Source: Lentilactobacillus raoultii (GTDB lineage: Bacteria > Bacillota > Bacilli > Lactobacillales > Lactobacillaceae). Taken from it: DNA of 64,000 bases. Made by a program: the position numbers and the translations under genes. The notes below the pieces were generated by a model. That model saw nothing but the letters and a program-made list of their open reading frames with translations, was not told the DNA's origin and did no database searches. This document shows positions 1 to 64,000 of this stretch, in pieces. Each line of letters opens with the position of its first letter. Within the stretch, counting starts at the first letter, position 1. The stretch is taken from contig NZ_LS422982.1 of assembly GCF_900411375.1 (NCBI RefSeq), positions 1 through 64,000 on the forward strand, written 5' to 3'.

Positions 1-220
1 GCCTTATCCGTGAGTACATTCCCAAAGGTAAATCACTTCACCACTACTCGAACACACAACTCCATCAGATTCAGTTTGCACTGAACCACCGACCACGTCG
101 CATCTTAAACTACGCCACGCCTACCAATGTCTTTAGTTCATACGATACTTTATTTGATTAGTTAACTAGACCACTATGAAGTAGTGTCTTCCAAGTGTTG
201 CACTTGATTTGACAATTCGG
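1..220 (+). mobile_element. Right end of an IS30-family insertion sequence
   Basis: The window opens inside a transposase reading frame. After its stop at 161 comes a terminal inverted repeat at about 194-220, beginning AGTGTTGCACTT. The same repeat type bounds the mini-element at 7528-7775. Left end and full length lie outside the window, so whether the element is intact cannot be judged. Confidence 0.8.
3..161 (+). CDS. IS30-family transposase, C-terminal fragment (runs off the left edge)
   Basis: The last 52 codons of a transposase are visible. The reading contains LHHYSNTQLHQIQ and ALNHRPRRILNYATP, the typical C-terminal signature of the DDE integrase domain of IS30 transposases. The frame ends TTATTTGATTAG just before the terminal inverted repeat, which is the normal layout of these elements. 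Only the C-terminus is in the window, so activity cannot be judged. Confidence 0.85.
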   Translation, partial: LIREYIPKGKSLHHYSNTQLHQIQFALNHRPRRILNYATPTNVFSSYDTLFD

Positions 221-250
221 GTTTTTGAAAATTTTTCATCATGTTTAACT

Positions 251-631
251 CTAAGAAGCTGGTTTGACCTTAACGATCCAATTAACTTGCGGATTCGGTT
301 CATTTAGCGTCTCGACATTTTTACCAATATCGTGATTTTGAGCAATGACGGTGCCGGCAATTGGCGATTTTAAGGTTTCAACAGATTTGTCACCTTCAAT
401 GTCCAACAGGTCATCATCAACTTGGATTTCTTTAAGCTGGGTCGGAAAGTCCGCAAAAGTAATTTTCCCCATCAATTGATAAACCGATTTGTCAATTCCT
501 AAGAGATAAGTTCCATCGCTTTGCTTTGCATACCAAATTCCGTCTTTTACCTGAGCATTTTCAACAGTTGACGCACTTTTTTTGCCGGCAAAAAATTGTT
601 TAATGCGCGCCCACAATGACATCTTAGCCAT
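251..631 (-). CDS. gcvH: GcvH-like lipoyl carrier protein
   Basis: 126 residues. The segment around residues 79-95 reads EGDKSVETLKSPIAGTV. This is the lipoyl-attachment signature (compare ETDKA...SPxxGxV in E2 lipoyl domains), with Lys82 the probable lipoylated residue, followed by the C-terminal NWIVKVK strand seen in GcvH-type proteins. No other glycine-cleavage gene is nearby. The divergent neighbour is a lipoate ligase, so this is probably a stand-alone lipoyl carrier or lipoyl-relay protein rather than part of an active glycine cleavage system. An AAGGCGG ribosome binding site precedes the chosen start; Met4 is an alternative. Confidence 0.8.
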   Translation of the reverse strand: MAKMSLWARIKQFFAGKKSASTVENAQVKDGIWYAKQSDGTYLLGIDKSVYQLMGKITFADFPTQLKEIQVDDDLLDIEGDKSVETLKSPIAGTVIAQNHDIGKNVETLNEPNPQVNWIVKVKPAS

Positions 632-718
632 AAAATGACACCGCCTTAATATGATTTAACTTTATTATAACGTATAATGGACAGTGTGTGGAACAAAGCG
701 GTTAGGGGGAGGACGTTA

Positions 719-1735
719 ATGTATCTGATTGATATTTCCAGAAATGGGCAGCCAAGCTACGATGCGAGGGTGAACCAGTCTCTGGATAATTATTTTGTCA
801 ATGATTTGAAGTTACCAGGTCATGGGTTGATGTTTTATATTAATCAACCGTCCGTGATCATTGGTCGGAATCAAAATGCCTGGGCAGAAGTCGATATTGA
901 TTATCTGCACGAGCATCAAATTGAAATGGTTCGGCGAACTTCCGGTGGCGGAGCTGTCTACCATGACATGGGCAACTTTATTTTTGAAAATATTTTGGTA
1001 GATGATGCGTCGCATTTTGGCGATTATGAGTATTTTGCCAACCCGGTTTTGAAGGCGCTTCAAAAGCTGGGATTGGATGTTCAAATGAAGCCTAATAGCA
1101 GTGATTTGATTTTGGAAGGGAAAAAGTGGTCCGGCATGACAATGTTCAAGAGCGGTCAGGGAATTGCGGCCGGCGGTACGATTATGTACGATTTAAATAT
1201 TGAAAATGCTAAAAAAGTTTTAACCGAAAACCAGCTTGAAAAACAGAAACGATTAGGGGTCTTTTCTAAGCGCAGTCCGATTGTTAATTTGAAGGAGTAT
1301 CTACCGGATGGCATGACCATGCCGGAATTTCGAGAATATTTATTAAAGGAACTCTTTAAAGTTAAATCACTCGATGCCATCGAAGTTTATCACATGACAG
1401 GTGATGATTGGCGTAAAGCAGATCAGCGGTTGGCTGAGACGTATGGGACTGATGCGTGGAACTTTGGGCATAATCCCGGTTATTATGATTATCAGGATCA
1501 TGAATTTGAGGCGGGTAAACTAGGCATTAATTGGACGATTACAGATAATCAAATGGTTCACCTTAAATTCAACCCATTTTTTAAAGTTGACGGGAATTTG
1601 GACGAAGTGGCCAACTATTTAATCGGCAGAAAGGTTTCACCGCGAACCATTAAGAAAGCTGTTAAGAAGGGCAATTTACAAAATATTGATCCTCGGGAAC
1701 TAACGGACTTTTTAACGCAAAGCTTTCAGGTATGA
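719..1735 (+). CDS. lplA: Lipoate-protein ligase A
   Basis: 338 residues. It activates lipoate with ATP and attaches it to Lys of lipoyl domains in the cytoplasm. The N-terminal catalytic domain has RRTSGGGAVYHD at residues 72-83 (lipoyl-AMP binding) and the ILEGKKWSGM motif near residue 135, whose Lys is catalytic. A C-terminal accessory domain follows from about residue 250. The start at 719 is preceded by GGGGGAGGA; an upstream in-frame ATG at 677 lies inside a TATAAT-like promoter element at 673-678 and is rejected. Divergent from the lipoyl carrier, its likely substrate. Confidence 0.9.
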   Translation: MYLIDISRNGQPSYDARVNQSLDNYFVNDLKLPGHGLMFYINQPSVIIGRNQNAWAEVDIDYLHEHQIEMVRRTSGGGAVYHDMGNFIFENILVDDASHFGDYEYFANPVLKALQKLGLDVQMKPNSSDLILEGKKWSGMTMFKSGQGIAAGGTIMYDLNIENAKKVLTENQLEKQKRLGVFSKRSPIVNLKEYLPDGMTMPEFREYLLKELFKVKSLDAIEVYHMTGDDWRKADQRLAETYGTDAWNFGHNPGYYDYQDHEFEAGKLGINWTITDNQMVHLKFNPFFKVDGNLDEVANYLIGRKVSPRTIKKAVKKGNLQNIDPRELTDFLTQSFQV

Positions 1736-1756
1736 TTAAACCCGTTAAATCAATCA

Positions 1757-1795
1757 AAAAGACCATTTCCAAAGTTAACGGAAATGGTCTTTTCT
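1757..1795 (+). terminator. Rho-independent terminator after lplA
   Basis: AAGACCATTTCC and GGAAATGGTCTT form a 12-bp stem around a nine-base loop, followed by a T run. It lies between convergent lplA and the BASS transporter and may serve both strands. Confidence 0.85.
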
Positions 1796-1821
1796 ACTAT
1801 TATATAGGTCCAGCTTAGTGA

Positions 1822-2811
1822 CTAATTATTTGCGACGTTATTTGACGCTGCCGACTGAATCGATTCCTTGACCGATTCGGTTGTGTGTTGACGCCACCAA
1901 GAAGAAAGAACTGAGCCGGAAACGTTGTGCCAGATCGAGAAGATGGTTGATGGGATGGCAGCGGCCGGAACAAAGTATTTCATAGCTAGCGTTGCGCCAA
2001 GACTGGAATCTTGCATGCCAACCTCAAACGTAATTGCCTTTCGTTGGGGTTGACGAAGCCGGATTAAGTGGCCAAACAAGTAGCCAAGTGCGTAACCGCT
2101 CAAGTTGTGCAGCATGACGACTGGAATGACTAAAGCAGTTTGAGCAGTGAATAAGTCGTCGTGGTTAGCGGCAAAAACGGCACCGATGATGGCAAGAATT
2201 GCCAACTGTGAAATTAACGGTAGCACCAAGTTAACCTTGGCAGCCTGCTTACTGAAGAGGGTGTGAACAACCACCCCAAGAACCACCGGAATAACCACAA
2301 TCTTCAGGGTACTAAGGAAGAGTTGAGTGGTTGGGATCGCAACGTAACGACCAGCGTAGAACTGGAGTAACAGTGGCAGCATGATTGGTGCCAATAGGGT
2401 TGACAGTGCTTCAATTGAAACATCCAAGGCAACATCCCCCTTTGCCAGATAAGCCATCACACTAGAGGATGTTCCACTTGGGCAGGAACCAACCAGGATG
2501 ACACCAACGGCAGTGGCGCCGGTTAAGTGAAACAGCTGGCAGAGCAAAAACGCAATTAATGGCATGATGACGTAGTGGGCAACCGTCCCAAGCAGGACTG
2601 GTACGGGTCGCTTTAAGATTCGGGCGAAGTCGTCCTTACTTAAAGTTAATCCCATGCCGAACAGGATAATGCCTAATAGATAGGAAGTATTCGGTGCAAT
2701 CCATAAACTGGCCTGTGGTAAGAAGTAATTAACAGCGGCCCATAAGATGACGAGTAAGGTGAACCACTTACTCATCCAATTACCGACTTTAGAAACAGTT
2801 CGCATAAGCAT
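1822..2811 (-). CDS. Bile acid:sodium symporter (BASS) family transporter, PanS-like
   Basis: 329 residues with about nine or ten hydrophobic helices. Two BASS hallmarks are visible: GSCPSGTSSSVMAYLAKGD, the first crossover/sodium-binding region near residue 110, and EVGMQDSSLGATLA near residue 265. The family imports organic acids with Na+; the PanS subgroup carries ketopantoate/pantoate and plant relatives carry 2-keto acids. The gene starts 52 bp after ilvD with no terminator seen between, so it probably shares the branched-chain leader control of ilvD. That context suggests a 2-keto or 2-hydroxy acid substrate derived from ketoisovalerate. The substrate is inference. Confidence 0.85.
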   Translation of the reverse strand: MLMRTVSKVGNWMSKWFTLLVILWAAVNYFLPQASLWIAPNTSYLLGIILFGMGLTLSKDDFARILKRPVPVLLGTVAHYVIMPLIAFLLCQLFHLTGATAVGVILVGSCPSGTSSSVMAYLAKGDVALDVSIEALSTLLAPIMLPLLLQFYAGRYVAIPTTQLFLSTLKIVVIPVVLGVVVHTLFSKQAAKVNLVLPLISQLAILAIIGAVFAANHDDLFTAQTALVIPVVMLHNLSGYALGYLFGHLIRLRQPQRKAITFEVGMQDSSLGATLAMKYFVPAAAIPSTIFSIWHNVSGSVLSSWWRQHTTESVKESIQSAASNNVANN

Positions 2812-2863
2812 TCCTCCAATAAATTCAATTCCCTAAAATTTCTCTATTTTAAATTGATGATGA

Positions 2864-4609
2864 CTAATTAAATAGTTCGTCGTAACCCCGCATGACACCA
2901 CCCGTATTAGCGGAAGTCACCAATGCTTGGTAACGGGCTAAGTAACCTGAACGAACCTTTGGCTCAAATTTAGGCAGGTGTTTGCGGCGCTCAGCTAATT
3001 CTTCTTCTGAAACGTCTAATGAAATATCGTGATTCTTCAGGTCAATGGTGATGGTATCGCCGTTTTTGATCAGGGCGATATTGCCACCTTCAGCAGCTTC
3101 TGGTGAAATATGACCAACCGCAATCCCACGAGTAGCACCGGAGAAGCGGCCGTCAGTGATCAAGCCAACTTCGCGACCGAGTCCCCGACCAACAATACTG
3201 GAGGTGGGGTTTAACATTTCCGGCATGCCAGGGCCCCCTTTAGGACCTTCATAGCGAATGACAACAACGTGTCCCGGCTGAACTTCACCGGAATCAATTC
3301 CATGAACAGCTTCGTCGTGGGAGTCGTAGCAAATTGCTTTACCCACAAACTTACCTTGATCACGGATGTCTGGATCAACACCACCGACTTTGATGACCGC
3401 CCCGTCCTGGGCAAGGTTGCCATGAAGAACCGAAAGACCGCCGACATTGGAATAGGCGTTGTCGAGGGTTCGAATGACTTCAGGATTCTTGGTCTTGGCG
3501 CCGGCGACATTTTCACGCAATGTCTTGCCGGTAACGGTCATTCGATCTGGATGTAAGATGTCACCCTTTTCGATTAATTCGTTAAGAATGGCGGGGATCC
3601 CACCAGCTGCGTGAACATCCTGCATGGTCCAATGAGAAGATGGCGCAATTTTGGCTAAGTATGGCACCTTGCGACTGATTTTGTTAATGTCGTCAAGGTT
3701 GTAGTTAATGCCGGCTTCGTGGGCGATTGCCAAGCCATGCAAAATGGTGTTGGTTGAGCCACCCATTGCCATATCCAGCGCATAAGCATCGTCAAAAGCT
3801 TCCTTGGTCATTAAGTCTCGTGGTTTGATGTTGTTCTTGACCATGTACATGACTTGTTTAGCGGCGTTTCTAACCAATTCCTTTCGTTCTTCGGAATCAG
3901 CTAATGCAGTGCCGTTGTAAGGAAGGGCAACACCTAAAGCTTCCATCAGTGAATTCATTGAGTTGGCGGTAAACATCCCGGCACAGGACCCACAGCCTGG
4001 GCAGGCGTTTTTTTCGTATTCCAGTAAATGTTCTTTGGAAAGTTTGCCGCTCTTGAAAGCACCAACGGCTTCAAACATGGTGGAGAGCGTGGTGGCCCGG
4101 CCTTTAGGATCGACGCCGGCCCGCATTGGTCCACCGGAAACAAAGACTGATGGGACGTTGGTTCTGGCGGCGGCCATTAACATCCCGGGAGTAATTTTGT
4201 CACAGTTTGGCATGAATAAGACACCATCAAACCAGTGGGCGTTAATCACGGTTTCGGCTGAATCGGCAATGATTTCCCGACTTGGTAAGGAATACCGCAT
4301 GCCAACGTGGCCCATGGCGATCCCGTCATCAACGCCAATGGTATTGAACTCGAATGGAATCCCACCGGCCTCACGAATGGCCCGTTTAGCAACGTCGGCT
4401 AAGGCTCGCAGATGAATGTGACCTGGCACAATTTCGATATACGAATTACAAATGGCGATAAACGGTTTTTTCATGTCACGTTCGTTCTTTACTCGGCCTG
4501 TTGCGTAAAGCAAACTTTTCGAGGGCGCTTCGTCAACACCAACTTTGATCTTGTCGGATCGTTTATTGATACCTTCTCCTTCTGCATTAAAATCAAGTGT
4601 ATTTGCCAT
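2864..4609 (-). CDS. ilvD: Dihydroxy-acid dehydratase
   Basis: 581 residues, usual for the family. It dehydrates 2,3-dihydroxy-isovalerate and 2,3-dihydroxy-3-methylvalerate to the 2-keto acids, the last step before transamination to valine and isoleucine. Three Cys sit where the Fe-S cluster ligands lie: Cys54 in ICNSY, Cys136 in [11 protein letters not shown] and Cys208 in [19 protein letters not shown]. It is the first large gene after a BCAA-rich leader peptide and a terminator, so it is probably controlled by transcription attenuation. The BASS transporter follows in the same direction. Confidence 0.97.
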
Positions 4610-4682
4610 TAACTATCATCCTCTCTGATATGTAGTGGTGTGGTTGAGCACCAAAATTTGCTTCTTGACTGGTGGGGATAAA

Positions 4683-4722
4683 ACAAAAAGCCAAGAGCTG
4701 TGTTGAACAGCTCTTGGCTTGA
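4683..4722 (-). terminator. Attenuator terminator in the ilvD leader
   Basis: On the minus strand AAGCCAAGAGCTG pairs with CAGCTCTTGGCTT across a seven-base loop and is followed by TTTTTGTTTT. It lies between the leader peptide stop (4776) and the ilvD start (4609), so it must be read through for ilvD expression. Confidence 0.9.
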
Positions 4723-4775
4723 AATTCACCAATGCTGCCCGCCGGGTTAGACGGGCTCATTACAAATTAGCCCGT

Positions 4776-4841
4776 CTAGATAATAATAATCACGACGAGA
4801 ACAATAATTTGTAATAATAATAAAGCATTGGTAGTTTTCAT
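4776..4841 (-). CDS. Branched-chain amino acid leader peptide (21 aa)
   Basis: The reading is MKTTNA, then four Leu, Gln, two Ile, Val, Leu, two Val and four Ile, then TAG. Fourteen of 21 residues are Leu, Ile or Val, in long runs. A GAAAGGA ribosome binding site lies about ten bases upstream. The stop codon is inside the 5' arm of the following hairpin, so a ribosome stalled at the terminal Ile codons would melt it. It is a regulatory peptide with no expected function of its own. Confidence 0.9.
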   Translation of the reverse strand: MKTTNALLLLQIIVLVVIIII

Positions 4842-4995
4842 TGTTGGTATGTCCTTTCACTTGTCTAAGAATTGCATTAAGCTTATTATAATTTTCCTCA
4901 CTTGTAAACAGCTAATGAAAAAAATGAGGGAATACCCTAACACTTATTCTCATTTTTATTTAATTGTCAAGCATCTTGCTTGGCAGATTAAATTC

Positions 4996-5044
4996 GAAAA
5001 TTAAAGAGCACCGCGCCGACATTCAGTCGTAAAACGCGATGCTC
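4996..5044 (-). terminator. Terminator after ilvA
   Basis: On the minus strand GAGCATCGCG pairs with CGCGGTGCTC (one mismatch) across a partly structured loop, followed by TTTAATTTTC. It lies 34-80 bp beyond the ilvA stop. Confidence 0.7.
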
Positions 5045-5077
5045 ACTATGAGAAACGTTCAAGTAATTATGAGAAAT

Positions 5078-6346
5078 TTAAACCAACATCCGGTAAAGCG
5101 CTTGGTTTTCCTGGAGATTGATGTAGTGGGGGTCAAATTGTTGCAGACGGTTAAGCAATTGATCCAGATTGGCGACGTTACCGAGGCGAACACCGATCAG
5201 GCAGGGCCCCATAGTGCTGTTAACTTTCTTGGTGTACTCGAATTTGGTGATATCGTCGTCAGGATTTAGAACGTGATTGACAAATTCCCGAAGCGCGCCG
5301 GCTCGCTGGGCAAAATTGACGACGAAGTAGTGTTGCTGCTGATTATAGATCAATGACCGCTCTTCAATTTCCTGCATCCGGTTGATATCATTGTTACCGC
5401 CGGAAATGACGCAAACGACGGTCTTACCGACCACCCGATCTTTATTGGCTTCCAATGCGGCGACGCTTAAGGCACCAGCCGGTTCGGCCACGATGGCAGC
5501 TTTGCTGTAAAGATCTAAAATGGTGTTGCAGACCTGACCCTCTGGAACCTGGCATAAGCGATCAACGTTTGCTCGGCAGGTGGCGTAGGTTAATTCACCG
5601 ACTTTCTTGACCGCGGCACCATCGACAAAGGTGTCCAAAGCCTTTAATTCAACCGGTTGGCCGGCGTCAAAGGCGGCTTTCATCGAGGCGGCCCCGCTGG
5701 GTTCAACACCGACGATAGTTGTTTTGGGACTTTTAGCTTTGGTGTATGTACTGATCCCACTTAGTAGGCCACCACCGCCAATCGCCACAAACAACTCGTC
5801 AACTTTTAGATGCTGTGCAGCGGCGTCATTAAAAATTTCAACGGCGATTGATCCTTGACCAGCCATGGTGTTTAAATTATCAAATGGCGCGATGAACGTT
5901 TGCCCATGATTCTGACAAAAGTCCAAAGCGGCCGTGGCTGATTCGTCAAAAGTGTCACCGGTCAGCTTGATGGTGGCGTGATCACCGCCAAAGTACTTCA
6001 CTTGGTTCACCTTTTGAGCCGGGGTCGTGGTTGGCATGAAGATGGTTGCCGGAATTTTCATCCGGTTGCAGGTCCAAGCGACTCCTTGGGCATGATTACC
6101 AGCACTGGCACAAACGACGCCGGCTTGCCTGGTGCTTGCTGGGGTTTGGGAGATTGCGTAATAAGCGCCGCGGAGTTTGAAAGAGCGTACCAGTTGTTGG
6201 TCCTCACGTTTTAAGTACACGTTGGCATGATAACGCTCGGATAAGTAGCGATTATATTCTAAAGCGGTATGCGCTACAATCGGCTTTAACACCGCATAGG
6301 CTTTGGTCACATCTGTTTCGGTTAGTTTGGGAGTTCTTGTTTGCAT
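5078..6346 (-). CDS. ilvA: Threonine dehydratase, biosynthetic type
   Basis: 422 residues. It converts threonine to 2-ketobutyrate and ammonia, the entry to isoleucine synthesis. The PLP lysine is Lys57 in RSFKLRGAY, the SAGNHAQG loop is at 81-88, and the phosphate-binding Gly run (IGGGGLLSG) begins at residue 189. A single ACT-like regulatory domain follows from about residue 330, as in the shorter Bacillus-type enzyme. It lies downstream of the PEP-mutase-like gene, but a terminator hairpin (6379-6419) separates them. The AAAGGA is spaced better for a three-codon ORF (ATG ATT TAA, 6346-6354), whose stop overlaps the ilvA ATG as TAATG. The start may therefore be coupled to it. Confidence 0.95.
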   Translation of the reverse strand: MQTRTPKLTETDVTKAYAVLKPIVAHTALEYNRYLSERYHANVYLKREDQQLVRSFKLRGAYYAISQTPASTRQAGVVCASAGNHAQGVAWTCNRMKIPATIFMPTTTPAQKVNQVKYFGGDHATIKLTGDTFDESATAALDFCQNHGQTFIAPFDNLNTMAGQGSIAVEIFNDAAAQHLKVDELFVAIGGGGLLSGISTYTKAKSPKTTIVGVEPSGAASMKAAFDAGQPVELKALDTFVDGAAVKKVGELTYATCRANVDRLCQVPEGQVCNTILDLYSKAAIVAEPAGALSVAALEANKDRVVGKTVVCVISGGNNDINRMQEIEERSLIYNQQQHYFVVNFAQRAGALREFVNHVLNPDDDITKFEYTKKVNSTMGPCLIGVRLGNVANLDQLLNRLQQFDPHYINLQENQALYRMLV

Positions 6347-6378
6347 TAAATCATCACTTTCCTTTCTTGAAATAAAAA

Positions 6379-6419
6379 CGCCGGGACCACTGCTGATTTG
6401 ACAGTGGTCCCGGCGATAG
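6379..6419 (-). terminator. Hairpin terminator between the PEP-mutase-like gene and ilvA
   Basis: On the minus strand CGCCGGGACCACTG and CAGTGGTCCCGGCG form a perfect 14-bp stem followed by TTTTTATTT. A smaller hairpin (AGTCGT...GACGACT) precedes it. ilvA must be reached by read-through or from a promoter not recognised here. Confidence 0.85.
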
Positions 6420-6439
6420 TCGTCTTGAAACGACTTATC

Positions 6440-7159
6440 TTAATTTCCCATGTACAACCGTAACACAACGGACGGCCCGGCTTTTTGGACCCATTGTTGT
6501 GTGGCCTTCTTGGGATGATAAGTGTCCAAAACAAATGCAGGGTTAACCTGTTGCGCACTGCCAAATGTCATCTTTGGGTTATCGATCGCCAAACCAATTT
6601 CTTGGTTTGGCGTCATAATGGCCCCGATGATTGAAAGGTCCTTTGCAGTGACGTTGCTGATGGAAACTTTAGCGATCCCCTGATCATGGGCAATCTTAAT
6701 TCGATCGGTGAGGCCGGCAAGACCGTATGCTGAAAAACCGCCAAGATTCACAATGGCGTTGGTATGGGTGTCGGCCAGTTCGGCCTTCATAGTCTGAATT
6801 TTAACTTTGAAGTCTTTATCGGAAAGTAGATTTGGCTGGTAATTAGCAGTCTTACTCTGGTAATCGCTGATCAGAATGGTATCCGCACCACAACGGACCA
6901 GTTCATCTGCAGTCGTTGCCCAGTTGGTAAGATTGTCGCCACCAAAAGAAGTGTCAGCCAATAGGCGAGCACGGGTCGCGTTTCTCATACAACGCAAGTA
7001 TTGTGCGTAATCTGCCAAATCTAACACTCGATCAGCCTCTTCACCCATTAATTGGTTTGCCACCGAATCCTTATCGATGTAAAGTTCGTTAAATCCTTGT
7101 GATTCGAAGTATTTCAGCATTGGCGCATTAGCTGCAGCTGGGATTATGCTAGTCGTCAT
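6440..7159 (-). CDS. Isocitrate lyase/PEP mutase superfamily-like protein
   Basis: 239 residues from the ATG at 7159, which is nine bases from AGAAAGGA; two earlier ATGs at 7168 and 7165 lie too close to that site. The fold signature resembles PEP mutase and methylisocitrate lyase. The LLADTSFGGDNLTNW segment (about residues 91-105) matches the Asp-rich loop usually read as ADxDTGYG. A CGADTILISD strand and a TDRIKIAHDQGIAKVSI segment follow. Key acidic residues are altered (DTSFGGD, SD instead of ED), so the reaction cannot be assigned. It is the first gene after a T-box and precedes ilvA. Superfamily members act on 2-alkylmalates or ketoisovalerate, so a role at the edge of branched-chain metabolism is plausible but unproven. 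Confidence 0.65.
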   Translation of the reverse strand: MTTSIIPAAANAPMLKYFESQGFNELYIDKDSVANQLMGEEADRVLDLADYAQYLRCMRNATRARLLADTSFGGDNLTNWATTADELVRCGADTILISDYQSKTANYQPNLLSDKDFKVKIQTMKAELADTHTNAIVNLGGFSAYGLAGLTDRIKIAHDQGIAKVSISNVTAKDLSIIGAIMTPNQEIGLAIDNPKMTFGSAQQVNPAFVLDTYHPKKATQQWVQKAGPSVVLRLYMGN

Positions 7160-7212
7160 GGTCATCATTCCTTTCTGAATGTCAAATCTAAAATCAAATT
7201 AAAGCAAAAAAG

Positions 7213-7445
7213 TCAAAATAAAAACGCTCTTTGAAAGTTTTTCAAAGGGCGTCTTTAACGCGGTACCACCTTTGTTCGCGACTGAAGAACGGTCGCCTCA
7301 AATCGTGTTGAAACACGGCTGGATATTGGGCAGTGCCAGAGACGATTTTTATAACGGAACTACCTTCACTGATTGATTGCTACCCTGTTCCAGCAGCCCA
7401 GGGCTCTCTTGCTAACAGTCGGTCAGTTACTCTTTCCTGAATCGA
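7213..7445 (-). promoter_or_regulatory. T-box riboswitch upstream of the PEP-mutase-like gene and ilvA
   Basis: The minus strand carries the T-box core AAGGTGGTACCGCG (7259-7272) followed by a terminator stem (GACGCCCTTTGAAA...TTTCAAAGAGCG and a T run, 7213-7254). Stem I has the AGAGAG and GCTGGAA distal elements, and a specifier internal loop formed by AGUA on one side and GAAGGUAGUUCC on the other. Uncharged tRNA binding would favour antitermination. The specifier cannot be fixed by eye: GUA (Val), GGU (Gly) and AGU (Ser) are all readable in that loop. Confidence 0.93.
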
Positions 7446-7470
7446 TTTCTCATTTTTTAACTTGTCGCTA

Positions 7471-7498
7471 ACTATACCACAGGTTGTGAAAATTGCAA
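7471..7498 (-). promoter_or_regulatory. Promoter of the T-box transcript
   Basis: On the minus strand TTGCAA (7493-7498) and TATAGT (7471-7476) are 16 bases apart and lie about 25 bases before T-box stem I. Confidence 0.6.
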
Positions 7499-7527
7499 CA
7501 AAAATCTTACAAATTTTTTTTAGTCCC

Positions 7528-7775
7528 CGATTTAAAATTGAAGTGCAACACTTGATAACTAGACCAATTAGACTAGCTTAAAAGGCCATGAAGACCTATT
7601 CTTATTATTAACGACAAAATCAACAGATAAGGATAGGTGTCTTCATGACCCTGAATCACCGTCCCCGCCGCTGTTTAAGCTATAGTTGTCCAGCAGATGT
7701 TATGCCACAACTGGTTTAACTTCCTAGACCAATTATAAGAATAGGCCGTTAGTGTTGCACTTAACTTGACAATCG
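7528..7775 (+). mobile_element. IS30-derived mini-element with internal deletion (MITE-like)
   Basis: About 248 bp bounded by imperfect inverted repeats (7528-7552 and 7751-7775) sharing the 13 bases AGTGCAACACT plus flanks. The inside holds an IS 5' leader ending in GGATAGGTGTCTTC, joined directly to a 24-codon ORF (7645-7719) reading MTLNHRPRRCLSY, which is the C-terminal motif of IS30 transposases. The element therefore looks like an IS30 copy that lost nearly all of its transposase gene. It sits in the divergent ilv control region and separates the T-box promoter from ilvB. Confidence 0.8.
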
Positions 7776-8046
7776 AGGAATTTTTTTTAGTGAAGCAACT
7801 TGATTGAATTTCTTCATATAAGGCGAAAAAAGCGGTCTGGCAGGCATCAAGAAACTTCAAAAAATGACTTGACTTGTTAAAAAAAGCTAGTATTGTCAAT
7901 AGGCAAGTGATATTTTGCTAAGTCCTCACATGGCAGTTGGCGAAAAATCATTTAAAAAAATTTTTTTGAGCGGTCAAATCGGCCATCTGTCAGCGCTTCC
8001 ACGCAAAAATGGTGAGATTGAGATTAAAATAAATCTAATTTACGGG

Positions 8047-8075
8047 TTGACAAGTTCAAAAAAGTTGTGTTAAAT
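8047..8075 (+). promoter_or_regulatory. Probable ilvB promoter
   Basis: TTGACA at 8047-8052 and TTAAAT at 8070-8075 are 17 bases apart. A roughly 95-base leader with a small AACCAT...ATGGTT hairpin follows. No T-box core or leader peptide was seen for ilvB. I recognise no gene between 7776 and 8174. Confidence 0.6.
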
Positions 8076-8174
8076 TTCAACCATCACGAAATGGTTATTC
8101 GCAGATTAAGTTAAAACGGGCCTAACGTGATGTTGTTAGATACATAATGTGTTTTGAAAGGATGTGAATCAGAG

Positions 8175-9878
8175 ATGCTTGCTGAAGAATCAAAACCGGC
8201 AACCGGAACTGAAACCGGGGCCGAAATCCTGGTTGATGCATTAGCGGAACAGGATGTTGATTTCTTATTTGGATATCCGGGTGGTGCCGTATTACCGTTA
8301 TATGACGCGCTTTATACCAAATCATTTGGGAATGTCTTAACCCGTCATGAGCAAGGGGCCGTGCACGCTGCTGAAGGGTATGCCAAAACGACCGGTAAAA
8401 CGGGCGTTGTTTGTGTGACAAGTGGTCCGGGGGCGGGCAATGTCGTCACTGGCATTGCGGATGCCCAGATGGATTCGGTACCGTTGGTTGTGTTTACGGG
8501 TCAGGTAACCCGTTCTGCAATTGGCACTAATGCATTTCAAGAATTGGACATTGTCAGTGTGACCAAGCCAATCACCAAAGCTAATTTCCAAGTTTCAGAC
8601 GTCAACCAGTTACATAATACCGTCACTAAAGCCTTTGAGATCGCCCAAAGTGGTCGCAAGGGACCGGTTTTGGTTGATCTCCCCAAGGATGTCACATCAC
8701 AGATGGCCGCCTTTGACCCTCAAGTCACCTCAACGAAATCGGCGGCGCCAGCCAAGTTGGGCAAGACCCAACAGGCAACGTTGGCTGCAGCCCTTGAAGC
8801 ATTGAGTTATGCGGCTAAACCGGTTGTTGTCGTCGGCGCTGGGGTTGCTGCGGCGCAGGCAACGACTGAGTTCAATCAGTTCGTTCATGATTGGAATCTG
8901 CCGGTAGTTGCCACGTTACTTGGGTTAGGAACACTTCCAAGCGACGATCCGCTGTTCTTGGGCATGGGTGGCATGCACGGTAGTTATGCGGCTAACATGG
9001 CTTTGGCAGAAAGTGACTTTTTGTTGAACATCGGCTCGCGTTTCGACGATCGGATGGTGCCTAAAGCGGCCAACTTCGCCGATCGTAAGACGATTGTGCA
9101 TATCGATATTGACACCCATGAATTGAACAAGATTTTGAAGGCCGATTACTCAGTGGAAGCCGATGCCAAAGCGGCTCTTCAGGAAATGAACGCCAGTCAG
9201 GCGACTAAGCCACAAACGCCGGCTTGGAATCAGTTATCAGTTGAACGAAAGGCTGAGCACCCTGAGGATACTGAACCGGCACGGGGCCAATTTAACCCTC
9301 ATGAAGTGATCAGTGCCGTGGGTAAAACCACGAACGGTGACGCGATTGTGGTCACGGATGTTGGCCAACACCAGATGTGGGCGGCCCAATCGTATCCGTT
9401 CAAGCATCCCCGCCAGTTAGTGACTTCCGGGGGGTTGGGTACCATGGGATATGGATTACCCGCCGCAATCGGTGCCAAACTGGGCAACCCAGATCGGGAC
9501 GTTGTATTGTTCGTCGGGGATGGTGGTTTTCAAATGACCAGTGAAGAACTGGAAGTGCTGGCCGCAGAGGGCTTAAATGTCAAGATTTTCCTTTTGAATA
9601 ATCATGCATTAGGAATGATTAGACAATGGCAGGATGCCTTCTATTCAAATCACCGGTCACAATCACTGTTTAACCATCAACCGGATTTCAAAAAATTAGC
9701 CGATGCCTACGACATTAACTATCGGCAATTGGATTCGGCCAAACCGTTGGAACAACAATTAAATGCGATCTTTGATGATCCCAAGTCAACCTTGGTTGAG
9801 GTTCAGGTACCGGTTGACGAACAGGTTTATCCAATGGTGGCACCTGGCCACAAGAACAGTGATATGCTGGGCTTTTAA
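8175..9878 (+). CDS. ilvB: Acetolactate (acetohydroxyacid) synthase large subunit
   Basis: 567 residues. A ThDP/FAD enzyme condensing pyruvate with pyruvate or 2-ketobutyrate, the first common step to valine and isoleucine. Visible are GYPGGAVLPLYDAL (33-46), the catalytic Glu59 in TRHEQGAVHAAEGYA, and the ThDP motif GDGGFQMTSEELEVLAAEG near residue 448 ending in LLNN. MIRQWQDAFY follows. This pattern fits anabolic IlvB rather than catabolic AlsS. The start at 8175 was chosen over an in-frame TTG at 8154 because AAAGGA lies between them, 12 bases upstream. ilvC follows; no intact regulatory subunit gene (ilvN) lies between. Confidence 0.95.
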   Translation: MLAEESKPATGTETGAEILVDALAEQDVDFLFGYPGGAVLPLYDALYTKSFGNVLTRHEQGAVHAAEGYAKTTGKTGVVCVTSGPGAGNVVTGIADAQMDSVPLVVFTGQVTRSAIGTNAFQELDIVSVTKPITKANFQVSDVNQLHNTVTKAFEIAQSGRKGPVLVDLPKDVTSQMAAFDPQVTSTKSAAPAKLGKTQQATLAAALEALSYAAKPVVVVGAGVAAAQATTEFNQFVHDWNLPVVATLLGLGTLPSDDPLFLGMGGMHGSYAANMALAESDFLLNIGSRFDDRMVPKAANFADRKTIVHIDIDTHELNKILKADYSVEADAKAALQEMNASQATKPQTPAWNQLSVERKAEHPEDTEPARGQFNPHEVISAVGKTTNGDAIVVTDVGQHQMWAAQSYPFKHPRQLVTSGGLGTMGYGLPAAIGAKLGNPDRDVVLFVGDGGFQMTSEELEVLAAEGLNVKIFLLNNHALGMIRQWQDAFYSNHRSQSLFNHQPDFKKLADAYDINYRQLDSAKPLEQQLNAIFDDPKSTLVEVQVPVDEQVYPMVAPGHKNSDMLGF

Positions 9879-9897
9879 AGAAAATTACTTTGAGGAG

Positions 9898-11027
<1,130 letters not shown>

Positions 11028-11033
11028 TAGTGA

Positions 11034-11149
11034 GCGGATTCAAGCGGTTAATCTACGAAGGCTAAGGCGTCAAGAGGTGAAAAGCCTGACTTTGGCTTTT
11101 TGCCTCTTGATCCCTTAGACGTAGTAGATTGCTTGAAGGAGATGTCCTA
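11034..11149 (+). repeat. Interspersed covariant hairpin repeat, one unit (forward)
   Basis: A long imperfect hairpin with paired blocks AATCT/AGATT, CTAAGG/CCTTAG, TCAAGAGG/CCTCTTGA and a core AAAAGCC/GGCTTTT, flanked by GTGAGCGGATTCAAGCGGTTA. It is the first of a family found at eight intergenic places in the window. Here it follows ilvC. Confidence 0.8.
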
Positions 11150-11237
11150 CTAACAAGCGGTTAGATTCCAAGATTATTTTCTAACATGTTGATTAAATTG
11201 TGAGCTTTCCCCCTCACAACTAACTAGGCAATTAAAC

Positions 11238-11282
11238 GAAAGGACTGAATGAAAACCCACTCCGGTTTATTCAGTCCTTTTG
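11238..11282 (+). terminator. Terminator after ilvBC
   Basis: AAAGGACTGAAT and ATTCAGTCCTTT form a 12-bp stem, ending in TTTT, about 210 bp beyond the ilvC stop and after the hairpin repeat. The T run overlaps the start of the next transcription unit. Confidence 0.85.
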
Positions 11283-11309
11283 AATACATATACAATCAAG
11301 GAGGCAATT

Positions 11310-12092
11310 ATGGAACGAATTTTGAGATTTGATGACGTCTCGGTGACTCGCGGCAAGAAAAAAATTCTGCACCATATTAATTGGCAGGTAAATCAAAATG
11401 AAAACTGGGCCATTTTAGGCTTGAACGGGGCGGGTAAAACGACCATGTTGAAAATGATTCATGGTGATCTATGGCCAACAACTGGTCAATTGGAAGTTTT
11501 GGGTGGCGTTTTTGGCCACACCAATATTCCCGAACTAAAAACTAAGATTGGTTGGGTCAGTAATGCGCTTCAAGACCAGCTGCATACCGGTGATCCGGTT
11601 GACTTGATTGTGCTTTCCGGAAAATTCGCCAGTATTGGGATTTATCAGGAATTTTCACAGTCTGAATTAGATGAAGCCCGTCAAATCTTAATCGATATGG
11701 GTGGCCAAAAACTCTTGGGTAAAAAGTATGCGGTACTGTCGCAGGGAGAACGCCAACTGGTGTTAATTGCCCGGGCAATGATGGCACATCCCAAATTACT
11801 GATTTTGGATGAACCTTGTAACGGTTTGGATTTATTTGCCAGGGAAGAATTGTTGAGCCGAGTTGCCAGGATTGCGGAAATGCCCAATCGGCCAGCTTTA
11901 TTGCTGGTGTCCCACTACACGGAGGAACTATTGCCATGTTTTAATCACGTTTTATTGCTGCGTTCGGGTCAAGTGATTAAGAAGGGCGCCCGTAAGCAAG
12001 TCTTAACGGCAGATAGTTTATCTGACTTCTATGAAAAGCCAATTCAAACGGTCACCATTGATGGTAATCGATTGGCTGTTTATCCTAAATAA
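11310..12092 (+). CDS. Stand-alone ABC transporter ATP-binding protein (YlmA-like)
   Basis: 260 residues. Walker A GLNGAGKTT at about 37-45, signature LSQGERQ near 158, and Walker B LLILDEPCNGLD near 182. A switch His occurs in LLVSHYTEE. The signature reads LSQGE rather than LSGGQ, as in the YlmA/ModF-type soluble ATPases. No permease gene is adjacent, so the partner is unknown and a non-transport role is possible. The start at 11310 follows AAGGAGG; an upstream in-frame ATG at 11280 lies in the preceding terminator. Confidence 0.85.
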   Translation: MERILRFDDVSVTRGKKKILHHINWQVNQNENWAILGLNGAGKTTMLKMIHGDLWPTTGQLEVLGGVFGHTNIPELKTKIGWVSNALQDQLHTGDPVDLIVLSGKFASIGIYQEFSQSELDEARQILIDMGGQKLLGKKYAVLSQGERQLVLIARAMMAHPKLLILDEPCNGLDLFAREELLSRVARIAEMPNRPALLLVSHYTEELLPCFNHVLLLRSGQVIKKGARKQVLTADSLSDFYEKPIQTVTIDGNRLAVYPK

Positions 12093-12147
12093 TGACTGAA
12101 TTTGTAGGGTAACTGTCTGCTTATGAATCCCATTTTAGCAAAATCTA

Positions 12148-12198
12148 AAAAATCTCGTATGATCAACATGTTAAGACGTTGACGATACGAGATTTTTT
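12148..12198 (+). terminator. Terminator after the ABC ATPase gene
   Basis: AATCTCGTAT pairs with ATACGAGATT, with inner GTCAAC-type pairing, and is followed by a run of T. The remaining sequence to 12372 is AT-rich and holds the presumed promoter of the surface protein; no clear boxes were seen. Confidence 0.75.
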
Positions 12199-12372
12199 TA
12201 ATCTATTTATGGCTTTTAGACAAAATAAATTATTTTGACTAAATTTAATGGCCAAAATGGCATAGTTTCTTCATGAATTATTCTAAGAATGGTTAAATTT
12301 TCCTGTTAAGCTAATAAGCGTAAATTAAAAATGTCTAATTGTAACCATTAGCAACCCATGGGGAGGATAACC

Positions 12373-15300
12373 ATGAAGTTCTTAAGTAAAAAATTGATTA
12401 TTCAAATAGTAGGTGTGTTGACACTGCTTTTTGGTAATTTTTTGACGGCTGGACAGGCTTTGGCAGAAGCTGCCAAACCTGGCGATGTTTCTGTAAGTCA
12501 AGCAGCCTTAGTCAATGAACGAGAGCAGTTGATCAATCAGACAAAAGTTGGTGAAAAAGCGAAGCTGAGCTTTAATTTAACGGTGGGCAGCCGTTCTAAG
12601 AATGGGAAGGTGAGGTTTAATTATGATGATCAGTTGTTAAAGATCAAACCAAGAAGATATCGGTACGCAAATGGTGCGACTCGGGTAGTGATCACAATTG
12701 GCGCCGATGAGTCCGAAATTCGTTGGCGCGGCGCCGATGGTCGGGTGACAGTGCCAGTGAGTTTACCGACTACGTTTCGACGACCAGCTGATCAACTGGC
12801 GCTAAAATTGACGATTGCTGGGCAAAAAATTCAATTGCCAGCGATTAGCGTCTTGAAAAAATCAGCTGATTTAAAACAAGAAAAAGCGGCGACTGCTGGT
12901 GACTTGAAATCGGCGAATCAATTTGAAACAATGCAGCAGCAAGAGCAAGCAGAAGCTGCTCAGAAGGCGAGTCAGCAGCAACAGCAACAAGCTTATTTAG
13001 AGAAGAAACAGGCAGCCGATCAAAAAAAGGCGGCTGAAAAACAACAGCAAGCAATTGCTGAAAGCAAGAAGCAACAGCGTTCTGCAGACAATCAACAATC
13101 GGTAAAGACACCTAAAGCGACGGCCGATTCTGTCAAAAGTCAGAGTAGCAGTTCGGAATCAACACTTAAAGAAAGCGTTACTGACAGTCGGAAAGCTATC
13201 GAAAAAACGGCTGAAGCTGATGATGAGGGCGAGCCGCCAGCGGGACCAACTGCTGGCGTCCAGGAATCTTCAAAAAGCCAATCAGCGGTAAAACGGGTCT
13301 TTACTCGAAGCGACGAATCAGAAGGCACACGATCTATCAACGAATTGGTTAAAAATTATTTCTTTGATAAAATCAGCTACACCATTCATCAAGATGGTAA
13401 TTCATCAACGCATGACTTGCCGACAGGTGAAAATTCAGGCAACGTTCAGATCCCTGAAACGATCCGGGGAAGTGACAGCGTTGATTTACATTGGGAATGG
13501 AGTACGGGCAACATTGAAGACAAAAATGCTTTCCCGGCTGATCAACGAATTCAAGATGGTGACTATTACGAGTTTGACTTGAAAGGGTTCAAATACGACT
13601 ATGGTCAAAATGAGCGGATTAAACAGCCAATTGTTGCGAGTCAGAATAATCGACGGGTCGGATATTTTATTATGACGCCGACGGATGACCCAGGCGTTCA
13701 AAAGATCCGGATTGTCTTTACACCGGGCGAATTGGCTAATACCGATGTCAGATACAGTACTAATCTCTCGACAACTTTTGATGAAAGTAAGGAAGAAATT
13801 CACTTTGGTCAGGTGGCTGAAGATGGTGGCGGCGTGCAGGTAGCTAAGGCGTCGATCGATATTCGAAAGGATGGTAATTGGAATACTCAAATTGTTGACG
13901 GGAAAGAGTACAATGACTATTCAAAGGTAAAATGGACGTCTGTTTTTAACGTTAAGAGATCTGAAGGCCAAGATCAAAGAGGAGCCTCAAAAGTCGTCCT
14001 GCTTGATCAGTTTGAGCAGCGCGGGGGCTACGACAATAGTGGTAAATTTGAATATGAAATTGAAGGAATTAAGGATGGTAAGAAGGTCTCCAGCCAGGCT
14101 AAACCTGTAGTGGAGCGGGATGGCACCTCTAAAACAGCCCGATTTACGTTTAATGCGGCCGATATTTTTGAGGACCCTGAAGTAGTGATTACCAAAATCA
14201 CGTTAACGCATACCGCTTCGATTTGGAATTTAAACAATGACCTTTATGAAAATCAAATTCGGGTAGAATCCTGTCAAATTGGCAACGATAAGGTGCAGAC
14301 GGATTGGGCTGAAGCCAGTGTTAAGAACACGAAAGACCATCTTCAAAAAACGATGGATATTTTACCTGGCGGCATTGTCCAAGCAAAAGTGCGGTTCGCA
14401 GTGGACGCCGACGACGATATTGCCAAGCTCACTTTAACAGATAAGGTGCTATCTCAAAAATTTAAATATGATGAAGCATCATTTAAGCTATTTGCCTTAA
14501 ACGCAAGTGGGCGGTATGAGCAGGTTAATTTAGACGAGTTGAGTAACTGGAGAATTGCTGATGATGGCCATTCTTTTGAAATTAAATTTAAAGAAGAAGT
14601 CAAACCTAAAACAGGTCGTCAGGTTTACCGGCTGGAGTATCAATTAAAACCAGACGGTGCGACGAACGAAGATTACAATCCACTGACAAATCAGGTCAGA
14701 TGGAAGGATAAAGAGTACGCTGAAAAAAAGACGTATAAAACGGCTAATGAAAAAACAGCAACCGGTAAGTGGGTCAGTGGCACTTTCGATGACGACACTG
14801 ACTGGGATAAGATGACGACCAGTTGGCGAATTGGTGTCAATTTATTGGACCGTGACATTAATTTTCCGGTTGAGATTGTCGATTTTGATGCGGCTAATGC
14901 TAATACCGCTAATTACTTGAAGTATCAACAATTCTTCGATAACTTTAAGCAGGCCGATGCCGATAGATTGAAGGATTATCTTGACTTTCAGTACCTGCCA
15001 ACCGGGTCTGGGACTCATAGATCAATTGCCTATTACTATGATGCTGAATCAGGTAAGTACTATTGGGGTAACCAGGATGATCAATCAAAACGGGAAGCCT
15101 TTGAGATTAGTTACAATGAAGGTAAGATGACCATTCAGGTTAAGAGTAATCCAAATACGGCAGGTGAGGGTGAACGGGCCAGCCGAAAATTTTATGTCAA
15201 GCTGAGCCAAGTACCAATCGACACCGAGAAGCTGCATCAAGCCCTGGAATCGGACAAAGCACCTGAAAGGTTGTCCAATAGCGCCTCGGTTAAATTTGAT

Positions 15301-18300
15301 GGCGAGAAAAAACAATATTATTCAGCAAGTGTGCCAATTCCAGAACTTATCGCCGAAAACATTTCCAAACGGGGTCAGTTGGACGAGAACTTTCAAGATC
15401 CGGACCACCGTTATATCAATTGGGAAGTCGCGATTAATTATCAAAATTATTTGATTCCTGAAGTCCTCAAGGGAGGCATTCATATTCACGACATTTTTGG
15501 ACCAGATAAAATGATTAATAAGTCAGGCACTAGCAGTACTTCTGCCAATTTACAAGATCTGTCTGGGTTCAAAGAGAGCTTAAAAGTTTCAGTAGCCAAT
15601 CTTTCCGGTGATGGTAGTGAATTAGTGGGTGACCGCCAGCAACTTTCACCGGCTGATTATAAAATTGAGGATCTAAAGATCGATACCAAGCCGGGTGACT
15701 CACTAACCGATTTAACGTGTCGATTCATTTTAACGGAATCCGGGAAAAAGATAGTCGAAGACACCGGTAAGCACGTTTTCGTTTTTGAGTATCAAACTAA
15801 AGCTAATCTCAATAAGCAATCTGATGAACTCAGTCATCTTGGTAAATGGGTTTTCCACAACCAGGTTAAAATGACCAAGGGCGAAGGCGCAGAAGCAAAA
15901 TCACTGGAGACCAAAGCTGAAGTCGGTTATGCCGACAATGGGTATTTACTGCACAAATATGGTAAGTTGGAGAAAATAACACCGAACAATCAGGAATTAT
16001 CTGGGATTAAATGGACAAATTTAATTAACGGGGAAGGTAAAACGATTTCCGGTGATCACATTAAAATTGTCGACCAGCTGAAAAGTGTCAATCACGCTCA
16101 TTTGAACACGGATGACCCAGCGTACCAGCCGAAGCTGTACTATGCTAAACGAACCTTGGATAAAGAGAGTCAGACGGTTTACTATGAACCGGATATGGAT
16201 CGGGAATTCCCTGCGGATAAGTATAACATTAGTTACAGCGATGATTTATTAACGATGACAATCGATTTCAAAGATGATGACGGTAAATTCAAAATCGATG
16301 CGCCACTCATGTTGGTTTATCATACGGTCATTAATGACGGTAGTGCAGGTAGTGAATATGGGAATACCATTACCTTGCATGTCGGTGAGAAAAAATTTAC
16401 CGATGGGAGTGTGATTGGTTCCAATATTGAAAGTGGCGCCTCATTTAAACAGTTTGGTGTTAATATCAAGAAAACGAATCGAAACGGCGTGCCGCTGCCA
16501 GGCGTGATCTTCAACTTGGAAACAACGACCAAGCAGGATCCAAATGACTGGCAAACGGTGAAGGGCACTGACGGGCAAGCCATTACCGCAACAACCAACG
16601 AAGACGGCGTCGCCTCGTTTGCAGGACTAGGGACTAAGGACGTGTATCGAGTGGTCGAGGCTAAAGGAAACGATGATCATTACTTTACGAACTTTATTTC
16701 GGAAACGATCACCTTTGAAAAGGCCGAAGATTATTTGTATCACGTCCAGGCTAAAAATCCGTATAAGGGCGATTTGGAAATTCACAAACAAGTTAATTCA
16801 ACGGATCCGAGCCATGCCAATGATCCCTTTGAGTTTCACTTACGGGCTCGTGACAATGATGGAAATTATCCGAAGCCCAATCCACTGGGCCCTAGTGGAA
16901 CAGATGGTCAACTGCCGGATTTTGGTTATGAAATTTATGAGGGCGACCAACAGGTGACTAGTGGGACCGTGACCTTTGGTGATGAGAGCAATACGCTGGC
17001 AAAATTACCAGCCATTAAAGACAATCAGCACATCGTTATCAAAGGGTTACCTCAAAACCTGCTTTACCAAGTTGAGGAAATCAATAGTACCACATTTAAA
17101 ACCAGTCACGAAACAAATAATCTAACAGCCAAAATAAATCAAGAAAATCAAACGGGCAAACGGACGGATTTACTTCAACTGCAACAAGGGAAGGGGACTA
17201 ATCCAGGCATTATCACGTTTACCAACCGCTTTGATACGGAAGAAAAACCGGCTGAGTTTAAATTCACCAAACGTTTGAAAGATCCAAGCACCGAAAGTGA
17301 TCGTCAAAAGCCGTTTGAGTTTAAGCTGGCTCTCTATAGCTCGACAAATGAGCTGATGGATTATGATGGGAGAATTAAAGGTGTCAAAGTAACGGCTGAT
17401 GGGACGACGAGGACGGATGTTTGGTTTGACTTTAAAGATGGGCAGGCCACTCACTGGGCAACTTCCAGTGATGGAGCAGCCGATCAAAAGATCACACTGG
17501 CGGATGGAGAGTCCTACGAGAAAATCATGCTGCCAAACGAAAGCCGATTGAAATTGTTTGAAAAAACTGACGATCAGTATTCCTTGGTCAGCTACCAATT
17601 GGATGATGGCAATCAAGTTAAACCAGCTGATCAGGAAGGCGACTTCCATGCGGTGGGACCAATTGAAGCCACTCACCAGTCTGTTACGGTCATTAATGAA
17701 CAACGTGAGAATCAACTGGCTTTCAGTAAGTCAGTGATGGGACAATTGGGTGACCTTAAGGCGTTTAACTTTGAAATCGAAGCTGCTAACGAAAAGACGT
17801 TGGCGGCCATCAAAGAAAAGACCTTTGCGGTTTCGATTGTGAATGCCACGACCGGTCGGCCAATCAATACTGGAAAGGTGACTTTTGATAAAAACGGTCA
17901 AGCTTCCCGGATTAAACTAGGTGAGCTTAATGAAGAACCGTTAACTTTACAGGATGGTCAAAAGTTGATTTTATCCGGCTTACCGACTGATGCAACCCAT
18001 TTTAAAGTAACTGAGAAAATCAATGCATCTGATCCGCAACTAAATTTTGAGACCACTTATTCAGTAGCCGGTGGGGAAGTTCAATCCGGAAGGGTAGCGG
18101 GAATTGAATTGAATACCGGAAAGGTACCGAATTTAATTGCCTTTACCAATACCATTGAAGATTATGTACCATTAATTGTTAAGAAAACGGTTAGTGGGGG
18201 CGCACCAAAAGATCAAAAATTTGAATTTGACATGACGATTGCGCCAAGTGAACGGCTAAAAGCGTCAAAAGTTGAATTTAATGGCCAATTAATGACGGCC

Positions 18301-20208
18301 GATCAGCAGGTAACTAAGGTGAAGTTAATCTTCAATCGTCAAAAGGATGGGTCATATCGATTAGACGATCAAAAAATTCGATTATCGGCTGATGAATGGT
18401 TAATGGTCTATGTTCCAACAGGCACCAAGGTGACAATTAGTGAACGGGTCCCAGATGATTATCGGGTTTCTCACCGTTATGATGGCCAAACTAAAGACGG
18501 ATCGACGGCCGTTTTGACAATTCGCAAACAAGCGTGTTATCACGAACTGATTTTCAATAATCATTTACCGACCACTTCGTTGAAATTAACGAAGCAGTTA
18601 AGGGATGTAACACCGTCAGGCAAACTTTTAACGGCCGCAGACTTTGACCTCGAGTTTGAATTTGATTTGGAAGTGACCGATAACCGTGACAATCACTTGA
18701 CTGGTCAGTTTGAAATCCGACACTATGATGCCAATAACCAGTTGAAAACCGGGGAAATCTCTTTCAAAGATGGCCAATTAGTTAATGTTAAACTAGGCGA
18801 ATTGACAACTAACAAATTGATCTTGAAGGGGGCTGAACACGTCGTTATCCTTGGGTTGCCAGACAAAGCAACCGTTACGGCAACTGAAAAAGCTCGGCAG
18901 GATTTCAGTGCCAGTTACCAAGTTAGTGGCAAGGAGGAACGACCGGGTAACGTCGCAACTAGTCAACTTCATGAAACCAACTCGGTGACTAACGAGTTGC
19001 GGTTTATCAACACTAAATTGGCAACCAATTTAAAACTTAGCAAGCAGGTTGTCGATAAGGCGGGTAAACCGGTAACTCATCAGCAAACCTTTGCCTTTCA
19101 GATTTCGGCGGATCCTGCGCTGAACCAATCATATCGGGCAATTAAACAAACCGCTGATGGCCAACAGCACCTGGTAACGGTCGACTTTGAAAATGGCCAG
19201 TCAATCGTTCATTTGAAGAGTCAAGAGTCGCTAACAATGATTGGCCTGTCGAGTCAATCTCGTTATCAAATCAGTGAAGAACTGGTGACTGGTTTTAGAC
19301 CGTCTTATCGATTGGATGAAACAGCCGATGAGATAGCAGGCCTGGCAACACCGAAATTCCAGTTAACAACCAATCAACAGCGCGTTGTTCGGTTCACAAA
19401 CCAACTGGATGAAGTACCGGCAACTGGTTCGCTAGTAGTGCACAAGTTCGTTAACCAATTAGGCGATCGAAGTCGTTCGTTTAACTTTGAACTGCAACTC
19501 ACGGATGGCTTGGGACAGCCAATTAATCAGAACTTGTCTGCAGTCAAATGGCAGGCAGGTAAACGCCAACCGATTAATTTACAGTTTGCGAACGGGAGCA
19601 CGAACTTTGAACTGGCACACGGTGACTCAATCAGATTAAATCTGCCACTGGGAAGCATTTACCGGATCAAGGAACAGTTAGCCGGTCTTGAAGATTATAC
19701 TGTTACTGCAACGCGTAATGGGAAGCAAGCCGATACCGAAATTGTCACAGGTCAGATTGATTCGGATGGTGAACAGGTAGCCTACCACAACGATCGTCAA
19801 ATTGCATTGGCAGATCAAGCAATCTCCCCTGAAGAAGGTGTTGAAAGTACCTTGAAGCCTGATACAGGAAGCTTGGTGACCCCTGATAAATCAGTCGGTG
19901 GCACCGCTGCAACCGGAACGGACTCACAGTATGCCCCGACAGGCCAGACACATTTCCAACGTTATCCAATCGTTGATTATCCACTCACTTCAACACCAGT
20001 TTCAGCTGGCGGGGCATCGGGATTACCAGCATCGATGCCTGGAAGCTTGCCATCTAATGGCTATACACCTAAAGGCATGCTGCCACAAACCGATGAGAAA
20101 ACTGATTGGTGGTTGACGATGATTGGCCTTGGCTTATTACTGATCCTAATGGGTGGTGGCTACTATTGTTATCGTCAGCGAAAATCTAAAAGAACCGACA
20201 GATCATGA
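12373..20208 (+). CDS. Giant LPxTG-type surface protein with seven FctA-like isopeptide domains
   Basis: 2611 residues from the ATG after GGGGAGGA. A Sec signal peptide ends near AGQALA (about 31). A Q/K/A-rich and S-rich stretch spans about 185-320, probably a coiled linker. It is followed by about 1000 residues of adhesin-like beta domains and a Cna-B/SpaA-like domain around 1360-1466. Seven tandem domains of about 130-150 residues then run from 1467 to 2472. Each begins with a Lys-bearing strand (EIHKQVN, KFTKRLK, AFSKSVM, IVKKTVS, KLTKQLR, KLSKQVV, VVHKFVN), has a mid-domain Glu (VEE, FEK, TEK, SER, TEK, SEE, KEQ) and ends in a strand with Asn (FTNR, INEQ, FTNT, FNNH, FINT, FTNQ, YHND). 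These fit the Lys/Glu/Asn triads that form intramolecular isopeptide bonds in pilin (FctA-type) domains. The sorting signal is LPQTD at about 2570, a membrane helix and a basic tail. Probably a wall-anchored adhesin; the ligand is unknown and no sortase is nearby. Confidence 0.9.
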   Translation: MKFLSKKLIIQIVGVLTLLFGNFLTAGQALAEAAKPGDVSVSQAALVNEREQLINQTKVGEKAKLSFNLTVGSRSKNGKVRFNYDDQLLKIKPRRYRYANGATRVVITIGADESEIRWRGADGRVTVPVSLPTTFRRPADQLALKLTIAGQKIQLPAISVLKKSADLKQEKAATAGDLKSANQFETMQQQEQAEAAQKASQQQQQQAYLEKKQAADQKKAAEKQQQAIAESKKQQRSADNQQSVKTPKATADSVKSQSSSSESTLKESVTDSRKAIEKTAEADDEGEPPAGPTAGVQESSKSQSAVKRVFTRSDESEGTRSINELVKNYFFDKISYTIHQDGNSSTHDLPTGENSGNVQIPETIRGSDSVDLHWEWSTGNIEDKNAFPADQRIQDGDYYEFDLKGFKYDYGQNERIKQPIVASQNNRRVGYFIMTPTDDPGVQKIRIVFTPGELANTDVRYSTNLSTTFDESKEEIHFGQVAEDGGGVQVAKASIDIRKDGNWNTQIVDGKEYNDYSKVKWTSVFNVKRSEGQDQRGASKVVLLDQFEQRGGYDNSGKFEYEIEGIKDGKKVSSQAKPVVERDGTSKTARFTFNAADIFEDPEVVITKITLTHTASIWNLNNDLYENQIRVESCQIGNDKVQTDWAEASVKNTKDHLQKTMDILPGGIVQAKVRFAVDADDDIAKLTLTDKVLSQKFKYDEASFKLFALNASGRYEQVNLDELSNWRIADDGHSFEIKFKEEVKPKTGRQVYRLEYQLKPDGATNEDYNPLTNQVRWKDKEYAEKKTYKTANEKTATGKWVSGTFDDDTDWDKMTTSWRIGVNLLDRDINFPVEIVDFDAANANTANYLKYQQFFDNFKQADADRLKDYLDFQYLPTGSGTHRSIAYYYDAESGKYYWGNQDDQSKREAFEISYNEGKMTIQVKSNPNTAGEGERASRKFYVKLSQVPIDTEKLHQALESDKAPERLSNSASVKFDGEKKQYYSASVPIPELIAENISKRGQLDENFQDPDHRYINWEVAINYQNYLIPEVLKGGIHIHDIFGPDKMINKSGTSSTSANLQDLSGFKESLKVSVANLSGDGSELVGDRQQLSPADYKIEDLKIDTKPGDSLTDLTCRFILTESGKKIVEDTGKHVFVFEYQTKANLNKQSDELSHLGKWVFHNQVKMTKGEGAEAKSLETKAEVGYADNGYLLHKYGKLEKITPNNQELSGIKWTNLINGEGKTISGDHIKIVDQLKSVNHAHLNTDDPAYQPKLYYAKRTLDKESQTVYYEPDMDREFPADKYNISYSDDLLTMTIDFKDDDGKFKIDAPLMLVYHTVINDGSAGSEYGNTITLHVGEKKFTDGSVIGSNIESGASFKQFGVNIKKTNRNGVPLPGVIFNLETTTKQDPNDWQTVKGTDGQAITATTNEDGVASFAGLGTKDVYRVVEAKGNDDHYFTNFISETITFEKAEDYLYHVQAKNPYKGDLEIHKQVNSTDPSHANDPFEFHLRARDNDGNYPKPNPLGPSGTDGQLPDFGYEIYEGDQQVTSGTVTFGDESNTLAKLPAIKDNQHIVIKGLPQNLLYQVEEINSTTFKTSHETNNLTAKINQENQTGKRTDLLQLQQGKGTNPGIITFTNRFDTEEKPAEFKFTKRLKDPSTESDRQKPFEFKLALYSSTNELMDYDGRIKGVKVTADGTTRTDVWFDFKDGQATHWATSSDGAADQKITLADGESYEKIMLPNESRLKLFEKTDDQYSLVSYQLDDGNQVKPADQEGDFHAVGPIEATHQSVTVINEQRENQLAFSKSVMGQLGDLKAFNFEIEAANEKTLAAIKEKTFAVSIVNATTGRPINTGKVTFDKNGQASRIKLGELNEEPLTLQDGQKLILSGLPTDATHFKVTEKINASDPQLNFETTYSVAGGEVQSGRVAGIELNTGKVPNLIAFTNTIEDYVPLIVKKTVSGGAPKDQKFEFDMTIAPSERLKASKVEFNGQLMTADQQVTKVKLIFNRQKDGSYRLDDQKIRLSADEWLMVYVPTGTKVTISERVPDDYRVSHRYDGQTKDGSTAVLTIRKQACYHELIFNNHLPTTSLKLTKQLRDVTPSGKLLTAADFDLEFEFDLEVTDNRDNHLTGQFEIRHYDANNQLKTGEISFKDGQLVNVKLGELTTNKLILKGAEHVVILGLPDKATVTATEKARQDFSASYQVSGKEERPGNVATSQLHETNSVTNELRFINTKLATNLKLSKQVVDKAGKPVTHQQTFAFQISADPALNQSYRAIKQTADGQQHLVTVDFENGQSIVHLKSQESLTMIGLSSQSRYQISEELVTGFRPSYRLDETADEIAGLATPKFQLTTNQQRVVRFTNQLDEVPATGSLVVHKFVNQLGDRSRSFNFELQLTDGLGQPINQNLSAVKWQAGKRQPINLQFANGSTNFELAHGDSIRLNLPLGSIYRIKEQLAGLEDYTVTATRNGKQADTEIVTGQIDSDGEQVAYHNDRQIALADQAISPEEGVESTLKPDTGSLVTPDKSVGGTAATGTDSQYAPTGQTHFQRYPIVDYPLTSTPVSAGGASGLPASMPGSLPSNGYTPKGMLPQTDEKTDWWLTMIGLGLLLILMGGGYYCYRQRKSKRTDRS

Positions 20209-20311
20209 GAATGACTGTTAAAAAATAAGTTTATGGTGGGCCAAAATCAGTTAAAAATTAGAAATTGTCTGAAGCAAATGGCCAAGATGGACTATTTAAG
20301 CAAAAAATGTC

Positions 20312-20340
20312 TTGACAATTTCTAAGTTATTCCTCATAAT
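20312..20340 (+). promoter_or_regulatory. Promoter of the panE-like gene
   Basis: TTGACA at 20312-20317 and CATAAT at 20335-20340 are 17 bases apart, immediately before the T-box leader. The 100 bases between the surface protein stop and this promoter contain nothing else recognised. Confidence 0.8.
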
Positions 20341-20344
20341 CGAC

Positions 20345-20597
20345 TTATCAATTTGAAAGAAGCCATTCATTTAACCAATTACCAGAAAAGTCATTCGGCG
20401 GCTGAAAGATGACATTGGTGAGATAAGTGGTGACTTTCATGCTTAATGAATAAATCGGTGAGCTGAGGAGTTAGCCGGTTTCGGACTTGTCCGTTAACGC
20501 AGGTGAACGAGTGGATGCCAAACAGGGTATCTAAAAAAGGTGGTACCGCGGCGAACGTCGTCCTTTTGTCTAAATGACAGAGGGGCGGCGTTTTTGG
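20345..20597 (+). promoter_or_regulatory. T-box riboswitch upstream of the panE-like gene
   Basis: The core AAGGTGGTACCGCGG lies at 20538-20552. It is followed by a G-U-rich terminator stem (CGTCGTCCTTTTGTC with GACAGAGGGGCGGCG) and TTTTT. Stem I lies at about 20378-20470. Its specifier loop reads GAAUAAAUCGGU, closed by ATTCGGC/GCTTAAT above and ACC/GGT below. AUC (Ile) is readable there next to a purine, but AAU and AAA cannot be excluded by eye. Ile would fit control by branched-chain supply. Confidence 0.93.
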
Positions 20598-20647
20598 TAG
20601 TTTGCTTGTTTAGGGATGATAAATGACTGGAAAGGAAGTTTGTGATA

Positions 20648-21661
20648 ATGAAATATACAGTAGTTGGTGCAGGCGCAATGGGATTACGGTATGGGGTCCT
20701 ACTTCAGGATGCCGGCTTTGACGTTGACTTTGTGGACACTTGGGAGGATCAGGTTGAAACCATTCGCAACCAAAAAGGGGTTTATGTTTCAAGAGATGGT
20801 CAGAATAAGCACCTGGTTCCGGTCAACATTTATTATCCGGAAGATTATCACGGCAATCCGGATGTCTTAATTTTCTTTACCAAGCAATATCAGCTGGCCG
20901 ATTTTCTGAAACGTAGCGCCCATTTCTTTAATGAAAAACAGTATGCAGTGACATGTATGAATGGAATGGGGCATATTGAAAAGTTAAATCAATACTTCCC
21001 TAAGGAACGGGTATTGGGCGGTACAGCCTTAATTGGGACCGTTTTGAATCAGGCCGGTGACGTTGATTTCATCGGAGCCAAAGGTGCCGGGTCAATGAAC
21101 ATTGCCAACGAAACCGAAGCACCTGATCAAATGACCCACCAGATTGTCGATGAATTTACTCAAGCCGGTTTAAATCCTAATTTGACCACCAACTTTTTGG
21201 GAACTTTAATGGCTAAAGTAATCTTTAATTCCGTCGTAAATACGCTTTGCACGATGTTTAAAATTCGGATGGGCGAATATATCCAATCTCCAGTTGCTAA
21301 AAAGCTTGGTGTTCAGTTAATTAACGAAGCCTTTGACGTTTGTGAACGGGCAGGCGTTACGTTACTCAACACTCGTCAGGAAGAATGGGAAACCGTTTCA
21401 TACGTTAGTCGAATTTCTAATCCGTTGCATTTTCCCTCTATGTACCAGGATATTTCCAAAAATCGTCAGACAGAGGTCGACTATATCAACGGCTATATCT
21501 ATGAATTGGGCTTGAAATATCATTACGAGGCTAAGACCCACGACTTTTTAAGAAATTTGGTTCATTTAGCTGAATTTTCGGGGACGTTTGATGTGGATGG
21601 CTATATCCAATCCGTATTGGAAAAGGACAAGAAACAGGCAGAAGTGTCAAAGGAAGATTAA
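20648..21661 (+). CDS. panE: PanE/ApbA-family 2-ketoacid reductase
   Basis: 337 residues from ATG 20648 (GGAAAGGAAG nine bases upstream). An N-terminal NADPH-binding Rossmann motif VGAGAMGLRYG is at residues 5-15. The family segment CMNGMGHIEKL and the C-terminal SNPLHFPSMYQDISKNRQTEVDYINGYI, typical of ketopantoate reductase, are present. In lactic acid bacteria some PanE relatives act as D-2-hydroxyacid dehydrogenases on branched-chain 2-keto acids (the lactococcal PanE/HicDH precedent). T-box control and the ilv genes nearby favour that role here over pantothenate synthesis, but both remain possible. Confidence 0.85.
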   Translation: MKYTVVGAGAMGLRYGVLLQDAGFDVDFVDTWEDQVETIRNQKGVYVSRDGQNKHLVPVNIYYPEDYHGNPDVLIFFTKQYQLADFLKRSAHFFNEKQYAVTCMNGMGHIEKLNQYFPKERVLGGTALIGTVLNQAGDVDFIGAKGAGSMNIANETEAPDQMTHQIVDEFTQAGLNPNLTTNFLGTLMAKVIFNSVVNTLCTMFKIRMGEYIQSPVAKKLGVQLINEAFDVCERAGVTLLNTRQEEWETVSYVSRISNPLHFPSMYQDISKNRQTEVDYINGYIYELGLKYHYEAKTHDFLRNLVHLAEFSGTFDVDGYIQSVLEKDKKQAEVSKED

Positions 21662-21677
21662 TTTTTTGAAATTGGAT

Positions 21678-21945
21678 TACCGCTGGGCGACGCTCGCTAG
21701 GACAGTTTCACCCAGCAGATTTCTACATGTAAGGGATCAGGTGAGTAAATCCAAAAGCGGGATTTTCCCACCTGCCGCCTTACACTCGAAATCTACCCGC
21801 TGGGTTACACTCACTTGTTTTAGGACAGTTTCACCCAGCAGTACCATTCCATATAAGGGATAGATTGAAAAAATCCAGGTTCAGGATTTTCCCAATCGAC
21901 GCCTTATATTCCAGGTACTAATCGCTGAGCGACACTCACTTTGAC
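21678..21945 (-). repeat. Covariant hairpin repeat, two units (reverse)
   Basis: Two adjacent units (about 21681-21814 and 21815-21945). Read on the plus strand the first pairs TAAGG/CCTTA and CAGGTG/CACCTG around a core AAATCC/GGATTT-like loop. The second pairs TATAAGG/CCTTATA and GATTG/CAATC. They share the ends CGCTGGG...ACACTCACT. These units and their spacers fill most of the gap between panE and the fructosamine kinase gene. Confidence 0.75.
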
Positions 21946-22005
21946 AAGGTCCAACCGCTCGTTTTAGGATGAATGTATAGTGATCTTGTCAAAGGGGGCT
22001 GTTCT

Positions 22006-22860
22006 TTGTTAGATAAAGCACTTTTAACTACTTTACCGATTGAGTCGGTTGAAACGGCTCAACCGGTTGGTGGTGGGGATGTCAATCAGGCATACAAACT
22101 CACCACTCAAGATAAAAATGATTATTTCTTATTAATGCATCCCAGCGAGACAGCCGATTTCTACAAGCAGGAAATCGTCGGTTTAAATTTGTTGGGGCAA
22201 ACGGCTGAGGTTCCCAAGGTGTTAGCTAATGGGACTTGGGGACCGGATGCTTATTTATTGTTGAGCTACATTGAGTCACAGCCGTTTGGTGATCAATATG
22301 CACTCGGTCGGGTTGTTGCCAAGATTCACCGGCGAACCAGCCTTAACGGCAAGTTTGGTTTCAATGTGAATGATCCGGAAGGTAAGTCCGACCAGGGTGG
22401 TACTTGGTATCCGGATTGGGCATCTTTCTTTATTAATGAACGACTGGAATATCGAAAAAAGATCATTCTGAAGCGTCATTTATGGACTGGCTCAATGGAC
22501 GCCATGTATCAGAAGGCAGTTAACCGATTCAAAAAGCTGATGCAGACTCATCACAGCGATCCCTCACTGCTTCACGGTGATTTCTGGTCCGGAAACTTCA
22601 TGTTTGATACTTCCGGCAATCCGGTGATTATTGATCCGGCTGTTTTTTATGGTGATCGCGAATTTGACCTTGGCGTCAGTCAGGTATTTGCCGGTTTTGA
22701 TCCCGAATTCTATCAGGGTTACCAAGATGAATATCCACTGGCAGCAGGATATGAAAAACGCTTACCATTCTATCAACTCTATTACCTGATGCTTCATCTC
22801 GGCAAGTTCGGGATTGGTTACCAGGGGAGTGTGGTTCGCCTGCTGAGAGAATTACAATAG
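22006..22860 (+). CDS. Fructosamine kinase family protein
   Basis: 284 residues from TTG 22006, eight bases after AAAGGGGG; an in-frame ATG at 21973 would add 11 residues. The kinase fold carries VGGGDVNQAYKL (glycine loop), the catalytic LLHGDFWSGNFMFD near residue 190 and the metal motif IDPAVFYGDREFDL near 215. These match fructosamine-3-kinase/ketosamine-3-kinase proteins, which phosphorylate glycated amines so that they decompose. It follows two hairpin repeats and is closed by a terminator. Confidence 0.9.
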   Translation: MLDKALLTTLPIESVETAQPVGGGDVNQAYKLTTQDKNDYFLLMHPSETADFYKQEIVGLNLLGQTAEVPKVLANGTWGPDAYLLLSYIESQPFGDQYALGRVVAKIHRRTSLNGKFGFNVNDPEGKSDQGGTWYPDWASFFINERLEYRKKIILKRHLWTGSMDAMYQKAVNRFKKLMQTHHSDPSLLHGDFWSGNFMFDTSGNPVIIDPAVFYGDREFDLGVSQVFAGFDPEFYQGYQDEYPLAAGYEKRLPFYQLYYLMLHLGKFGIGYQGSVVRLLRELQ

Positions 22861-22868
22861 GCAAAGTG

Positions 22869-22912
22869 ATTAAAAAAAGTCTCCAATTTTTATTTTGGAG
22901 GCTTTTTTTAAT
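22869..22912 (+). terminator. Bidirectional terminator
   Basis: AAAAAAAGTCTCCAA and TTGGAGGCTTTTTTT with A and T runs on either side, between convergent fructosamine kinase and secreted hydrolase genes. Confidence 0.9.
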
Positions 22913-22927
22913 ATTCATTCGATTAAG

Positions 22928-24829
22928 TTAAGCAGCAATGGTTTGCTGATCACTAACCGTTACTTGGTTTGAAGAAGTACCGGATTGATGATTGTCCACA
23001 GCATTCAAGAAGGCTTGAATATGTTGCTTATAAGCTAAAACAGCATTATTGGCAGACGCGTGGCCGCCAACGTGACCATCGAGAATCCATAATTGTTTAT
23101 CTGTAGAAGCACTTGCGGCATAGAGTGCTTTGGTTTCGGAATCCGGGATGAAGGAATCATCTTCGGTAGCGATAAACAACGTGGGTAACGTTGAATTTTT
23201 AACCGCTGTTAAACCTGATGCATCGTCTAAATTAAACCCTTGGAAAAAATGATTGATGTTGTTTAAATTATTCAAAAATTGATCGTAAGGAATTAATGGA
23301 ATTGACCCGTTTAAGTGCCAACCGACTTTTGACGTGACACTGTCCAGCTTGTTAGCCACTCCTGTGTATAGGGAGTAAAGCAATGACGGAATCGTTGAGT
23401 AACCGCAATCGGCAATCACGGCTTTAACGGAAGATGGCAGGTTCTTTTGAGCAGCTGTTTCCAAGGCATCATCCGCCCCGAGTGACTGGCCATAAAGAAT
23501 GACTTCACTATTGGTACCGTTTATTTGGTTAACCTTATTAATCCAGTTAATCCAATCGGCTTTATCTTTGTAACCAAAGGTCATGAGCTCACCGCCACTA
23601 CTATTTTGACCACGAGTATAAGGCATGAGGACGTTATAGCCCAAGTCATAGAAAATCTTTGCAATGTAGCCCATCCACTCCGGCTCAGTGGTCCATCCCT
23701 GGCCGTAAATGATCGTTTTAGTGGATCCGGGATGAGCAATGTAGGTTGCCGAAGCCGTTCCGGTACCGTCCGCAAATGGCACCGTTAACGTTTGTTTGGT
23801 CACTCGATTGTCATACCAGTCTTTGGCGTCAGTATAAAATTGTTTTGTGTAGGTTGGATCGTATTTTTCGTCGATATCTTCCCAAGTATGATCAATATCA
23901 TAGCGGGTTGGCGATAACAATGTTCGGAATTGGGAAACTAAATGCGATCCTTGTCGAGACGTGATAAATGGATAGATTAAAGCAGCTGCTCCAGCACTAG
24001 TTAAATTTGTCAGCCAGTTAAGCAGCGGATTACGACTGGATTGCTTAATTGCCGGATCCGTTGAGCTACTGGTTCCTGAAACGGTGATTTGATCAGGATC
24101 GGTGTGAGTTGTAGTTGCCTGTGTAGTGTCGGTATTGGGACTTACCGCCTGGGTTACCTTAATCTCGGCACTTGAAGGTGTTACAGAATTGGTTGTGTTC
24201 GTAACAGTTACCGATTGAGCGGGTTGCGAGGACGATGAAGCGGTTGGCTGAGAATCAGACGACTCAGTAACTGATGGGGAAGTATTTTCGATAACACTTG
24301 AACTTGAATCCAAACCGGCTTGATCTGAACTTGATTCAGAGTTTGAATTAGCGTCATCTGAATTAGCTGAACTGTTAACTGGTTGGACAGTGTTTTCATC
24401 GTTACTGGAAGTACTGACTGTTTCATTAGTCGAAACGGTTTTTTCAGTTGGCGCAGGTGTTGTGGCACTGGCTGATTCATGCTCTGCCGAAGACGCAGTG
24501 GTAGTTGCTGATTGTTGACTCGAAGTGTTTTCAGTAGTGCTGCTTGGGTCTGTGGACGATGAGCTAGTAGTGACAACTGGTTGATTATTTGCGCCAGTCG
24601 TTACTTGATTGTTGGCAGACTCACTGGTAGAAGCCGAATTACTTGATGTCCCCGTCGTTGCAGCACTTGATGAGGTGGTTGGAGCTTGAGCGGTTGACGC
24701 ACTTTGGGCCGCTGACGGATCAGCGGCATATGTAGGATTGGTTAAAATTAAGATGCCAGTTAGTAGGCCTAATAAGCAGAACATAACCGGCCAAGATGAT
24801 GTTAACCCCCGTGAATAATTTCTTTGCAT
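22928..24829 (-). CDS. Secreted alpha/beta hydrolase with long Ser/Thr-rich stalk
   Basis: 633 residues. A signal peptide (hydrophobic VMFCLLGLLTGILIL, cleavage near YAAD) is followed by about 220 residues rich in Ser, Thr, Asn and Gln. A hydrolase domain occupies about 290-610. The nucleophile elbow is GQSLGAD near residue 448. The acid is probably in IATEDDSFIP near 556, and the His in GHVGGHASANN near 586. No LPxTG or obvious membrane anchor follows, so the protein is probably secreted or held by its stalk. Substrate unknown; the catalytic domain resembles serine aminopeptidase/dienelactone hydrolase-like esterases. Confidence 0.85.
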   Translation of the reverse strand: MQRNYSRGLTSSWPVMFCLLGLLTGILILTNPTYAADPSAAQSASTAQAPTTSSSAATTGTSSNSASTSESANNQVTTGANNQPVVTTSSSSTDPSSTTENTSSQQSATTTASSAEHESASATTPAPTEKTVSTNETVSTSSNDENTVQPVNSSANSDDANSNSESSSDQAGLDSSSSVIENTSPSVTESSDSQPTASSSSQPAQSVTVTNTTNSVTPSSAEIKVTQAVSPNTDTTQATTTHTDPDQITVSGTSSSTDPAIKQSSRNPLLNWLTNLTSAGAAALIYPFITSRQGSHLVSQFRTLLSPTRYDIDHTWEDIDEKYDPTYTKQFYTDAKDWYDNRVTKQTLTVPFADGTGTASATYIAHPGSTKTIIYGQGWTTEPEWMGYIAKIFYDLGYNVLMPYTRGQNSSGGELMTFGYKDKADWINWINKVNQINGTNSEVILYGQSLGADDALETAAQKNLPSSVKAVIADCGYSTIPSLLYSLYTGVANKLDSVTSKVGWHLNGSIPLIPYDQFLNNLNNINHFFQGFNLDDASGLTAVKNSTLPTLFIATEDDSFIPDSETKALYAASASTDKQLWILDGHVGGHASANNAVLAYKQHIQAFLNAVDNHQSGTSSNQVTVSDQQTIAA

Positions 24830-24993
24830 AACTATAAAACCCCTTTATTAATATCAAAAATAGTATACCGCATTTTGAGTTAGCTGAACAAGGTTAATTA
24901 TTTCCGGGGTATATAGTCTACTACTGCGACTATTGGAAAAAAGCTAAAAGCCAATCTATGCTTCTAATTATTCGGATCAAAAGTATTTAAGGC

Positions 24994-25031
24994 ACAAAAA
25001 AAGCTGGCGATCACTCGCCAGCTTTTAAAAA
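24994..25031 (-). terminator. Terminator after the cold-shock gene
   Basis: AAAGCTGGCGA and TCGCCAGCTTT form the stem with A and T runs outside, placed to terminate the cold-shock gene. The rest of 24830-24990 holds only the AT-rich promoter region of the hydrolase. Confidence 0.9.
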
Positions 25032-25047
25032 TGTTAGTTTTTTTAAA

Positions 25048-25251
25048 TTAGTCGTCAACTACAGTTACGTTTGCAGCTTGTGGGCCACGGTCGCTGTCTT
25101 CAACGTCAAGGGTTACATGTTGGCCTTCGTCTAATGACTTGAAGCCGTCTTTGTTGATAGCTGAGAAGTGAACAAATACGTCACCATCGTCAGTAGTAAT
25201 GAAGCCATAACCTTTGTCAGCGTTGAACCATTTAACAGTACCTTGTTTCAT
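25048..25251 (-). CDS. csp: Cold-shock protein (CspA family)
   Basis: 67 residues; an RNA/ssDNA-binding OB fold. RNP1 KGYGFI is at residues 13-18 and RNP2 VFVHF at 25-29, and the start [10 protein letters not shown] is canonical. An AAGGAGG site precedes this ATG; a longer in-frame extension upstream lies in the structured 5' leader and is not coding. The leader carries a GCGC...GCGC palindrome near 25262-25283. Long leaders are usual for cold-shock genes and may fold in a temperature-dependent way. Confidence 0.97.
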
Positions 25252-25445
25252 AATATATGAAACCTCCTTGCGCTTTTGGCGCGATATAAATTTTAATGCA
25301 TCTAGTTGAACTGATTCCAAGGAAGTTATTTCATAAAACTATAAAACAAGTACCTTTGAAAATCGACTCCTGAAACACATTGACTATAATATACCAACAT
25401 CACCGCTTCTTGTCAATGGATTAACTCCGAATTTCATCAGAAACA

Positions 25446-27476
25446 TTACTTGTTGGTAGCGGGTTCCTTACTGGTAGTAGGGGTAACCGTGATTTCATGA
25501 TTTGTGGCTTGAACAGTAAAGTTCTTTTCTTCGGGGTGAGCTAAGAAACTATTGGTTAATTTATCAGTGATTTCCTTCGTAATCACTCTGTGCATTGGTC
25601 GTGCACCAAGTTCTTTACTATATCCCATGTTAACCAATTGTTCCTTGGCATCGTCAGTTACTGTGAAGTGAATGCCACGTGACTTGTTGACCAAGTGATC
25701 CAAATCGTTGAGCATCAGATCAAGAATCTTCAACAGATCAGCTTTAGTCAATGAATTGAATTGGATGATATCATCGATTCGGTTCAGGAACTCAAGCTTG
25801 AAGTAAGGCTTTAAGCGGTCGATGACACTCTTTTGATCGTCAACGTGTTCCTGACCGGCGTTACTGGTCATAATGATGACGGTGTTGCTGAAATCAACCG
25901 TTCGACCTTGGGCATCCGACAGACGGCCATCATCCAAGATTTGCAGTAACAGGTTCAAAACGTCTGGATGAGCCTTTTCAATTTCGTCAAGCAAAATCAA
26001 ACTGTATGGATGACGACGAACCTGTTCAGTTAATTTGCCGCCTTCCTCATAGCCGACATACCCAGGTGCGGAACCGATCAATTTAGAGGCACTGATCTTA
26101 TCCATATACTCGGACATATCGTAACGAAACATTGACTTGGTTGTCCCAAACAGCTCTTTGGCTAAAGCTTTAGCAGTTTGGGTCTTACCAACACCGGTTG
26201 GTCCAACAAACAGGAAGCTGCCAATTGGTCGGTTGCCTTCCGTAAAGCCGACCCGGCTTCGTTTGATAGCGGCAGAAATCGCGTCAATGGCTTTATCTTG
26301 GCCGATGACTTCTTTCTTGAGGTCACGATTCAAGTTGTTTAACTGACTAACTTGGTTCTTATTGACATCGGTCACTGGAACACCGGTAATCCGTTCAACA
26401 ACGTCTTTAATTACATCTGAGGTGACTTCTGGTGCTTCAACCTTGGTGCCATTATCAATGGCCTTGATCTGGTCGTTAATTTTATCTAACTTGTCGCGCA
26501 GGTTAGCTGCTTTTTCGTATTCTTCATTTGTCGAAGCATCGTTCTTGGCCTTTTCAAGCTTGGCTGCTTCTTGCTGCAGACTGGACTTGTCCTTCGTAAT
26601 TGACGAGCTCATCGCAACTTTGGCGCCGGCTTGGTCAATTAAATCAATCGCCTTATCTGGATTCATCCGATCCTGAATGTAACGGTTACTGAATGAAACT
26701 GCGGCCTTTAAAGCGTCGTCAGTGTAACGAACGTGGTGGAACTTCTCGTACTTCGGCTTTAAGCCTTTAATAATCGTCAGTGTATCGGCTTCACTTGGTT
26801 CATTGACCATAATTGGTTGGAACCGACGGGCAAGGGCTTGATCCTTTTCAATTCCCCGATACTCATTGCTGGTAGTGGCACCAATAAGCTGAAAGTCGCC
26901 ACGTGCTAATTTCGGCTTCAGAATGTTACCAGCATCCATTTTGTCATCTTCGCCGGTTGAGCCAGCCCCGATGATTTGGTGGATTTCATCGATGAACAGG
27001 ATGACATCCTTGTTCTTGGAAACTTCGTCAATTAACTTCTTCATTCGCTCTTCAAATTGACCACGAATACCGGTTCCTTGAACCAGTGAAACAACGTCGA
27101 CTGAAATGATTCGCTTGTTAAGTAATTTTTCAGAAACGTCGCCGTCCACAATCTTTTGGGCGAGTCCTTCAACAACCGCTGTCTTACCAACTCCGGCTTC
27201 ACCGATGAGCACCGGATTGTTCTTGGTTCTGCGGCTTAAAACTTCTTCCATTTGTTCAATTTCTTTATCTCGACCGATAACCGGATCCAACTTGCCGTCT
27301 TTGGCCATTTTAGTTAGATCGGTACCGTACTGGTCTAATAATGTGGTTTTATTTTGAGGCCGCCGCTCTTGAACTTGAACGGGCTGTTGACGCATTTGTG
27401 ATTGACCGTTCATGTTAGGAAATTGTTGCTTAAAGAACGGGTCATTAAAAATGTCATCGAAAATATCGTCGTTCAT
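25446..27476 (-). CDS. clpL: ATP-dependent chaperone ClpL
   Basis: 676 residues from the ATG seven bases after GGAGG; the upstream ATG is too close to the site. There is no ClpC-type N domain and no zinc finger. A short N-terminus ([18 protein letters not shown]) leads to AAA-1 with Walker A GEAGVGKT and Walker B FIDEIH. A UVR-like middle segment ([17 protein letters not shown]) and AAA-2 with GPTGVGKT and [11 protein letters not shown] follow. The stretch after MTSNAG lacks the VGF/IGF-type loop used to dock ClpP, so it should act as a ClpP-independent disaggregase, as ClpL does. A CIRCE-like inverted repeat lies about 215 bp upstream. Confidence 0.88.
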
Positions 27477-27689
27477 ATGCATGCCTCCAATTGATGTCTA
27501 AATAACGATTCAGTAATTTTAAATTATTAGCTTAATTTAACTCGTTCGGAATATCCGTTCCCCTTCCGAACAATTATATAATATCACGTATTTGTTATTG
27601 ATGCAAGAATTTGCCTCATGATTTCTTGTTGTCTAAATGCCTGTTTGACAGTATTTATTAAAAATTTACATAAAAAATAAAATAAAAAA

Positions 27690-27715
27690 TTAGCACTCAA
27701 AAAAATAAGTGCTAA
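27690..27715 (-). promoter_or_regulatory. CIRCE-like inverted repeat upstream of clpL
   Basis: TTAGCACT and AGTGCTAA are perfect 8-bp arms. The classic HrcA operator is TTAGCACTC-N9-GAGTGCTAA; here the distance between arms is one base shorter and the second G is replaced. It suggests heat-shock control by HrcA, possibly with reduced affinity. A probable promoter (TTGCAT and TATAAT-like, about 27585-27615) lies nearer the gene. Confidence 0.55.
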
Positions 27716-27787
27716 CACGTTTTGTAATCTTTGTAGTTTTTGAAATAAGAAATAATGATTGGGGTGGTGAGGGAGTTAATACTTGAC

Positions 27788-27917
27788 CTAAGACAGTTTT
27801 AGGACAACTCCTTCAAGCAACACCTCTCCTGCTAAGAGATCAATCTGAAAAATCCAAAAACAGGATTTCCCGGATTGACGTCTTAGCATCCGGGTGTTAA
27901 CCGCTTTTGTCCGTTCA
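27788..27917 (-). repeat. Covariant hairpin repeat, one unit (reverse)
   Basis: Plus-strand blocks GCTAAGA/TCTTAGC and TCAATCTG/CGGATTGA with core AAATCC/GGATTT and the shared end TTAACCGCTTTTGTCCGTTCACT. It abuts the stop of the OsmC-family gene. Confidence 0.8.
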
Positions 27918-28337
27918 CTAATTTATGTCAAACGTAAATTCCACCGCTTCCTCCAACGTATTATGGACCGTGCAGAGATGGATCACTTCCTCAATAAATT
28001 GGCGATTTTCCTCTTGATTCAAATTGGTTTCGCAGGTAAGCTTGACATTGATTTTAGTCACTCTTGAGGCACCATTTGCTTGTCGTTCGGTTTCACCGGT
28101 CACCGTCACTTCGAATTTTTTAATTTTGATTGTCGATTTTGGCCGGTTAACTAATGACGCCGCACTGGCACCCAGGCAAGCGCCAACTGCGCCAAGCAAG
28201 TATTGAACCGGGCTGGGGCCGGCGTCCGTGCCACGAAACATGGTGGGCTCGTCAGCGATAAATTGGTGATCGCCAGCCTTGATCATGGTTTGGGCACCAA
28301 TGTTACGATAGGTAGTGTGAACTGTATGGGTTGTCAT
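27918..28337 (-). CDS. OsmC/Ohr family protein
   Basis: 139 residues. One candidate redox Cys lies in GACLGASAASLVNRP (about 54) and a second in HLCTVHNTL (about 124), the spacing expected of OsmC-type thiol peroxidases that reduce organic hydroperoxides. RGTDAGPSPVQYLLGAVGAC is the family signature around the first. AAAGGAG precedes the start. Divergent from a flavodoxin-fold oxidoreductase, which also suggests a redox-stress setting. Confidence 0.88.
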   Translation of the reverse strand: MTTHTVHTTYRNIGAQTMIKAGDHQFIADEPTMFRGTDAGPSPVQYLLGAVGACLGASAASLVNRPKSTIKIKKFEVTVTGETERQANGASRVTKINVKLTCETNLNQEENRQFIEEVIHLCTVHNTLEEAVEFTFDIN

Positions 28338-28436
28338 GAGAAAGACTCCTTTGCAAATTAGATTAGTTAGTTTTTGACTTTACGCATCTACCATATCAGG
28401 TATTTTAAAAATTAAGAAGCAAGGTGATTGATTAAA

Positions 28437-29132
28437 ATGAAAACGTTGATTTTGGTGTCCCATCCAAAAGTCGAAGAATCGGGAACCCAGGAATTTTTGA
28501 AAACTAGTGCCGGTAGTCTGGACAATACTACGTGGCGTTACATTGACAAACGTTATCAGGATCATCAATTGGTGGTGGCCGATGAACAGAAACTGTTACG
28601 CCAATTTGATCGGATTGTTTTTCAGTTTCCGATGTACTGGTACTCATCACCAGCCAGCTTAAAACGCTACATGGACGATGTTTTTACCAGAAACTTTGTT
28701 GTTGCCAAGCAGGGGTTAAAGGGTAAAGAACTCGGCTTGGTACTAACTTTAGGAGATTCGGTGAAAGATTTTCAAGCGGGTGGTCGTGAGAAATTTACCA
28801 TTTCAGAACTGATGCGACCGTTTGAAGCGTTTGCGAATAAAGCGGGGATGACCTATCTAAAGCCGTTTGTTATTTCACAGTTCGGTTATTTAGACGTTTC
28901 AGAAAAGCAACGATTGTTGGTGGCTTACCTCCAATATTTGAGCGCGTCAATGCCACTGACTTTTGAAGTCCGGGAAAAGTGGTTAATTGATCGTTTGAAA
29001 CGGTTAAAGTCCGATAAGGCCGATCAGCAGCAACAACTACTCGATTTGATTATCGAGTCAATCGACAGTCGCCAAGACCAAATTAATGATTTAAAATTAA
29101 CCGTTAAGATGATTCGAGATCAGGAGGAATGA
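28437..29132 (+). CDS. NAD(P)H-dependent oxidoreductase, flavodoxin-like fold
   Basis: 231 residues from ATG 28437 (AAGGTG ten bases upstream; an in-frame TTG at 28428 is less well placed). It opens with the flavodoxin-like MKTLILVSHPK, has the FMN-site stretch RIVFQFPMYWYSSPASLKRYMDDVF near residues 61-86, and LGLVLTLGDS, matching the KefF/MdaB quinone reductase group. The C-terminal 40 residues are charged and probably helical, longer than the core family. The next small gene follows within four bases and is surely co-transcribed. Confidence 0.85.
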   Translation: MKTLILVSHPKVEESGTQEFLKTSAGSLDNTTWRYIDKRYQDHQLVVADEQKLLRQFDRIVFQFPMYWYSSPASLKRYMDDVFTRNFVVAKQGLKGKELGLVLTLGDSVKDFQAGGREKFTISELMRPFEAFANKAGMTYLKPFVISQFGYLDVSEKQRLLVAYLQYLSASMPLTFEVREKWLIDRLKRLKSDKADQQQQLLDLIIESIDSRQDQINDLKLTVKMIRDQEE

Positions 29133-29136
29133 GATC

Positions 29137-29316
29137 ATGAGTGAAAACAAAGATTGGGCAGTTGAGCAACTTGCCAAAATGGCAGCACAAGAACCGTCAT
29201 TTGTTAATCAGTCAATTTTAAAGGCTACCCAGGCATTGATTGCTGAGCAGACTAAACGACTTGATCAGGCTCAACAAGAAGTTGACGGCCGGATTTGGAG
29301 TCCGGATAAGTGGTAA
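29137..29316 (+). CDS. Small hypothetical protein, 59 aa
   Basis: The reading MSENKDWAVEQLAKMAAQ... ends VDGRIWSPDKW. It is predominantly charged and helical, with no signal or membrane segment. AGGAGG precedes it and overlaps the end of the upstream oxidoreductase gene, with which it forms an operon. Function not recognised. Confidence 0.75.
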   Translation: MSENKDWAVEQLAKMAAQEPSFVNQSILKATQALIAEQTKRLDQAQQEVDGRIWSPDKW

Positions 29317-29335
29317 ATTCAATTTGGAATTTTGC

Positions 29336-29376
29336 ATTAAAAAAACTCGAGGTAGTTTGTAAACCATCTCGAGTCT
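29336..29376 (-). terminator. Terminator between the 59-aa gene and thiD
   Basis: AAACTCGAG pairs with CTCGAGTCTT through an interrupted stem (AGGTAGTTT...AAACCAT). The minus-strand read has TTTTTTTAAT after the stem, so it mainly serves thiD. Confidence 0.75.
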
Positions 29377-29431
29377 TGCTGGATTTAAATGAATGACCAA
29401 CCTTAGTGTTACGCTGTCAGGAAGTGTTTAC

Positions 29432-30244
29432 TTACAGTTCATCTGCCGGCGCCCAATGATTGATCGGACCAAATTTGTGGCCAACCTGAATTTCGTGTTC
29501 AATCGCTGTATCAACGAATTTTTTCGCTATCCGGCAGGCTTTTTCAACAGAGTTTCCTTTGGCCAACTCGGCCGCAATGCAAGCGGAGAGGCTGTCACCG
29601 GTGCCGTTTTTTCGATCTGTATTGAAGAAAGCGCCAGTTAACCAGAAACCTTTTCCCGACTCAAGCAGGATATAATCGGAAACCTTGGTCTGATTTGGAT
29701 TGTGATGGCTGCCTTTCAGAACGACATTTTTCGCACCCAGTGCCTTGAGTTTCCGAGCAGCGGTTTGCATATCGTCTTCGGTTTCAATTTGCATTTCGGC
29801 TAATTTTTGAGCCTCAAAGAAATTAGGCGTAATGACCGTTGCCAACGGAATCAATTCGTCCCGCAACGTTTGATAAGCACTCTGCTCCAATAACATATTG
29901 CCATGTTTAGTCGTAATCACCGGATCAACGACCAGGGGGCCGAAGTCATATTGCTGGTAATTTTTGATGACTGTGCGAATCAATTCGGAATCCGACAGCA
30001 TCCCGGTTTTGCTGGCCCGCACGTGGTAGTCGTCTGCCAAGTCCTTAAATTCCTGATCAATAAATGACGTTGGTAAATTAACTGAATCATGAATGCCGTA
30101 ACTGTTACCGGCAACACAGGCGGTCATGACCGAAGTGCCATAGACGTGTCGCCGAAAGAAAGTATGTAAATCTGCCTGCATCCCCGCACTGCCGTCACTG
30201 TCGGAGCCGGCAATCGTGAGTGCTTGTGGAAATTCATTTGCCAA
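29432..30244 (-). CDS. thiD: Hydroxymethylpyrimidine/phosphomethylpyrimidine (or pyridoxal) kinase, ThiD-like
   Basis: 270 residues from a TTG at 30244 that follows AGGGTG. Earlier in-frame ATGs would add an unusual N-terminus. Ribokinase-like fold: ALTIAGSDSDGSAGMQADLHTF is the N-terminal signature, VVDPVI and a KTGML loop lie centrally, and the anion-hole motif GTGDSLSACIAAEL is near residue 215. The family phosphorylates HMP and HMP-P for thiamine synthesis; close relatives are pyridoxine kinases. No other thiamine gene or TPP riboswitch is nearby, so salvage or pyridoxal kinase activity cannot be excluded. Confidence 0.85.
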   Translation of the reverse strand: MANEFPQALTIAGSDSDGSAGMQADLHTFFRRHVYGTSVMTACVAGNSYGIHDSVNLPTSFIDQEFKDLADDYHVRASKTGMLSDSELIRTVIKNYQQYDFGPLVVDPVITTKHGNMLLEQSAYQTLRDELIPLATVITPNFFEAQKLAEMQIETEDDMQTAARKLKALGAKNVVLKGSHHNPNQTKVSDYILLESGKGFWLTGAFFNTDRKNGTGDSLSACIAAELAKGNSVEKACRIAKKFVDTAIEHEIQVGHKFGPINHWAPADEL

Positions 30245-30365
30245 AATAATCACCCTATCCCAATTCATATTTATCAATAAAGATACCACAAATTCCGAAT
30301 AATTGGTCAAAAATTATTGCAATTCATTCAACTTTTGCTGGATAAATTGAAATGAACGTAAACTA

Positions 30366-30405
30366 AAAGCACCCAAGACAACGTTACAGTTATCCTAGGT
30401 GCTTA
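30366..30405 (-). terminator. Terminator of the 40-aa gene
   Basis: On the minus strand AGCACCTAGGA pairs with TCTTGGGTGCT, followed by TTTTAGTTT. Confidence 0.75.
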
Positions 30406-30411
30406 GTAAGT

Positions 30412-30534
30412 TTACTTGGCAGGCTTCTGCTTCAAAAAACGTTGAAGATCTGCCAGTTCTTTATTCCGCTTAAGATCTTTCTTGCGGCTAATTGGTCGAC
30501 GGCCTTGAACGCCGTTTGGATGACAAATACGCAT
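30412..30534 (-). CDS. Small basic protein, 40 aa
   Basis: The frame MRICHPNGVQGRRPISRKKD...KQKPAK has an AAGGAG site and its own terminator. It is very basic (Arg/Lys-rich) with no hydrophobic segment, so nucleic-acid or ribosome association is possible. Function not recognised. Confidence 0.65.
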   Translation of the reverse strand: MRICHPNGVQGRRPISRKKDLKRNKELADLQRFLKQKPAK

Positions 30535-30717
30535 AGTAAACGCTCCTTATTATTTTTCCAATTATAAAATTCCAATAGACTAAATTATTATAATACAAAT
30601 GCCGGGTGGAACGCAAATTTTTTTGGAATCTCCGGCGCTTATGAGCTAAGATCGTTGCAATTCCACCCTTAACTGCCTATGATATCGAAAGATATGATGG
30701 GAGGGGGAGAAAGTCAA

Positions 30718-31374
30718 ATGACAAAAAACGATGAAGTGGGCGTTTTTGAACATCTGATAAGTGGGGCGTTATTAGCAATGGCCGCCGGCGCACTGGATGC
30801 CTACACCTATTTGGAAGATGGCGGGGTCTTTGCTGGGCTGCAGACGGGAAACTTGATTTTAACCGGCTTGCGACTTGGCCGCGGCGACTATGGCGAACTG
30901 ATTCAGGGGATTACGTCCTTAGTCATGTTTGCGGTTGGTGTTGCGATCATCCGGGTAGTGCAATACCATTATCCAAGTGAACAGGTTTTGAAACGGAAAT
31001 TAGTTACCTTAGGGTACGAGATCGCCTTGTTTATTTTAGTGAGTTTTTTAGCCGGCCGGGTATCGATTCTGGTGACAACCGGTTTATTAGCGATGGCCGC
31101 TGCTGCTCAATTACAGGAATTTCGGACGTTGAAAAATGGGCCGTTCACATCACTCATGATGACTGGTAACGTGAGAACTCTGGCAGAAAGTCTTTTGGAT
31201 GCCATTGCCCAGGGAGATCGAAAAGCGCTTGGAAAAGCCGGTGATATTGTAACCATTATCGGGGCTTTCTTTGTTGGCGCGTTTTTAAGTGGTTATTTGG
31301 TAAGTGATTTTCACGGTCAAACTATTTTATTATCAGCCCTGATTTTACTAGTTGCGATGATTGTGGGTCGATAA
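30718..31374 (+). CDS. YoaK/DUF1275 family membrane protein
   Basis: 218 residues from the ATG after GGGAGGGGGAGA; an in-frame ATG at 30679 is rejected. About six membrane helices. The family pattern AAGALDAYTYLEDGGVFAG then QTGNLIL (residues about 22-50) and a second MMTGNVRTL motif near 155 identify DUF1275. Its members are thought to be small-molecule transporters, but no substrate is established. Monocistronic, closed by a terminator. Confidence 0.85.
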   Translation: MTKNDEVGVFEHLISGALLAMAAGALDAYTYLEDGGVFAGLQTGNLILTGLRLGRGDYGELIQGITSLVMFAVGVAIIRVVQYHYPSEQVLKRKLVTLGYEIALFILVSFLAGRVSILVTTGLLAMAAAAQLQEFRTLKNGPFTSLMMTGNVRTLAESLLDAIAQGDRKALGKAGDIVTIIGAFFVGAFLSGYLVSDFHGQTILLSALILLVAMIVGR

Positions 31375-31407
31375 ATGGCATGCTTTAAATCGACAAAATT
31401 AATAATT

Positions 31408-31457
31408 GAGCCCTTCGAAAATCGGTCATCAACCAATTTTCGGAAGGCTTTTTTGGG
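31408..31457 (+). terminator. Terminator between the DUF1275 gene and ktrA
   Basis: GCCCTTCGAAAAT pairs with ATTTTCGGAAGGC, with an inner GGT/ACC and TTTTTT on the plus strand. It lies between convergent genes. Confidence 0.85.
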
Positions 31458-31464
31458 ATGTGGG

Positions 31465-32130
31465 TTATCTGGTTGCCAAGTTTTCAAAGCGTTGGACGTC
31501 GGTTCGAGTACCAATGACCGTGACCACATCGCCCTTCTTTACTATGGTTGCTTGGTTGGGAATGGCGGCCCCTTCCTGATCAACATGGGAAATGGCAATC
31601 ACGGAAATTTTGTAGCGGTTGGTTAAATCCAATTCGTTAAGAGACTGATTAAAGAATTTCGGATTGGTTAGTTCGAATTCGACCACGGCCAATTCACCCT
31701 TTAACTTCAAATCGTTTAAAATCTTGGGTTCCATGACGTGTAGGGCAATTCGTTCGCCCATATCACGTTCGGGCTGAATAATTTCGTCGGCACCCAATTT
31801 CTCCAATACTTGAGCATGGCGGGCATTCTCGGCTTTACAAATCAGATGCTTGACACCGAGATCTTTACAAATCAAGGTGGTCATAATACTGGCTTCCAAA
31901 TCAGTCCCGATGGCAACAAAGACGTTATCGAAGTTACCGATTCCCAACTGCCGAAGTGCCGCTTCATTTTGAGTATCGGCAACAACGGCTTCGGTGGCAA
32001 TATCCCGAAAGCGATCGATGTTGGCTTCATTTTTATCAATTACTAGAACTTCTTGCTGATTTTGAACCAGTGTATTGACGATACTGCTGCCAAAAAGTCC
32101 CAAACCGATAACGGCATAATTACTTTTCAT
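31465..32130 (-). CDS. ktrA: Potassium uptake regulatory subunit KtrA (RCK protein)
   Basis: 221 residues. RCK-N Rossmann domain with GLGLFGSS at 9-16 and the ribose-binding acidic residue in VLVIDKNE (Asp32). An RCK-C domain spans about 135-221. It is the cytoplasmic nucleotide-gated ring that controls the KtrB channel-like subunit, whose gene lies 43 bp upstream in the same operon. Confidence 0.93.
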   Translation of the reverse strand: MKSNYAVIGLGLFGSSIVNTLVQNQQEVLVIDKNEANIDRFRDIATEAVVADTQNEAALRQLGIGNFDNVFVAIGTDLEASIMTTLICKDLGVKHLICKAENARHAQVLEKLGADEIIQPERDMGERIALHVMEPKILNDLKLKGELAVVEFELTNPKFFNQSLNELDLTNRYKISVIAISHVDQEGAAIPNQATIVKKGDVVTVIGTRTDVQRFENLATR

Positions 32131-32173
32131 AAAAAAGCTCCTTTATGTGGTAAATTAATGTAACGGCTAACCA

Positions 32174-33511
32174 CTAGCCAATCATGACGTTCTCTTTTGG
32201 ATAACGAAAAGCGTCTTCTGGGTGCTTTGAATTCAATAGTGAATACATCACGGTGAAGATGCCAACCCGCCCCATAAACATTAGAACCATAAAAATCAGC
32301 TTGCCAATTAAGGTCAGGTGAGGGGTGAGGCCGAGTGATAAGCCGGTGGTCCCGAAAGCTGAAACCACGTCGAACAGGATGTATTCAATGCCGAAACGTT
32401 TGGGGATGCTTTCGGTCACCGTTAAAATCAATGTGGCGACTGACAGGACGACAAAGACTAGAAAAACCAGCGTTAGGGAACGGGAGATGTTTTCGTTGGT
32501 AAATCGCCGACCCATGAAAGTTGCATCCCGCTTGCCGCGCAAGGTCGCCCAAACCCGGATTAGTAGAATGTCGACCGTGGTGCTTTTGATACCGCCGGCA
32601 GTGGATCCCGGCGTCCCACCAATCAGCATTAAAATCATCGTGAAAAACATCCCACCCATCGAAATTTTAGTGTAGGGGTAGGTGTAAAAGCCGGCCGTTC
32701 GTGGGGTGACCGCCATGAAATAAGTATTCATTAGTCGCTGAAACAGAGTTAAATGCGGATTCTCAGAAAAATTACCCTCGGTTAATAAATAGACGATAAA
32801 ACTGATGCCGATCAGTCCTAAATAGGTGGTTAGCGCTAATTTGGTATGCAAACTGAGGAAATGATCCTTTCGATACAGGAGCAAATCTTTCCAAACTAAA
32901 AATCCCAGTGAGCCTGAGATAATCAAACAGGTCAACACAAACAACAGGTAAGGATCGTTTTGAAATTGGACCAAACTGTTGTCGAATAGGTCAAAGCCGG
33001 CATTACAAAAGGCATTGATGGAATGAAAAATACTGCAACTGAGCCCCTGAATCAAGCCGTATTTAGGATAAAAATCCACCATTAATAGACCGACGCCCAG
33101 CAATTGAATCGCCAATGACAGGCGAATTACCAGAAAAACCACGCTACGGATATTGGCAAAACTTTCCAGATTGAGGGATTGCTGCGTCAATAGTTGAGTA
33201 GTTAGATTGACTTTGCGGCCCATAAAAACAAACATTAAAACCGCGAAGGTCATAAATCCCAAGCCACCAATTTCGATTAGGATTAGAATCACCGTTTTGC
33301 CAAAAATACTCCAGTGAAGCGCCGTATTGACCACGGTCATTCCGGTGACGCAGGTAGCGGAAGTGGCTGTAAAAAGAGCGTCAATGTAGCTGATTGCCGT
33401 CCCATCCTGGCTTGAAATCGGCAGTGTCAGCAGGCCAGAACCAATCAGAATGATCACTAAAAACCCCAATGTTAAAGTTTGTGGTAACGAAAGTTTTCCC
33501 CACCAGTTCAC
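32174..33511 (-). CDS. ktrB: Potassium uptake transmembrane subunit KtrB
   Basis: 445 residues of the TrkH/KtrB family: four M1-P-M2 repeats. Filter-like loops are visible as TSATCVTGMTVV, SINAFCNAGFDLF, TPRTAGFYTYP and SAFGTTGLSLGL, each with the conserved Gly. It mediates K+ (Na+-coupled) uptake and osmotic adaptation together with KtrA. Confidence 0.94.
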   Translation of the reverse strand: MNWWGKLSLPQTLTLGFLVIILIGSGLLTLPISSQDGTAISYIDALFTATSATCVTGMTVVNTALHWSIFGKTVILILIEIGGLGFMTFAVLMFVFMGRKVNLTTQLLTQQSLNLESFANIRSVVFLVIRLSLAIQLLGVGLLMVDFYPKYGLIQGLSCSIFHSINAFCNAGFDLFDNSLVQFQNDPYLLFVLTCLIISGSLGFLVWKDLLLYRKDHFLSLHTKLALTTYLGLIGISFIVYLLTEGNFSENPHLTLFQRLMNTYFMAVTPRTAGFYTYPYTKISMGGMFFTMILMLIGGTPGSTAGGIKSTTVDILLIRVWATLRGKRDATFMGRRFTNENISRSLTLVFLVFVVLSVATLILTVTESIPKRFGIEYILFDVVSAFGTTGLSLGLTPHLTLIGKLIFMVLMFMGRVGIFTVMYSLLNSKHPEDAFRYPKENVMIG

Positions 33512-33555
33512 TGTTTAATTCCCTCCAAATCAGCCAATATGTATCTGGTACTTGT

Positions 33556-33712
33556 TTAGCTATTACCCGCTGGGCTACACTCACTATTTTAGGACCGTTC
33601 CGCCCAGCAATGTTCTACATGTAAGGGATTGATTTTAAAAATCCAAGAACGGGATTTCCAAAATCAACGCCTTACACTCCGAACATTACCCGCTGGGCTA
33701 CACTCACTTATA
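33556..33712 (-). repeat. Covariant hairpin repeat, one unit (reverse)
   Basis: Blocks TGTAAGG/CCTTACA and TTGATTTT/AAAATCAA around the core AATCC/GGATT, with the duplicated end element CCCGCTGGGCTACACTCACT at both borders. It fills the region between divergent ktrB and codA. Confidence 0.75.
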
Positions 33713-33801
33713 CATTATCTCACAATTTTCAAGCCGGTTCTGCATTCGCGCCCAAATAAGTTATAATACCAATAAAGACACGTTGATAAAGGACTGAGAA
33801 A

Positions 33802-35043
33802 ATGCTAATTAAAAATGCTTATATTGAAAATGCCAAGCACACCAGTGATTTGAAAATCGAAAACGGTCAGTTTGTCAAAATTGCGCCAACCATTGATGCC
33901 GAGGACGGTGAACAAGTAATTGATGCGACTGGTAAGCTATTGCTGCCGCCATTTGTTGATCCCCACGTTCATTTAGATGCAACTCAAACAGCCGGAGATC
34001 CGGAATGGAATCAAACTGGTACCTTATTTGACGGTATTCGAATTTGGAGTGAACGCAAAAAGAAGTTGTCCATTGCTGATGTAAAAACGCGGGCCAAAAA
34101 GGCCATCCAGATTCAGGTTGCTAATGGCATTCAATTTGTACGAAGCCACGTTGACGTTACCGACCCGAATTTAACAGCCTTAAAAGCCCTCTTGGAAGTT
34201 CGTGACGAGCTAAAGGGGCAGGTTGAATTACAATTGGTCGCTTTTCCACAAGAGGGAATCCTGTCTTTTCCTCATGGTAAGGAGTTGATGACTGAAGCAG
34301 CCAACTTGGGTGCTGATGTGATTGGCGGCATTCCTCATTTTGAATTTACCCGAGAATACGCAGTTGAATCGTTGAAGTTCTTAATGAATTTAGCGGAAAC
34401 CAAAGCCAAATTGGTTGATGTTCACTGTGATGAAATTGATGATCCACAATCCCGCAGCCTAGAGACTTTGGCAACGTTGGCCCTGGAATCCGGGATGGGT
34501 GATAAAGTGACAGCCAGTCATACAACTGCTATGGGATCATATAATGATGCCTATGCTTATAAGCTGTTCCGATTACTTAAACTATCTCAAATCAACTTCA
34601 TTGCCAATCCGTTGGTCAATACGAACTTAGGCGGCCGATTTGACAGCTATCCTAAGCGCCGGGGGATGACTCGGGTTAAAGAATTATCGGCGGACGGCAT
34701 TAATGTCGCTTTTGGCGAAGATGATTTGAAAGATCCGTGGTATCCAATGGGCAATGGTAATATGTTGGATCCCGTTGAAATGGGGATTCATGTTGGTCAT
34801 TTGATGGGGTACAACGATATTTTAAACTCGTATCAATTTGTGACGACCAATGCTGCTAAAGCCATGCATATTATGGATCATTACGGAATTGAAGTCGGCA
34901 AACCCGCAAACTGCATTATTATGAATAACAATAATTTTTATAATGCACTAAATGAACGATCCGAAATTTTGTATTCGATTCACCAAGGACGTGTGTTGGT
35001 CAAAACAGATCCCAAACAGGTTCATAATTATTTGAAGGACTAA
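33802..35043 (+). CDS. codA: Cytosine deaminase family amidohydrolase
   Basis: 413 residues. A TIM-barrel amidohydrolase: metal ligands in DPHVHLDA (about residue 54), VDVHCDEIDD near 210, SHTTAMGSY near 240 and FGEDDLKDPWYPMGNGNML near 305. The last segment closely follows the CodA active-site stretch, with Glu where the E. coli enzyme has His just before the catalytic Asp pair. It deaminates cytosine to uracil in pyrimidine salvage; related triazine or isocytosine activities are possible. No codB permease is adjacent. A TATAAT lies about 40 bp before the start. Confidence 0.88.
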   Translation: MLIKNAYIENAKHTSDLKIENGQFVKIAPTIDAEDGEQVIDATGKLLLPPFVDPHVHLDATQTAGDPEWNQTGTLFDGIRIWSERKKKLSIADVKTRAKKAIQIQVANGIQFVRSHVDVTDPNLTALKALLEVRDELKGQVELQLVAFPQEGILSFPHGKELMTEAANLGADVIGGIPHFEFTREYAVESLKFLMNLAETKAKLVDVHCDEIDDPQSRSLETLATLALESGMGDKVTASHTTAMGSYNDAYAYKLFRLLKLSQINFIANPLVNTNLGGRFDSYPKRRGMTRVKELSADGINVAFGEDDLKDPWYPMGNGNMLDPVEMGIHVGHLMGYNDILNSYQFVTTNAAKAMHIMDHYGIEVGKPANCIIMNNNNFYNALNERSEILYSIHQGRVLVKTDPKQVHNYLKD

Positions 35044-35064
35044 TTTTAGGGTGAAAGTTAAAAA

Positions 35065-35119
35065 CCACCCTCAACTCATCCCTGAAAACGGCTTTTTCAG
35101 AAATGAGTTGAGAATGGTT
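35065..35119 (+). terminator. Long hairpin after codA
   Basis: CTCAACTCAT pairs with ATGAGTTGAG and an inner CTGAAAA with TTTTTCAG, plus outer AACC/GGTT. No clean T run follows, so it may be a weak terminator or an mRNA 3' stabiliser. Confidence 0.5.
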
Positions 35120-35179
35120 CGCAAAAATGACGACGATAACAGCCTTAGAATTCGGGCGTTAATTGCTTTTGATCAGGCA

Positions 35180-35620
35180 CTATTTTTTCTTGGCTGCTTT
35201 TTTCTTTGCCACAGCCGCTTTCTTTTCTTGCGATCGTTTGCGAAGAATATCCTTTAATTCGTTGATATCATCTTCATGCTGATTCTTCCACTGCTTATAA
35301 GAAGTACTTGTATCGGTATCGGTTGGTTTAAGACCGGTGTCCAACCAAAAAATAGCTTCAGTTAAACTTGGAAAATTATGCATCCAGAGTGTTTGACCAT
35401 TTTCGGAATCAAACGCAACGTAGGAACGTGGGTGTCGCTGCAAAAAAGTGTGCTTTCTGATTTTAAAAGCTTCCCGTTTTCTTGTAAGGCGATAGTCGGG
35501 TAAAATGTATTTTCCCTGCTTTTTAAGTTGTGGGAAACGTTCATTAATTTGATCTGATCGGTCTTTAAGAAGTGCCTTGGCTTCTTCGACCATAATCAAT
35601 GTGGCTTTAGTTCGGGTCAT
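35180..35620 (-). CDS. Hypothetical protein with lysine-rich tail, 146 aa
   Basis: A soluble protein ending in a Lys/Ala-rich tail (KKAAVAKKKAAKKK), suggesting nucleic-acid or polyanion binding. The centre (HPRSYVAFDSENGQTLWMHNF) resembles no family I can name. It is divergent from the RNase H gene and could relate to it, though nothing direct shows this. Confidence 0.7.
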   Translation of the reverse strand: MTRTKATLIMVEEAKALLKDRSDQINERFPQLKKQGKYILPDYRLTRKREAFKIRKHTFLQRHPRSYVAFDSENGQTLWMHNFPSLTEAIFWLDTGLKPTDTDTSTSYKQWKNQHEDDINELKDILRKRSQEKKAAVAKKKAAKKK

Positions 35621-35735
35621 GTGGTCTTTGCCCCCTTTTACTTACTATTCTCGCATAGATTTATCTAATTGAAAAGTGGATAGAAATATTATGAGTATTT
35701 TTTCTGAAAATTTATAAAATTTGGAGGTGAAATTA

Positions 35736-36764
35736 TTGAAATATTACGCTGTTTTAAAAGGACGAAAACCCGGTCTCTATACTTCATGGGACGAAGCCAA
35801 GCAACAAGTTTCGGGCTTTTCGGGCGCCAAATATAAAAGCTTTAAAAGTTACGAGGACGCGGCGGCTTACTTAGGTAAAAAGCCGGGAGCGTCAAGCCTT
35901 CCAAAAGTCAAAAAAAGTGCGGGGACCGGCCAGACTAGTCAGCAACCACTTGATTTGGCTTTTGGCGATGAGATTACGGTCTATTCGGATGGTGGTTCCA
36001 GAAGCCACGGTAACCGTACTGGCGAACACGTTAAAGAGACGGATAAGGCGGCTTGGGCTTATTTGATTACCATGGCTGATCCCAAACAAGAGGTTTCCGA
36101 CACTGGTGGTGAATATGGTGCGACTAATAACCGGATGGAAATTATGGGGCTGTTAAAAGCACTAACCTACTTAGTAGCGCATCATTTTGAAAAGCGACCA
36201 ATCACAGTGGTTTCTGATTCCAAGTATGTCTTGAATGCTCTTACAAAGGGCTGGCTATCTAACTGGCAAAGACGAGGTTGGAAGCGGGCTGACGGTCCCT
36301 TAATCAATAAAGAACTTTGGCAGCAGATGGCCGAAATTTTAAAGAAAATCCCAGATATTCGCTACGAATGGACGAAAGGTCACGCAAATAATGACGGCAA
36401 TGTTTTTGTCGATAACTTGTTGAACCAGACAATGGATCAAATGACGGCCAAAAAAGAGCAGGGGACTTCTCAGTCGACAGCGACTGTGGCAAAAGTAACT
36501 GATGCAGAAACAACCGATTCAGAAACAGCTGAGTCAACTGCACCGGAAGTGACCGAAACGACGGCAGCTCAAGAAGATGAAAAAACCGCCCCTGAGTCTG
36601 CTCATGAAAGCAAGAGTAAGCGGCGGAAAATTAAATTGGATACCGAAAGTCTCAAACCTTCCGAACCGGCACCGACACATTTGTCACCGGAAGTTGAGAA
36701 ATCGGTTCATGATGTTGAAGAAAGCTTGAAAAAATTAGGCTTTTATCATGGTCATTTGGATTAA
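35736..36764 (+). CDS. rnhA: Ribonuclease H type I with N-terminal hybrid-binding domain
   Basis: 342 residues from TTG 35736, eight bases after GGAGG. The N-terminal KYYAVLKGRKPGLYTSWDEA...FKSYEDAAAYLG (1-52) is the viroplasmin-like RNA:DNA hybrid-binding domain. The RNase H core has its acidic residues in VYSDGGSR, NRMEIMGLLKAL, VVSDSKYVLNAL and NVFVDNLL, with EWTKGHANNDGN before the last. A Thr/Glu-rich linker and a C-terminal helix (VEKSVHDVEESLKKLGFYHGHLD) extend about 120 residues beyond the usual end. Its stop overlaps the convergent neighbour by 4 bp. Confidence 0.9.
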   Translation: MKYYAVLKGRKPGLYTSWDEAKQQVSGFSGAKYKSFKSYEDAAAYLGKKPGASSLPKVKKSAGTGQTSQQPLDLAFGDEITVYSDGGSRSHGNRTGEHVKETDKAAWAYLITMADPKQEVSDTGGEYGATNNRMEIMGLLKALTYLVAHHFEKRPITVVSDSKYVLNALTKGWLSNWQRRGWKRADGPLINKELWQQMAEILKKIPDIRYEWTKGHANNDGNVFVDNLLNQTMDQMTAKKEQGTSQSTATVAKVTDAETTDSETAESTAPEVTETTAAQEDEKTAPESAHESKSKRRKIKLDTESLKPSEPAPTHLSPEVEKSVHDVEESLKKLGFYHGHLD

Positions 36765-37321
36765 CGTGAATTGACACCGTGGTAACGACGATCCACTTCT
36801 TTACTCCAGAAGCCACCGGACAATTGAACGGGCTCTTGAACCATGATAAAGGCATCCGGCGAAATTTCCTTAATTTGTTCCATAAGCCGCCGATCAGCTT
36901 TTCGAGGTGCCAGAATGCTGAGTACCAAACGGGCTCCCGAACGACCTTCAGCACGGGAAACGGTAACCCCATAACCTAAATTACGAAGCTTTTCAGCCAG
37001 TTCTTCATTATGGGCGTGGACTGGATTTTCCGGATCGATTTGAACCGTTACTTGGAAGTTGACATAACCCAAGGCGATTTTATTTTCGATGACAATGCCA
37101 ATGTAGATGCCGACACCGAAACCAACCGCATAGGAAGCGACGTTTAGTGGGCTGTCGATATGGTCCAATGCGATAGCCAGTGCGATCACGTAAACCAGTT
37201 CCTCGCCGACTGCGACAAGGGGTGCCAAAAATTGATGCCCCTTAACAACCAGCATGGTTCTAAAGGTGTTGATTGAAATGTATAAGGCGTTCAAAACAAA
37301 AATCGTAAGTGCAAGTTCCAT
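36761..37321 (-). CDS. UPF0316/DUF2179-type membrane protein (YebE-like)
   Basis: 186 residues: three N-terminal membrane helices (about 1-80) and a C-terminal cytoplasmic alpha/beta domain with the DUF2179-like segments GYGVTVSRAEGRSGARLVLSI and IKEISPDAFIMVQEP. The family is conserved in Firmicutes but has no settled function. It overlaps the 3' end of rnhA by four bases. Confidence 0.8.
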   Translation of the reverse strand: MELALTIFVLNALYISINTFRTMLVVKGHQFLAPLVAVGEELVYVIALAIALDHIDSPLNVASYAVGFGVGIYIGIVIENKIALGYVNFQVTVQIDPENPVHAHNEELAEKLRNLGYGVTVSRAEGRSGARLVLSILAPRKADRRLMEQIKEISPDAFIMVQEPVQLSGGFWSKEVDRRYHGVNSR

Positions 37322-37479
37322 TAGTAAATTCCTCCCAGGTGAGTTTGAGCAATATAGTTGTCAAGTTGTATGATATTGATGGTTGTTATAGATCTGATTG
37401 TTGAATAGGTTGATCCTCCTTGGACTTTAGTAATAGTTTACTCTTTTTGAAGCGAAATAGTAGTAGGTGAGGGGATGCT

Positions 37480-37750
37480 AATCGTTTGGCTACGCTCACT
37501 GACTTAGGACAACTCCTCAAAGCAACCTCACTTCAGCTAAGGGATCGATTGGCAAAATCCAGACCCAGGATTTCCCCAATCGACGCCTTAGCTTTCGGAG
37601 GTTAACCGCTTTGATCCGTTCACTGATTTAGGACAACTCCCAAAAGCAACACCGCTCCTGCTAAGAGATCAATCTGAAAAATCCAAAAGCGGGATTTTTC
37701 AGATTGACGTCTTAGCCTCCGGGTGTTAACCGCTTTTGTCCGTTCACTGT
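37480..37750 (-). repeat. Covariant hairpin repeat, two units (reverse)
   Basis: Unit one has GCTAAGG/CCTTAGC and TCGATTGG/CCAATCGA; unit two has GCTAAGA/TCTTAGC and TCAATCTG/CAGATTGA. Both have cores pairing AATCC with GGATT and the shared TTAACCGCTTTTGTCCGTTCACT-type end. They fill most of the 525-bp gap between divergent genes; the remainder is AT-rich promoter-like sequence. Confidence 0.8.
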
Positions 37751-37846
37751 TAACATTGACATCCCCTTCAATTAACGGTATTCTAAAATTTGAACATAAA
37801 TTATGATAATGATTATATCTAAAAAATAGTAAGGGTTGCTGACCTA

Positions 37847-38287
37847 ATGGGTAATACGAAATTAATTCCATACTTAACATTTGAGAACACTAAAAATGCG
37901 CTTGAATATTATAAGCGAGTATTTGGGGCGACGGATGTCACTCGTGAATCACCGACCGAAAAGCAGGCTGAAGCGATGTCCCTTAATCCGGACGTTGATC
38001 TTGATAACCTGACACTTCAGGCAAGCTTTAAGGTGTTGGGACAACAAGTTTTTGCTGCCGACAGCTTCTTAGGTAAACCAGTCGTGTCATCGTTGATTTC
38101 CTTGATGTTGGAGGTCGATGCGCACGATTCCGATGCGGAGACGGCTTTGGAAAATCTCTACAAGCAAGTTGCCGAGTCAGAAGAGGTTAAAGTGATTATC
38201 ACGTTTGAAAAGAAGTCATCCGGTAACAAGTACGGCCAAGTGGTCGATAAGTACGGCGTTACCTGGATCTTTAACGCGGTTAAGTAA
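37847..38287 (+). CDS. PhnB-like VOC (glyoxalase fold) protein
   Basis: 146 residues. IPYLTFENTKNALEYYKRVFGATDV is the standard opening of PhnB/3-dmu-9_3-mt-like VOC proteins, and YGQVVDKYGVTWIFN is their C-terminal strand motif. Catalytic metal ligands are not clear, as in many of these. Function unknown; resistance or isomerase-like roles occur in the superfamily. The ribosome binding site is weak (AAGGG). Confidence 0.8.
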   Translation: MGNTKLIPYLTFENTKNALEYYKRVFGATDVTRESPTEKQAEAMSLNPDVDLDNLTLQASFKVLGQQVFAADSFLGKPVVSSLISLMLEVDAHDSDAETALENLYKQVAESEEVKVIITFEKKSSGNKYGQVVDKYGVTWIFNAVK

Positions 38288-38304
38288 TGGACTCGTAGAT
38301 TAAA

Positions 38305-38353
38305 TAAAAACGAGGGAGAGAGAATTGAGGTAATTTTCTTTCCCTCGTTTTAT
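38305..38353 (+). terminator. Terminator after the VOC gene
   Basis: AAAACGAGGGA pairs with TCCCTCGTTTT, with further GAGAG/CTTTC pairing and a T run. Confidence 0.85.
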
Positions 38354-38388
38354 AATGATTGAGAGGACTAAGGGTGAAAGGGGCGATC

Positions 38389-39066
38389 ATGGTGAGTGAT
38401 TTTGACAAAGTAAAAGGTGTTTTATTCGATCTTAACGGGATTATTACCGACTCGTGGGCTTATCACAGCCGTTCCTGGCAGGAAATTGCCAATCAGTTGG
38501 GCATTAACTGGACGGACGAGCTGGAAGAAGCCATCAAGGGTCGGGATCGAATCGACTCATTAAACGCCATTTTAGCGTCGGCTGGTAAAGCGGATGAGTA
38601 TTCGCTTCAGCAAAAAGAGACACTTGCAGATCAAAAAAATGAGATTTATCAAACGATGTTGGATAAAATGAATCCTGGCGATATTCTGCCCGGCATTCCG
38701 GCATTTCTGGATGAATTAACCGCTAATGATTATCAAATGATTATTGCCTCTGCTTCTGCCAACGCGCCTAAAGAGATTCGCAAACTGAAGCTTGAAAAAT
38801 ATTTTCCACTAATCGTTGATCTAAAGACGATCAAACACAACAAGCCGGCACCGGATGTCTTTGCCAAAGCCGCCGAAATGCTTCATTTGCTCCCGGAGGC
38901 CTGCGTTGGCATTGATGACGGGATGGTAGGTGTTGAATCGATCAACGCAGCTGGCATTGTTTCAATTGGCGTTGGCGATCCACAAGTGCTCCATGAAGCC
39001 GACATTAATTTTGAAAGCACTCGGCAATTGACCCTTGAAAATATCCGTCAGGCTTGGCCCAAGTGA
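38389..39066 (+). CDS. pgmB: Beta-phosphoglucomutase-like HAD protein with D-to-N change
   Basis: 225 residues from the ATG after GAAAGGGG. The sequence follows beta-PGM closely: FDLNGIITDSWAYHSRSW (13-30), KGRDRIDSL in the cap, ASASAN, HNKPAPDVF and the acidic metal pair region IDDGMVG. The nucleophile Asp14 is kept, but the residue two positions on, normally the general acid/base Asp, is Asn16 (codon AAC). In lactococcal beta-PGM the equivalent D10N change greatly slows the mutase. The protein may therefore be inactive, be a phosphatase-like HAD, or use another base. No maltose or trehalose phosphorylase gene is adjacent. It ends 19 bp inside the convergent neighbour. Confidence 0.82.
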   Translation: MVSDFDKVKGVLFDLNGIITDSWAYHSRSWQEIANQLGINWTDELEEAIKGRDRIDSLNAILASAGKADEYSLQQKETLADQKNEIYQTMLDKMNPGDILPGIPAFLDELTANDYQMIIASASANAPKEIRKLKLEKYFPLIVDLKTIKHNKPAPDVFAKAAEMLHLLPEACVGIDDGMVGVESINAAGIVSIGVGDPQVLHEADINFESTRQLTLENIRQAWPK

Positions 39067-39416
39067 GCATCTAAGTATTGTTTTAAAACAACGGCTTGAT
39101 TATGTTCACGATCTTTGGCGCCATAAAGCAGAATGACATTTTCGGCTTTTAGTTTGTCTTGGACAAGGGAGACAAAGTCAGCTACTTGGTCATTTTGCTT
39201 TAATTCATCAAGGTATTTTTGCTTAAAATCAGGAAACTTTTTGGGGTCGTGTGAAAACCATGACCGCAATTCTTTGGAAGGGGCGATTTGCTTTTCCCAT
39301 TGATCCAATTTTGCGTTAACTTTTGAAATTCCCCGTGGCCATAACCGGTCAACCAGAATTCGGTAACCGGACAAATCTTGTGGCTTATCGTAAATTCGTT
39401 CAAGTTTTAGTTCCAT
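39048..39416 (-). CDS. DUF488 family protein (YeaO-like)
   Basis: 122 residues from the ATG after TTGGAGGAA; a longer frame upstream crosses the promoter region. The YRILVDRLWPRGISKVNAKLDQWEKQIAPS stretch and LRSWFSHDP are the DUF488/YeaO signature, and VILLYGAKDREHNQAVVL is the C-terminal motif. Function is not established; Cys is absent from the usual positions. It overlaps pgmB at its 3' end and is divergent from mpg. Confidence 0.88.
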   Translation of the reverse strand: MELKLERIYDKPQDLSGYRILVDRLWPRGISKVNAKLDQWEKQIAPSKELRSWFSHDPKKFPDFKQKYLDELKQNDQVADFVSLVQDKLKAENVILLYGAKDREHNQAVVLKQYLDAHLGQA

Positions 39417-39461
39417 ATTAAAAATTCCTCCAATAGAGATTATTTTGAAAGCTGTGATAAT

Positions 39462-40091
39462 TTGCTTACCAGTGATCCATTTTATGCCAGCGCCCCGACC
39501 GATCAAATTGCCCAAAAAATGTTGGGGATGCTGCTTACATATCAGTCACCCAAAGGTCTAGTGGGCGGCTGGATTGTCGAAACCGAAGCCTATATGGGCC
39601 AGTTGGATTCGGCAGCTCATGCTTTTAAAGGACGACGAACCGCTTCAAATGAACCATTATACGGGCCTCCAGGTACAGTTTACATCTATTCAATTCATGG
39701 GCGATACCTACTTGATGTGGCTGCCCAGCCAAAAGACGTCCCACAAGGAGTTCTCATTCGCGCCGTTGAGCCGTTTGTCGGCCAAGAAATTATGATGAAA
39801 AATCGCACCAAAACCGGTTGGGACTTAACCAATGGCCCAGGCAAACTCATGGAAGCCTTTGGAATTTCAGATAAGAAAATGAATTTTGAGATCTTCGGTG
39901 ATAGTAAACTAAACATCGATCAGCATCGTAAAAAAACGCCTAAAAAAATTGGCGTCTCGAACCGTGTCGGCGTTTCAAATCAAGGCGATTGGGCTGTCAA
40001 ACCGCTAAGGTACTTTGTGGCGGGAAACCCGTACGTTTCCGGAATGAAGAAACGGGGGATGGACCTTACTGATTTTGGCTGGCGGGCTTAG
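39462..40091 (+). CDS. 3-methyladenine DNA glycosylase (AAG/MPG family)
   Basis: 209 residues, starting at TTG; no other start is available in the open frame. It excises alkylated purines. Family motifs: GWIVETEAYMGQLDSAAHAFKGRRT, with catalytic Glu in ETEAY, YGPPGTVYIYSIHGRYLLDV, GVLIRAVEP and LTNGPGKLMEAFGI. The C-terminus has the usual RYFVAGNPYVS. Only 45 bp separates it from the divergent DUF488 gene, so promoters must overlap. Confidence 0.92.
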   Translation: MLTSDPFYASAPTDQIAQKMLGMLLTYQSPKGLVGGWIVETEAYMGQLDSAAHAFKGRRTASNEPLYGPPGTVYIYSIHGRYLLDVAAQPKDVPQGVLIRAVEPFVGQEIMMKNRTKTGWDLTNGPGKLMEAFGISDKKMNFEIFGDSKLNIDQHRKKTPKKIGVSNRVGVSNQGDWAVKPLRYFVAGNPYVSGMKKRGMDLTDFGWRA

Positions 40092-40099
40092 GAAATGTT

Positions 40100-40366
40100 G
40101 ACCGTTTGGCTGCGTTCACTGGATTAGGACAACTCCCAAAAGCAACACCGCTCCTGCTAAGAGATCAATCTGAAAAATCCAAATGCGGGATTTCCCAGAT
40201 TGACGTCTTAGCATCCGGGTGTTAACCGCTTTTGTCCGTTCACTGGATTAGGACAACTCCGCCAAACAGCATCATTCCATATACGGGATCGATTAGCCAA
40301 ACCCAAAACCAGGGTTTCACTAATCGACGCCGTATATTCCAGATGCTAACCGTTTGGCTGCGTTCA
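40100..40366 (-). repeat. Covariant hairpin repeat, two units (reverse)
   Basis: Unit one pairs GCTAAGA/TCTTAGC and TCAATCTG/CAGATTGA. Unit two pairs TATACGG/CCGTATA and TCGATTAG/CTAATCGA; both arms of the latter have changed together relative to unit one. The last unit abuts the pgpA stop, between convergent mpg and pgpA. Confidence 0.8.
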
Positions 40367-40867
40367 CTAATTGTTTCTATGCGCAATCCTTGCCGATACC
40401 GCGCTGGCAATCGCGCCGACAATATCGTCAATAAACGTGTAAGAAGTGCCATTCTTGGCTTCGTCCAGTTTTTTAATGACCCCGGTCTTATCTCGATCAA
40501 TGTATCCATAGTTGGTGATGCCAATGGTGCCATAGATATTGGCGATGTTTAACGCAATCCCTTCATCAACACCGAAAACGCCGGAATCGTTCATAATGAT
40601 GCTTTCTAATGGTTCCTGGAGTTGGCCTTCGGATGCCAATCGGTCCAATTCCAAACCAACCATGGCGTTATTCAGCACTTCCCGTTTATGCAGGACGTTA
40701 GTGGTGTCCTTTCGAACCTCTTCCATAGTGAGATTCGGGATGAATGGTTTTTGTAAATTAATGGCCATTTGGGAAATGTCATCCGGCGTAATCCCACGTT
40801 CCTTTAAAGCTTTGATAACAAAGTTATACGCTTTGGTGTCTGGAAATTTAAAATTCTTATTGTTCAT
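40367..40867 (-). CDS. pgpA: Phosphatidylglycerophosphatase A family protein
   Basis: 166 residues. The C-terminal half has GVDEGIALNIANIYGTIGITNYGYIDRDKTG and YTFIDDIVGAIASAVSARIAH, the PgpA/YutG signature with acidic residues for phosphate and metal handling. Gram-positive members are more soluble than the E. coli enzyme, and the N-terminal helical half resembles YutG. Expected role: dephosphorylating phosphatidylglycerophosphate. A strong terminator separates it from map upstream. Confidence 0.85.
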   Translation of the reverse strand: MNNKNFKFPDTKAYNFVIKALKERGITPDDISQMAINLQKPFIPNLTMEEVRKDTTNVLHKREVLNNAMVGLELDRLASEGQLQEPLESIIMNDSGVFGVDEGIALNIANIYGTIGITNYGYIDRDKTGVIKKLDEAKNGTSYTFIDDIVGAIASAVSARIAHRNN

Positions 40868-40884
40868 TTATAACTAACCTCCAA

Positions 40885-40931
40885 TTTAGAAAAAAGCCGG
40901 GTCAAAAATTAAATTTTGCACCCGGCTTTAA
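40885..40931 (-). terminator. Terminator after map
   Basis: AAAGCCGGGTGCAAAATTT pairs with AATTTTTGACCCGGCTTT, followed by T on the minus strand. Confidence 0.9.
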
Positions 40932-41003
40932 TCGTTTATAGTTATTCAGACAACTGCGTCAAGCGCGGTTCTTTATTTTAAAGATCAATTCAAAAGCTTT
41001 GAG

Positions 41004-41828
41004 TTAGCTTCTTGAATTGATGTCTTGCGTTTCGTGATAGATATACTTTGCGTCAATGTCCGGATCCTGAATCGTCAGAATTTTTGGACCGTCTTTGGTG
41101 ATGGCTAAAGTATGTTCATATTGTGCCGAAGGACTACCATCAGCTGAGACGTAGTAGGTCCAATCATCTGCTTTGTCATAACGATCCTTGATCTCCCAAG
41201 TGCCGGTGTTGACCATTGGTTCAATGGTGATGGTCATTCCTTCCTTGAGTCGTAAGCCACGATGGGCAACCCCATAGGCCGGCACATTTGGCTCTTCATG
41301 CATTTTTGGCTGAATGCCGTGGCCGATCAGTTCCCGAACATCGCCCATGTGGTGTTCATCTTCAACGTAGGTCTGGATGGCAGCACCGATGTCACCAAGT
41401 CGATTACCGATGACAGCTTGGTCAATTCCAAGGTACAAAGCTTTACGGGTAACTTCCATTAAGTTTTTAATTTCTGGTGAAACGTCACCGACAGCGTAAG
41501 TCCAGCAAGAGTCACTTTCAAAGCCATCTTTATTGACAGTTAAGTCGACTTTAACAACGTCGCCGTCTTTCAAGATTAGTCCCTTACGCGGAATGCCGTG
41601 GGCAACTTCATCATTAACCGAGACACAGGTGGCAAATTTGTAGCCCTCAAAGCCCATTTCTGAAGGGTAGGCATGGTGATCTTTAATGTATTTTCGGGCG
41701 AATTCTTCAATGTCCCAAGTGTCCAAGCCTGGCTTGATCATTTTTCTTAAGCCTAAGTGGACACCGGCCAAGACTTTTCCGGATTCAGCCATTTTTTCTA
41801 TTTCACGTGGTGATTTTAATGTAATCAA
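41004..41828 (-). CDS. map: Methionine aminopeptidase, type I
   Basis: 274 residues. It removes the initiator Met from nascent proteins. Metal ligands are visible in KVDLTVNKDGFESDSCWTY (two Asp), GHGIQPKMHEEP (His), TIEPMV (Glu) and SAQYEHT (Glu). The first domain segment FATCVSVNDEVAHGIP is canonical. The C-terminal tail after the last motif is about 35 residues longer than minimal MetAPs. Confidence 0.96.
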   Translation of the reverse strand: MITLKSPREIEKMAESGKVLAGVHLGLRKMIKPGLDTWDIEEFARKYIKDHHAYPSEMGFEGYKFATCVSVNDEVAHGIPRKGLILKDGDVVKVDLTVNKDGFESDSCWTYAVGDVSPEIKNLMEVTRKALYLGIDQAVIGNRLGDIGAAIQTYVEDEHHMGDVRELIGHGIQPKMHEEPNVPAYGVAHRGLRLKEGMTITIEPMVNTGTWEIKDRYDKADDWTYYVSADGSPSAQYEHTLAITKDGPKILTIQDPDIDAKYIYHETQDINSRS

Positions 41829-41935
41829 GTTTTTCTGCTCCTTAGGAATGATTTAGTACTTATAGACGATTAAACCACAATTGGTAGTCGCCTTGCAACC
41901 GGAGTGAGGAATGACAATGCTGATATCATAACCCA

Positions 41936-41983
41936 AACAAAATGAGGTTGCCAGCAAAACGATCGTTTTACTCCAACCTCGTA
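41936..41983 (-). terminator. Terminator of the 55-aa gene
   Basis: On the minus strand GAGGTTG and CAACCTC flank an inner AAAACGATCGTTTT palindrome, followed by ATTTTGTTT. Confidence 0.75.
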
Positions 41984-41984
41984 A

Positions 41985-42152
41985 TTATGCTTCGTCGATG
42001 ATCCCTTTTTGAAGGGCTTCCAAAATTAACTTAACTTCAGTAATTTTGGAATCAACTAAATATTGTGTTGGTTCATCTTTTTCATTTTTGGCGGTATTCA
42101 TTTGATCATTCAAAAATTTTAATTGATCATGAAGATATTCAGCTAGTTTCAT
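41985..42152 (-). CDS. Small hypothetical protein, 55 aa
   Basis: Begins MKLAEYLHDQLKFLNDQMN; helical and charged, with no membrane segment. GAGGTGA lies just before this ATG; the frame extends upstream only into a hairpin repeat. Function not recognised. Confidence 0.7.
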   Translation of the reverse strand: MKLAEYLHDQLKFLNDQMNTAKNEKDEPTQYLVDSKITEVKLILEALQKGIIDEA

Positions 42153-42218
42153 GATGGTCACCTCACAGGTTCTCTTTACTACTATTATATATCTTTTGGA
42201 AAAAGTGTACAAAAATAT

Positions 42219-42484
42219 GTTCAGTGAACGGACAAAAGCGGTTAGCACCCGGAGGCTAAGGCGTCAATCTGGGAAATCCTGTCTTTGGATTTTCCAGATT
42301 GATCTCTTAGCAGGAGCGGTGTTGCTTTTGGGAGTTGTCCTAAATCAGTGAACGGACAAAAGCGGTTAACCTCCGAAAGCTAAGGCGTCGATTGGGGAAA
42401 TCCTGGGTCTGGATTTTGCCAATCGATCCCTTAGCTGAAGTGAGGTTGCTTTGAGGAGTTGTCCTAAGTCAGTGAACGGACAAG
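42219..42484 (+). repeat. Covariant hairpin repeat, two units (forward)
   Basis: Unit one (about 42221-42346) pairs GCTAAG/CTTAGC, TCAATCTGG/CCAGATTGA and AATCC/GGATT. Unit two (42347-42480) pairs AACCTC/GAGGTT, GCTAAGG/CCTTAGC and TCGATTGG/CCAATCGA. Each is preceded by CAGTGAACGGACAAAAGCGG. Confidence 0.85.
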
Positions 42485-42504
42485 AGCGGTCACACCCTCT
42501 AAGC

Positions 42505-42912
42505 TCACTTTCTTTGCAACTTGCGTTGAACCCAGCTGGTGATCCAATAGACCAAAAAGAAAATTGTGAGGAAAAAGCTGCTGGTGCAAACCAAGTAACT
42601 GATTGTCCAAGCCGCCTGTAAATAATCAGGAAGTTTAATTGATTGAAATGAAAAGAAAATAAAGGTAAATAGAATGTCACAGCCAAAAGCGACTCGACGT
42701 CCCAACTTTGAGTTGGACAATCCTTTTCGGTCTTGGGCAATCAAATAGGTCATGGAATGAACTGAAATGATTAAAGAACCACTGGCCAAGACAAAAAAGA
42801 TTAATTTTTTCTCTGGCGTCGTGTTCAGAAAGAATGCAAAAAGCAGGGCCATGAGGATCCCTAAAACATCTAGAACACTAAGCCAGCGATATCGTCTGAT
42901 TGTTGATGCCAA
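42505..42912 (-). CDS. Hypothetical integral membrane protein, 135 aa
   Basis: Four hydrophobic helices (about residues 10-30, 36-58, 73-93 and 98-122) with a basic loop (DRKGLSNSKLGRR) and a basic C-terminus. No family recognised. A hairpin repeat follows immediately. Confidence 0.7.
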   Translation of the reverse strand: MASTIRRYRWLSVLDVLGILMALLFAFFLNTTPEKKLIFFVLASGSLIISVHSMTYLIAQDRKGLSNSKLGRRVAFGCDILFTFIFFSFQSIKLPDYLQAAWTISYLVCTSSFFLTIFFLVYWITSWVQRKLQRK

Positions 42913-43147
42913 TTTTTAATCAAATCCTTTATAATTCAAAGTTTGTTCATGATGATATGATTTGTTGAATTGAGAAGCGTTATCTTTTTGGGGTAACAAA
43001 TTGATGCGTATTCATTAGTAGATACTTCTTTCAAATTACCAAATCATTTAGTGCTCGTCAAGATTTGACGTGGCCATGATGAATTTCTATCGTGACGGTT
43101 GTACTTCGCTGACGTTAAAGCTATCCTAATGATAGGGGGCGACAATA

Positions 43148-43351
43148 GTGACAGATAAATTGTGGTTAAAATGGTTCTTCGTATTCTTCTACTTAATAAT
43201 GGGCGTCTTACTGCTAATGGGTCACAGTATGATTGTGATGGCCATGATGGCGGTGGGGATGCTGTTGGAATCTTTGGATAGCTTAATTGAAACTTATTTG
43301 AATCGAGAACCCAAGGAAACGAGCGGCCTGCAGAAACGCCATCAAGCATAG
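43148..43351 (+). CDS. Small membrane protein, 67 aa
   Basis: GTG start with ATAGGGGG eight bases upstream. Two adjacent hydrophobic helices (about 8-28 and 28-46), then a polar tail (NREPKETSGLQKRHQA). Function not recognised. Confidence 0.6.
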   Translation: MTDKLWLKWFFVFFYLIMGVLLLMGHSMIVMAMMAVGMLLESLDSLIETYLNREPKETSGLQKRHQA

Positions 43352-43409
43352 GCAAATGACCCGACTGTTTTGATGATTGGAAAATGGTCGGTTGATTTGC
43401 ATATGTGAA

Positions 43410-43463
43410 ACTAAAAAGCAACGGTGAGTTGAGAAATGTCAACTTCATCGTTGCTTTTTGTGT
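43410..43463 (+). terminator. Bidirectional terminator before pepO
   Basis: AAAAAGCAACG and CGTTGCTTTTT with an inner GAGTTG/CAACTTC, between the small membrane protein and convergent pepO. Confidence 0.85.
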
Positions 43464-43477
43464 TTTTAGAGACTGAA

Positions 43478-45454
43478 TTACCAGATTTTAACTCGATCTT
43501 CCGGCTTCAAATACATGCCGTCGCCGGGTTTAACCTCAAAGGTTGAATAAAAGTCGTCCAGATTTTTAACTTGAACGTTGGCCCGAAGTTCAGCCGGGGC
43601 GTGAACGTCAATGTTTAATAGCAATTGTTTGTACTGGCTTGTGGCCTTCATACGCCAGATTTTTGCCCAGTTAATGAAGAAGTCATACAAGTTGTAATCC
43701 GGCTCGTTCTTGGCGGCTTCATCAGCACAACTTAAACCACCGGCATCGGCAATATTTTCCGAAACCGTCAGCTTACCGTTAACCTTACTACCGGCAAATG
43801 GCAGCCCGTCGAATTCTTTAATCATTTTATCGGCTAATTTGGTGAAGTAATCGTGATCGGCTTTGGTCCACCAATTGTTAAGGTTACCAAATTCATCAAA
43901 TAGCGAACCGTTGTTATCAAAAGCGTGTGAAATTTCGTGAGCCATAACAGCGCCAATCCCACCATAGTTTTGACTTGAATTTTGATCCAAACTGTAGAAA
44001 GGTGCCTGCAAAATCGCTGCTGGAAAGACGATTAGGTTTTTAAATGGATCGTAATAGGCATTAACGGTGCTGGCACTCATTTCCCATTTAGTCCGATCAA
44101 CCGGTTTGCCAAGTTTAGCGTAATTATCGGCTAAGGCAACCTGACCAATTTGAGTCATATTGTCAAACAGGGTTCCGCCTTGACTTTCAGGCGTGATCTT
44201 GAATTTGTATTCCAACTCGTCGATGTGGTCGGGATAACCAACGTGTAAGCCAAGCTTGTCCAGTTTAACAATGGCTTTTTGACGGGTTTCTTCGCCTAAC
44301 CAAGTGTTGTTTTGAAGGCGGTTTTTATAAACACTGATCATGTTGCGAACCATGTGCTCAACGTCCGCCTTGGCTTTTGGCCCAAAGTATTTCTTGGCGT
44401 AGTAGTCACCAATGGTTTGGCCAAAGGTTCCAGTTGCCAGATAGAAGGCCGACTTCTTTTGCGGAGTGGCTTCTTTTTTGCCTGAAAGGGCCCGGCTGAA
44501 AGTCGATCCCGTTTGCCGAAATTCTTCAGATAAGTATCCAGCGGCAGCATAGACCGTGTTGACCAGCATCCAATTCTTCATATCTTGGAAACTGTTATCG
44601 TTTACGATGTCATCCAGAGCCTTAAAGAATTGTGGCTCAGTGACGATGATTTGCTCAGGAACTTTTTCAAAGAGGCCGGCTGCCAAGCTGTTTAAATCAA
44701 GATGACTGCTTGATTTGGCGAAGTCGGTAAATTTCTGTGGGTTGTACATCTTGCTGTAATCAGCGGCCTCTTCGGCTGACTTGACGTGAGGCGCGATGGC
44801 GGCATCGAATTTCTTGGCCGATTCAACAATCTCATCGGCTTCGTTGCTGCTGTAATCGGCCAATATCAGGAGTTGGCTGAGCGTCTTGGTCAGGACCGGC
44901 ATTAATTGAGCATAGGCTGGATTATTGTTTTCGTAATAGGTGCGGTCCGGCAGGAATAGGCTGGGACTGTTGGCAAACAGTGCGTTGACCTGAGTGTTCT
45001 TCATATCAGGTTCAACGAAGAAGCCCAAGGGCAATGGAAAACCGGTTTTAACCCAGTCGGCAATTTGATGGTTTAAATCATCAAAGCTTGACAGATTTTC
45101 AATTTTTTCCAAATAGGGTTTTAATGGTTCGGCACCGTCAGCATCCCGTTTTTTGAAGTTTTGAGCTAAGTCATAAAGCTTCAGCATTTCCGAGAATGGC
45201 GCTTCAAAACTGTCATTATTTTTGGCTTTCGCATCGTCCAAGTCACTCATGAGTTCCTTGTCGATGTTGTCTTTGAGATCCATAAAGCCACCGGTCGAGG
45301 AATGATCAGCGGGAATTTTGGCGGTCTTTTCCCATCGGCCGTTGACGGCTTGATAAAGGTCATCCTTTAACAGTGATTCATCGATTGAATCATCGGTGGG
45401 CTGATCGGCTTTGCCACCTTGTGCGTTGGTTGTCTTCATAATTACTTTTTTCAA
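43478..45454 (-). CDS. pepO: M13 family metalloendopeptidase PepO
   Basis: 658 residues from a TTG eight bases after GGGAGGA; Met6 is an alternative. It is a neprilysin-type zinc endopeptidase for oligopeptides. VMAHEISHAFDNNGS carries the HExxH motif near residue 503 and ENIADAGGLSCADEA the third zinc ligand near 565; the VNAYYDP segment is also typical. No signal peptide, so cytoplasmic as in other lactic acid bacteria. Three hairpin repeats lie just upstream. Confidence 0.94.
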   Translation of the reverse strand: MKKVIMKTTNAQGGKADQPTDDSIDESLLKDDLYQAVNGRWEKTAKIPADHSSTGGFMDLKDNIDKELMSDLDDAKAKNNDSFEAPFSEMLKLYDLAQNFKKRDADGAEPLKPYLEKIENLSSFDDLNHQIADWVKTGFPLPLGFFVEPDMKNTQVNALFANSPSLFLPDRTYYENNNPAYAQLMPVLTKTLSQLLILADYSSNEADEIVESAKKFDAAIAPHVKSAEEAADYSKMYNPQKFTDFAKSSSHLDLNSLAAGLFEKVPEQIIVTEPQFFKALDDIVNDNSFQDMKNWMLVNTVYAAAGYLSEEFRQTGSTFSRALSGKKEATPQKKSAFYLATGTFGQTIGDYYAKKYFGPKAKADVEHMVRNMISVYKNRLQNNTWLGEETRQKAIVKLDKLGLHVGYPDHIDELEYKFKITPESQGGTLFDNMTQIGQVALADNYAKLGKPVDRTKWEMSASTVNAYYDPFKNLIVFPAAILQAPFYSLDQNSSQNYGGIGAVMAHEISHAFDNNGSLFDEFGNLNNWWTKADHDYFTKLADKMIKEFDGLPFAGSKVNGKLTVSENIADAGGLSCADEAAKNEPDYNLYDFFINWAKIWRMKATSQYKQLLLNIDVHAPAELRANVQVKNLDDFYSTFEVKPGDGMYLKPEDRVKIW

Positions 45455-45520
45455 ACTGAATTCCTCCCTGCTAAACGTCATTGAAATAAGTATAGGCTAT
45501 TGAAGGGGGAAAGAAAAGCA

Positions 45521-45868
45521 GTGAGCGGACAAAAGCGGTTAGCACCCGGATGATAAGACGTCAAACTGGGAAATCCCGGGTTTGGATTTTTCAGTTTGAT
45601 CTCTTATCAGGAGTGGTGTTGCTTTTGGGAGCTGTCCTAAGTTCAGTGAGTGGATTCAAGCGGTTAGCATCTGGAATATAAGGCGTCGATTGGGGAAATC
45701 CCGGGTTTGGATTTTTTCAATCGATCCCTTATATGGAATGATGCTGCTTGAAGTAACTGTCCTAAGAAGAGTGAGTAGATCAAAGTGGTTAATTTACGGA
45801 GACTAAGGCGTTCGTCGGCGAAAAGCCTGGGCTTGGCTTTTTGTCGATTAATCCCTAGATCACTCAAG
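45521..45868 (+). repeat. Covariant hairpin repeat, three tandem units (forward)
   Basis: Unit one pairs TGATAAG/CTTATCA and TCAAACTG/CAGTTTGA. Unit two pairs AGCATC/GATGCT, ATATAAGG/CCTTATAT and TCGATTG/CAATCGA. Unit three is more decayed, with AAAAGCC/GGCTTTT as core. It is the largest array in the window and fills the gap between pepO and the 90-aa gene. Confidence 0.85.
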
Positions 45869-45951
45869 CTTATTGGGAAATGATCAAAAAAATTTCACAT
45901 TTTTCTTGTAGTATGGGTAACAAAATTACAAACTTTTGGAGGGCTTTATCA

Positions 45952-46224
45952 ATGAGTTCAAACGATGATGGGTATCAAGAGCGACATGCGAAACGCATAA
46001 AGCACGAAATTGTTTGGTGGATTACATACTTATTTTCCCTTTTTATTTCTTTTAAGATTTTTGATTTCGTCGGAAATATGGTTGGCGTCATATTAATTCA
46101 CTGGCTTACCAAAGTTAATCCATGGGTAATTGCGATTCCAGCGTATCTTTTCATTTTGATTTCTACTTTCTATGTGGCAATCAAGGTGACTCATAAATTG
46201 GTAGGAAAGCTGGACTTGGGATAA
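45952..46224 (+). CDS. Small membrane protein, 90 aa
   Basis: From the ATG after TTGGAGGG; the longer upstream frame lies in the leader. A hydrophilic N-terminus (SSNDDGYQERHAKRIKHE) is followed by two helices (about 22-45 and 58-80) and a basic end. Function not recognised. Confidence 0.65.
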   Translation: MSSNDDGYQERHAKRIKHEIVWWITYLFSLFISFKIFDFVGNMVGVILIHWLTKVNPWVIAIPAYLFILISTFYVAIKVTHKLVGKLDLG

Positions 46225-46295
46225 TGAAAGTAAATAATTCGCGAAAAGATCTGGCTATTAAGCGGTAGGAACAGTTCAGGCAACACTTATAATAA

Positions 46296-46344
46296 GAAAT
46301 CCCGTGTGGTCAGCATACTAAGTCGATCACACGGGATTCCTTTA
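46296..46344 (-). terminator. Bidirectional terminator after the sedolisin gene
   Basis: AAATCCCGTGTG and CACACGGGATT enclose GGTCAGCATACTAAGTCGAT; T-rich on both sides. Confidence 0.8.
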
Positions 46345-46391
46345 ATTCTTGATTGATAAAAATTTTTAAGCCATAAAATGCAATTTAAACG

Positions 46392-48314
46392 TTACCGCGC
46401 GTTTTCATCATTGAATTTAGCATAGAGCTTCTCGAAATCGATGGTCCCAAGCCCAGTTGCCTGATTGTACAGCTTGCCAGGTTGACCGGTGTAATACAAA
46501 TTGTTGTTATTATCGGCATCGTCCAAGACGTGAAATGGCGTATCGGCTTGTTGAGCAAATTTGTAAATTTGAGGATTCCAGAAGCCAATCGGCGTACTTC
46601 GCTGGGTGTTCATAACGGCGTTGGCAGCGGCCATTTGTGGCGCCACGTAACTGGTCCCGCCACCGATCGTCCAAATTTTTTTAGGTGTCAACTTAAAACT
46701 CTTATGAGTAATGTTAAGCTGGTTGCCGGAGACGTAAGTGGCGTACCCGGTTTGGGAGTCGGCATTGCCGGAAACATCCGGTAGATTTCTGGCATTTCCA
46801 GTACCCGTAATGACTCTGGGATGCTTATTGATGGCGTAATGGCCCTTGCCGAGATACTTCAAAAGGGTGATTGCCCGGAAAGTGTTGACACCAGGAACGC
46901 CCAATTGATATCGGGGTGTCGGGTTGAGTGCTGAGAAGCCGCCACCACTGCCAGGGAAGACCCCGGCTTTGATCTCGGCAGGACTGGCACTATAAATATC
47001 ACCCCAAGCGCGTTCTTTGGTAACCTTAATGATCTTATCATGAATGATCTTGGTGTAAGGCAGTGTCGTGCCGCCAACGATCACTTGATAGGGTGAGGTT
47101 GACATGACGTGATTTTCCTTGCCGATGGGGGACTCACTGCGTCCATAATCACCGCTGGCTCTGAAAACAGTAATTCCTTGGGCAGCTGCTTGTTCCAACA
47201 TTAAGTTAAATGCATGGGTGTACTGTTGCAGCGAAGCACTGTGATCCGTCCAGCTTTTGGCCAGTTCAACACCGGGACCAAAGCTGGTCGTGAGTTGCTT
47301 ATCATTGTTTTCTGAAATGGCGGTCATAAAGCTGGTGTAGTGCATCGATGGTGTAGACGTGGCATCATTGTTGGTTTGGCCAATGTAAACGTCGATTTGA
47401 GCTTTGGGTGCAACTGAACTGGCTGATTGAACGTCCAGCGAAGTTTCTGCCTGATAAGGCGTTAAAATTTTGCTGGTTAAACTGCGTGCAGCTTTTTTAC
47501 TGCCTACCGGATAAATTCGATGAATCCGGCTGGTATCGTCCGGTAAGCCGACTTGTTTTAAGTAGGTTTTAATATCGCCCATTCGAAAATCGGCGTGGGT
47601 GATAATCCCAATCCGTTGTCCCTGGCCTTCCAGTCCTTGATTATAAAGGCTGGTTAAGTGGTAGCAATTAGCAAACTTTAGGGCACCATATTTTCGTGAA
47701 AAAGCGTTACCGGTGACATCGGTATTTGGTTTGGCGTCACTGATCGGCACACCAATGTCCTTTAAGCTCGACAATTTGGTAAACGACTTTTTAGTTGGCG
47801 ATTTTTTGGTTGACTTGGTTGATTTCTTTGAATGGGTCTTGGGGTTGGGCGCGTATACCCCAATGACAGCCACCACCTGCTTGGATAGTTTTCCTGGTAA
47901 CTTGTAGGTGGTTTTTGAAGGCAATCCTTTTTGTCTGACATACTTGGCCTTAAAGGCTTGGTTGACATTAGCTTTGGTTCCCTTGATTTTGAGCGCTAAA
48001 TTTCCTGGATAAACTGTGGCACTCAGATGGTAGCCACTAAGATATTTTTTAAATGCTTGTAAGTAGTCGGTTGACTGGCCAAATTTATCAGCGAATTCTC
48101 CGGGCGATAAATAGTGATGAAAGTCACTCGAGGTGGGGTCAACTGTGTGATAGACGTAATCGGTCAGACTTGATTCACTGGTTGGCTTAAGAGCAACGTT
48201 CACCACGGTTTGGCGCCGATCAACTTTGGTTTTAGCTTTAGCATTGGCAGTCACGGTGGTGCCCAAAACCAGCGTGCCGCTTAGTAAAGCAACTATCAGA
48301 TATTTTTTCTTCAA
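46392..48314 (-). CDS. Secreted S53 (sedolisin/kumamolisin-type) serine peptidase
   Basis: 640 residues, TTG start. A signal peptide ends near TANAKA. A pro-kumamolisin activation domain (about 35-150, with YLSPGEFADKFG) is followed by a Lys/Ser/Thr linker and the catalytic domain. The S53 triad is readable: Glu and Asp in ETSLDVQSA near 290, the oxyanion Asp in ASGDYGRS, and Ser in GGGTSYVAPQ near 554. A calcium-site-like Gly/Asp segment (GLGTIDFEKL) closes the protein. It is an acid-active secreted endopeptidase family; the substrate is unknown. An inverted repeat upstream pairs with its ribosome binding site. Confidence 0.9.
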   Translation of the reverse strand: MKKKYLIVALLSGTLVLGTTVTANAKAKTKVDRRQTVVNVALKPTSESSLTDYVYHTVDPTSSDFHHYLSPGEFADKFGQSTDYLQAFKKYLSGYHLSATVYPGNLALKIKGTKANVNQAFKAKYVRQKGLPSKTTYKLPGKLSKQVVAVIGVYAPNPKTHSKKSTKSTKKSPTKKSFTKLSSLKDIGVPISDAKPNTDVTGNAFSRKYGALKFANCYHLTSLYNQGLEGQGQRIGIITHADFRMGDIKTYLKQVGLPDDTSRIHRIYPVGSKKAARSLTSKILTPYQAETSLDVQSASSVAPKAQIDVYIGQTNNDATSTPSMHYTSFMTAISENNDKQLTTSFGPGVELAKSWTDHSASLQQYTHAFNLMLEQAAAQGITVFRASGDYGRSESPIGKENHVMSTSPYQVIVGGTTLPYTKIIHDKIIKVTKERAWGDIYSASPAEIKAGVFPGSGGGFSALNPTPRYQLGVPGVNTFRAITLLKYLGKGHYAINKHPRVITGTGNARNLPDVSGNADSQTGYATYVSGNQLNITHKSFKLTPKKIWTIGGGTSYVAPQMAAANAVMNTQRSTPIGFWNPQIYKFAQQADTPFHVLDDADNNNNLYYTGQPGKLYNQATGLGTIDFEKLYAKFNDENAR

Positions 48315-48322
48315 TTAAATCA

Positions 48323-48408
48323 CTTCTCCCCAGAATTAATTAATCGACTCAATTATAGCAATTCGAGTTGTTAAACTTGCTAATCATGCTCTGATTCCTG
48401 GGGAGAAG
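48323..48408 (-). promoter_or_regulatory. Inverted repeat enclosing the sedolisin promoter and masking its ribosome binding site
   Basis: CTTCTCCCCAG (48323-48333) and CTGGGGAGAAG (48398-48408) are perfect 11-bp complements. On the minus strand the downstream copy contains the GGGGAG ribosome binding site, and a TATAAT lies between the arms (48352-48357). A transcript coming through from the upstream gene would fold the site into a stem; one starting at the inner promoter would not. Confidence 0.5.
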
Positions 48409-48421
48409 CGACTAACGATTT

Positions 48422-49222
48422 TTAGGATTTGATTCCTAATAGAGCAGCTAAAATATAGAGGCCCCAGATGTGAAGTGGGTAGAAAGCGTAGAAGAAGCCT
48501 TTCATACTTTTACCGAGTTGGCCATTGTAAAGTGAAAGTGGGATGATGGCTAAGATTTCCAACCATTGGGTGTTTTGGGTGAAGAGACCGGTAAAATGAA
48601 ACCCGGTTGTCAGAAGGGCAAATCCGGCAATTGCCACCATTTGCCAGTTGCGGTGATGCCGCAAAAGGTAAAGAACCGGTCCTAAATACAGGAAAATTGA
48701 ATTTTCAGCGATAAATGGGGTCGGTAGCAGCAAAACTACAGCCGATGCGTAGTGAGGCATGCCGGGCTGGGTGAGTAGAATTGCCACAACACTTAGCAGA
48801 AGGGGGATGGCGACGATCAAAATTCCCATCAATAATTTACCTGGTCGGTGCTGTTTTTTGCCTTCTGCCACCGTTTGAATCCCATACATTGTCAGGACGC
48901 CGACAAATAAATCAGCGAAGATATTATTCATCAACCCGAGATTGCCAACGCTGAAGAGCCGACCGATGACCATATTACCAATTGCCATGACCCAAAAACC
49001 GATCAGTAGGCGCAGTAAATAGCGCTTTTGATCATGGGTGTGAGTAAATCCCTCAACACTTAAAAACATGAAGAGGGTGGCCACCGGACGGCCAAATAGG
49101 TCGACCCGGGTTGGCACGCCGGCGCCGGCAAACATTTCGTGAAAGTGATCGATGAACATTAACGTGATGCCGAGAATCTTAATGTCGAAATTTGTTAATC
49201 CACGGCGCTTAATGGTTTCCAA
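48422..49222 (-). CDS. TraX family membrane protein
   Basis: 266 residues from a TTG ten bases after GGAGG. About eight membrane helices. LTNFDIKILGITLMFIDHFHEMF at the N-terminus and GQLGKSMKGFFYAFYPLHIWGLYIL at the C-terminus match TraX-like proteins, named after the F-plasmid pilin acetylase. Chromosomal members in Firmicutes are of unknown function, perhaps acyl transfer at the membrane. No conjugation genes lie nearby. Confidence 0.8.
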   Translation of the reverse strand: METIKRRGLTNFDIKILGITLMFIDHFHEMFAGAGVPTRVDLFGRPVATLFMFLSVEGFTHTHDQKRYLLRLLIGFWVMAIGNMVIGRLFSVGNLGLMNNIFADLFVGVLTMYGIQTVAEGKKQHRPGKLLMGILIVAIPLLLSVVAILLTQPGMPHYASAVVLLLPTPFIAENSIFLYLGPVLYLLRHHRNWQMVAIAGFALLTTGFHFTGLFTQNTQWLEILAIIPLSLYNGQLGKSMKGFFYAFYPLHIWGLYILAALLGIKS

Positions 49223-49341
49223 AAATATCAAATCCTCCAAAAGATCAATTTGTTAATTGGTTAGTTATATGACTAACTAACGTCGTGTGTTAAAAATATC
49301 GGATTTGATGATCATTGTCAATTGTTAATTTTGAAATTAAA

Positions 49342-49381
49342 ATGGCAGCTAAAAATGAAATGCTCACTTTTGGCTGCCGTT
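49342..49381 (-). terminator. Hairpin between the 101-aa gene and the TraX-like gene
   Basis: GGCAGC pairs with GCTGCC, extended by AAAA/TTTT pairs. T-rich on the minus side, so it probably terminates the 101-aa gene. Confidence 0.6.
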
Positions 49382-49402
49382 GAGGCGTTATTGTAAAATT
49401 GA

Positions 49403-49708
49403 TTAACTTTCATTAAATTTTTTAAATTCATCGTTAATATAGTCGTGCTTAGGACCGATACCGTGATCGTCAAATTTGATGACCCGTTTTAAATCAGAAA
49501 TATCTTGCGCGACTTCTTTGGTCCCCCAAATGACCACGTGTTGAATCCCGTACTCGGTTTCAACCTTGGCTAGATTGCCAGGTTTGGGAGTTCCTTTAGT
49601 GTCTTTGTCAATTCGCCATTTGTAGAATCGATTGGTATTTAAATGAAGTTCGTTGTGATGCTTTTTATTGGCGCTTAGGTGAAGGGCCATTAAAACGTTA
49701 TCTGCCAT
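49403..49708 (-). CDS. Hypothetical protein, 101 aa
   Basis: Preceded by AAGGAGG. A small soluble protein with FYKWRIDKDTKGTPKPGNLAKVETEYGIQHVVIWG. The strand pattern and the phrase about a value being passed (KVETEYGxQxVxVxG) recall small phage-associated DUF5839-like proteins, but this is a weak impression. Function unknown. Confidence 0.65.
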   Translation of the reverse strand: MADNVLMALHLSANKKHHNELHLNTNRFYKWRIDKDTKGTPKPGNLAKVETEYGIQHVVIWGTKEVAQDISDLKRVIKFDDHGIGPKHDYINDEFKKFNES

Positions 49709-49836
49709 GATTGGTCGCTGCCTCCTTTTTGTAGTTTCTAGTTTGAATTATACCATGGATTGTGCACGGGATAAGATGGCTTTGGGGCATTATTTTTGGT
49801 ATTATATTAAAAAAGAAAAGCATTAAGAGGTGAATT

Positions 49837-50103
49837 ATGATAAAAAATCAAAATCAGATTATTTTTCACCCCGGCTATTATGTGAAAGAATTTTTAGATG
49901 AAACTGAGATGAGTCAATGCGAGTTGACCAAAGAATTGAATGTGACGGAGAGAACCGTTAATCAACTTGTTAATGAAAAGCTTGATCTAACGGACTCGTT
50001 GATTAATAAGCTGTCTTCAGTGTTAGGAACCTCTAAGACACTTTGGAAAAATTTAAATACCCAGTATCTTAAGGATCAATCGAAAATTAAAAATAGTCAT
50101 TAA
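49837..50103 (+). CDS. HigA/VapI-type XRE antitoxin, orphan
   Basis: 88 residues. IIFHPGYYVKEFLDETEMSQCELTKELNVTERTVNQLVNEKLDLT is the HigA helix-turn-helix with its characteristic HPGxxLxxFL opening. HigA normally pairs with a HigB RelE-like toxin encoded just before it; the 128 bases upstream hold no such gene. It is probably a solitary regulator or the remnant of a toxin-antitoxin pair. A terminator follows directly. Confidence 0.82.
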   Translation: MIKNQNQIIFHPGYYVKEFLDETEMSQCELTKELNVTERTVNQLVNEKLDLTDSLINKLSSVLGTSKTLWKNLNTQYLKDQSKIKNSH

Positions 50104-50155
50104 CCAAAAGGCAGCGTTTCATTTCCCAAAACGAGAACTGAAACGCTGCCTTTTA
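50104..50155 (+). terminator. Bidirectional terminator
   Basis: AAAAGGCAGCGTTTCA and TGAAACGCTGCCTTTT give a long perfect stem between convergent higA and oppA. Confidence 0.92.
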
Positions 50156-50183
50156 AATTGTTGTTATAAATCCAATCAGATTA

Positions 50184-51800
50184 TTATTTAATTGTTACTT
50201 TGCTCCAATCCCACTGTGGTGAGGTTGGGAAGAATTGAACGCCTTTAACTTTGGCCTTCATTAAGGTTGATTGCCCTTGCTGAGTTAGTGGGACAATTCC
50301 TTGATCGTTCATCAGAATCTTTTCGGCCTTGATCATGTCATTCCAACGGGCAACTTCATTGTTGGCATCTTGGTTTTCGGATTTTTTGATTAATGCATCG
50401 TACTGGGCATTCTGCCATTTTCCATTGTTATAGGAGTTAGTTGATGTGAAGAGATCCAAGAAGTTGGATGGGTCAGGGTAATCGGCGATCCAACGGGAAA
50501 TCACAATGTCAAATTGACCGTTTTGGGAGCGGGAAAGTCGGGTCTTGAACGGGATGTTCTGATTGGTGATCTTTAAGCCTGGGAGCTTGGTCAGCTGGCT
50601 TTGAACAAATTCGGTGACTTTCTTGGAGTTATCGTCATCATCACCCATCAGCGTCAGTGAAACCGACTTTTTACCAATTTGCTTCAACCCCTTGGCCCAA
50701 AGACGTTTGGCTTCAGCGGTATTTTCCGTTACGGCGCCTTTCACGTAGGCCTGATCAGCGAAATCTTTGCCATTTCGTTTGTTCATACCGGCCGGAACGT
50801 AGCCCTTGGGTGCTTTGGAACCATCAGCTAAGACCTTATTGACCAGTTGGTTGCGGTCCACAATCAGCGAGAAAGCTTTTCGAATGTTCTTATTTTTGAA
50901 CATTGGCAGCCGCTTTTCGTTCATTTCCAAATATTGAGTTGAAGCTTCCAGGTAGGATTTGTAATCCTTATCGTTCTTATATTGTTTAACCTGGGTGCTG
51001 TTTAGAGTGGTGAAGTCCAACTTACCGCTTTGATAACTATTTAAGGCAGTGGCTGGATCCTTAATCACCTGAACGTTCAGGGTCTGCAGCTTAATGTTTT
51101 TAGCGTTCCAATAGTGTTTGTTTTTAACCAGCTTCAAAGTATCGTTGGTTCCAGTCCAACCCTTGAGAACGAAGGGGCCGTTGTAGCCGTTCTTGGTGGA
51201 ATTGGTCCCGTAACTTGAACCGTATTTTTCAACCACCGATTGTTCTTCTGGAAAGTAGTAGCTTTGGGCTACCATGTACTTGAAGAAGCTTTGGGGCTTG
51301 ATCAGGTGAACGACCAGCTGATAGTTACCCTTGGCTTCGACGCCCAACTTGGTCGGAGAAAGCTTGCCGGCATTGATCTTGGTGGCGTTCTTGACGTTAT
51401 CAAAAATGTAGGCGTACTGTGAAGCGGTCTTCGGTGAAACGGTTCGGCGCCAGGAGAAGACAAAATCCTTGGCCGTCACCGGTTTACCGTCGTTCCACTT
51501 TGAGTGGCGAAGATTAAACGTCCAGGTCTTACCATCTTTAGAGACCGTATAGTTTTTGGCCACCCCGGGATAAACCTTACTGTTACCCATTCTTAGTAAC
51601 CCCTCGTTGGTGTCATTTTCAATTTGTGATGAATACAAATCCGTCATTTTGGAAGCATCCATCGTGGAAATATTAGCTGGCAGCATCCAATTTAGGGTCT
51701 GCCTCTTGGTCCCGGATTGTGACGAGCTGCTACAGCCGGCTAGTGCTAACACTGAGAGCAGTGCGACACCGCCAATCTTAACAAGTGATTTTAACTTCAT
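50184..51800 (-). CDS. oppA: Oligopeptide ABC transporter substrate-binding lipoprotein
   Basis: 538 residues. Lipobox LALAGC with Cys23, a Ser-rich linker, then an SBP family 5 fold: ISTMDASKMTDLYSSQI...EGLLR, AKNYTVSKDGKTWTFNLR and WNDGKPVTAKDFVFSWRR, the last being the family signature. It captures extracellular oligopeptides. No oppBCDF genes are adjacent, so it is an orphan binding protein sharing a transporter encoded elsewhere. Confidence 0.94.
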   Translation of the reverse strand: MKLKSLVKIGGVALLSVLALAGCSSSSQSGTKRQTLNWMLPANISTMDASKMTDLYSSQIENDTNEGLLRMGNSKVYPGVAKNYTVSKDGKTWTFNLRHSKWNDGKPVTAKDFVFSWRRTVSPKTASQYAYIFDNVKNATKINAGKLSPTKLGVEAKGNYQLVVHLIKPQSFFKYMVAQSYYFPEEQSVVEKYGSSYGTNSTKNGYNGPFVLKGWTGTNDTLKLVKNKHYWNAKNIKLQTLNVQVIKDPATALNSYQSGKLDFTTLNSTQVKQYKNDKDYKSYLEASTQYLEMNEKRLPMFKNKNIRKAFSLIVDRNQLVNKVLADGSKAPKGYVPAGMNKRNGKDFADQAYVKGAVTENTAEAKRLWAKGLKQIGKKSVSLTLMGDDDDNSKKVTEFVQSQLTKLPGLKITNQNIPFKTRLSRSQNGQFDIVISRWIADYPDPSNFLDLFTSTNSYNNGKWQNAQYDALIKKSENQDANNEVARWNDMIKAEKILMNDQGIVPLTQQGQSTLMKAKVKGVQFFPTSPQWDWSKVTIK

Positions 51801-52026
51801 GCTTTTGCACGTCCCTTCGACATGTGAGATTTATTAACGTTCTTAATTTTAAGTTAAAAATAAATTAAAATCAACTAATTTTAATCAATAGTAAAAGAAA
51901 CACATTATAATAATGGTTAACGTAGGAAACTATATTAAACAAAATTGTGACTAAAATAAAAATTCGTCACTGCTGGTGTCCTGCTACCCAACAGAACTTT
52001 CAAAAGTAAAGTTCACCTTACAGATC

Positions 52027-52074
52027 AAAAAAATCACTTCTAAATTATTAGGTGAGATTAGAAGTGATTTTTTT
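52027..52074 (-). terminator. Terminator between oppA leader and the 71-aa gene
   Basis: AAAAAAATCACTTCTAA and TTAGAAGTGATTTTTTT form the stem. The remaining part of 51801-52151 is the AT-rich oppA promoter region, in which I see no other gene. Confidence 0.9.
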
Positions 52075-52151
52075 AGTTATGGGTATCACAAGAATCGTTA
52101 ATTTGAAGCGAATATAGGGCTTATTAACAATAATATAAGCTAATCAAGTCA

Positions 52152-52367
52152 TTAGATAACAAACCCTTTTTCGTTGATAATTTTAGTTTGCCGTTCATCA
52201 ATTACATATTCGTACAAGGCTTTGAAGACGGCTTTTTTAGCTGGATCTTTTTCGTAGAGTGCATGATTTAATAATTCAGGTGTTGGGATTTTTTTGGCAC
52301 TCTCAAGTAAATCATTTAAGCATTGGTCATCGCTAAAATGTTTAGTTTGATTTAACACATTGATCAC
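52152..52367 (-). CDS. Small hypothetical protein, 71 aa
   Basis: GAGGTGATC precedes the ATG. Helical and charged (FSDDQCLNDLLESAKKIPTPELLNHALYEKDPAKKAVFKALYEYV), with no membrane segment. Size and composition suggest a regulator or antitoxin-like protein, but no family is recognised and no partner gene is adjacent. Confidence 0.65.
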   Translation of the reverse strand: MINVLNQTKHFSDDQCLNDLLESAKKIPTPELLNHALYEKDPAKKAVFKALYEYVIDERQTKIINEKGFVI

Positions 52368-52590
52368 CTCGTCTTTTTGAAGATATTAACCTGATTAATT
52401 TTCCTTTACACGATTAAGTATATTATAACTTTAGTGGAGGATCATTAAGTGAATGCAGGCTGATAGCGGGATTAAAATAATAACTGACCTGAAGATATTA
52501 AAGAAAAATAAAAATAGCAGGAAGCGATTTGGACTCGATATATCGTAAAATTGAAAAGTAGGTTTTTGGAAAGAAGGAGGGAAACCGACA

Positions 52591-52824
52591 GTGAAGGAGC
52601 TAAACTATTATTTAAGTTTGCCGTATAGTTTAAAGATTTATTTGGTCACCGATGATAATGAAACATATTATAAAATAACGATGCCACAGCTTCCGGGAGT
52701 CATGGCATTTGGTGAAACCTTAAAAGAGGCAGTGTTCGATTTAACTGGTGCAAAAAAGATTTGGTTTAAAAAATGTCTTAACGATGGGATTAATATTCCG
52801 GTCCCGAGCGATACTGACAATTGA
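52591..52824 (+). CDS. HicB-like protein, orphan
   Basis: 77 residues, GTG start four bases beyond a GAAGGAGGGAAACC purine run. YYKITMPQLPGVMAFGETLKEAVFDLTGAKKIWFKKCLNDGINIPVPSD follows the HicB N-terminal domain (DLPGxxTxGDTxEEAxxNAxEA...G..IPxP). HicB antitoxins pair with a HicA toxin; no HicA is readable within the 220 bases upstream. The C-terminal DNA-binding domain of full HicB is absent, so this is the short single-domain form. Confidence 0.8.
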   Translation: MKELNYYLSLPYSLKIYLVTDDNETYYKITMPQLPGVMAFGETLKEAVFDLTGAKKIWFKKCLNDGINIPVPSDTDN

Positions 52825-52837
52825 TTATTTTTAGTTT

Positions 52838-52886
52838 AAAGAGGCCTAATCAATTTCCCTTTTTAAAGGAACTGATTAGGTCTCTA
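52838..52886 (+). terminator. Terminator after the HicB-like gene
   Basis: AGAGGCCTAATCA and TGATTAGGTCTCT pair, with inner TTTCC/GGAA; T-rich context. Confidence 0.8.
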
Positions 52887-52948
52887 TTCGAATCAAGCTA
52901 GTTAAAAAATTAACTAACTTTATATTGCTGGTAGGAGAGCGGAAGTTG

Positions 52949-54052
52949 TTAACCGTAATTTCGATTCAACGCGGCCGCAAACGTCTCAACTTCCTTGGCT
53001 TGATTACTTGGCCCAAAGGAAATCCGGATATAGCGATTGATTTGTTCGTTGGTGAGTTTTAAGGCCGTTAACGTTCGGTCGGGTCGCGGATCCTTAATAC
53101 TGCAGGCACTAACGGTTGAGAAACAGAAACCCTGCTGGCCCATTTCCGTGGCGGCACTTTGGCCAGGCGTTCTGGGCAGAATCAATCCGCAGATTCCGGG
53201 ATACTCCGCCCAGGAAGCCACTGGGTGGATGGTGGGTGCCAGGGCGGCTAACAATTGCTTTTTTAGTTGGCCCACGTAAGTCAGATTCTCAGTCATCGCC
53301 TGCCAGGCGTTTTCAAAAGCAACGGTGGCACTGACAATTTCAGGAACGGCGAGGGTGCCGGGCAGGAAACCGTTTTGCTGGAAAACGTATGGGTAAGGCG
53401 CTTGAGTCAGGACTTGAGGCGACAAATAAAGCAGGCCACAGCTCTTGGGGCCGTTAAATTTGTGGGCACTGGCACTAAACCCGGCCAAGTCACTTAAATT
53501 AAGGGGAACTTTTGCCAGTCCCTGAACAGCATCGACAAATAGTGGTAGGTGGGCCGTTTGAGCAACCTTATTGAGCGCCTGGATGTCTTGGACAATCCCG
53601 GTGATTGCATTGACGGCTTGAATGACAATCAAGCCGGTTTGGTCGCTCAAGGCCTGCTTGAGAATCGTCGGAGTGACGTGGCCCTTGGAATCAACCGGGA
53701 GAAATTTAATCCGGTAGCCTGAATTGGTTGCCAGATAATCTAAAATTTGATAAACGGAGGAGTGCTCCAGTGGGCTGACCAGAATTTCTTTCTTCTGAGT
53801 GCCAGCAGCCAGACAGCGAATGCCCAACTGGTTACTCTCGGTGCCACCGCTGGTAAAAATAAGCCCTTCTGATGGAATCTTTAAGAGGCGGCTGATTTTA
53901 TCTTTGGATTCCTGAACTAATTGACCGGCAGCGTTGCCGGCTTGATGGAGACTTTCACTATTGGCATAAAAATGTTCGGCAACTTCCCGATAGGCATCCA
54001 GCGCCTCGGAACTCATGGGGGTTGTTGCGACGTGATCAAAGTAAATCATCAT
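52949..54052 (-). CDS. nifS: NifS-like cysteine desulfurase of the NAD synthesis cluster
   Basis: 367 residues. PLP Lys198 in SASAHKFNGPKSCG; the early FTSGGTESNQLGI motif and His in PLEHSS are canonical; the persulfide-forming Cys is Cys317 in STVSACSIKDPRP. It takes sulfur from cysteine. Its place 16 bp after nadA suggests it supplies the NadA Fe-S cluster, as in the Bacillus nad locus. It is the last gene of the nadB-nadA-nifS operon. Confidence 0.93.
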   Translation of the reverse strand: MMIYFDHVATTPMSSEALDAYREVAEHFYANSESLHQAGNAAGQLVQESKDKISRLLKIPSEGLIFTSGGTESNQLGIRCLAAGTQKKEILVSPLEHSSVYQILDYLATNSGYRIKFLPVDSKGHVTPTILKQALSDQTGLIVIQAVNAITGIVQDIQALNKVAQTAHLPLFVDAVQGLAKVPLNLSDLAGFSASAHKFNGPKSCGLLYLSPQVLTQAPYPYVFQQNGFLPGTLAVPEIVSATVAFENAWQAMTENLTYVGQLKKQLLAALAPTIHPVASWAEYPGICGLILPRTPGQSAATEMGQQGFCFSTVSACSIKDPRPDRTLTALKLTNEQINRYIRISFGPSNQAKEVETFAAALNRNYG

Positions 54053-54068
54053 TTGTCATCTCGACTTT

Positions 54069-55160
54069 CTAAAGACTGAGTTGTAGCATTCGATCCAGCG
54101 CCTGCTTGGCCCAATAAGCAGTTTGAGGATCGACGGTAATTACATGCCCTGACTGGCCGGCCGCCAGTTGATCCATGGTCCAAGCCAGGTGTGGCAGATC
54201 AATTCGATTCATTAAAATGCAGGCACAGGAGTATGGATTTAAAAACATGACTTTTTTAGTTGGTTGACTTGCCTTTAGCCGGCCAACCAAATTATTATCA
54301 GTTCCAATGGCAATGCGGGTGCCGATGGGAGCCTGATCAACGTACTTGATTAGCGCAGACGTGGAGCCAACAAAATCGGCGGCTGCAGTGACCTCGTGGG
54401 CGCACTCGGGATGGACAATGATTTTAATGTCGGGATATTTTTGGCGTAAGGCTTGGACGTGATGAAGTTTGAACTGTTGGTGAACCGAACAGTAGCCGTC
54501 CCAGAGAATTACCCGCAATTTTCGAGGGTCAGCGGCCTGCAAATTAGCTTCCTGAGCTCGCCACAAGCCGATTTGGTCAGGCTTGATGCCAAGTGATAAG
54601 GAAATGTTCCGGCCTAAATGCTGATCCGGTAAAAAGAGGAGGTGCTTTTTCTGCTTAAGCGCCCATTTCATAATGGCTTTGGCGTTGCTTGATGTAATCG
54701 CTACACCGCCTTTTTGGCCGACAAACGCTTTGATGGCCGCGGAAGAATTGACGTAGGTTACGGGGATGATTGACTGGCCATAGTTGGCGGTCAAAAATTC
54801 CCAAGCTTTGGTTAACTGAAATGGATTGGCCATATCAGCCATTGAGCAGCCGGCCATCGGATCCGGTAAAATCACATCCTGATTGTCGGCCGTCAAAATA
54901 TCAGCGGTTTCGGCCATGAAGTGAACGCCACAAAAGACAATCTTTTTGGCCGTGTGATTATTGGCAGCAATTTGGGCAAGCTTTAGTGAATCACCCCGAG
55001 CGTCGGCAAATGCGACGACTTCATCTTTTTGATAATGGTGGGCAACAATCATCAGGTCCGATCCAAAAGCCGCTTTGATTTTCTTAATTCGCTTGATTTG
55101 ATCGGCTGGCGCTTCGTCATAGTAGCGATTAAACGCAATTTTTTCCTTTAAATTAAGCAT
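54069..55160 (-). CDS. nadA: Quinolinate synthase A
   Basis: 363 residues. It condenses iminoaspartate with dihydroxyacetone phosphate to quinolinate using a [4Fe-4S] cluster. MIVAHHYQKDEVVAFADARGDSL, FCGVHFMAETA, DPMAGCSMADM and VTYVNSSAAIKA are diagnostic. Candidate cluster Cys lie in FCGVHFM, HPECAHEV and YSCACILM. Translated 36 bp after nadB. Confidence 0.95.
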   Translation of the reverse strand: MLNLKEKIAFNRYYDEAPADQIKRIKKIKAAFGSDLMIVAHHYQKDEVVAFADARGDSLKLAQIAANNHTAKKIVFCGVHFMAETADILTADNQDVILPDPMAGCSMADMANPFQLTKAWEFLTANYGQSIIPVTYVNSSAAIKAFVGQKGGVAITSSNAKAIMKWALKQKKHLLFLPDQHLGRNISLSLGIKPDQIGLWRAQEANLQAADPRKLRVILWDGYCSVHQQFKLHHVQALRQKYPDIKIIVHPECAHEVTAAADFVGSTSALIKYVDQAPIGTRIAIGTDNNLVGRLKASQPTKKVMFLNPYSCACILMNRIDLPHLAWTMDQLAAGQSGHVITVDPQTAYWAKQALDRMLQLSL

Positions 55161-55196
55161 CGATGGATTCCTTTCGTTAAAAATTGACTTGGCTGG

Positions 55197-56663
55197 TTAA
55201 CGACTTGGAACAGTTTCTTCAAGGTAGTGGGCACCTAAACTTTTCGGCTCGGCAAAGGCTGCTTTGGCAATGAGGGAGGCGCAAAGGCAGAGGTTGGCGA
55301 TCGTTAGTTGATCAGCCGTTAACTGCCTTGGCGATAACTGTCGGTAATTAAATGGTGACAGCCAATCCAAAAAGGCCTTCAAACCGGCTGGGGTCCGAAC
55401 AACACCCAAGTATCGCCAGGCGTGGGCTTGAAGGTCGGCTAATTCGGGTAAATGCGGGGTGATAGCTGGTTTTGCAGCAACGGCAGCTTTCCCGATTTCC
55501 GTCGGTTGAAGCGCTTGAATCTTGTCGGCGGCTTTTTTGGCACTGACCAGGCAATCGAGTAGGGAATTGCTGGCCAGTCGATTAGCACCGTGAACGCCGT
55601 TGCAAGCGACTTCCCCGATTGCGAAGAGGTGGGGGATGGACGTTTGAGCAGACAAGTCAGTTGTGACGCCACCCATCACAAAGTGGGCGCCAGGTTGAAT
55701 CGGAATTCGATGAGTTGATCGAAAGGGCACGTGATGACGGTCTAGATTCTCGGTGACGCCTGGGAAGCGTTGAGTAAAGTTTGGGATGGCTGAAATATCC
55801 AAAAATAATTGGTGACCGCGTTGTTGCCAAGCCTTTAGATGCCGGGCAACCACGTCTCTAGGGGCCAGGTCCTTTTGAAGCACGTCAGCCATAATCCGGT
55901 GATCGTTTTCATCAACTAAAATCGCACCACTGCCACGAATCGCTTCGGTAATCAGACCATAACACCGGCCATGGAGACTAAGCAGGGTTGGGTGAAATTG
56001 GACAAAGGCCATGTCTGAAATCGCCGCACCAATTCGAGCAGCCATCGCAATGCCATCGCCGGTAATGGTGGCATCGTTGGTGGTGAGGGGAAACAGGTTG
56101 CCTAGGCCGCCGGTGGCCAGCACGATGGCCTCACCGGACAAGATTTCGATTTGATGCGTTCGCTGGTTTCGGACGATCACGCCGGTACAAATCCCATTTT
56201 GGCGTTGCAGTTCAAGGGCGGTTGTGTGGGGCTGCCAATGGACGTGGTTGAGGTGACTTTGGACGAATTTAGTGAGTGCGGCGCCGGTCCGATCACCGTT
56301 GGCGTGGAGAATTCGGTGGTGGCTGTGCGCACCTTCCAGGCCAAAATCAAGTTGACCATTGGCTTGATGATCAAAGGCCATCCCATGGGTGATTAATCGT
56401 TGAATCAGTTTGGGCCCGGTGGTCACCAGTTGGTTAACAGCAGTTTGGCGATTGTGGTATTGGCCGGCCGCCAACGTATCCGCTGCGTGTTCGGCCGGTG
56501 AATCGCCCGGATCAAGCGAAGCGGCGATCCCGCCTTGAGCCAGCATGGAATTACTGTCGGCTTGAGTGCCTTTGGTGATCATGGTGACATGGCAGGTATC
56601 TTGTAGCAGACTGGCCAGGTAGCAGCCGGCCAGTCCGGCACCGATAATTAGGACTTTTTTCAT
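55197..56663 (-). CDS. nadB: L-aspartate oxidase
   Basis: 488 residues from the ATG after AAAGGAAG; an earlier frame start lacks a site. It oxidises aspartate to iminoaspartate with FAD. The dinucleotide motif IIGAGLAGCYLA is at 5-16, followed by SNSMLAQGGIAAS, QFHPTLLS, LITEAIRGSGAILV and the C-terminal GVHGANRLASNSLLDCLV. First gene of nadB-nadA-nifS. nadC, needed to turn quinolinate into nicotinate mononucleotide, is not in the window. Confidence 0.95.
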   Translation of the reverse strand: MKKVLIIGAGLAGCYLASLLQDTCHVTMITKGTQADSNSMLAQGGIAASLDPGDSPAEHAADTLAAGQYHNRQTAVNQLVTTGPKLIQRLITHGMAFDHQANGQLDFGLEGAHSHHRILHANGDRTGAALTKFVQSHLNHVHWQPHTTALELQRQNGICTGVIVRNQRTHQIEILSGEAIVLATGGLGNLFPLTTNDATITGDGIAMAARIGAAISDMAFVQFHPTLLSLHGRCYGLITEAIRGSGAILVDENDHRIMADVLQKDLAPRDVVARHLKAWQQRGHQLFLDISAIPNFTQRFPGVTENLDRHHVPFRSTHRIPIQPGAHFVMGGVTTDLSAQTSIPHLFAIGEVACNGVHGANRLASNSLLDCLVSAKKAADKIQALQPTEIGKAAVAAKPAITPHLPELADLQAHAWRYLGVVRTPAGLKAFLDWLSPFNYRQLSPRQLTADQLTIANLCLCASLIAKAAFAEPKSLGAHYLEETVPSR

Positions 56664-56844
56664 GATAGACTTCCTTTGGTAAGATTGATTGAATAAAAGT
56701 AATTTATACTTTAAATTTGGCATTAAAAAAGTACAAAATACTTTTATTTAATTGAATTTAGTATAGCGCCAAAATCGGGAATGACAATAGGGGGAAACCC
56801 TTATTCTTTGGGCAAACTGAGTTTTTGAGAGCGGCTTAATTAAC

Positions 56845-57000
56845 TTAAAAGCTTGGTGCCAGTGCAACGATAAAGCAAATGAGTAATACCGCTAAACTAA
56901 ATTTGCTTAGCTTATCAACCTTTCCTAATTTTATACGGACAAGCATGCCGATAATTCCAATTAGTAGAAATCCTGAAGTGAAGAGTAACATGATATTCAT
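56845..57000 (-). CDS. Small membrane protein, 51 aa
   Basis: MNIMLLFTSGFLLIGIIGML and a second helix (FSLAVLLICFIVALAPSF) flank a basic loop (VRIKLGKVDKLSK). An AAAGGAG site lies 12 bases before the ATG; a GTG closer to the site is less likely. Two-helix hairpin topology. Function not recognised. Confidence 0.6.
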   Translation of the reverse strand: MNIMLLFTSGFLLIGIIGMLVRIKLGKVDKLSKFSLAVLLICFIVALAPSF

Positions 57001-57303
57001 GGCGATGACCACGCTCCTTTAAAAATATAAGATTTGAGAATAAGCCAATTTGCAATTGGGTCAATTATCCCCGAAATTTTTTTAATTTTCAAGTGAGCTT
57101 AAAATTGCTGCAAAAGTTAAAACAAAATGTTGTGGTGCGAGACATGATTGGTTTTCAAATCAATGATACTGTGTGATGATTACGGCTTCAAACCTACACA
57201 TGATTGGTGGCATTCGTTGATGGGAATTAAGAATGACTAAAATTTTATGAAAATGTTGCATCATAAATCACAAATAATAAATGACGAATGATAAATGATT
57301 TGC

Positions 57304-57354
57304 GATAAAAGATCCTGTAAAATCAGCATTTATTCGCATGATTTTACAGGATCT
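57304..57354 (-). terminator. Perfect 16-bp inverted repeat, probably a terminator
   Basis: AGATCCTGTAAAATCA (57310-57325) and TGATTTTACAGGATCT (57339-57354) with a 13-base loop. TTTT follows on the minus strand, just after the gene remnant at 57418-57540. Confidence 0.65.
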
Positions 57355-57417
57355 CGTGATGATTGTTTGAACAAGCAACATTTGCAAATCAACTGTGACT
57401 ATCGACCTGTTATCAAG

Positions 57418-57540
57418 TTAAGACGAATAGGTAGAAACCCAGTCATAACGTTTAAAGAACTTATCGGATTTATGGTGACTTGAAATTTCCTTTTGTTCTT
57501 CCTTAGCTTGCGCCAGCTTGAAGTTGACATCTTCGTGAAT
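57418..57540 (-). pseudogene. 3' remnant of an unidentified gene
   Basis: A 40-codon open frame without a start follows an in-frame TAA: HEDVNFKLAQAKEEQKEI then SHHKSDKFFKRYDWVSTYSS. Protein-like composition and the terminator directly after its stop suggest the C-terminus of a lost gene. Family not recognised. The surrounding 57001-57620 holds no other gene I can support. Confidence 0.35.
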
Positions 57541-57580
57541 TTAGTGAAAAGGAAGTGCCACTCCAATATCTAAGAATTGT

Positions 57581-57609
57581 TGGCCAACTTTCAACGTTTA
57601 TGGTATATT
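57581..57609 (+). promoter_or_regulatory. Promoter of the putative antitoxin RNA
   Basis: TTGGCC (57581-57586) and TATATT (57604-57609) are 17 bases apart, directly before the structured RNA region. Confidence 0.5.
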
Positions 57610-57617
57610 AAAAGTAA

Positions 57618-57740
57618 GAAAAAGAGAATCTGAGTCAACAGATTCTCCCTTGCAAGCCGCTTTAAAGGCGGTGGCAAGACTACAGACAACGGATTAAGTC
57701 GCCCTGTAACCTACCAAAGTTACGCAGGGCGGCTTTTTAG
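57618..57740 (+). ncRNA. Putative antisense antitoxin RNA of a type I TA locus
   Basis: Three hairpins in a row: AGAATCTG/CAGATTCT; GCCGC-TTTAAA-GGCGGTGGC; and GTCGCCCTG...CAGGGCGGC followed by TTTTTAG. The last terminates within the 3' end of the convergent toxin mRNA. The middle hairpin shares TTTAAAGGCGGTGGC with the 5' leader of the toxin mRNA (TTTTAAGGGCGGTGGC), offering a second contact through its GC-rich palindrome. This layout of convergent RNAs with a shared terminator and paired repeats is that of Fst/TxpA-like systems. Confidence 0.6.
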
Positions 57741-57818
57741 TTACTTGTCCTGATTGGACAACATCGCTACTAACATACCAAAGGCAATTAATAACGACAG
57801 TACTTGAAAAGTACTCAC
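57741..57818 (-). CDS. Putative holin-like type I toxin, 25 aa
   Basis: GTG-started frame reading MSTFQVLSLLIAFGMLVAML then SNQDK. One membrane helix with a polar end, matching the small holin-like toxin pattern (MSxFxxLSLMIAFGxxxxxLL) common in Firmicutes. AAAGGA lies nine bases upstream. A second ORF with an excellent site (GAGGTG, ATG at 57858, METWKKLMKGTTAS...) overlaps it in another frame and may couple translation. Too short for routine gene callers. Confidence 0.65.
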   Translation of the reverse strand: MSTFQVLSLLIAFGMLVAMLSNQDK

Positions 57819-58166
57819 TAGCTGTGGTTCCTTTCATCAGTTTCTTCCATGTCTCCATAGAAATCACCTCTTCGAGAATTGACAGCCACCGCCCTTAAAA
57901 CTTCCTGCAAGTATTAATCATACAGGAATCATAAAGCGAATTCCAGATAATTTTTTATTAAAGTTTATCTTTATTATTGGCTTTAAAATTTTGGGTAGCA
58001 ATAGCTGGATAGTTACCTTAGCATCACACGTTATTTAATACCTTGATTAATGACTAGCGAATTATTTGACAAGAATCACAGATTCCTATATCGTTTCAAG
58101 TCAGGAAAGGACGGTCCGGCCGTTCGCTAAAGAGTTAGCTCGTCTATTACTTTGGTTATGTTAATT

Positions 58167-58207
58167 AGAAAGACCGACTCAGTTAATTGCTGGGTCGGTC
58201 TTTCTTT
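58167..58207 (-). terminator. Terminator beyond the ABC operon
   Basis: AGAAAGACCGACTCA and TGGGTCGGTCTTTCT form a near-perfect stem, T-rich on both sides. The stretch 57860-58166 holds the toxin promoter (TATGAT near 57917-57922) and a TTGACA-containing segment at about 58069; no further gene is supported. Confidence 0.85.
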
Positions 58208-58304
58208 ACCTTTACTTGAGAATTTCTGTCACCGGCGACTTTTAGTTATGGTGTGACTACTTATAATCACCTTCGAGTGTCAAATCTTCATCAGTAACAA
58301 CGGT

Positions 58305-59927
58305 TCAATCCGCTTTAGCGCCCAACGAGCCAACGTCAAGCACCTGGTCACAAATTGCTAACGAACTTTTTCGATGGGTGACCAAGAGAACCAAGCCATG
58401 ATAGTGTTTCTTGACAGTTTTTAAAATGATCGCTTCATTGATCGAGTCTAAATTGCTGGTCGGTTCATCCAGCAACAGAATTTGGCTTGGATATAAGAGG
58501 GCGCGGACCAGGGACAGTCGTTGAGTTTCACCGGCTGAAAAAGGATTGCTTCGAGGTGAAATTGGCGTGTCTAGTCCGTGTTCCAGGCGATCAACCACTG
58601 TTTTCATCCTAACGCTTGTCAACAGGTCGTTGATTTTAGCTTCTGGAAATGATTTGCCCAGGGTTAAATTGTCCCAAACGGTGCCTTCTAAAATGATTGG
58701 TTCCTGTGCCATATAATTGATACTTTGTCGAAGAGAAGCCAACGTTAGGTTTTGAATCGGCGTACCATCAATCGTAATGGTCCCACTTTGCGGGTCATAC
58801 CATCGCATAAGTAATTTCAAAAAGGTACTTTTCCCCGTCCCACTTTTACCGATCAGCCCGATAATCTTTGGTGAAACTGCAGTTAAGTTGAAGTGAGCCA
58901 AAATCCGGTCGGTGGGCCGCTTAGGATAAGTGAAGTTGAGGTTGTTTGCGACTACCTGAATGGCTGATTGGCCAGTCGATAGTGTTTGTGTTCCGTTATC
59001 GTTAATATCAGGTTTTTCATCCAAAAGATTGAAAATGGCTTTTGAAGCGGCTAAGCCATTACTAAGCGCTCCTGGAAGGTTTGCTAGTGACAGGAAACGT
59101 TGAAAAGTTAATGGAAATAGAATTGCTAACCAAATGGGCTGGTGAGTTTTAATCACCAGCCAGCCAAATGTAGCGGTGGTGATTGTTAGAAATAAGGTGA
59201 TTACCACGGTCTGCTGGGATTGCAAATTGGCTTTTTGCCGATAACCGGCTGCGTAAGTCGCATTAGTTTGGTTGGCCTGCTTTTGTGCCCAATTGGTAAG
59301 TCCGTGCTGTTGAAGGACAAACTGATTTGAAATGAGTTCAGTAATCGTCTTTTGGTTTTGACGGTCGGCTTTTGCCAGTCTTGGGGTCACGGGAGCAATG
59401 AGTCGCGCGTAACCCCAAGGAAGTAATAGGCCAATTAGTAAATAGCTTATAACGGCAGTAAGCCCAAGCCAAATAGCATAATGTCCGAAGACAACTCCCT
59501 GAAAGATTAGGATGATCATCGCAGTCGCGATCGGTGTAATCGTGTGAGCATAGAAGACCTCAATCGCGTTAATGTCTTGGGTGATTGTTTTTAACAGTTG
59601 GCTGCTGTGATGATCATCCAGTCTAGCTGGGGCAAGCGTGATCAAATGGCGATACAATCGGATCCGAAAGTCTGATAAGATTTTAAAAGCGACGTAATGG
59701 CCGCTGTACTGTTCACCGTAACGGGTAATGCCGATGAGTAGCCCCAAGCCGAGAATGATGGCCAACATTGGCCAAAGTTGGTTGGCGGTTGGCTGGATTA
59801 GCGCTCTTAAGGTCAAAAGCAATAAACTGAATTGAAAAATGGTACAGAGTGATGCACTGATGATACTTAACAGCAGATAGCGATTTAAATGGTGGGTTTC
59901 TTTTAAGAGTCGTAGAATCAGTGTCAA
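58305..59927 (-). CDS. ABC half-transporter (exporter fold), second partner
   Basis: 540 residues: six membrane helices (about 1-300), then an ATPase with Walker A GLIGKSGTGKSTFLKLL near 360, signature FSAGETQRLSL and Walker B ILLLDEPTSNLD. CydC-like overall. It starts at TTG within the stop of the previous gene (four-base overlap) ten bases after AAGGAGG, so the two halves are coupled and surely form a heterodimer. FecCD-type genes upstream suggest an IrtAB/YbtPQ-like import role or processing of the same ligand, rather than cytochrome bd assembly. Confidence 0.85.
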   Translation of the reverse strand: MTLILRLLKETHHLNRYLLLSIISASLCTIFQFSLLLLTLRALIQPTANQLWPMLAIILGLGLLIGITRYGEQYSGHYVAFKILSDFRIRLYRHLITLAPARLDDHHSSQLLKTITQDINAIEVFYAHTITPIATAMIILIFQGVVFGHYAIWLGLTAVISYLLIGLLLPWGYARLIAPVTPRLAKADRQNQKTITELISNQFVLQQHGLTNWAQKQANQTNATYAAGYRQKANLQSQQTVVITLFLTITTATFGWLVIKTHQPIWLAILFPLTFQRFLSLANLPGALSNGLAASKAIFNLLDEKPDINDNGTQTLSTGQSAIQVVANNLNFTYPKRPTDRILAHFNLTAVSPKIIGLIGKSGTGKSTFLKLLMRWYDPQSGTITIDGTPIQNLTLASLRQSINYMAQEPIILEGTVWDNLTLGKSFPEAKINDLLTSVRMKTVVDRLEHGLDTPISPRSNPFSAGETQRLSLVRALLYPSQILLLDEPTSNLDSINEAIILKTVKKHYHGLVLLVTHRKSSLAICDQVLDVGSLGAKAD

Positions 59928-61609
59928 TTTGCCAAAACCTCCTTAATAAGCCGTTGCTGTTCCTCAATCATTTGTTTAAAAGCTGGTGAAGCCTTTTGAA
60001 GTGTCGAAAAGCTACCGTGAATGGCATGTTGGTGGTCAAGGTAGACTATCTGATGAAGTGGTTTTAAATCGTCAACCTTATGGGTGATTTGACAAACGAG
60101 TTTGGTTTTTGCCAGCCGCTGTAAACAGTCCGAAATGATTTTGGCATTTTGAGGGTCAATATTGGCACTGATTTCGTCGAAAAGATAGACGTCTTTGTGA
60201 CTTAACAGTTCCCGAGCCAGTGCTAATTGCTGCTTTTGTCCCGGAGAGAGCCGACTGGCATTTTGGCCAACTTGGGTGGCCCAGCCATCCGGTAGTTGTT
60301 GGACAAATTGGCAGAGACCAAATTTAGCTAGTTCAACCTGCCAAGCTTGATTTTGGTCGGTTAGTAACAAGTTATCCGCTAAAGTACCATCCAAGAAAGT
60401 GGTTTGGGGGCCTAAATAACCAATGTGCTGCCACCAAGTTGGCAAGGAATAATCTGTGAGTGGCTGACCATTGACCGTGACTTGGCCGGTAAGTGGCGGC
60501 AAGACACCCAGCAAGACTTTGCTAATCGTGGTTTTGCCCGATCCACTGGCCCCGGCTAGACCAATGACTTCGCCTGGCTGAAGTTGAAGATTAAGCTCTT
60601 TGACCAACGGCTTTTCCTGATAACCCACACTGCCATTTAACGAAAGAGTTTTGACGGGCGTTGTTAAGTGACGGTCATTAACCGATTGATCCGAGTTGAT
60701 GATTGAAAATAGTCGCTGAAGTTTTGGAAAGAGTGAATGAAACACGTGGATAAAGTATCCAAAACGTCGAATACTGATCAGCCAAGTTGCCATTAAAAAG
60801 GTTAGGCTGATCGCACCGGTAAGCGATAATTGTTGACGATCGACAGCGATTAACTGGGCGAGCGCAAAGCAGCCAATACCACTATAAATGAAGAAATCAA
60901 TGATAGTGAGGGTTTGCAGCTGATAAGCCAGAACCTCCATTATCTTTTGACGAAAGTACTCGGAATCTTTGGCAAAAGCTGTCGCATAATGGGCTTGGCG
61001 GTGGTACATGATCAGTTCTTTTAGGGCGGACATGTCATTTAAAAAGCGACCGCCCAGTTTGGTGAAGCTGCGAATGTAGGCAGCGTTGCGATGATTACCC
61101 CGCCCATTGAGTACCATCATGCCCAGACCGATTCCCAACAAGCTGATGACGGGGATGAGCAGGCTGAGAGGATTTAAAAAACCGGTGACAATCACTGCAA
61201 TGAGGCCGGTTAAGCCGATTTCAACCAGTGTTGGGATGATCGTTTCATAGAATACGGCGACTTGCTTAATCGTGCCGATGCCGTTTTGAATGATTTGGTT
61301 GAGTTGTTGAGCCGGCTGCAGTGCGTATTTTGCCAGCATCGAATGGATAAATCGGTGTTGCAAGTCGCTAATGGCAGCCGTTGCCCATTGGCCGCTAAAA
61401 AACGAACTGAATAGGCAGCTGCTAATCACCAAGATGATGTGAATGGTGGCGATCATGAGTAATTCACTGGGAATCCGATGATCAATTGTGATAAAACTCA
61501 ATCCCATTATCGGTTCTAAAATTAACAGTGAATTGAGCCACTGGAAGAGAGCTGCTATAATGCCGGCTTTTCGTTTGGAAATTCCCAGAGACAACAGGGT
61601 TTTAAACAT
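59924..61609 (-). CDS. ABC half-transporter (exporter fold), first partner
   Basis: 561 residues: six membrane helices and an ATPase with Walker A LAGASGSGKTTISKVLL, signature LSPGQKQQLAL (Pro instead of Gly) and Walker B VYLFDEISANID. The Walker B region has Glu followed by Ile-Ser, so it may be the catalytically unequal partner. Preceded by AAGGAGG 13 bp after the FhuC-like gene. CydD-like by general pattern. Substrate unproven. Confidence 0.85.
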   Translation of the reverse strand: MFKTLLSLGISKRKAGIIAALFQWLNSLLILEPIMGLSFITIDHRIPSELLMIATIHIILVISSCLFSSFFSGQWATAAISDLQHRFIHSMLAKYALQPAQQLNQIIQNGIGTIKQVAVFYETIIPTLVEIGLTGLIAVIVTGFLNPLSLLIPVISLLGIGLGMMVLNGRGNHRNAAYIRSFTKLGGRFLNDMSALKELIMYHRQAHYATAFAKDSEYFRQKIMEVLAYQLQTLTIIDFFIYSGIGCFALAQLIAVDRQQLSLTGAISLTFLMATWLISIRRFGYFIHVFHSLFPKLQRLFSIINSDQSVNDRHLTTPVKTLSLNGSVGYQEKPLVKELNLQLQPGEVIGLAGASGSGKTTISKVLLGVLPPLTGQVTVNGQPLTDYSLPTWWQHIGYLGPQTTFLDGTLADNLLLTDQNQAWQVELAKFGLCQFVQQLPDGWATQVGQNASRLSPGQKQQLALARELLSHKDVYLFDEISANIDPQNAKIISDCLQRLAKTKLVCQITHKVDDLKPLHQIVYLDHQHAIHGSFSTLQKASPAFKQMIEEQQRLIKEVLAN

Positions 61610-61622
61610 CGTGTCTACCTCC

Positions 61623-62402
61623 TTAAGGATAATCGATCAATTGATGACCAGCCTTGGTCTTAACGATTGTTGCGTTAATCCCGAAGAGCTGTTTAAGCAA
61701 CGTCGGCGTCACCGTTTGAGCGGTTGGCCCGTCGGCGATCAGTTGGCCGTCGGCTAGTGCCAACACGTTGTCGGCGAATTGAAGCACTTGATTCATATCA
61801 TGCAGAATGGCGCCAACGGTGAGGCATTTAGTATTGACGAGCTGCCTAATCAAGCTTAAAAAGTCCAACTGAGTGTTAATGTCTAAATAGGTAGTGGGTT
61901 CGTCCAGTAGTAGGATTTGCGGATCTTGAGCCAAGGCTAACGCTAGCCAAACCCGTTGCAGTTGGCCGCCAGATAGACTAAGCACCGACCGATCAGCCAA
62001 TTCAGTTAATTTAGTTTGCTTAAGAATATCTGTAATCAACCGCTCATCATTTTTTGAGGGTTTTTCCAAAAATCTTCGATAGGGCGTTCGACCGAATCCC
62101 ACCACGGTTCTGACACTGAGAGGTGTGGATAATTGATTTTTTTGATGAACGATTGCGATTTGCCGAGCCCGGTGGTTGGCGGGTAAATCCGCCAATGGCT
62201 TGTCGTTAAGATAAACAGTACCTACTTGGGGACTGACTTCTGAGGTTAGACATTTAAAAAGGGTACTTTTACCCGAACCGTTTCTACCAATAATAGCGGT
62301 CAACTTTCCCGGCGGCAGACTCATCGAAATATTTTTGATAATTGGCACATCTTTAGTGTAGCCAAAGGTCAGATGGGTTGCTCTTAAGTGCGGTGCGGTC
62401 AT
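61623..62402 (-). CDS. FecCD-type ABC transporter ATP-binding protein
   Basis: 259 residues from the ATG that overlaps the permease stop (ATGA) and follows AGGAGG; a longer upstream frame is spurious. FhuC/FepC-type ATPase: Walker A IIGRNGSGKSTLFKCL, signature LSGGQLQRVWLALALAQDP and Walker B ILLLDEPTTYLDI, with the ILHDMNQ switch. It energises uptake of Fe-siderophore, heme or corrinoid through the adjacent permease. Confidence 0.93.
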   Translation of the reverse strand: MTAPHLRATHLTFGYTKDVPIIKNISMSLPPGKLTAIIGRNGSGKSTLFKCLTSEVSPQVGTVYLNDKPLADLPANHRARQIAIVHQKNQLSTPLSVRTVVGFGRTPYRRFLEKPSKNDERLITDILKQTKLTELADRSVLSLSGGQLQRVWLALALAQDPQILLLDEPTTYLDINTQLDFLSLIRQLVNTKCLTVGAILHDMNQVLQFADNVLALADGQLIADGPTAQTVTPTLLKQLFGINATIVKTKAGHQLIDYP

Positions 62403-63400
62403 TTTCGGCCTCCTAACTGATGCTGGGTTGCCAATAGATAAAGAAAAAACGGTCCGCCAATAATTGACATGACCGTTCCAATCGGCAGTTCTAAAGGTGA
62501 AATTGCTAAGCGGGCCACTGTGTCGGCCAGGGCAACAACAATGCAGCCAATCAGCATGGTGAATGGAATGGTCACGATAAACCGTCCTTTGGCTAAAATT
62601 CTGGCAATATGAGGAACAATTAAGCCGACAAAGCCGATTAAGCCAACCTGAGAAACGGTAATTGCCGCCAGTGACACGGCTAGGCAAGCCACAATTAGTC
62701 GATACTTTTTAATAGAAATTCCTAAGCTAAAGATGGCTTGGTCATCCAGTGATAGTAAATCAAGCCGCTGGTGCAGCAAGAAGATGATTACGTACAGTGG
62801 CAAACTGTAACCTAACATCAGCCCAACCTGTGACCAAGTTTTACCGCTTAAGCTCCCATTAATCCAAGTCACCACCCCGCTTAGGCGCTCACTATAGGTG
62901 GTTGTGAGCACTGATTGACAACCGCTGACAATGGCATTGACGGCGACGCCTGAAAGAATTAGCCGAGTTGGTGAGGCGTTACCTTTCCAGGAAATCACCA
63001 GAACAATCATGAAGATCAGTAACCCGCTAATAAAGGCGACTAATGGCACGATACTGGAGGACTGTGGAAAAAGTAACATGACAAAAGTGGCTCCCAAGGC
63101 GGCTCCGGAATTGATGCCAAGGATGCCGGGGTCGGAAAGTGGATTTTTTAAAATGGCTTGGAGCAGTAAGCCGGAAAGCGCCAGATTGATGCCGGTGACG
63201 AGTGAGATGGCCACGCGAGGATATCGGACATTCCAAAGAATTTCAGCGTGGGGTGTTGAGGTACTAATCAAGGACTTGGCAATTTCTGAAAGCGGGATGC
63301 GAACACTGCCAAAACTGATACTAAAGGTGATGACGCCAATTAAAACCAGCAAAGCAATTGTTAAATAACCGGTTAGTTGCTGATGAGCCGGCCGACTCAT
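62399..63400 (-). CDS. FecCD family ABC transporter permease
   Basis: 333 residues with about nine or ten helices. NPLSDPGILGINSGAALGA and VSQVGLIGFVGLIVPHIARIL are the family signatures, the second containing the coupling helix. ELPIGTVMSIIGGPFFLYLL ends the protein. A single permease gene, so it probably forms a homodimer. Overlaps its neighbours by four bases on both sides. Confidence 0.93.
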   Translation of the reverse strand: MSRPAHQQLTGYLTIALLVLIGVITFSISFGSVRIPLSEIAKSLISTSTPHAEILWNVRYPRVAISLVTGINLALSGLLLQAILKNPLSDPGILGINSGAALGATFVMLLFPQSSSIVPLVAFISGLLIFMIVLVISWKGNASPTRLILSGVAVNAIVSGCQSVLTTTYSERLSGVVTWINGSLSGKTWSQVGLMLGYSLPLYVIIFLLHQRLDLLSLDDQAIFSLGISIKKYRLIVACLAVSLAAITVSQVGLIGFVGLIVPHIARILAKGRFIVTIPFTMLIGCIVVALADTVARLAISPLELPIGTVMSIIGGPFFLYLLATQHQLGGRK

Positions 63401-64000
63401 GATGTTTGTCCGTTAAGTAAAAGTTCCTTGAGCCGATTAAGGACGGAAACCGCGTGAATGTTGCCGGTGACCGGATATTTTTGATCATCAATTGGGTAAA
63501 CGCGATGATGTTTAACCGCATTGGTCTTCTGCCAAAGGGCCTTTTTCATTTCAGCCGAAAAGGCCTTTTTAGCGATCGCTTTGTTACCGTGGGCCAGAGT
63601 TAAAATGACATCCGGATTTTTGGCAACGGCAGATTCAAGACTGATCGGGGCGTAAGCAATTTGTGATTTTGGCAAACCATCGGCAACGTTTGTCACCCCT
63701 AACTTGGTTAAAAGACTGCCGAGAAATGAGTGTTTAGTGGCGGCCATATAACCGGAACCGGTCCCAAATAGCAACAGTACTTTTTTCCCTTTTAATTTTT
63801 CGGATCCTGCCAGCGCTTTGGTTTCACCGGATTTCAACTTTTTAATGATGCCATTGGTTTTTGATTCTTGGTTAAAAAGTTTGCCAACTGTTTTGACATT
63901 TTGGAAAACCTTATCATAGCTGGAACTGTCCAGGTAGCGGGATTTAATGTTAGCTGCTTGAAGCTGATGACTGCTCATTGCCTCAAAGCCTTTATCACCA
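63397..64000 (-). CDS. Iron/heme/corrinoid-type ABC substrate-binding protein (N-terminus outside window)
   Basis: The C-terminal 201 codons of a class III periplasmic-binding-like protein. The frame remains open through the right edge (GDKGFEAMSSH...), so the Met at 63978 is internal. KKVLLLFGTGSGYMAATKHSFLGSLLTKLGVTNVADGL and ISLESAVAKNPDVILTLAHGN are typical of FepB/IsdE-like proteins, and VYPIDDQKYPVTGN lies near the C-terminus. Ligand cannot be read. First visible gene of the five-gene operon. Confidence 0.88.
   Translation of the reverse strand, partial: GDKGFEAMSSHQLQAANIKSRYLDSSSYDKVFQNVKTVGKLFNQESKTNGIIKKLKSGETKALAGSEKLKGKKVLLLFGTGSGYMAATKHSFLGSLLTKLGVTNVADGLPKSQIAYAPISLESAVAKNPDVILTLAHGNKAIAKKAFSAEMKKALWQKTNAVKHHRVYPIDDQKYPVTGNIHAVSVLNRLKELLLNGQTS

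Follow-up and report, generated by a model that had tools for sequence, protein, structure and literature searches.

A family of mobile hairpin repeats with covarying arms at gene boundaries in Lentilactobacillus raoultii and related lactobacilli

Introduction

Integron attC sites act as folded single strands in which the extrahelical bases are fixed and the stem sequence is free; new units join at one fixed site. Group IIC introns insert at T-runs. MITEs, which are short, non-coding, mobile and presumably helped in trans, are associated with target-site duplication. REP, BIME and REPIN elements, with their RAYT partners, are palindromic and intergenic, reach ~100 or more copies per genome, commonly form heterodimers and in many cases lie near stop codons, according to the relevant passages of PMC3733652, PMC12306157 and PMC2817692; by definition a REP is a palindrome of 20-40 nt, one end of which bears GTAG or CGTC as an unpaired tag (PMC3733652), and E. 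coli REPs at most 15 nt from stop codons are reported, in a section of PMC12306157, to stabilise mRNA or stall ribosomes. The ERIC element of enterobacteria (~127 bp) is outlined in part of PMC2267715 as one long, intergenic stem-loop.

Here we analyse hairpin repeats in a window of 64,000 nt (the whole stretch of Lentilactobacillus raoultii DNA under study), which we call REP/ERIC-like in kind. Like MITEs, the units are short, non-coding and mobile, and sites without the element occur in relatives; their spacers copy the flank, while array 3' ends carry no clear copy. Like attC sites, they appear to work as a folded strand with fixed unpaired bases, but no cassette genes were seen between them. 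T-run insertion in genome G071 recalls group IIC introns, but the units are far too short, and several element-bearing genomes have no reverse-transcriptase match. As in REPs, they are intergenic and numerous (103 units in 63 arrays in the own genome), but they measure ~120 nt rather than 20-40 nt, stand in head-to-tail arrays, start with AGTG or AGAG and have no GTAG/CGTC end tag, and their own genome has no Y1 transposase match. The likeness to ERIC is one of length and hairpin form, and the passages of PMC2267715 consulted mention neither tandem arrays nor insertion at stop codons nor a strand bias. The original prediction knew of no described family of this form, and our searches agree: those of an open-access library found no description, and Rfam 15, scanned over the whole window and permissively over 37400-46000, gave no unit above gathering score.

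Results

Units and loci in the window

Eight intergenic loci with 14 units had been proposed, and all are present, with 1, 2, 1, 1, 2, 2, 2 and 3 units per locus and in both orientations:

11029..11149, plus strand: u1, single unit, 111.5 bits (E 2.1e-29), 1 nt past the ilvC stop codon
about 11150-11172: damaged stub directly after u1 (by eye)
about 21678-21697: truncated start of a further unit beside u2a (by eye)
21698..21815, minus strand: u2a, second in a two-unit array, 111.7 bits
21821..21940, minus strand: u2b, first in that array, 122.3 bits; its 5' end abuts a TTGACA box, read by eye as a promoter, ahead of a fructosamine kinase gene
27800..27919, minus strand: u3, single unit, 124.9 bits, in the osmC stop codon
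about 33557-33586: stub of a further unit beside u4 (by eye)
33590..33708, minus strand: u4, single unit, 121.3 bits, between the divergent trkH and an amidohydrolase gene
about 37474-37501: stub beside u5a (by eye)
37505..37624, minus strand: u5a, second in a two-unit array, 135.2 bits
37629..37748, minus strand: u5b, first in that array, 135.2 bits, with a TTGACA box 7 nt away from its 5' end (by eye)
about 40095-40121: stub beside u6a (by eye)
40125..40244, minus strand: u6a, second in a two-unit array, 136.7 bits
40249..40368, minus strand: u6b, first in that array, 131.1 bits, in the pgpA stop codon
42223..42342, plus strand: u7a, first in a two-unit array, 132.3 bits
42347..42466, plus strand: u7b, 128.5 bits
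about 42470-42495: stub of a further unit beside u7b (by eye)
45520..45639, plus strand: u8a, first in a three-unit array, 135.1 bits, upstream of a peptidase M13 gene (Pfam)
45645..45764, plus strand: u8b, 135.4 bits
45770..45887, plus strand: u8c, degenerate last unit, 41.9 bits (E 1.9e-9); similarity stops at profile position 85

The 20-mer CAGTGAACGGACAAAAGCGG has 8 matches in the window at <=3 mismatches, the maximum over 100 shuffles being 0. AGTTGTCCTAA has 32 matches at <=2 mismatches versus 16.4 expected, a number reached in no shuffle; these are less telling than the CAGTGAACGGACAAAAGCGG matches.

Fold, covariation and conserved bases

Each unit is a single bulged hairpin of ~120 nt, formed by one strand. 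Its stems change freely, it has an internal loop, and its 4-nt 5' bulge (GGTT) is constant. The shared flanks noticed originally are present, but they are not flanks: they are the outer arms of this hairpin and pair with each other. The covariation claimed for the paired blocks was borne out, since 27/42 pairs have at least one pair-keeping double change in a MAFFT alignment of 13 of the 14 window units (degenerate unit 45770 excluded). Among the 103 own-genome units, double changes occur at 37/42 pairs, 96.7% of cells are paired versus 76.9% after shuffling, and the covariation score is 0.548 versus 0.182 shuffled and 0.045-0.082 slid; this alignment was fitted to the covariance model and its counts therefore lean towards the model, which does not apply to the 13-unit alignment. 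Across species and genera, all 42 pairs show double changes. In these tests relatedness was controlled by shuffles and slides alone. The outcomes named as refuting the original prediction, a lack of covariation beyond phylogeny or decayed IS or MITE ends free of structural constraint, did not appear in the tests run here.

The view that structure and not sequence is kept is thus strongly supported, although some bases are constant too: AGTG or AGAG at the start, CGGTTA in the bulge, TAAG..CTTA and, within Lentilactobacillus, TCCTA. G.T mismatches outnumber A.C mismatches by 132:37 in the own genome (three fixed G.T pairs set aside), by 54:6 among the remaining Lentilactobacillus and by 83:15 beyond the genus. 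In the counts outside the own genome, 6/87 rows (antisense or partial) were dropped; they were kept in the cross-species covariation. Hence, what is kept is one strand in its single-stranded form; the excess fits RNA and single-stranded DNA alike and does not separate them.

Distribution

The 103 units and 63 arrays were found with the covariance model at E<=1e-9, with 150 of 1412 own-genome candidates scored, and fragments shorter than one unit are excluded from unit counts. None was found at this threshold in 15 further 20-kb blocks of the own genome, chosen without a listed match. The model matches in 19/24 Lentilactobacillus genomes and 108/397 Lactobacillaceae genomes, and plasmid and phage DNA searched for relatives of a window unit gave no match. 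Single copies of ~75-79 bits in many genera were considered as independent families and rejected, all being one copy on a copper-resistance segment. Two diverged units are adjoined by ordinary-looking open reading frames. Loci of named related species (named species below) were fetched by 5'-end pattern, so that intact starts are favoured; 142 arrays were retained after dropping 15/157 near locus ends, the model search covering 99 of the loci and the profile search L060-L168. The G071 arrays (n=42) come from 40 loci among its best-scoring matches.

Sites without units in relatives

At loci 1-6, relatives that keep the same flanking genes have no unit. No profile match lies between these genes in the sole readable relatives for locus 1 (G005) and locus 2 (G007), nor in 9/9 relatives at locus 3, 10/10 at locus 4 and 11/11 at locus 5, which also lacks ~40 nt present in relatives (by eye). 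At locus 6, 20/23 relatives have no unit by eye and the other three carry units of different sequence. With such sites in relatives and with varying orientation, the units are mobile elements.

Insertion point and gene boundaries

In the own genome, the 5' end lies -5 to +6 nt from the stop codon in 23 of the 28 arrays whose 5' neighbour gene runs in the sense direction, and stop-codon placement was found for 21/26 arrays versus 2.6 expected under uniform insertion. Part of the stop codon comes from the element in 15/22 own cases and in 21/35 in named species. In 21 of the 23 pgpA matches listed, the alignment reaches a shared final codon, and three of the 21 carry units. The u3-bearing osmC (ending AATTAG) stops where the gene of its two closest relatives does (AATTAA), and in 7/9 relatives without the unit osmC is longer by at least one codon. 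Judged by these alignments, the pgpA and osmC gene ends at units are natural ends.

The boundary motif varies with species, and the junctions are A-rich. In named species, CCTCC, the Shine-Dalgarno complement, ends 5-9 nt upstream of the 5' end in 44/142 arrays, against 0-3 arrays per decade 40-69 nt upstream. Counted by array, sequence motifs flanking the 5' end in the own genome are weak: GGGG lies at 10-19 nt in 8/63 and AAAAA at 0-9 nt in 13/63. With this GGGG count, a G/C-tract was dropped from the proposed target. In G071, a T6 run accompanies 9/42 arrays; a perfect stem with T-run occurs in 2/42, which does not establish these sites as terminators beyond the T-runs themselves.

Both orientations, and gene starts and gene ends alike, are used, and a transcript-end structure, one of the four roles proposed originally, is therefore not supported as the main one. 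The best fit among the four is a REP/MITE-like element or the substrate of an unseen recombinase, because sites without units exist in relatives and the 5' insertion point is constant.

Arrays, spacers and ragged ends

A unit tail lies within 25 nt upstream of the 5' end in 0/63 own arrays, whereas a further unit start follows downstream in 39/63, and the 3' end is frequently such a truncated unit. By nhmmer, downstream remnants occur in 27/63 own arrays, one being a complete neighbouring unit, and that pair accounts for the sole upstream remnant. In named species stubs are rarer (26/142 by pattern, 28 by nhmmer), and unit sequence lies upstream in 5/142 arrays. An R-core-R element with a functional right-hand R was considered and dropped because the 3' stubs are ragged.

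Inter-unit spacers repeat the final four nucleotides of the 5' flank in 31/146 cases in named species (6.8 shuffled, maximum 15) and in 5/75 in the own genome (0.7 shuffled, maximum 4). This copying of the local flank above chance suggests repeated insertion at one site. At array 3' ends with no stub, a flank copy was found in 0/11 own and 17/106 named-species cases (9.0 shuffled, maximum 19 for the latter); ahead of a stub, in 2/47 own (2.4 shuffled) and 7/25 named-species cases (3.2, maximum 7). A target-site duplication does not clearly emerge from these counts. The likeness of neighbouring units is 0.708, versus 0.701 for units of different arrays, and next-but-one units (0.853, n=8) exceed neighbours. 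First units have a best match elsewhere of 0.916 versus 0.896 for later ones; they are not clearly younger. Between loci, the u5 and u7 dimers match over 257 nt at 96% (37493-37749 versus 42222-42478).

Search for the mobilising enzyme

The Y1 transposase domain (PF01797) has 0 matches in the own genome, and matches in 7/24 genus genomes and in 4/15 of another genome set; G001, G006, G007, G009, G071 and G043 likewise have no Y1_Tnp match. Reverse transcriptase matches in 8/24 genus genomes and in none of the element-bearing G001, G004, G005, G006 and G009, and IS110 in 3/15 genomes. The unit-rich G001 and G006 match none of the three; G001 consists of 2 contigs, and draft genomes may miss genes. 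As these matches are not tied to element presence, Y1/RAYT, RVT_1 and IS110 were rejected as the mobiliser.

Discussion

We consider it probable that the repeats are a family of non-autonomous mobile hairpins, moved in trans by an enzyme that recognises a folded single strand, and stacking at gene-edge sites. A putative enzyme would read the shape and fixed unpaired bases of the folded strand (DNA or RNA) and join the 5' end of the unit to an A/T-rich target, which would vary by species among stop codons, places next to Shine-Dalgarno sequences, places beside promoters and T-runs. New copies would be set at the same target again, pushing older ones downstream, where they would decay into ragged stubs. 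On this view, the head-to-tail order of the arrays, the dissimilarity of neighbours, the copying of the flank by spacers, the constant 5' end and the ragged 3' end would all be accounted for. More tentatively, the hairpins could represent a new class of mobile element, recognised by shape as a folded single strand, aimed at gene boundaries, stacking its new copies at one site and moved by an enzyme that belongs to none of the Y1, reverse-transcriptase and IS110 families; we hold this to be possible, with the odds against it.

The placement at stop codons and Shine-Dalgarno complements, the one-strand G.T excess and the effect published for REPs near stop codons (in the section of PMC12306157 cited above) could also point to selected RNA-level hairpins of old mobility, with sense copies after stops stabilising mRNA or stalling ribosomes and antisense copies by Shine-Dalgarno sequences tuning translation. 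However, relatives with both flanking genes have no unit at the site, both orientations occur and the boundary motif changes from species to species, and we regard such a regulatory reading as unlikely. We give somewhat less credence to a spread of arrays and copies mainly through recombination and gene conversion among copies already present, without a dedicated mobiliser: it would account for the entire dimer common to two loci and for next-but-one units being more alike than neighbours, but it cannot make new sites where relatives have none, and the spacers copy local flanks above chance.

Retroposition, in which unit RNA would be reverse-transcribed into A/T-rich nicks, could make the constant end the primed one and the ragged end an early stop of the enzyme, and it would suit the A-rich junctions and the arrays of several units. 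It is improbable, given the patchy reverse-transcriptase matches, absent from five element-bearing genomes, and its need for the antisense strand as template, whereas the G.T excess lies on the sense strand. We place least weight of all on the idea that a Y1 (RAYT) transposase, since lost from some genomes, moves the units as REP elements. The copy number, intergenic position and palindromic form agree with it, as does the pairing of unlike neighbours described for REP families in part of PMC3733652, but the own genome and the six further genomes named above have no Y1_Tnp match, the unit is ~120 nt against 20-40, and the end tag is absent, the one CGTC present lying inside the stem.

Covariation is strong and strand-specific, and many insertion points lie within a few nt of gene edges, in a group of food bacteria for which our literature searches showed no such family. 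A mobile element also supplies the stop codon of some genes in Lentilactobacillus. Should an enzyme be linked to the hairpins, they would be a small insertion system aimed at gene boundaries; otherwise, our findings suggest that hairpin repeats can spread independently of the transposase families examined above. The family may represent a new route of DNA mobility in lactic acid bacteria.

Unit architecture and distribution of the repeat

The window is part of contig C3 in a 3.07 Mb genome of 29 contigs, and a covariance model scan found 14 repeat units at eight intergenic loci, as claimed in the original prediction (about 14 units); 13 of them scored 111-137 bits in the model search and one, degenerate, 41.9 bits. 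Each unit is a single hairpin of about 120 nt. The hairpins were borne out, and what had been described as shared flanks proved to be part of them: these end sequences pair together to form the outer arms. Read along the sense strand, the unit starts with AGTG and its outer stem; next come the 5' bulge of 4 nt (GGTT), a stem of 7 bp and an internal loop. Above these lie a stem of 8 bp, a C.C mismatch beside a near-constant G.U pair, and a long stem at the top that ends in a loop of 7 nt. A weak model match at 50106-50154 (-) (17.2 bits, E 0.023) may represent a unit that has decayed, or else an ordinary stem-loop. Shrunken units of about 45 nt, seen by eye in two stretches from relatives (L065, about 6130-6180; L067, about 1040-1090), keep both ends and lack the hairpin top; they are likely deletion products.

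The whole-genome and family-wide search that had been proposed, using a covariance model built from 13 units, gave 103 units at E<=1e-9 in this genome, 13 of these inside the window (genome-wide, scoring reached 150 of the 1412 candidates), and no further unit was matched in fifteen 20-kb blocks lacking a listed hit. Of the 63 arrays that the 103 units form, 31 hold a single unit, 27 hold two, 2 hold three and 3 hold four. Matches occur in 19/24 Lentilactobacillus genomes and, with filters stricter than in the genus search, in 108/397 Lactobacillaceae genomes from 18/40 genera. Some lone matches in distant genera represent one nearly identical copy adjoining a copper-transport repressor gene. 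This copy adjoins a CopY-type repressor gene in plasmids from numerous lactic acid bacteria (L187, L190-L204); a 401-bp query from the site matched 95 plasmid records, 74 of them over at least 80% of the query, and 16 of the 95 are from Listeria.

Maintenance of structure on one strand

In the alignment of the genome's own units, 96.7% of cells are paired and both-side changes occur in 37 of the 42 pairs, with a covariation score of 0.548 against 0.182 for shuffled and 0.045-0.082 for slid alignments. Among 87 rows from other genera and from further species of Lentilactobacillus, double changes are present in every one of the 42 pairs, with a score of 0.796 versus 0.191. Both alignments were fitted to the model; a MAFFT alignment of the 13 window units, fitted without it, still shows double changes in 27/42 pairs. 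These values agree with the earlier proposal that structure rather than sequence is kept. A G.T mismatch reads as A.C on the opposite strand, so a surplus of G.T reveals which strand has to fold. Counting sequences and not independent events, G.T exceeds A.C by 376 to 37 in this genome, or by 132 to 37 once three pairs that are normally G.T are set aside; the ratio is 54:6 among other Lentilactobacillus and 83:15 for the other genera. The structure is maintained, and on one particular strand.

Insertion at gene edges

In 23 of the 28 arrays of this genome whose 5' neighbour gene lies in sense, AGTG stands between -5 and +6 nt of that gene's stop codon; tested against uniform insertion, such proximity was observed in 21/26 cases, with 2.6 expected, and the element supplies part of the stop codon in 15/22. 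Among the listed pgpA orthologues, 21 of 23 align through the same last codon, while for osmC the two closest relatives end at the same place and the others one or more codons further. These orthologues show that the host genes end naturally at the insertion point. The gene ending in KIW and the one ending in QTLK carry differing units in several species, either right at the stop or no more than about 8 nt from it.

In L. kisonensis, L. rapi, L. fungorum, L. dabitei and a few other species-labelled loci, stop-codon arrays make up 35/142, and CCTCC, the Shine-Dalgarno complement, ends 5-9 nt upstream in 44/142 (control decades: 0 at 40-49, 1 at 50-59 and 3 at 60-69 nt). In a genome of another genus (G071), T6 ends 0-9 nt upstream in 9/42 arrays and T5 in 14, and CCTCC lies 0-19 nt upstream in 9/42, with 0-2 in control decades. 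Motifs in the own genome are weaker (A5 at 0-9 nt, 13/63; GGGG at 10-19 nt, 8/63; controls 0-3), and further copies, by eye, lie directly upstream of promoter-like boxes of an antisense neighbour. That the favoured boundary varies between species speaks for target choice over selection alone.

Empty sites and array growth

The comparison with relatives covers six of the eight loci (1-6). Between the same two genes, a unit profile gave no hit at locus 3 (osmC, 9/9 relatives), locus 4 (trkH, 10/10) or locus 5 (11/11), nor in the single readable relative each for loci 1 and 2. At locus 6 (pgpA), 20/23 relatives lack a unit by eye and three carry units of differing sequence at the same junction.

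None of the 63 own arrays has a unit tail within 25 nt upstream of its first unit, and in 39 a further unit starts <=16 nt from the last TCCTA, leaving a stub of about 10 to 85 nt (short stubs by eye). The fixed 5' and ragged 3' pattern is weaker in the species-labelled relatives (stub by pattern, 26/142; unit sequence upstream, 5/142). There, 31/146 inter-unit spacers repeat the final 4 nt of the flank 5' of the array (shuffled 6.8, maximum 15); the own genome gives 5/75 (shuffled 0.7, maximum 4). In neither set do array 3' ends show a clear flank copy. Neighbouring units are no more alike (0.708) than units of different arrays (0.701), next-but-one units reach 0.853 (n=8), and the closest relative sits in another array for 62/72 units of multi-unit arrays. 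Given the copied flanks, the unremarkable likeness of neighbours and the placement of closest relatives, we infer that repeated insertion at the same flank fits better than duplication in place.

After TCCTA in the species-labelled loci, a motif like ATCTATGTA....AGAAC occurs in 17/35 stop-codon arrays, 0/59 antisense Shine-Dalgarno arrays and 3/47 others; this could mark where a different, older family of hairpins begins. In G071 (L336-L375), a common stretch like GGGCGTAAACCAGAACATAAGTGGCC lies 3' of many units by eye, possibly a second module.

As mobilisers, the Y1_Tnp, RVT_1 and IS110 families were rejected, their occurrence not tracking the elements; the unit-rich genomes G001 and G006 match none of the three. 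Divergent reverse-transcriptase gene pairs in two relatives (G007:C111 209235-211166; G018:C8 154316-156164) are perhaps defence loci.

Relation to known families

No Rfam family matches the units, and no published description was found in the open-access literature searched, both consistent with the original statement that no such family had been described. Other features of the window are:

24996-25398 (-), cspA thermoregulator, Rfam match above gathering score (90.6 bits)
57748-57934 (-), Listeria sRNA rli28, Rfam match above gathering score (49.8 bits)
12358-20208 (+), open reading frame of 2616 codons

PMC2864571 lists a Lactobacillales motif, Lacto-int, that bears no Rfam number. In kind, the family resembles REP (PMC3733652, PMC12306157) and ERIC (PMC2267715) elements as these papers present them, although it fails the REP marks tested. 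The hairpin family is real, widespread and mobile, and its unusual features are the constraint on single-strand shape combined with insertion at gene edges.
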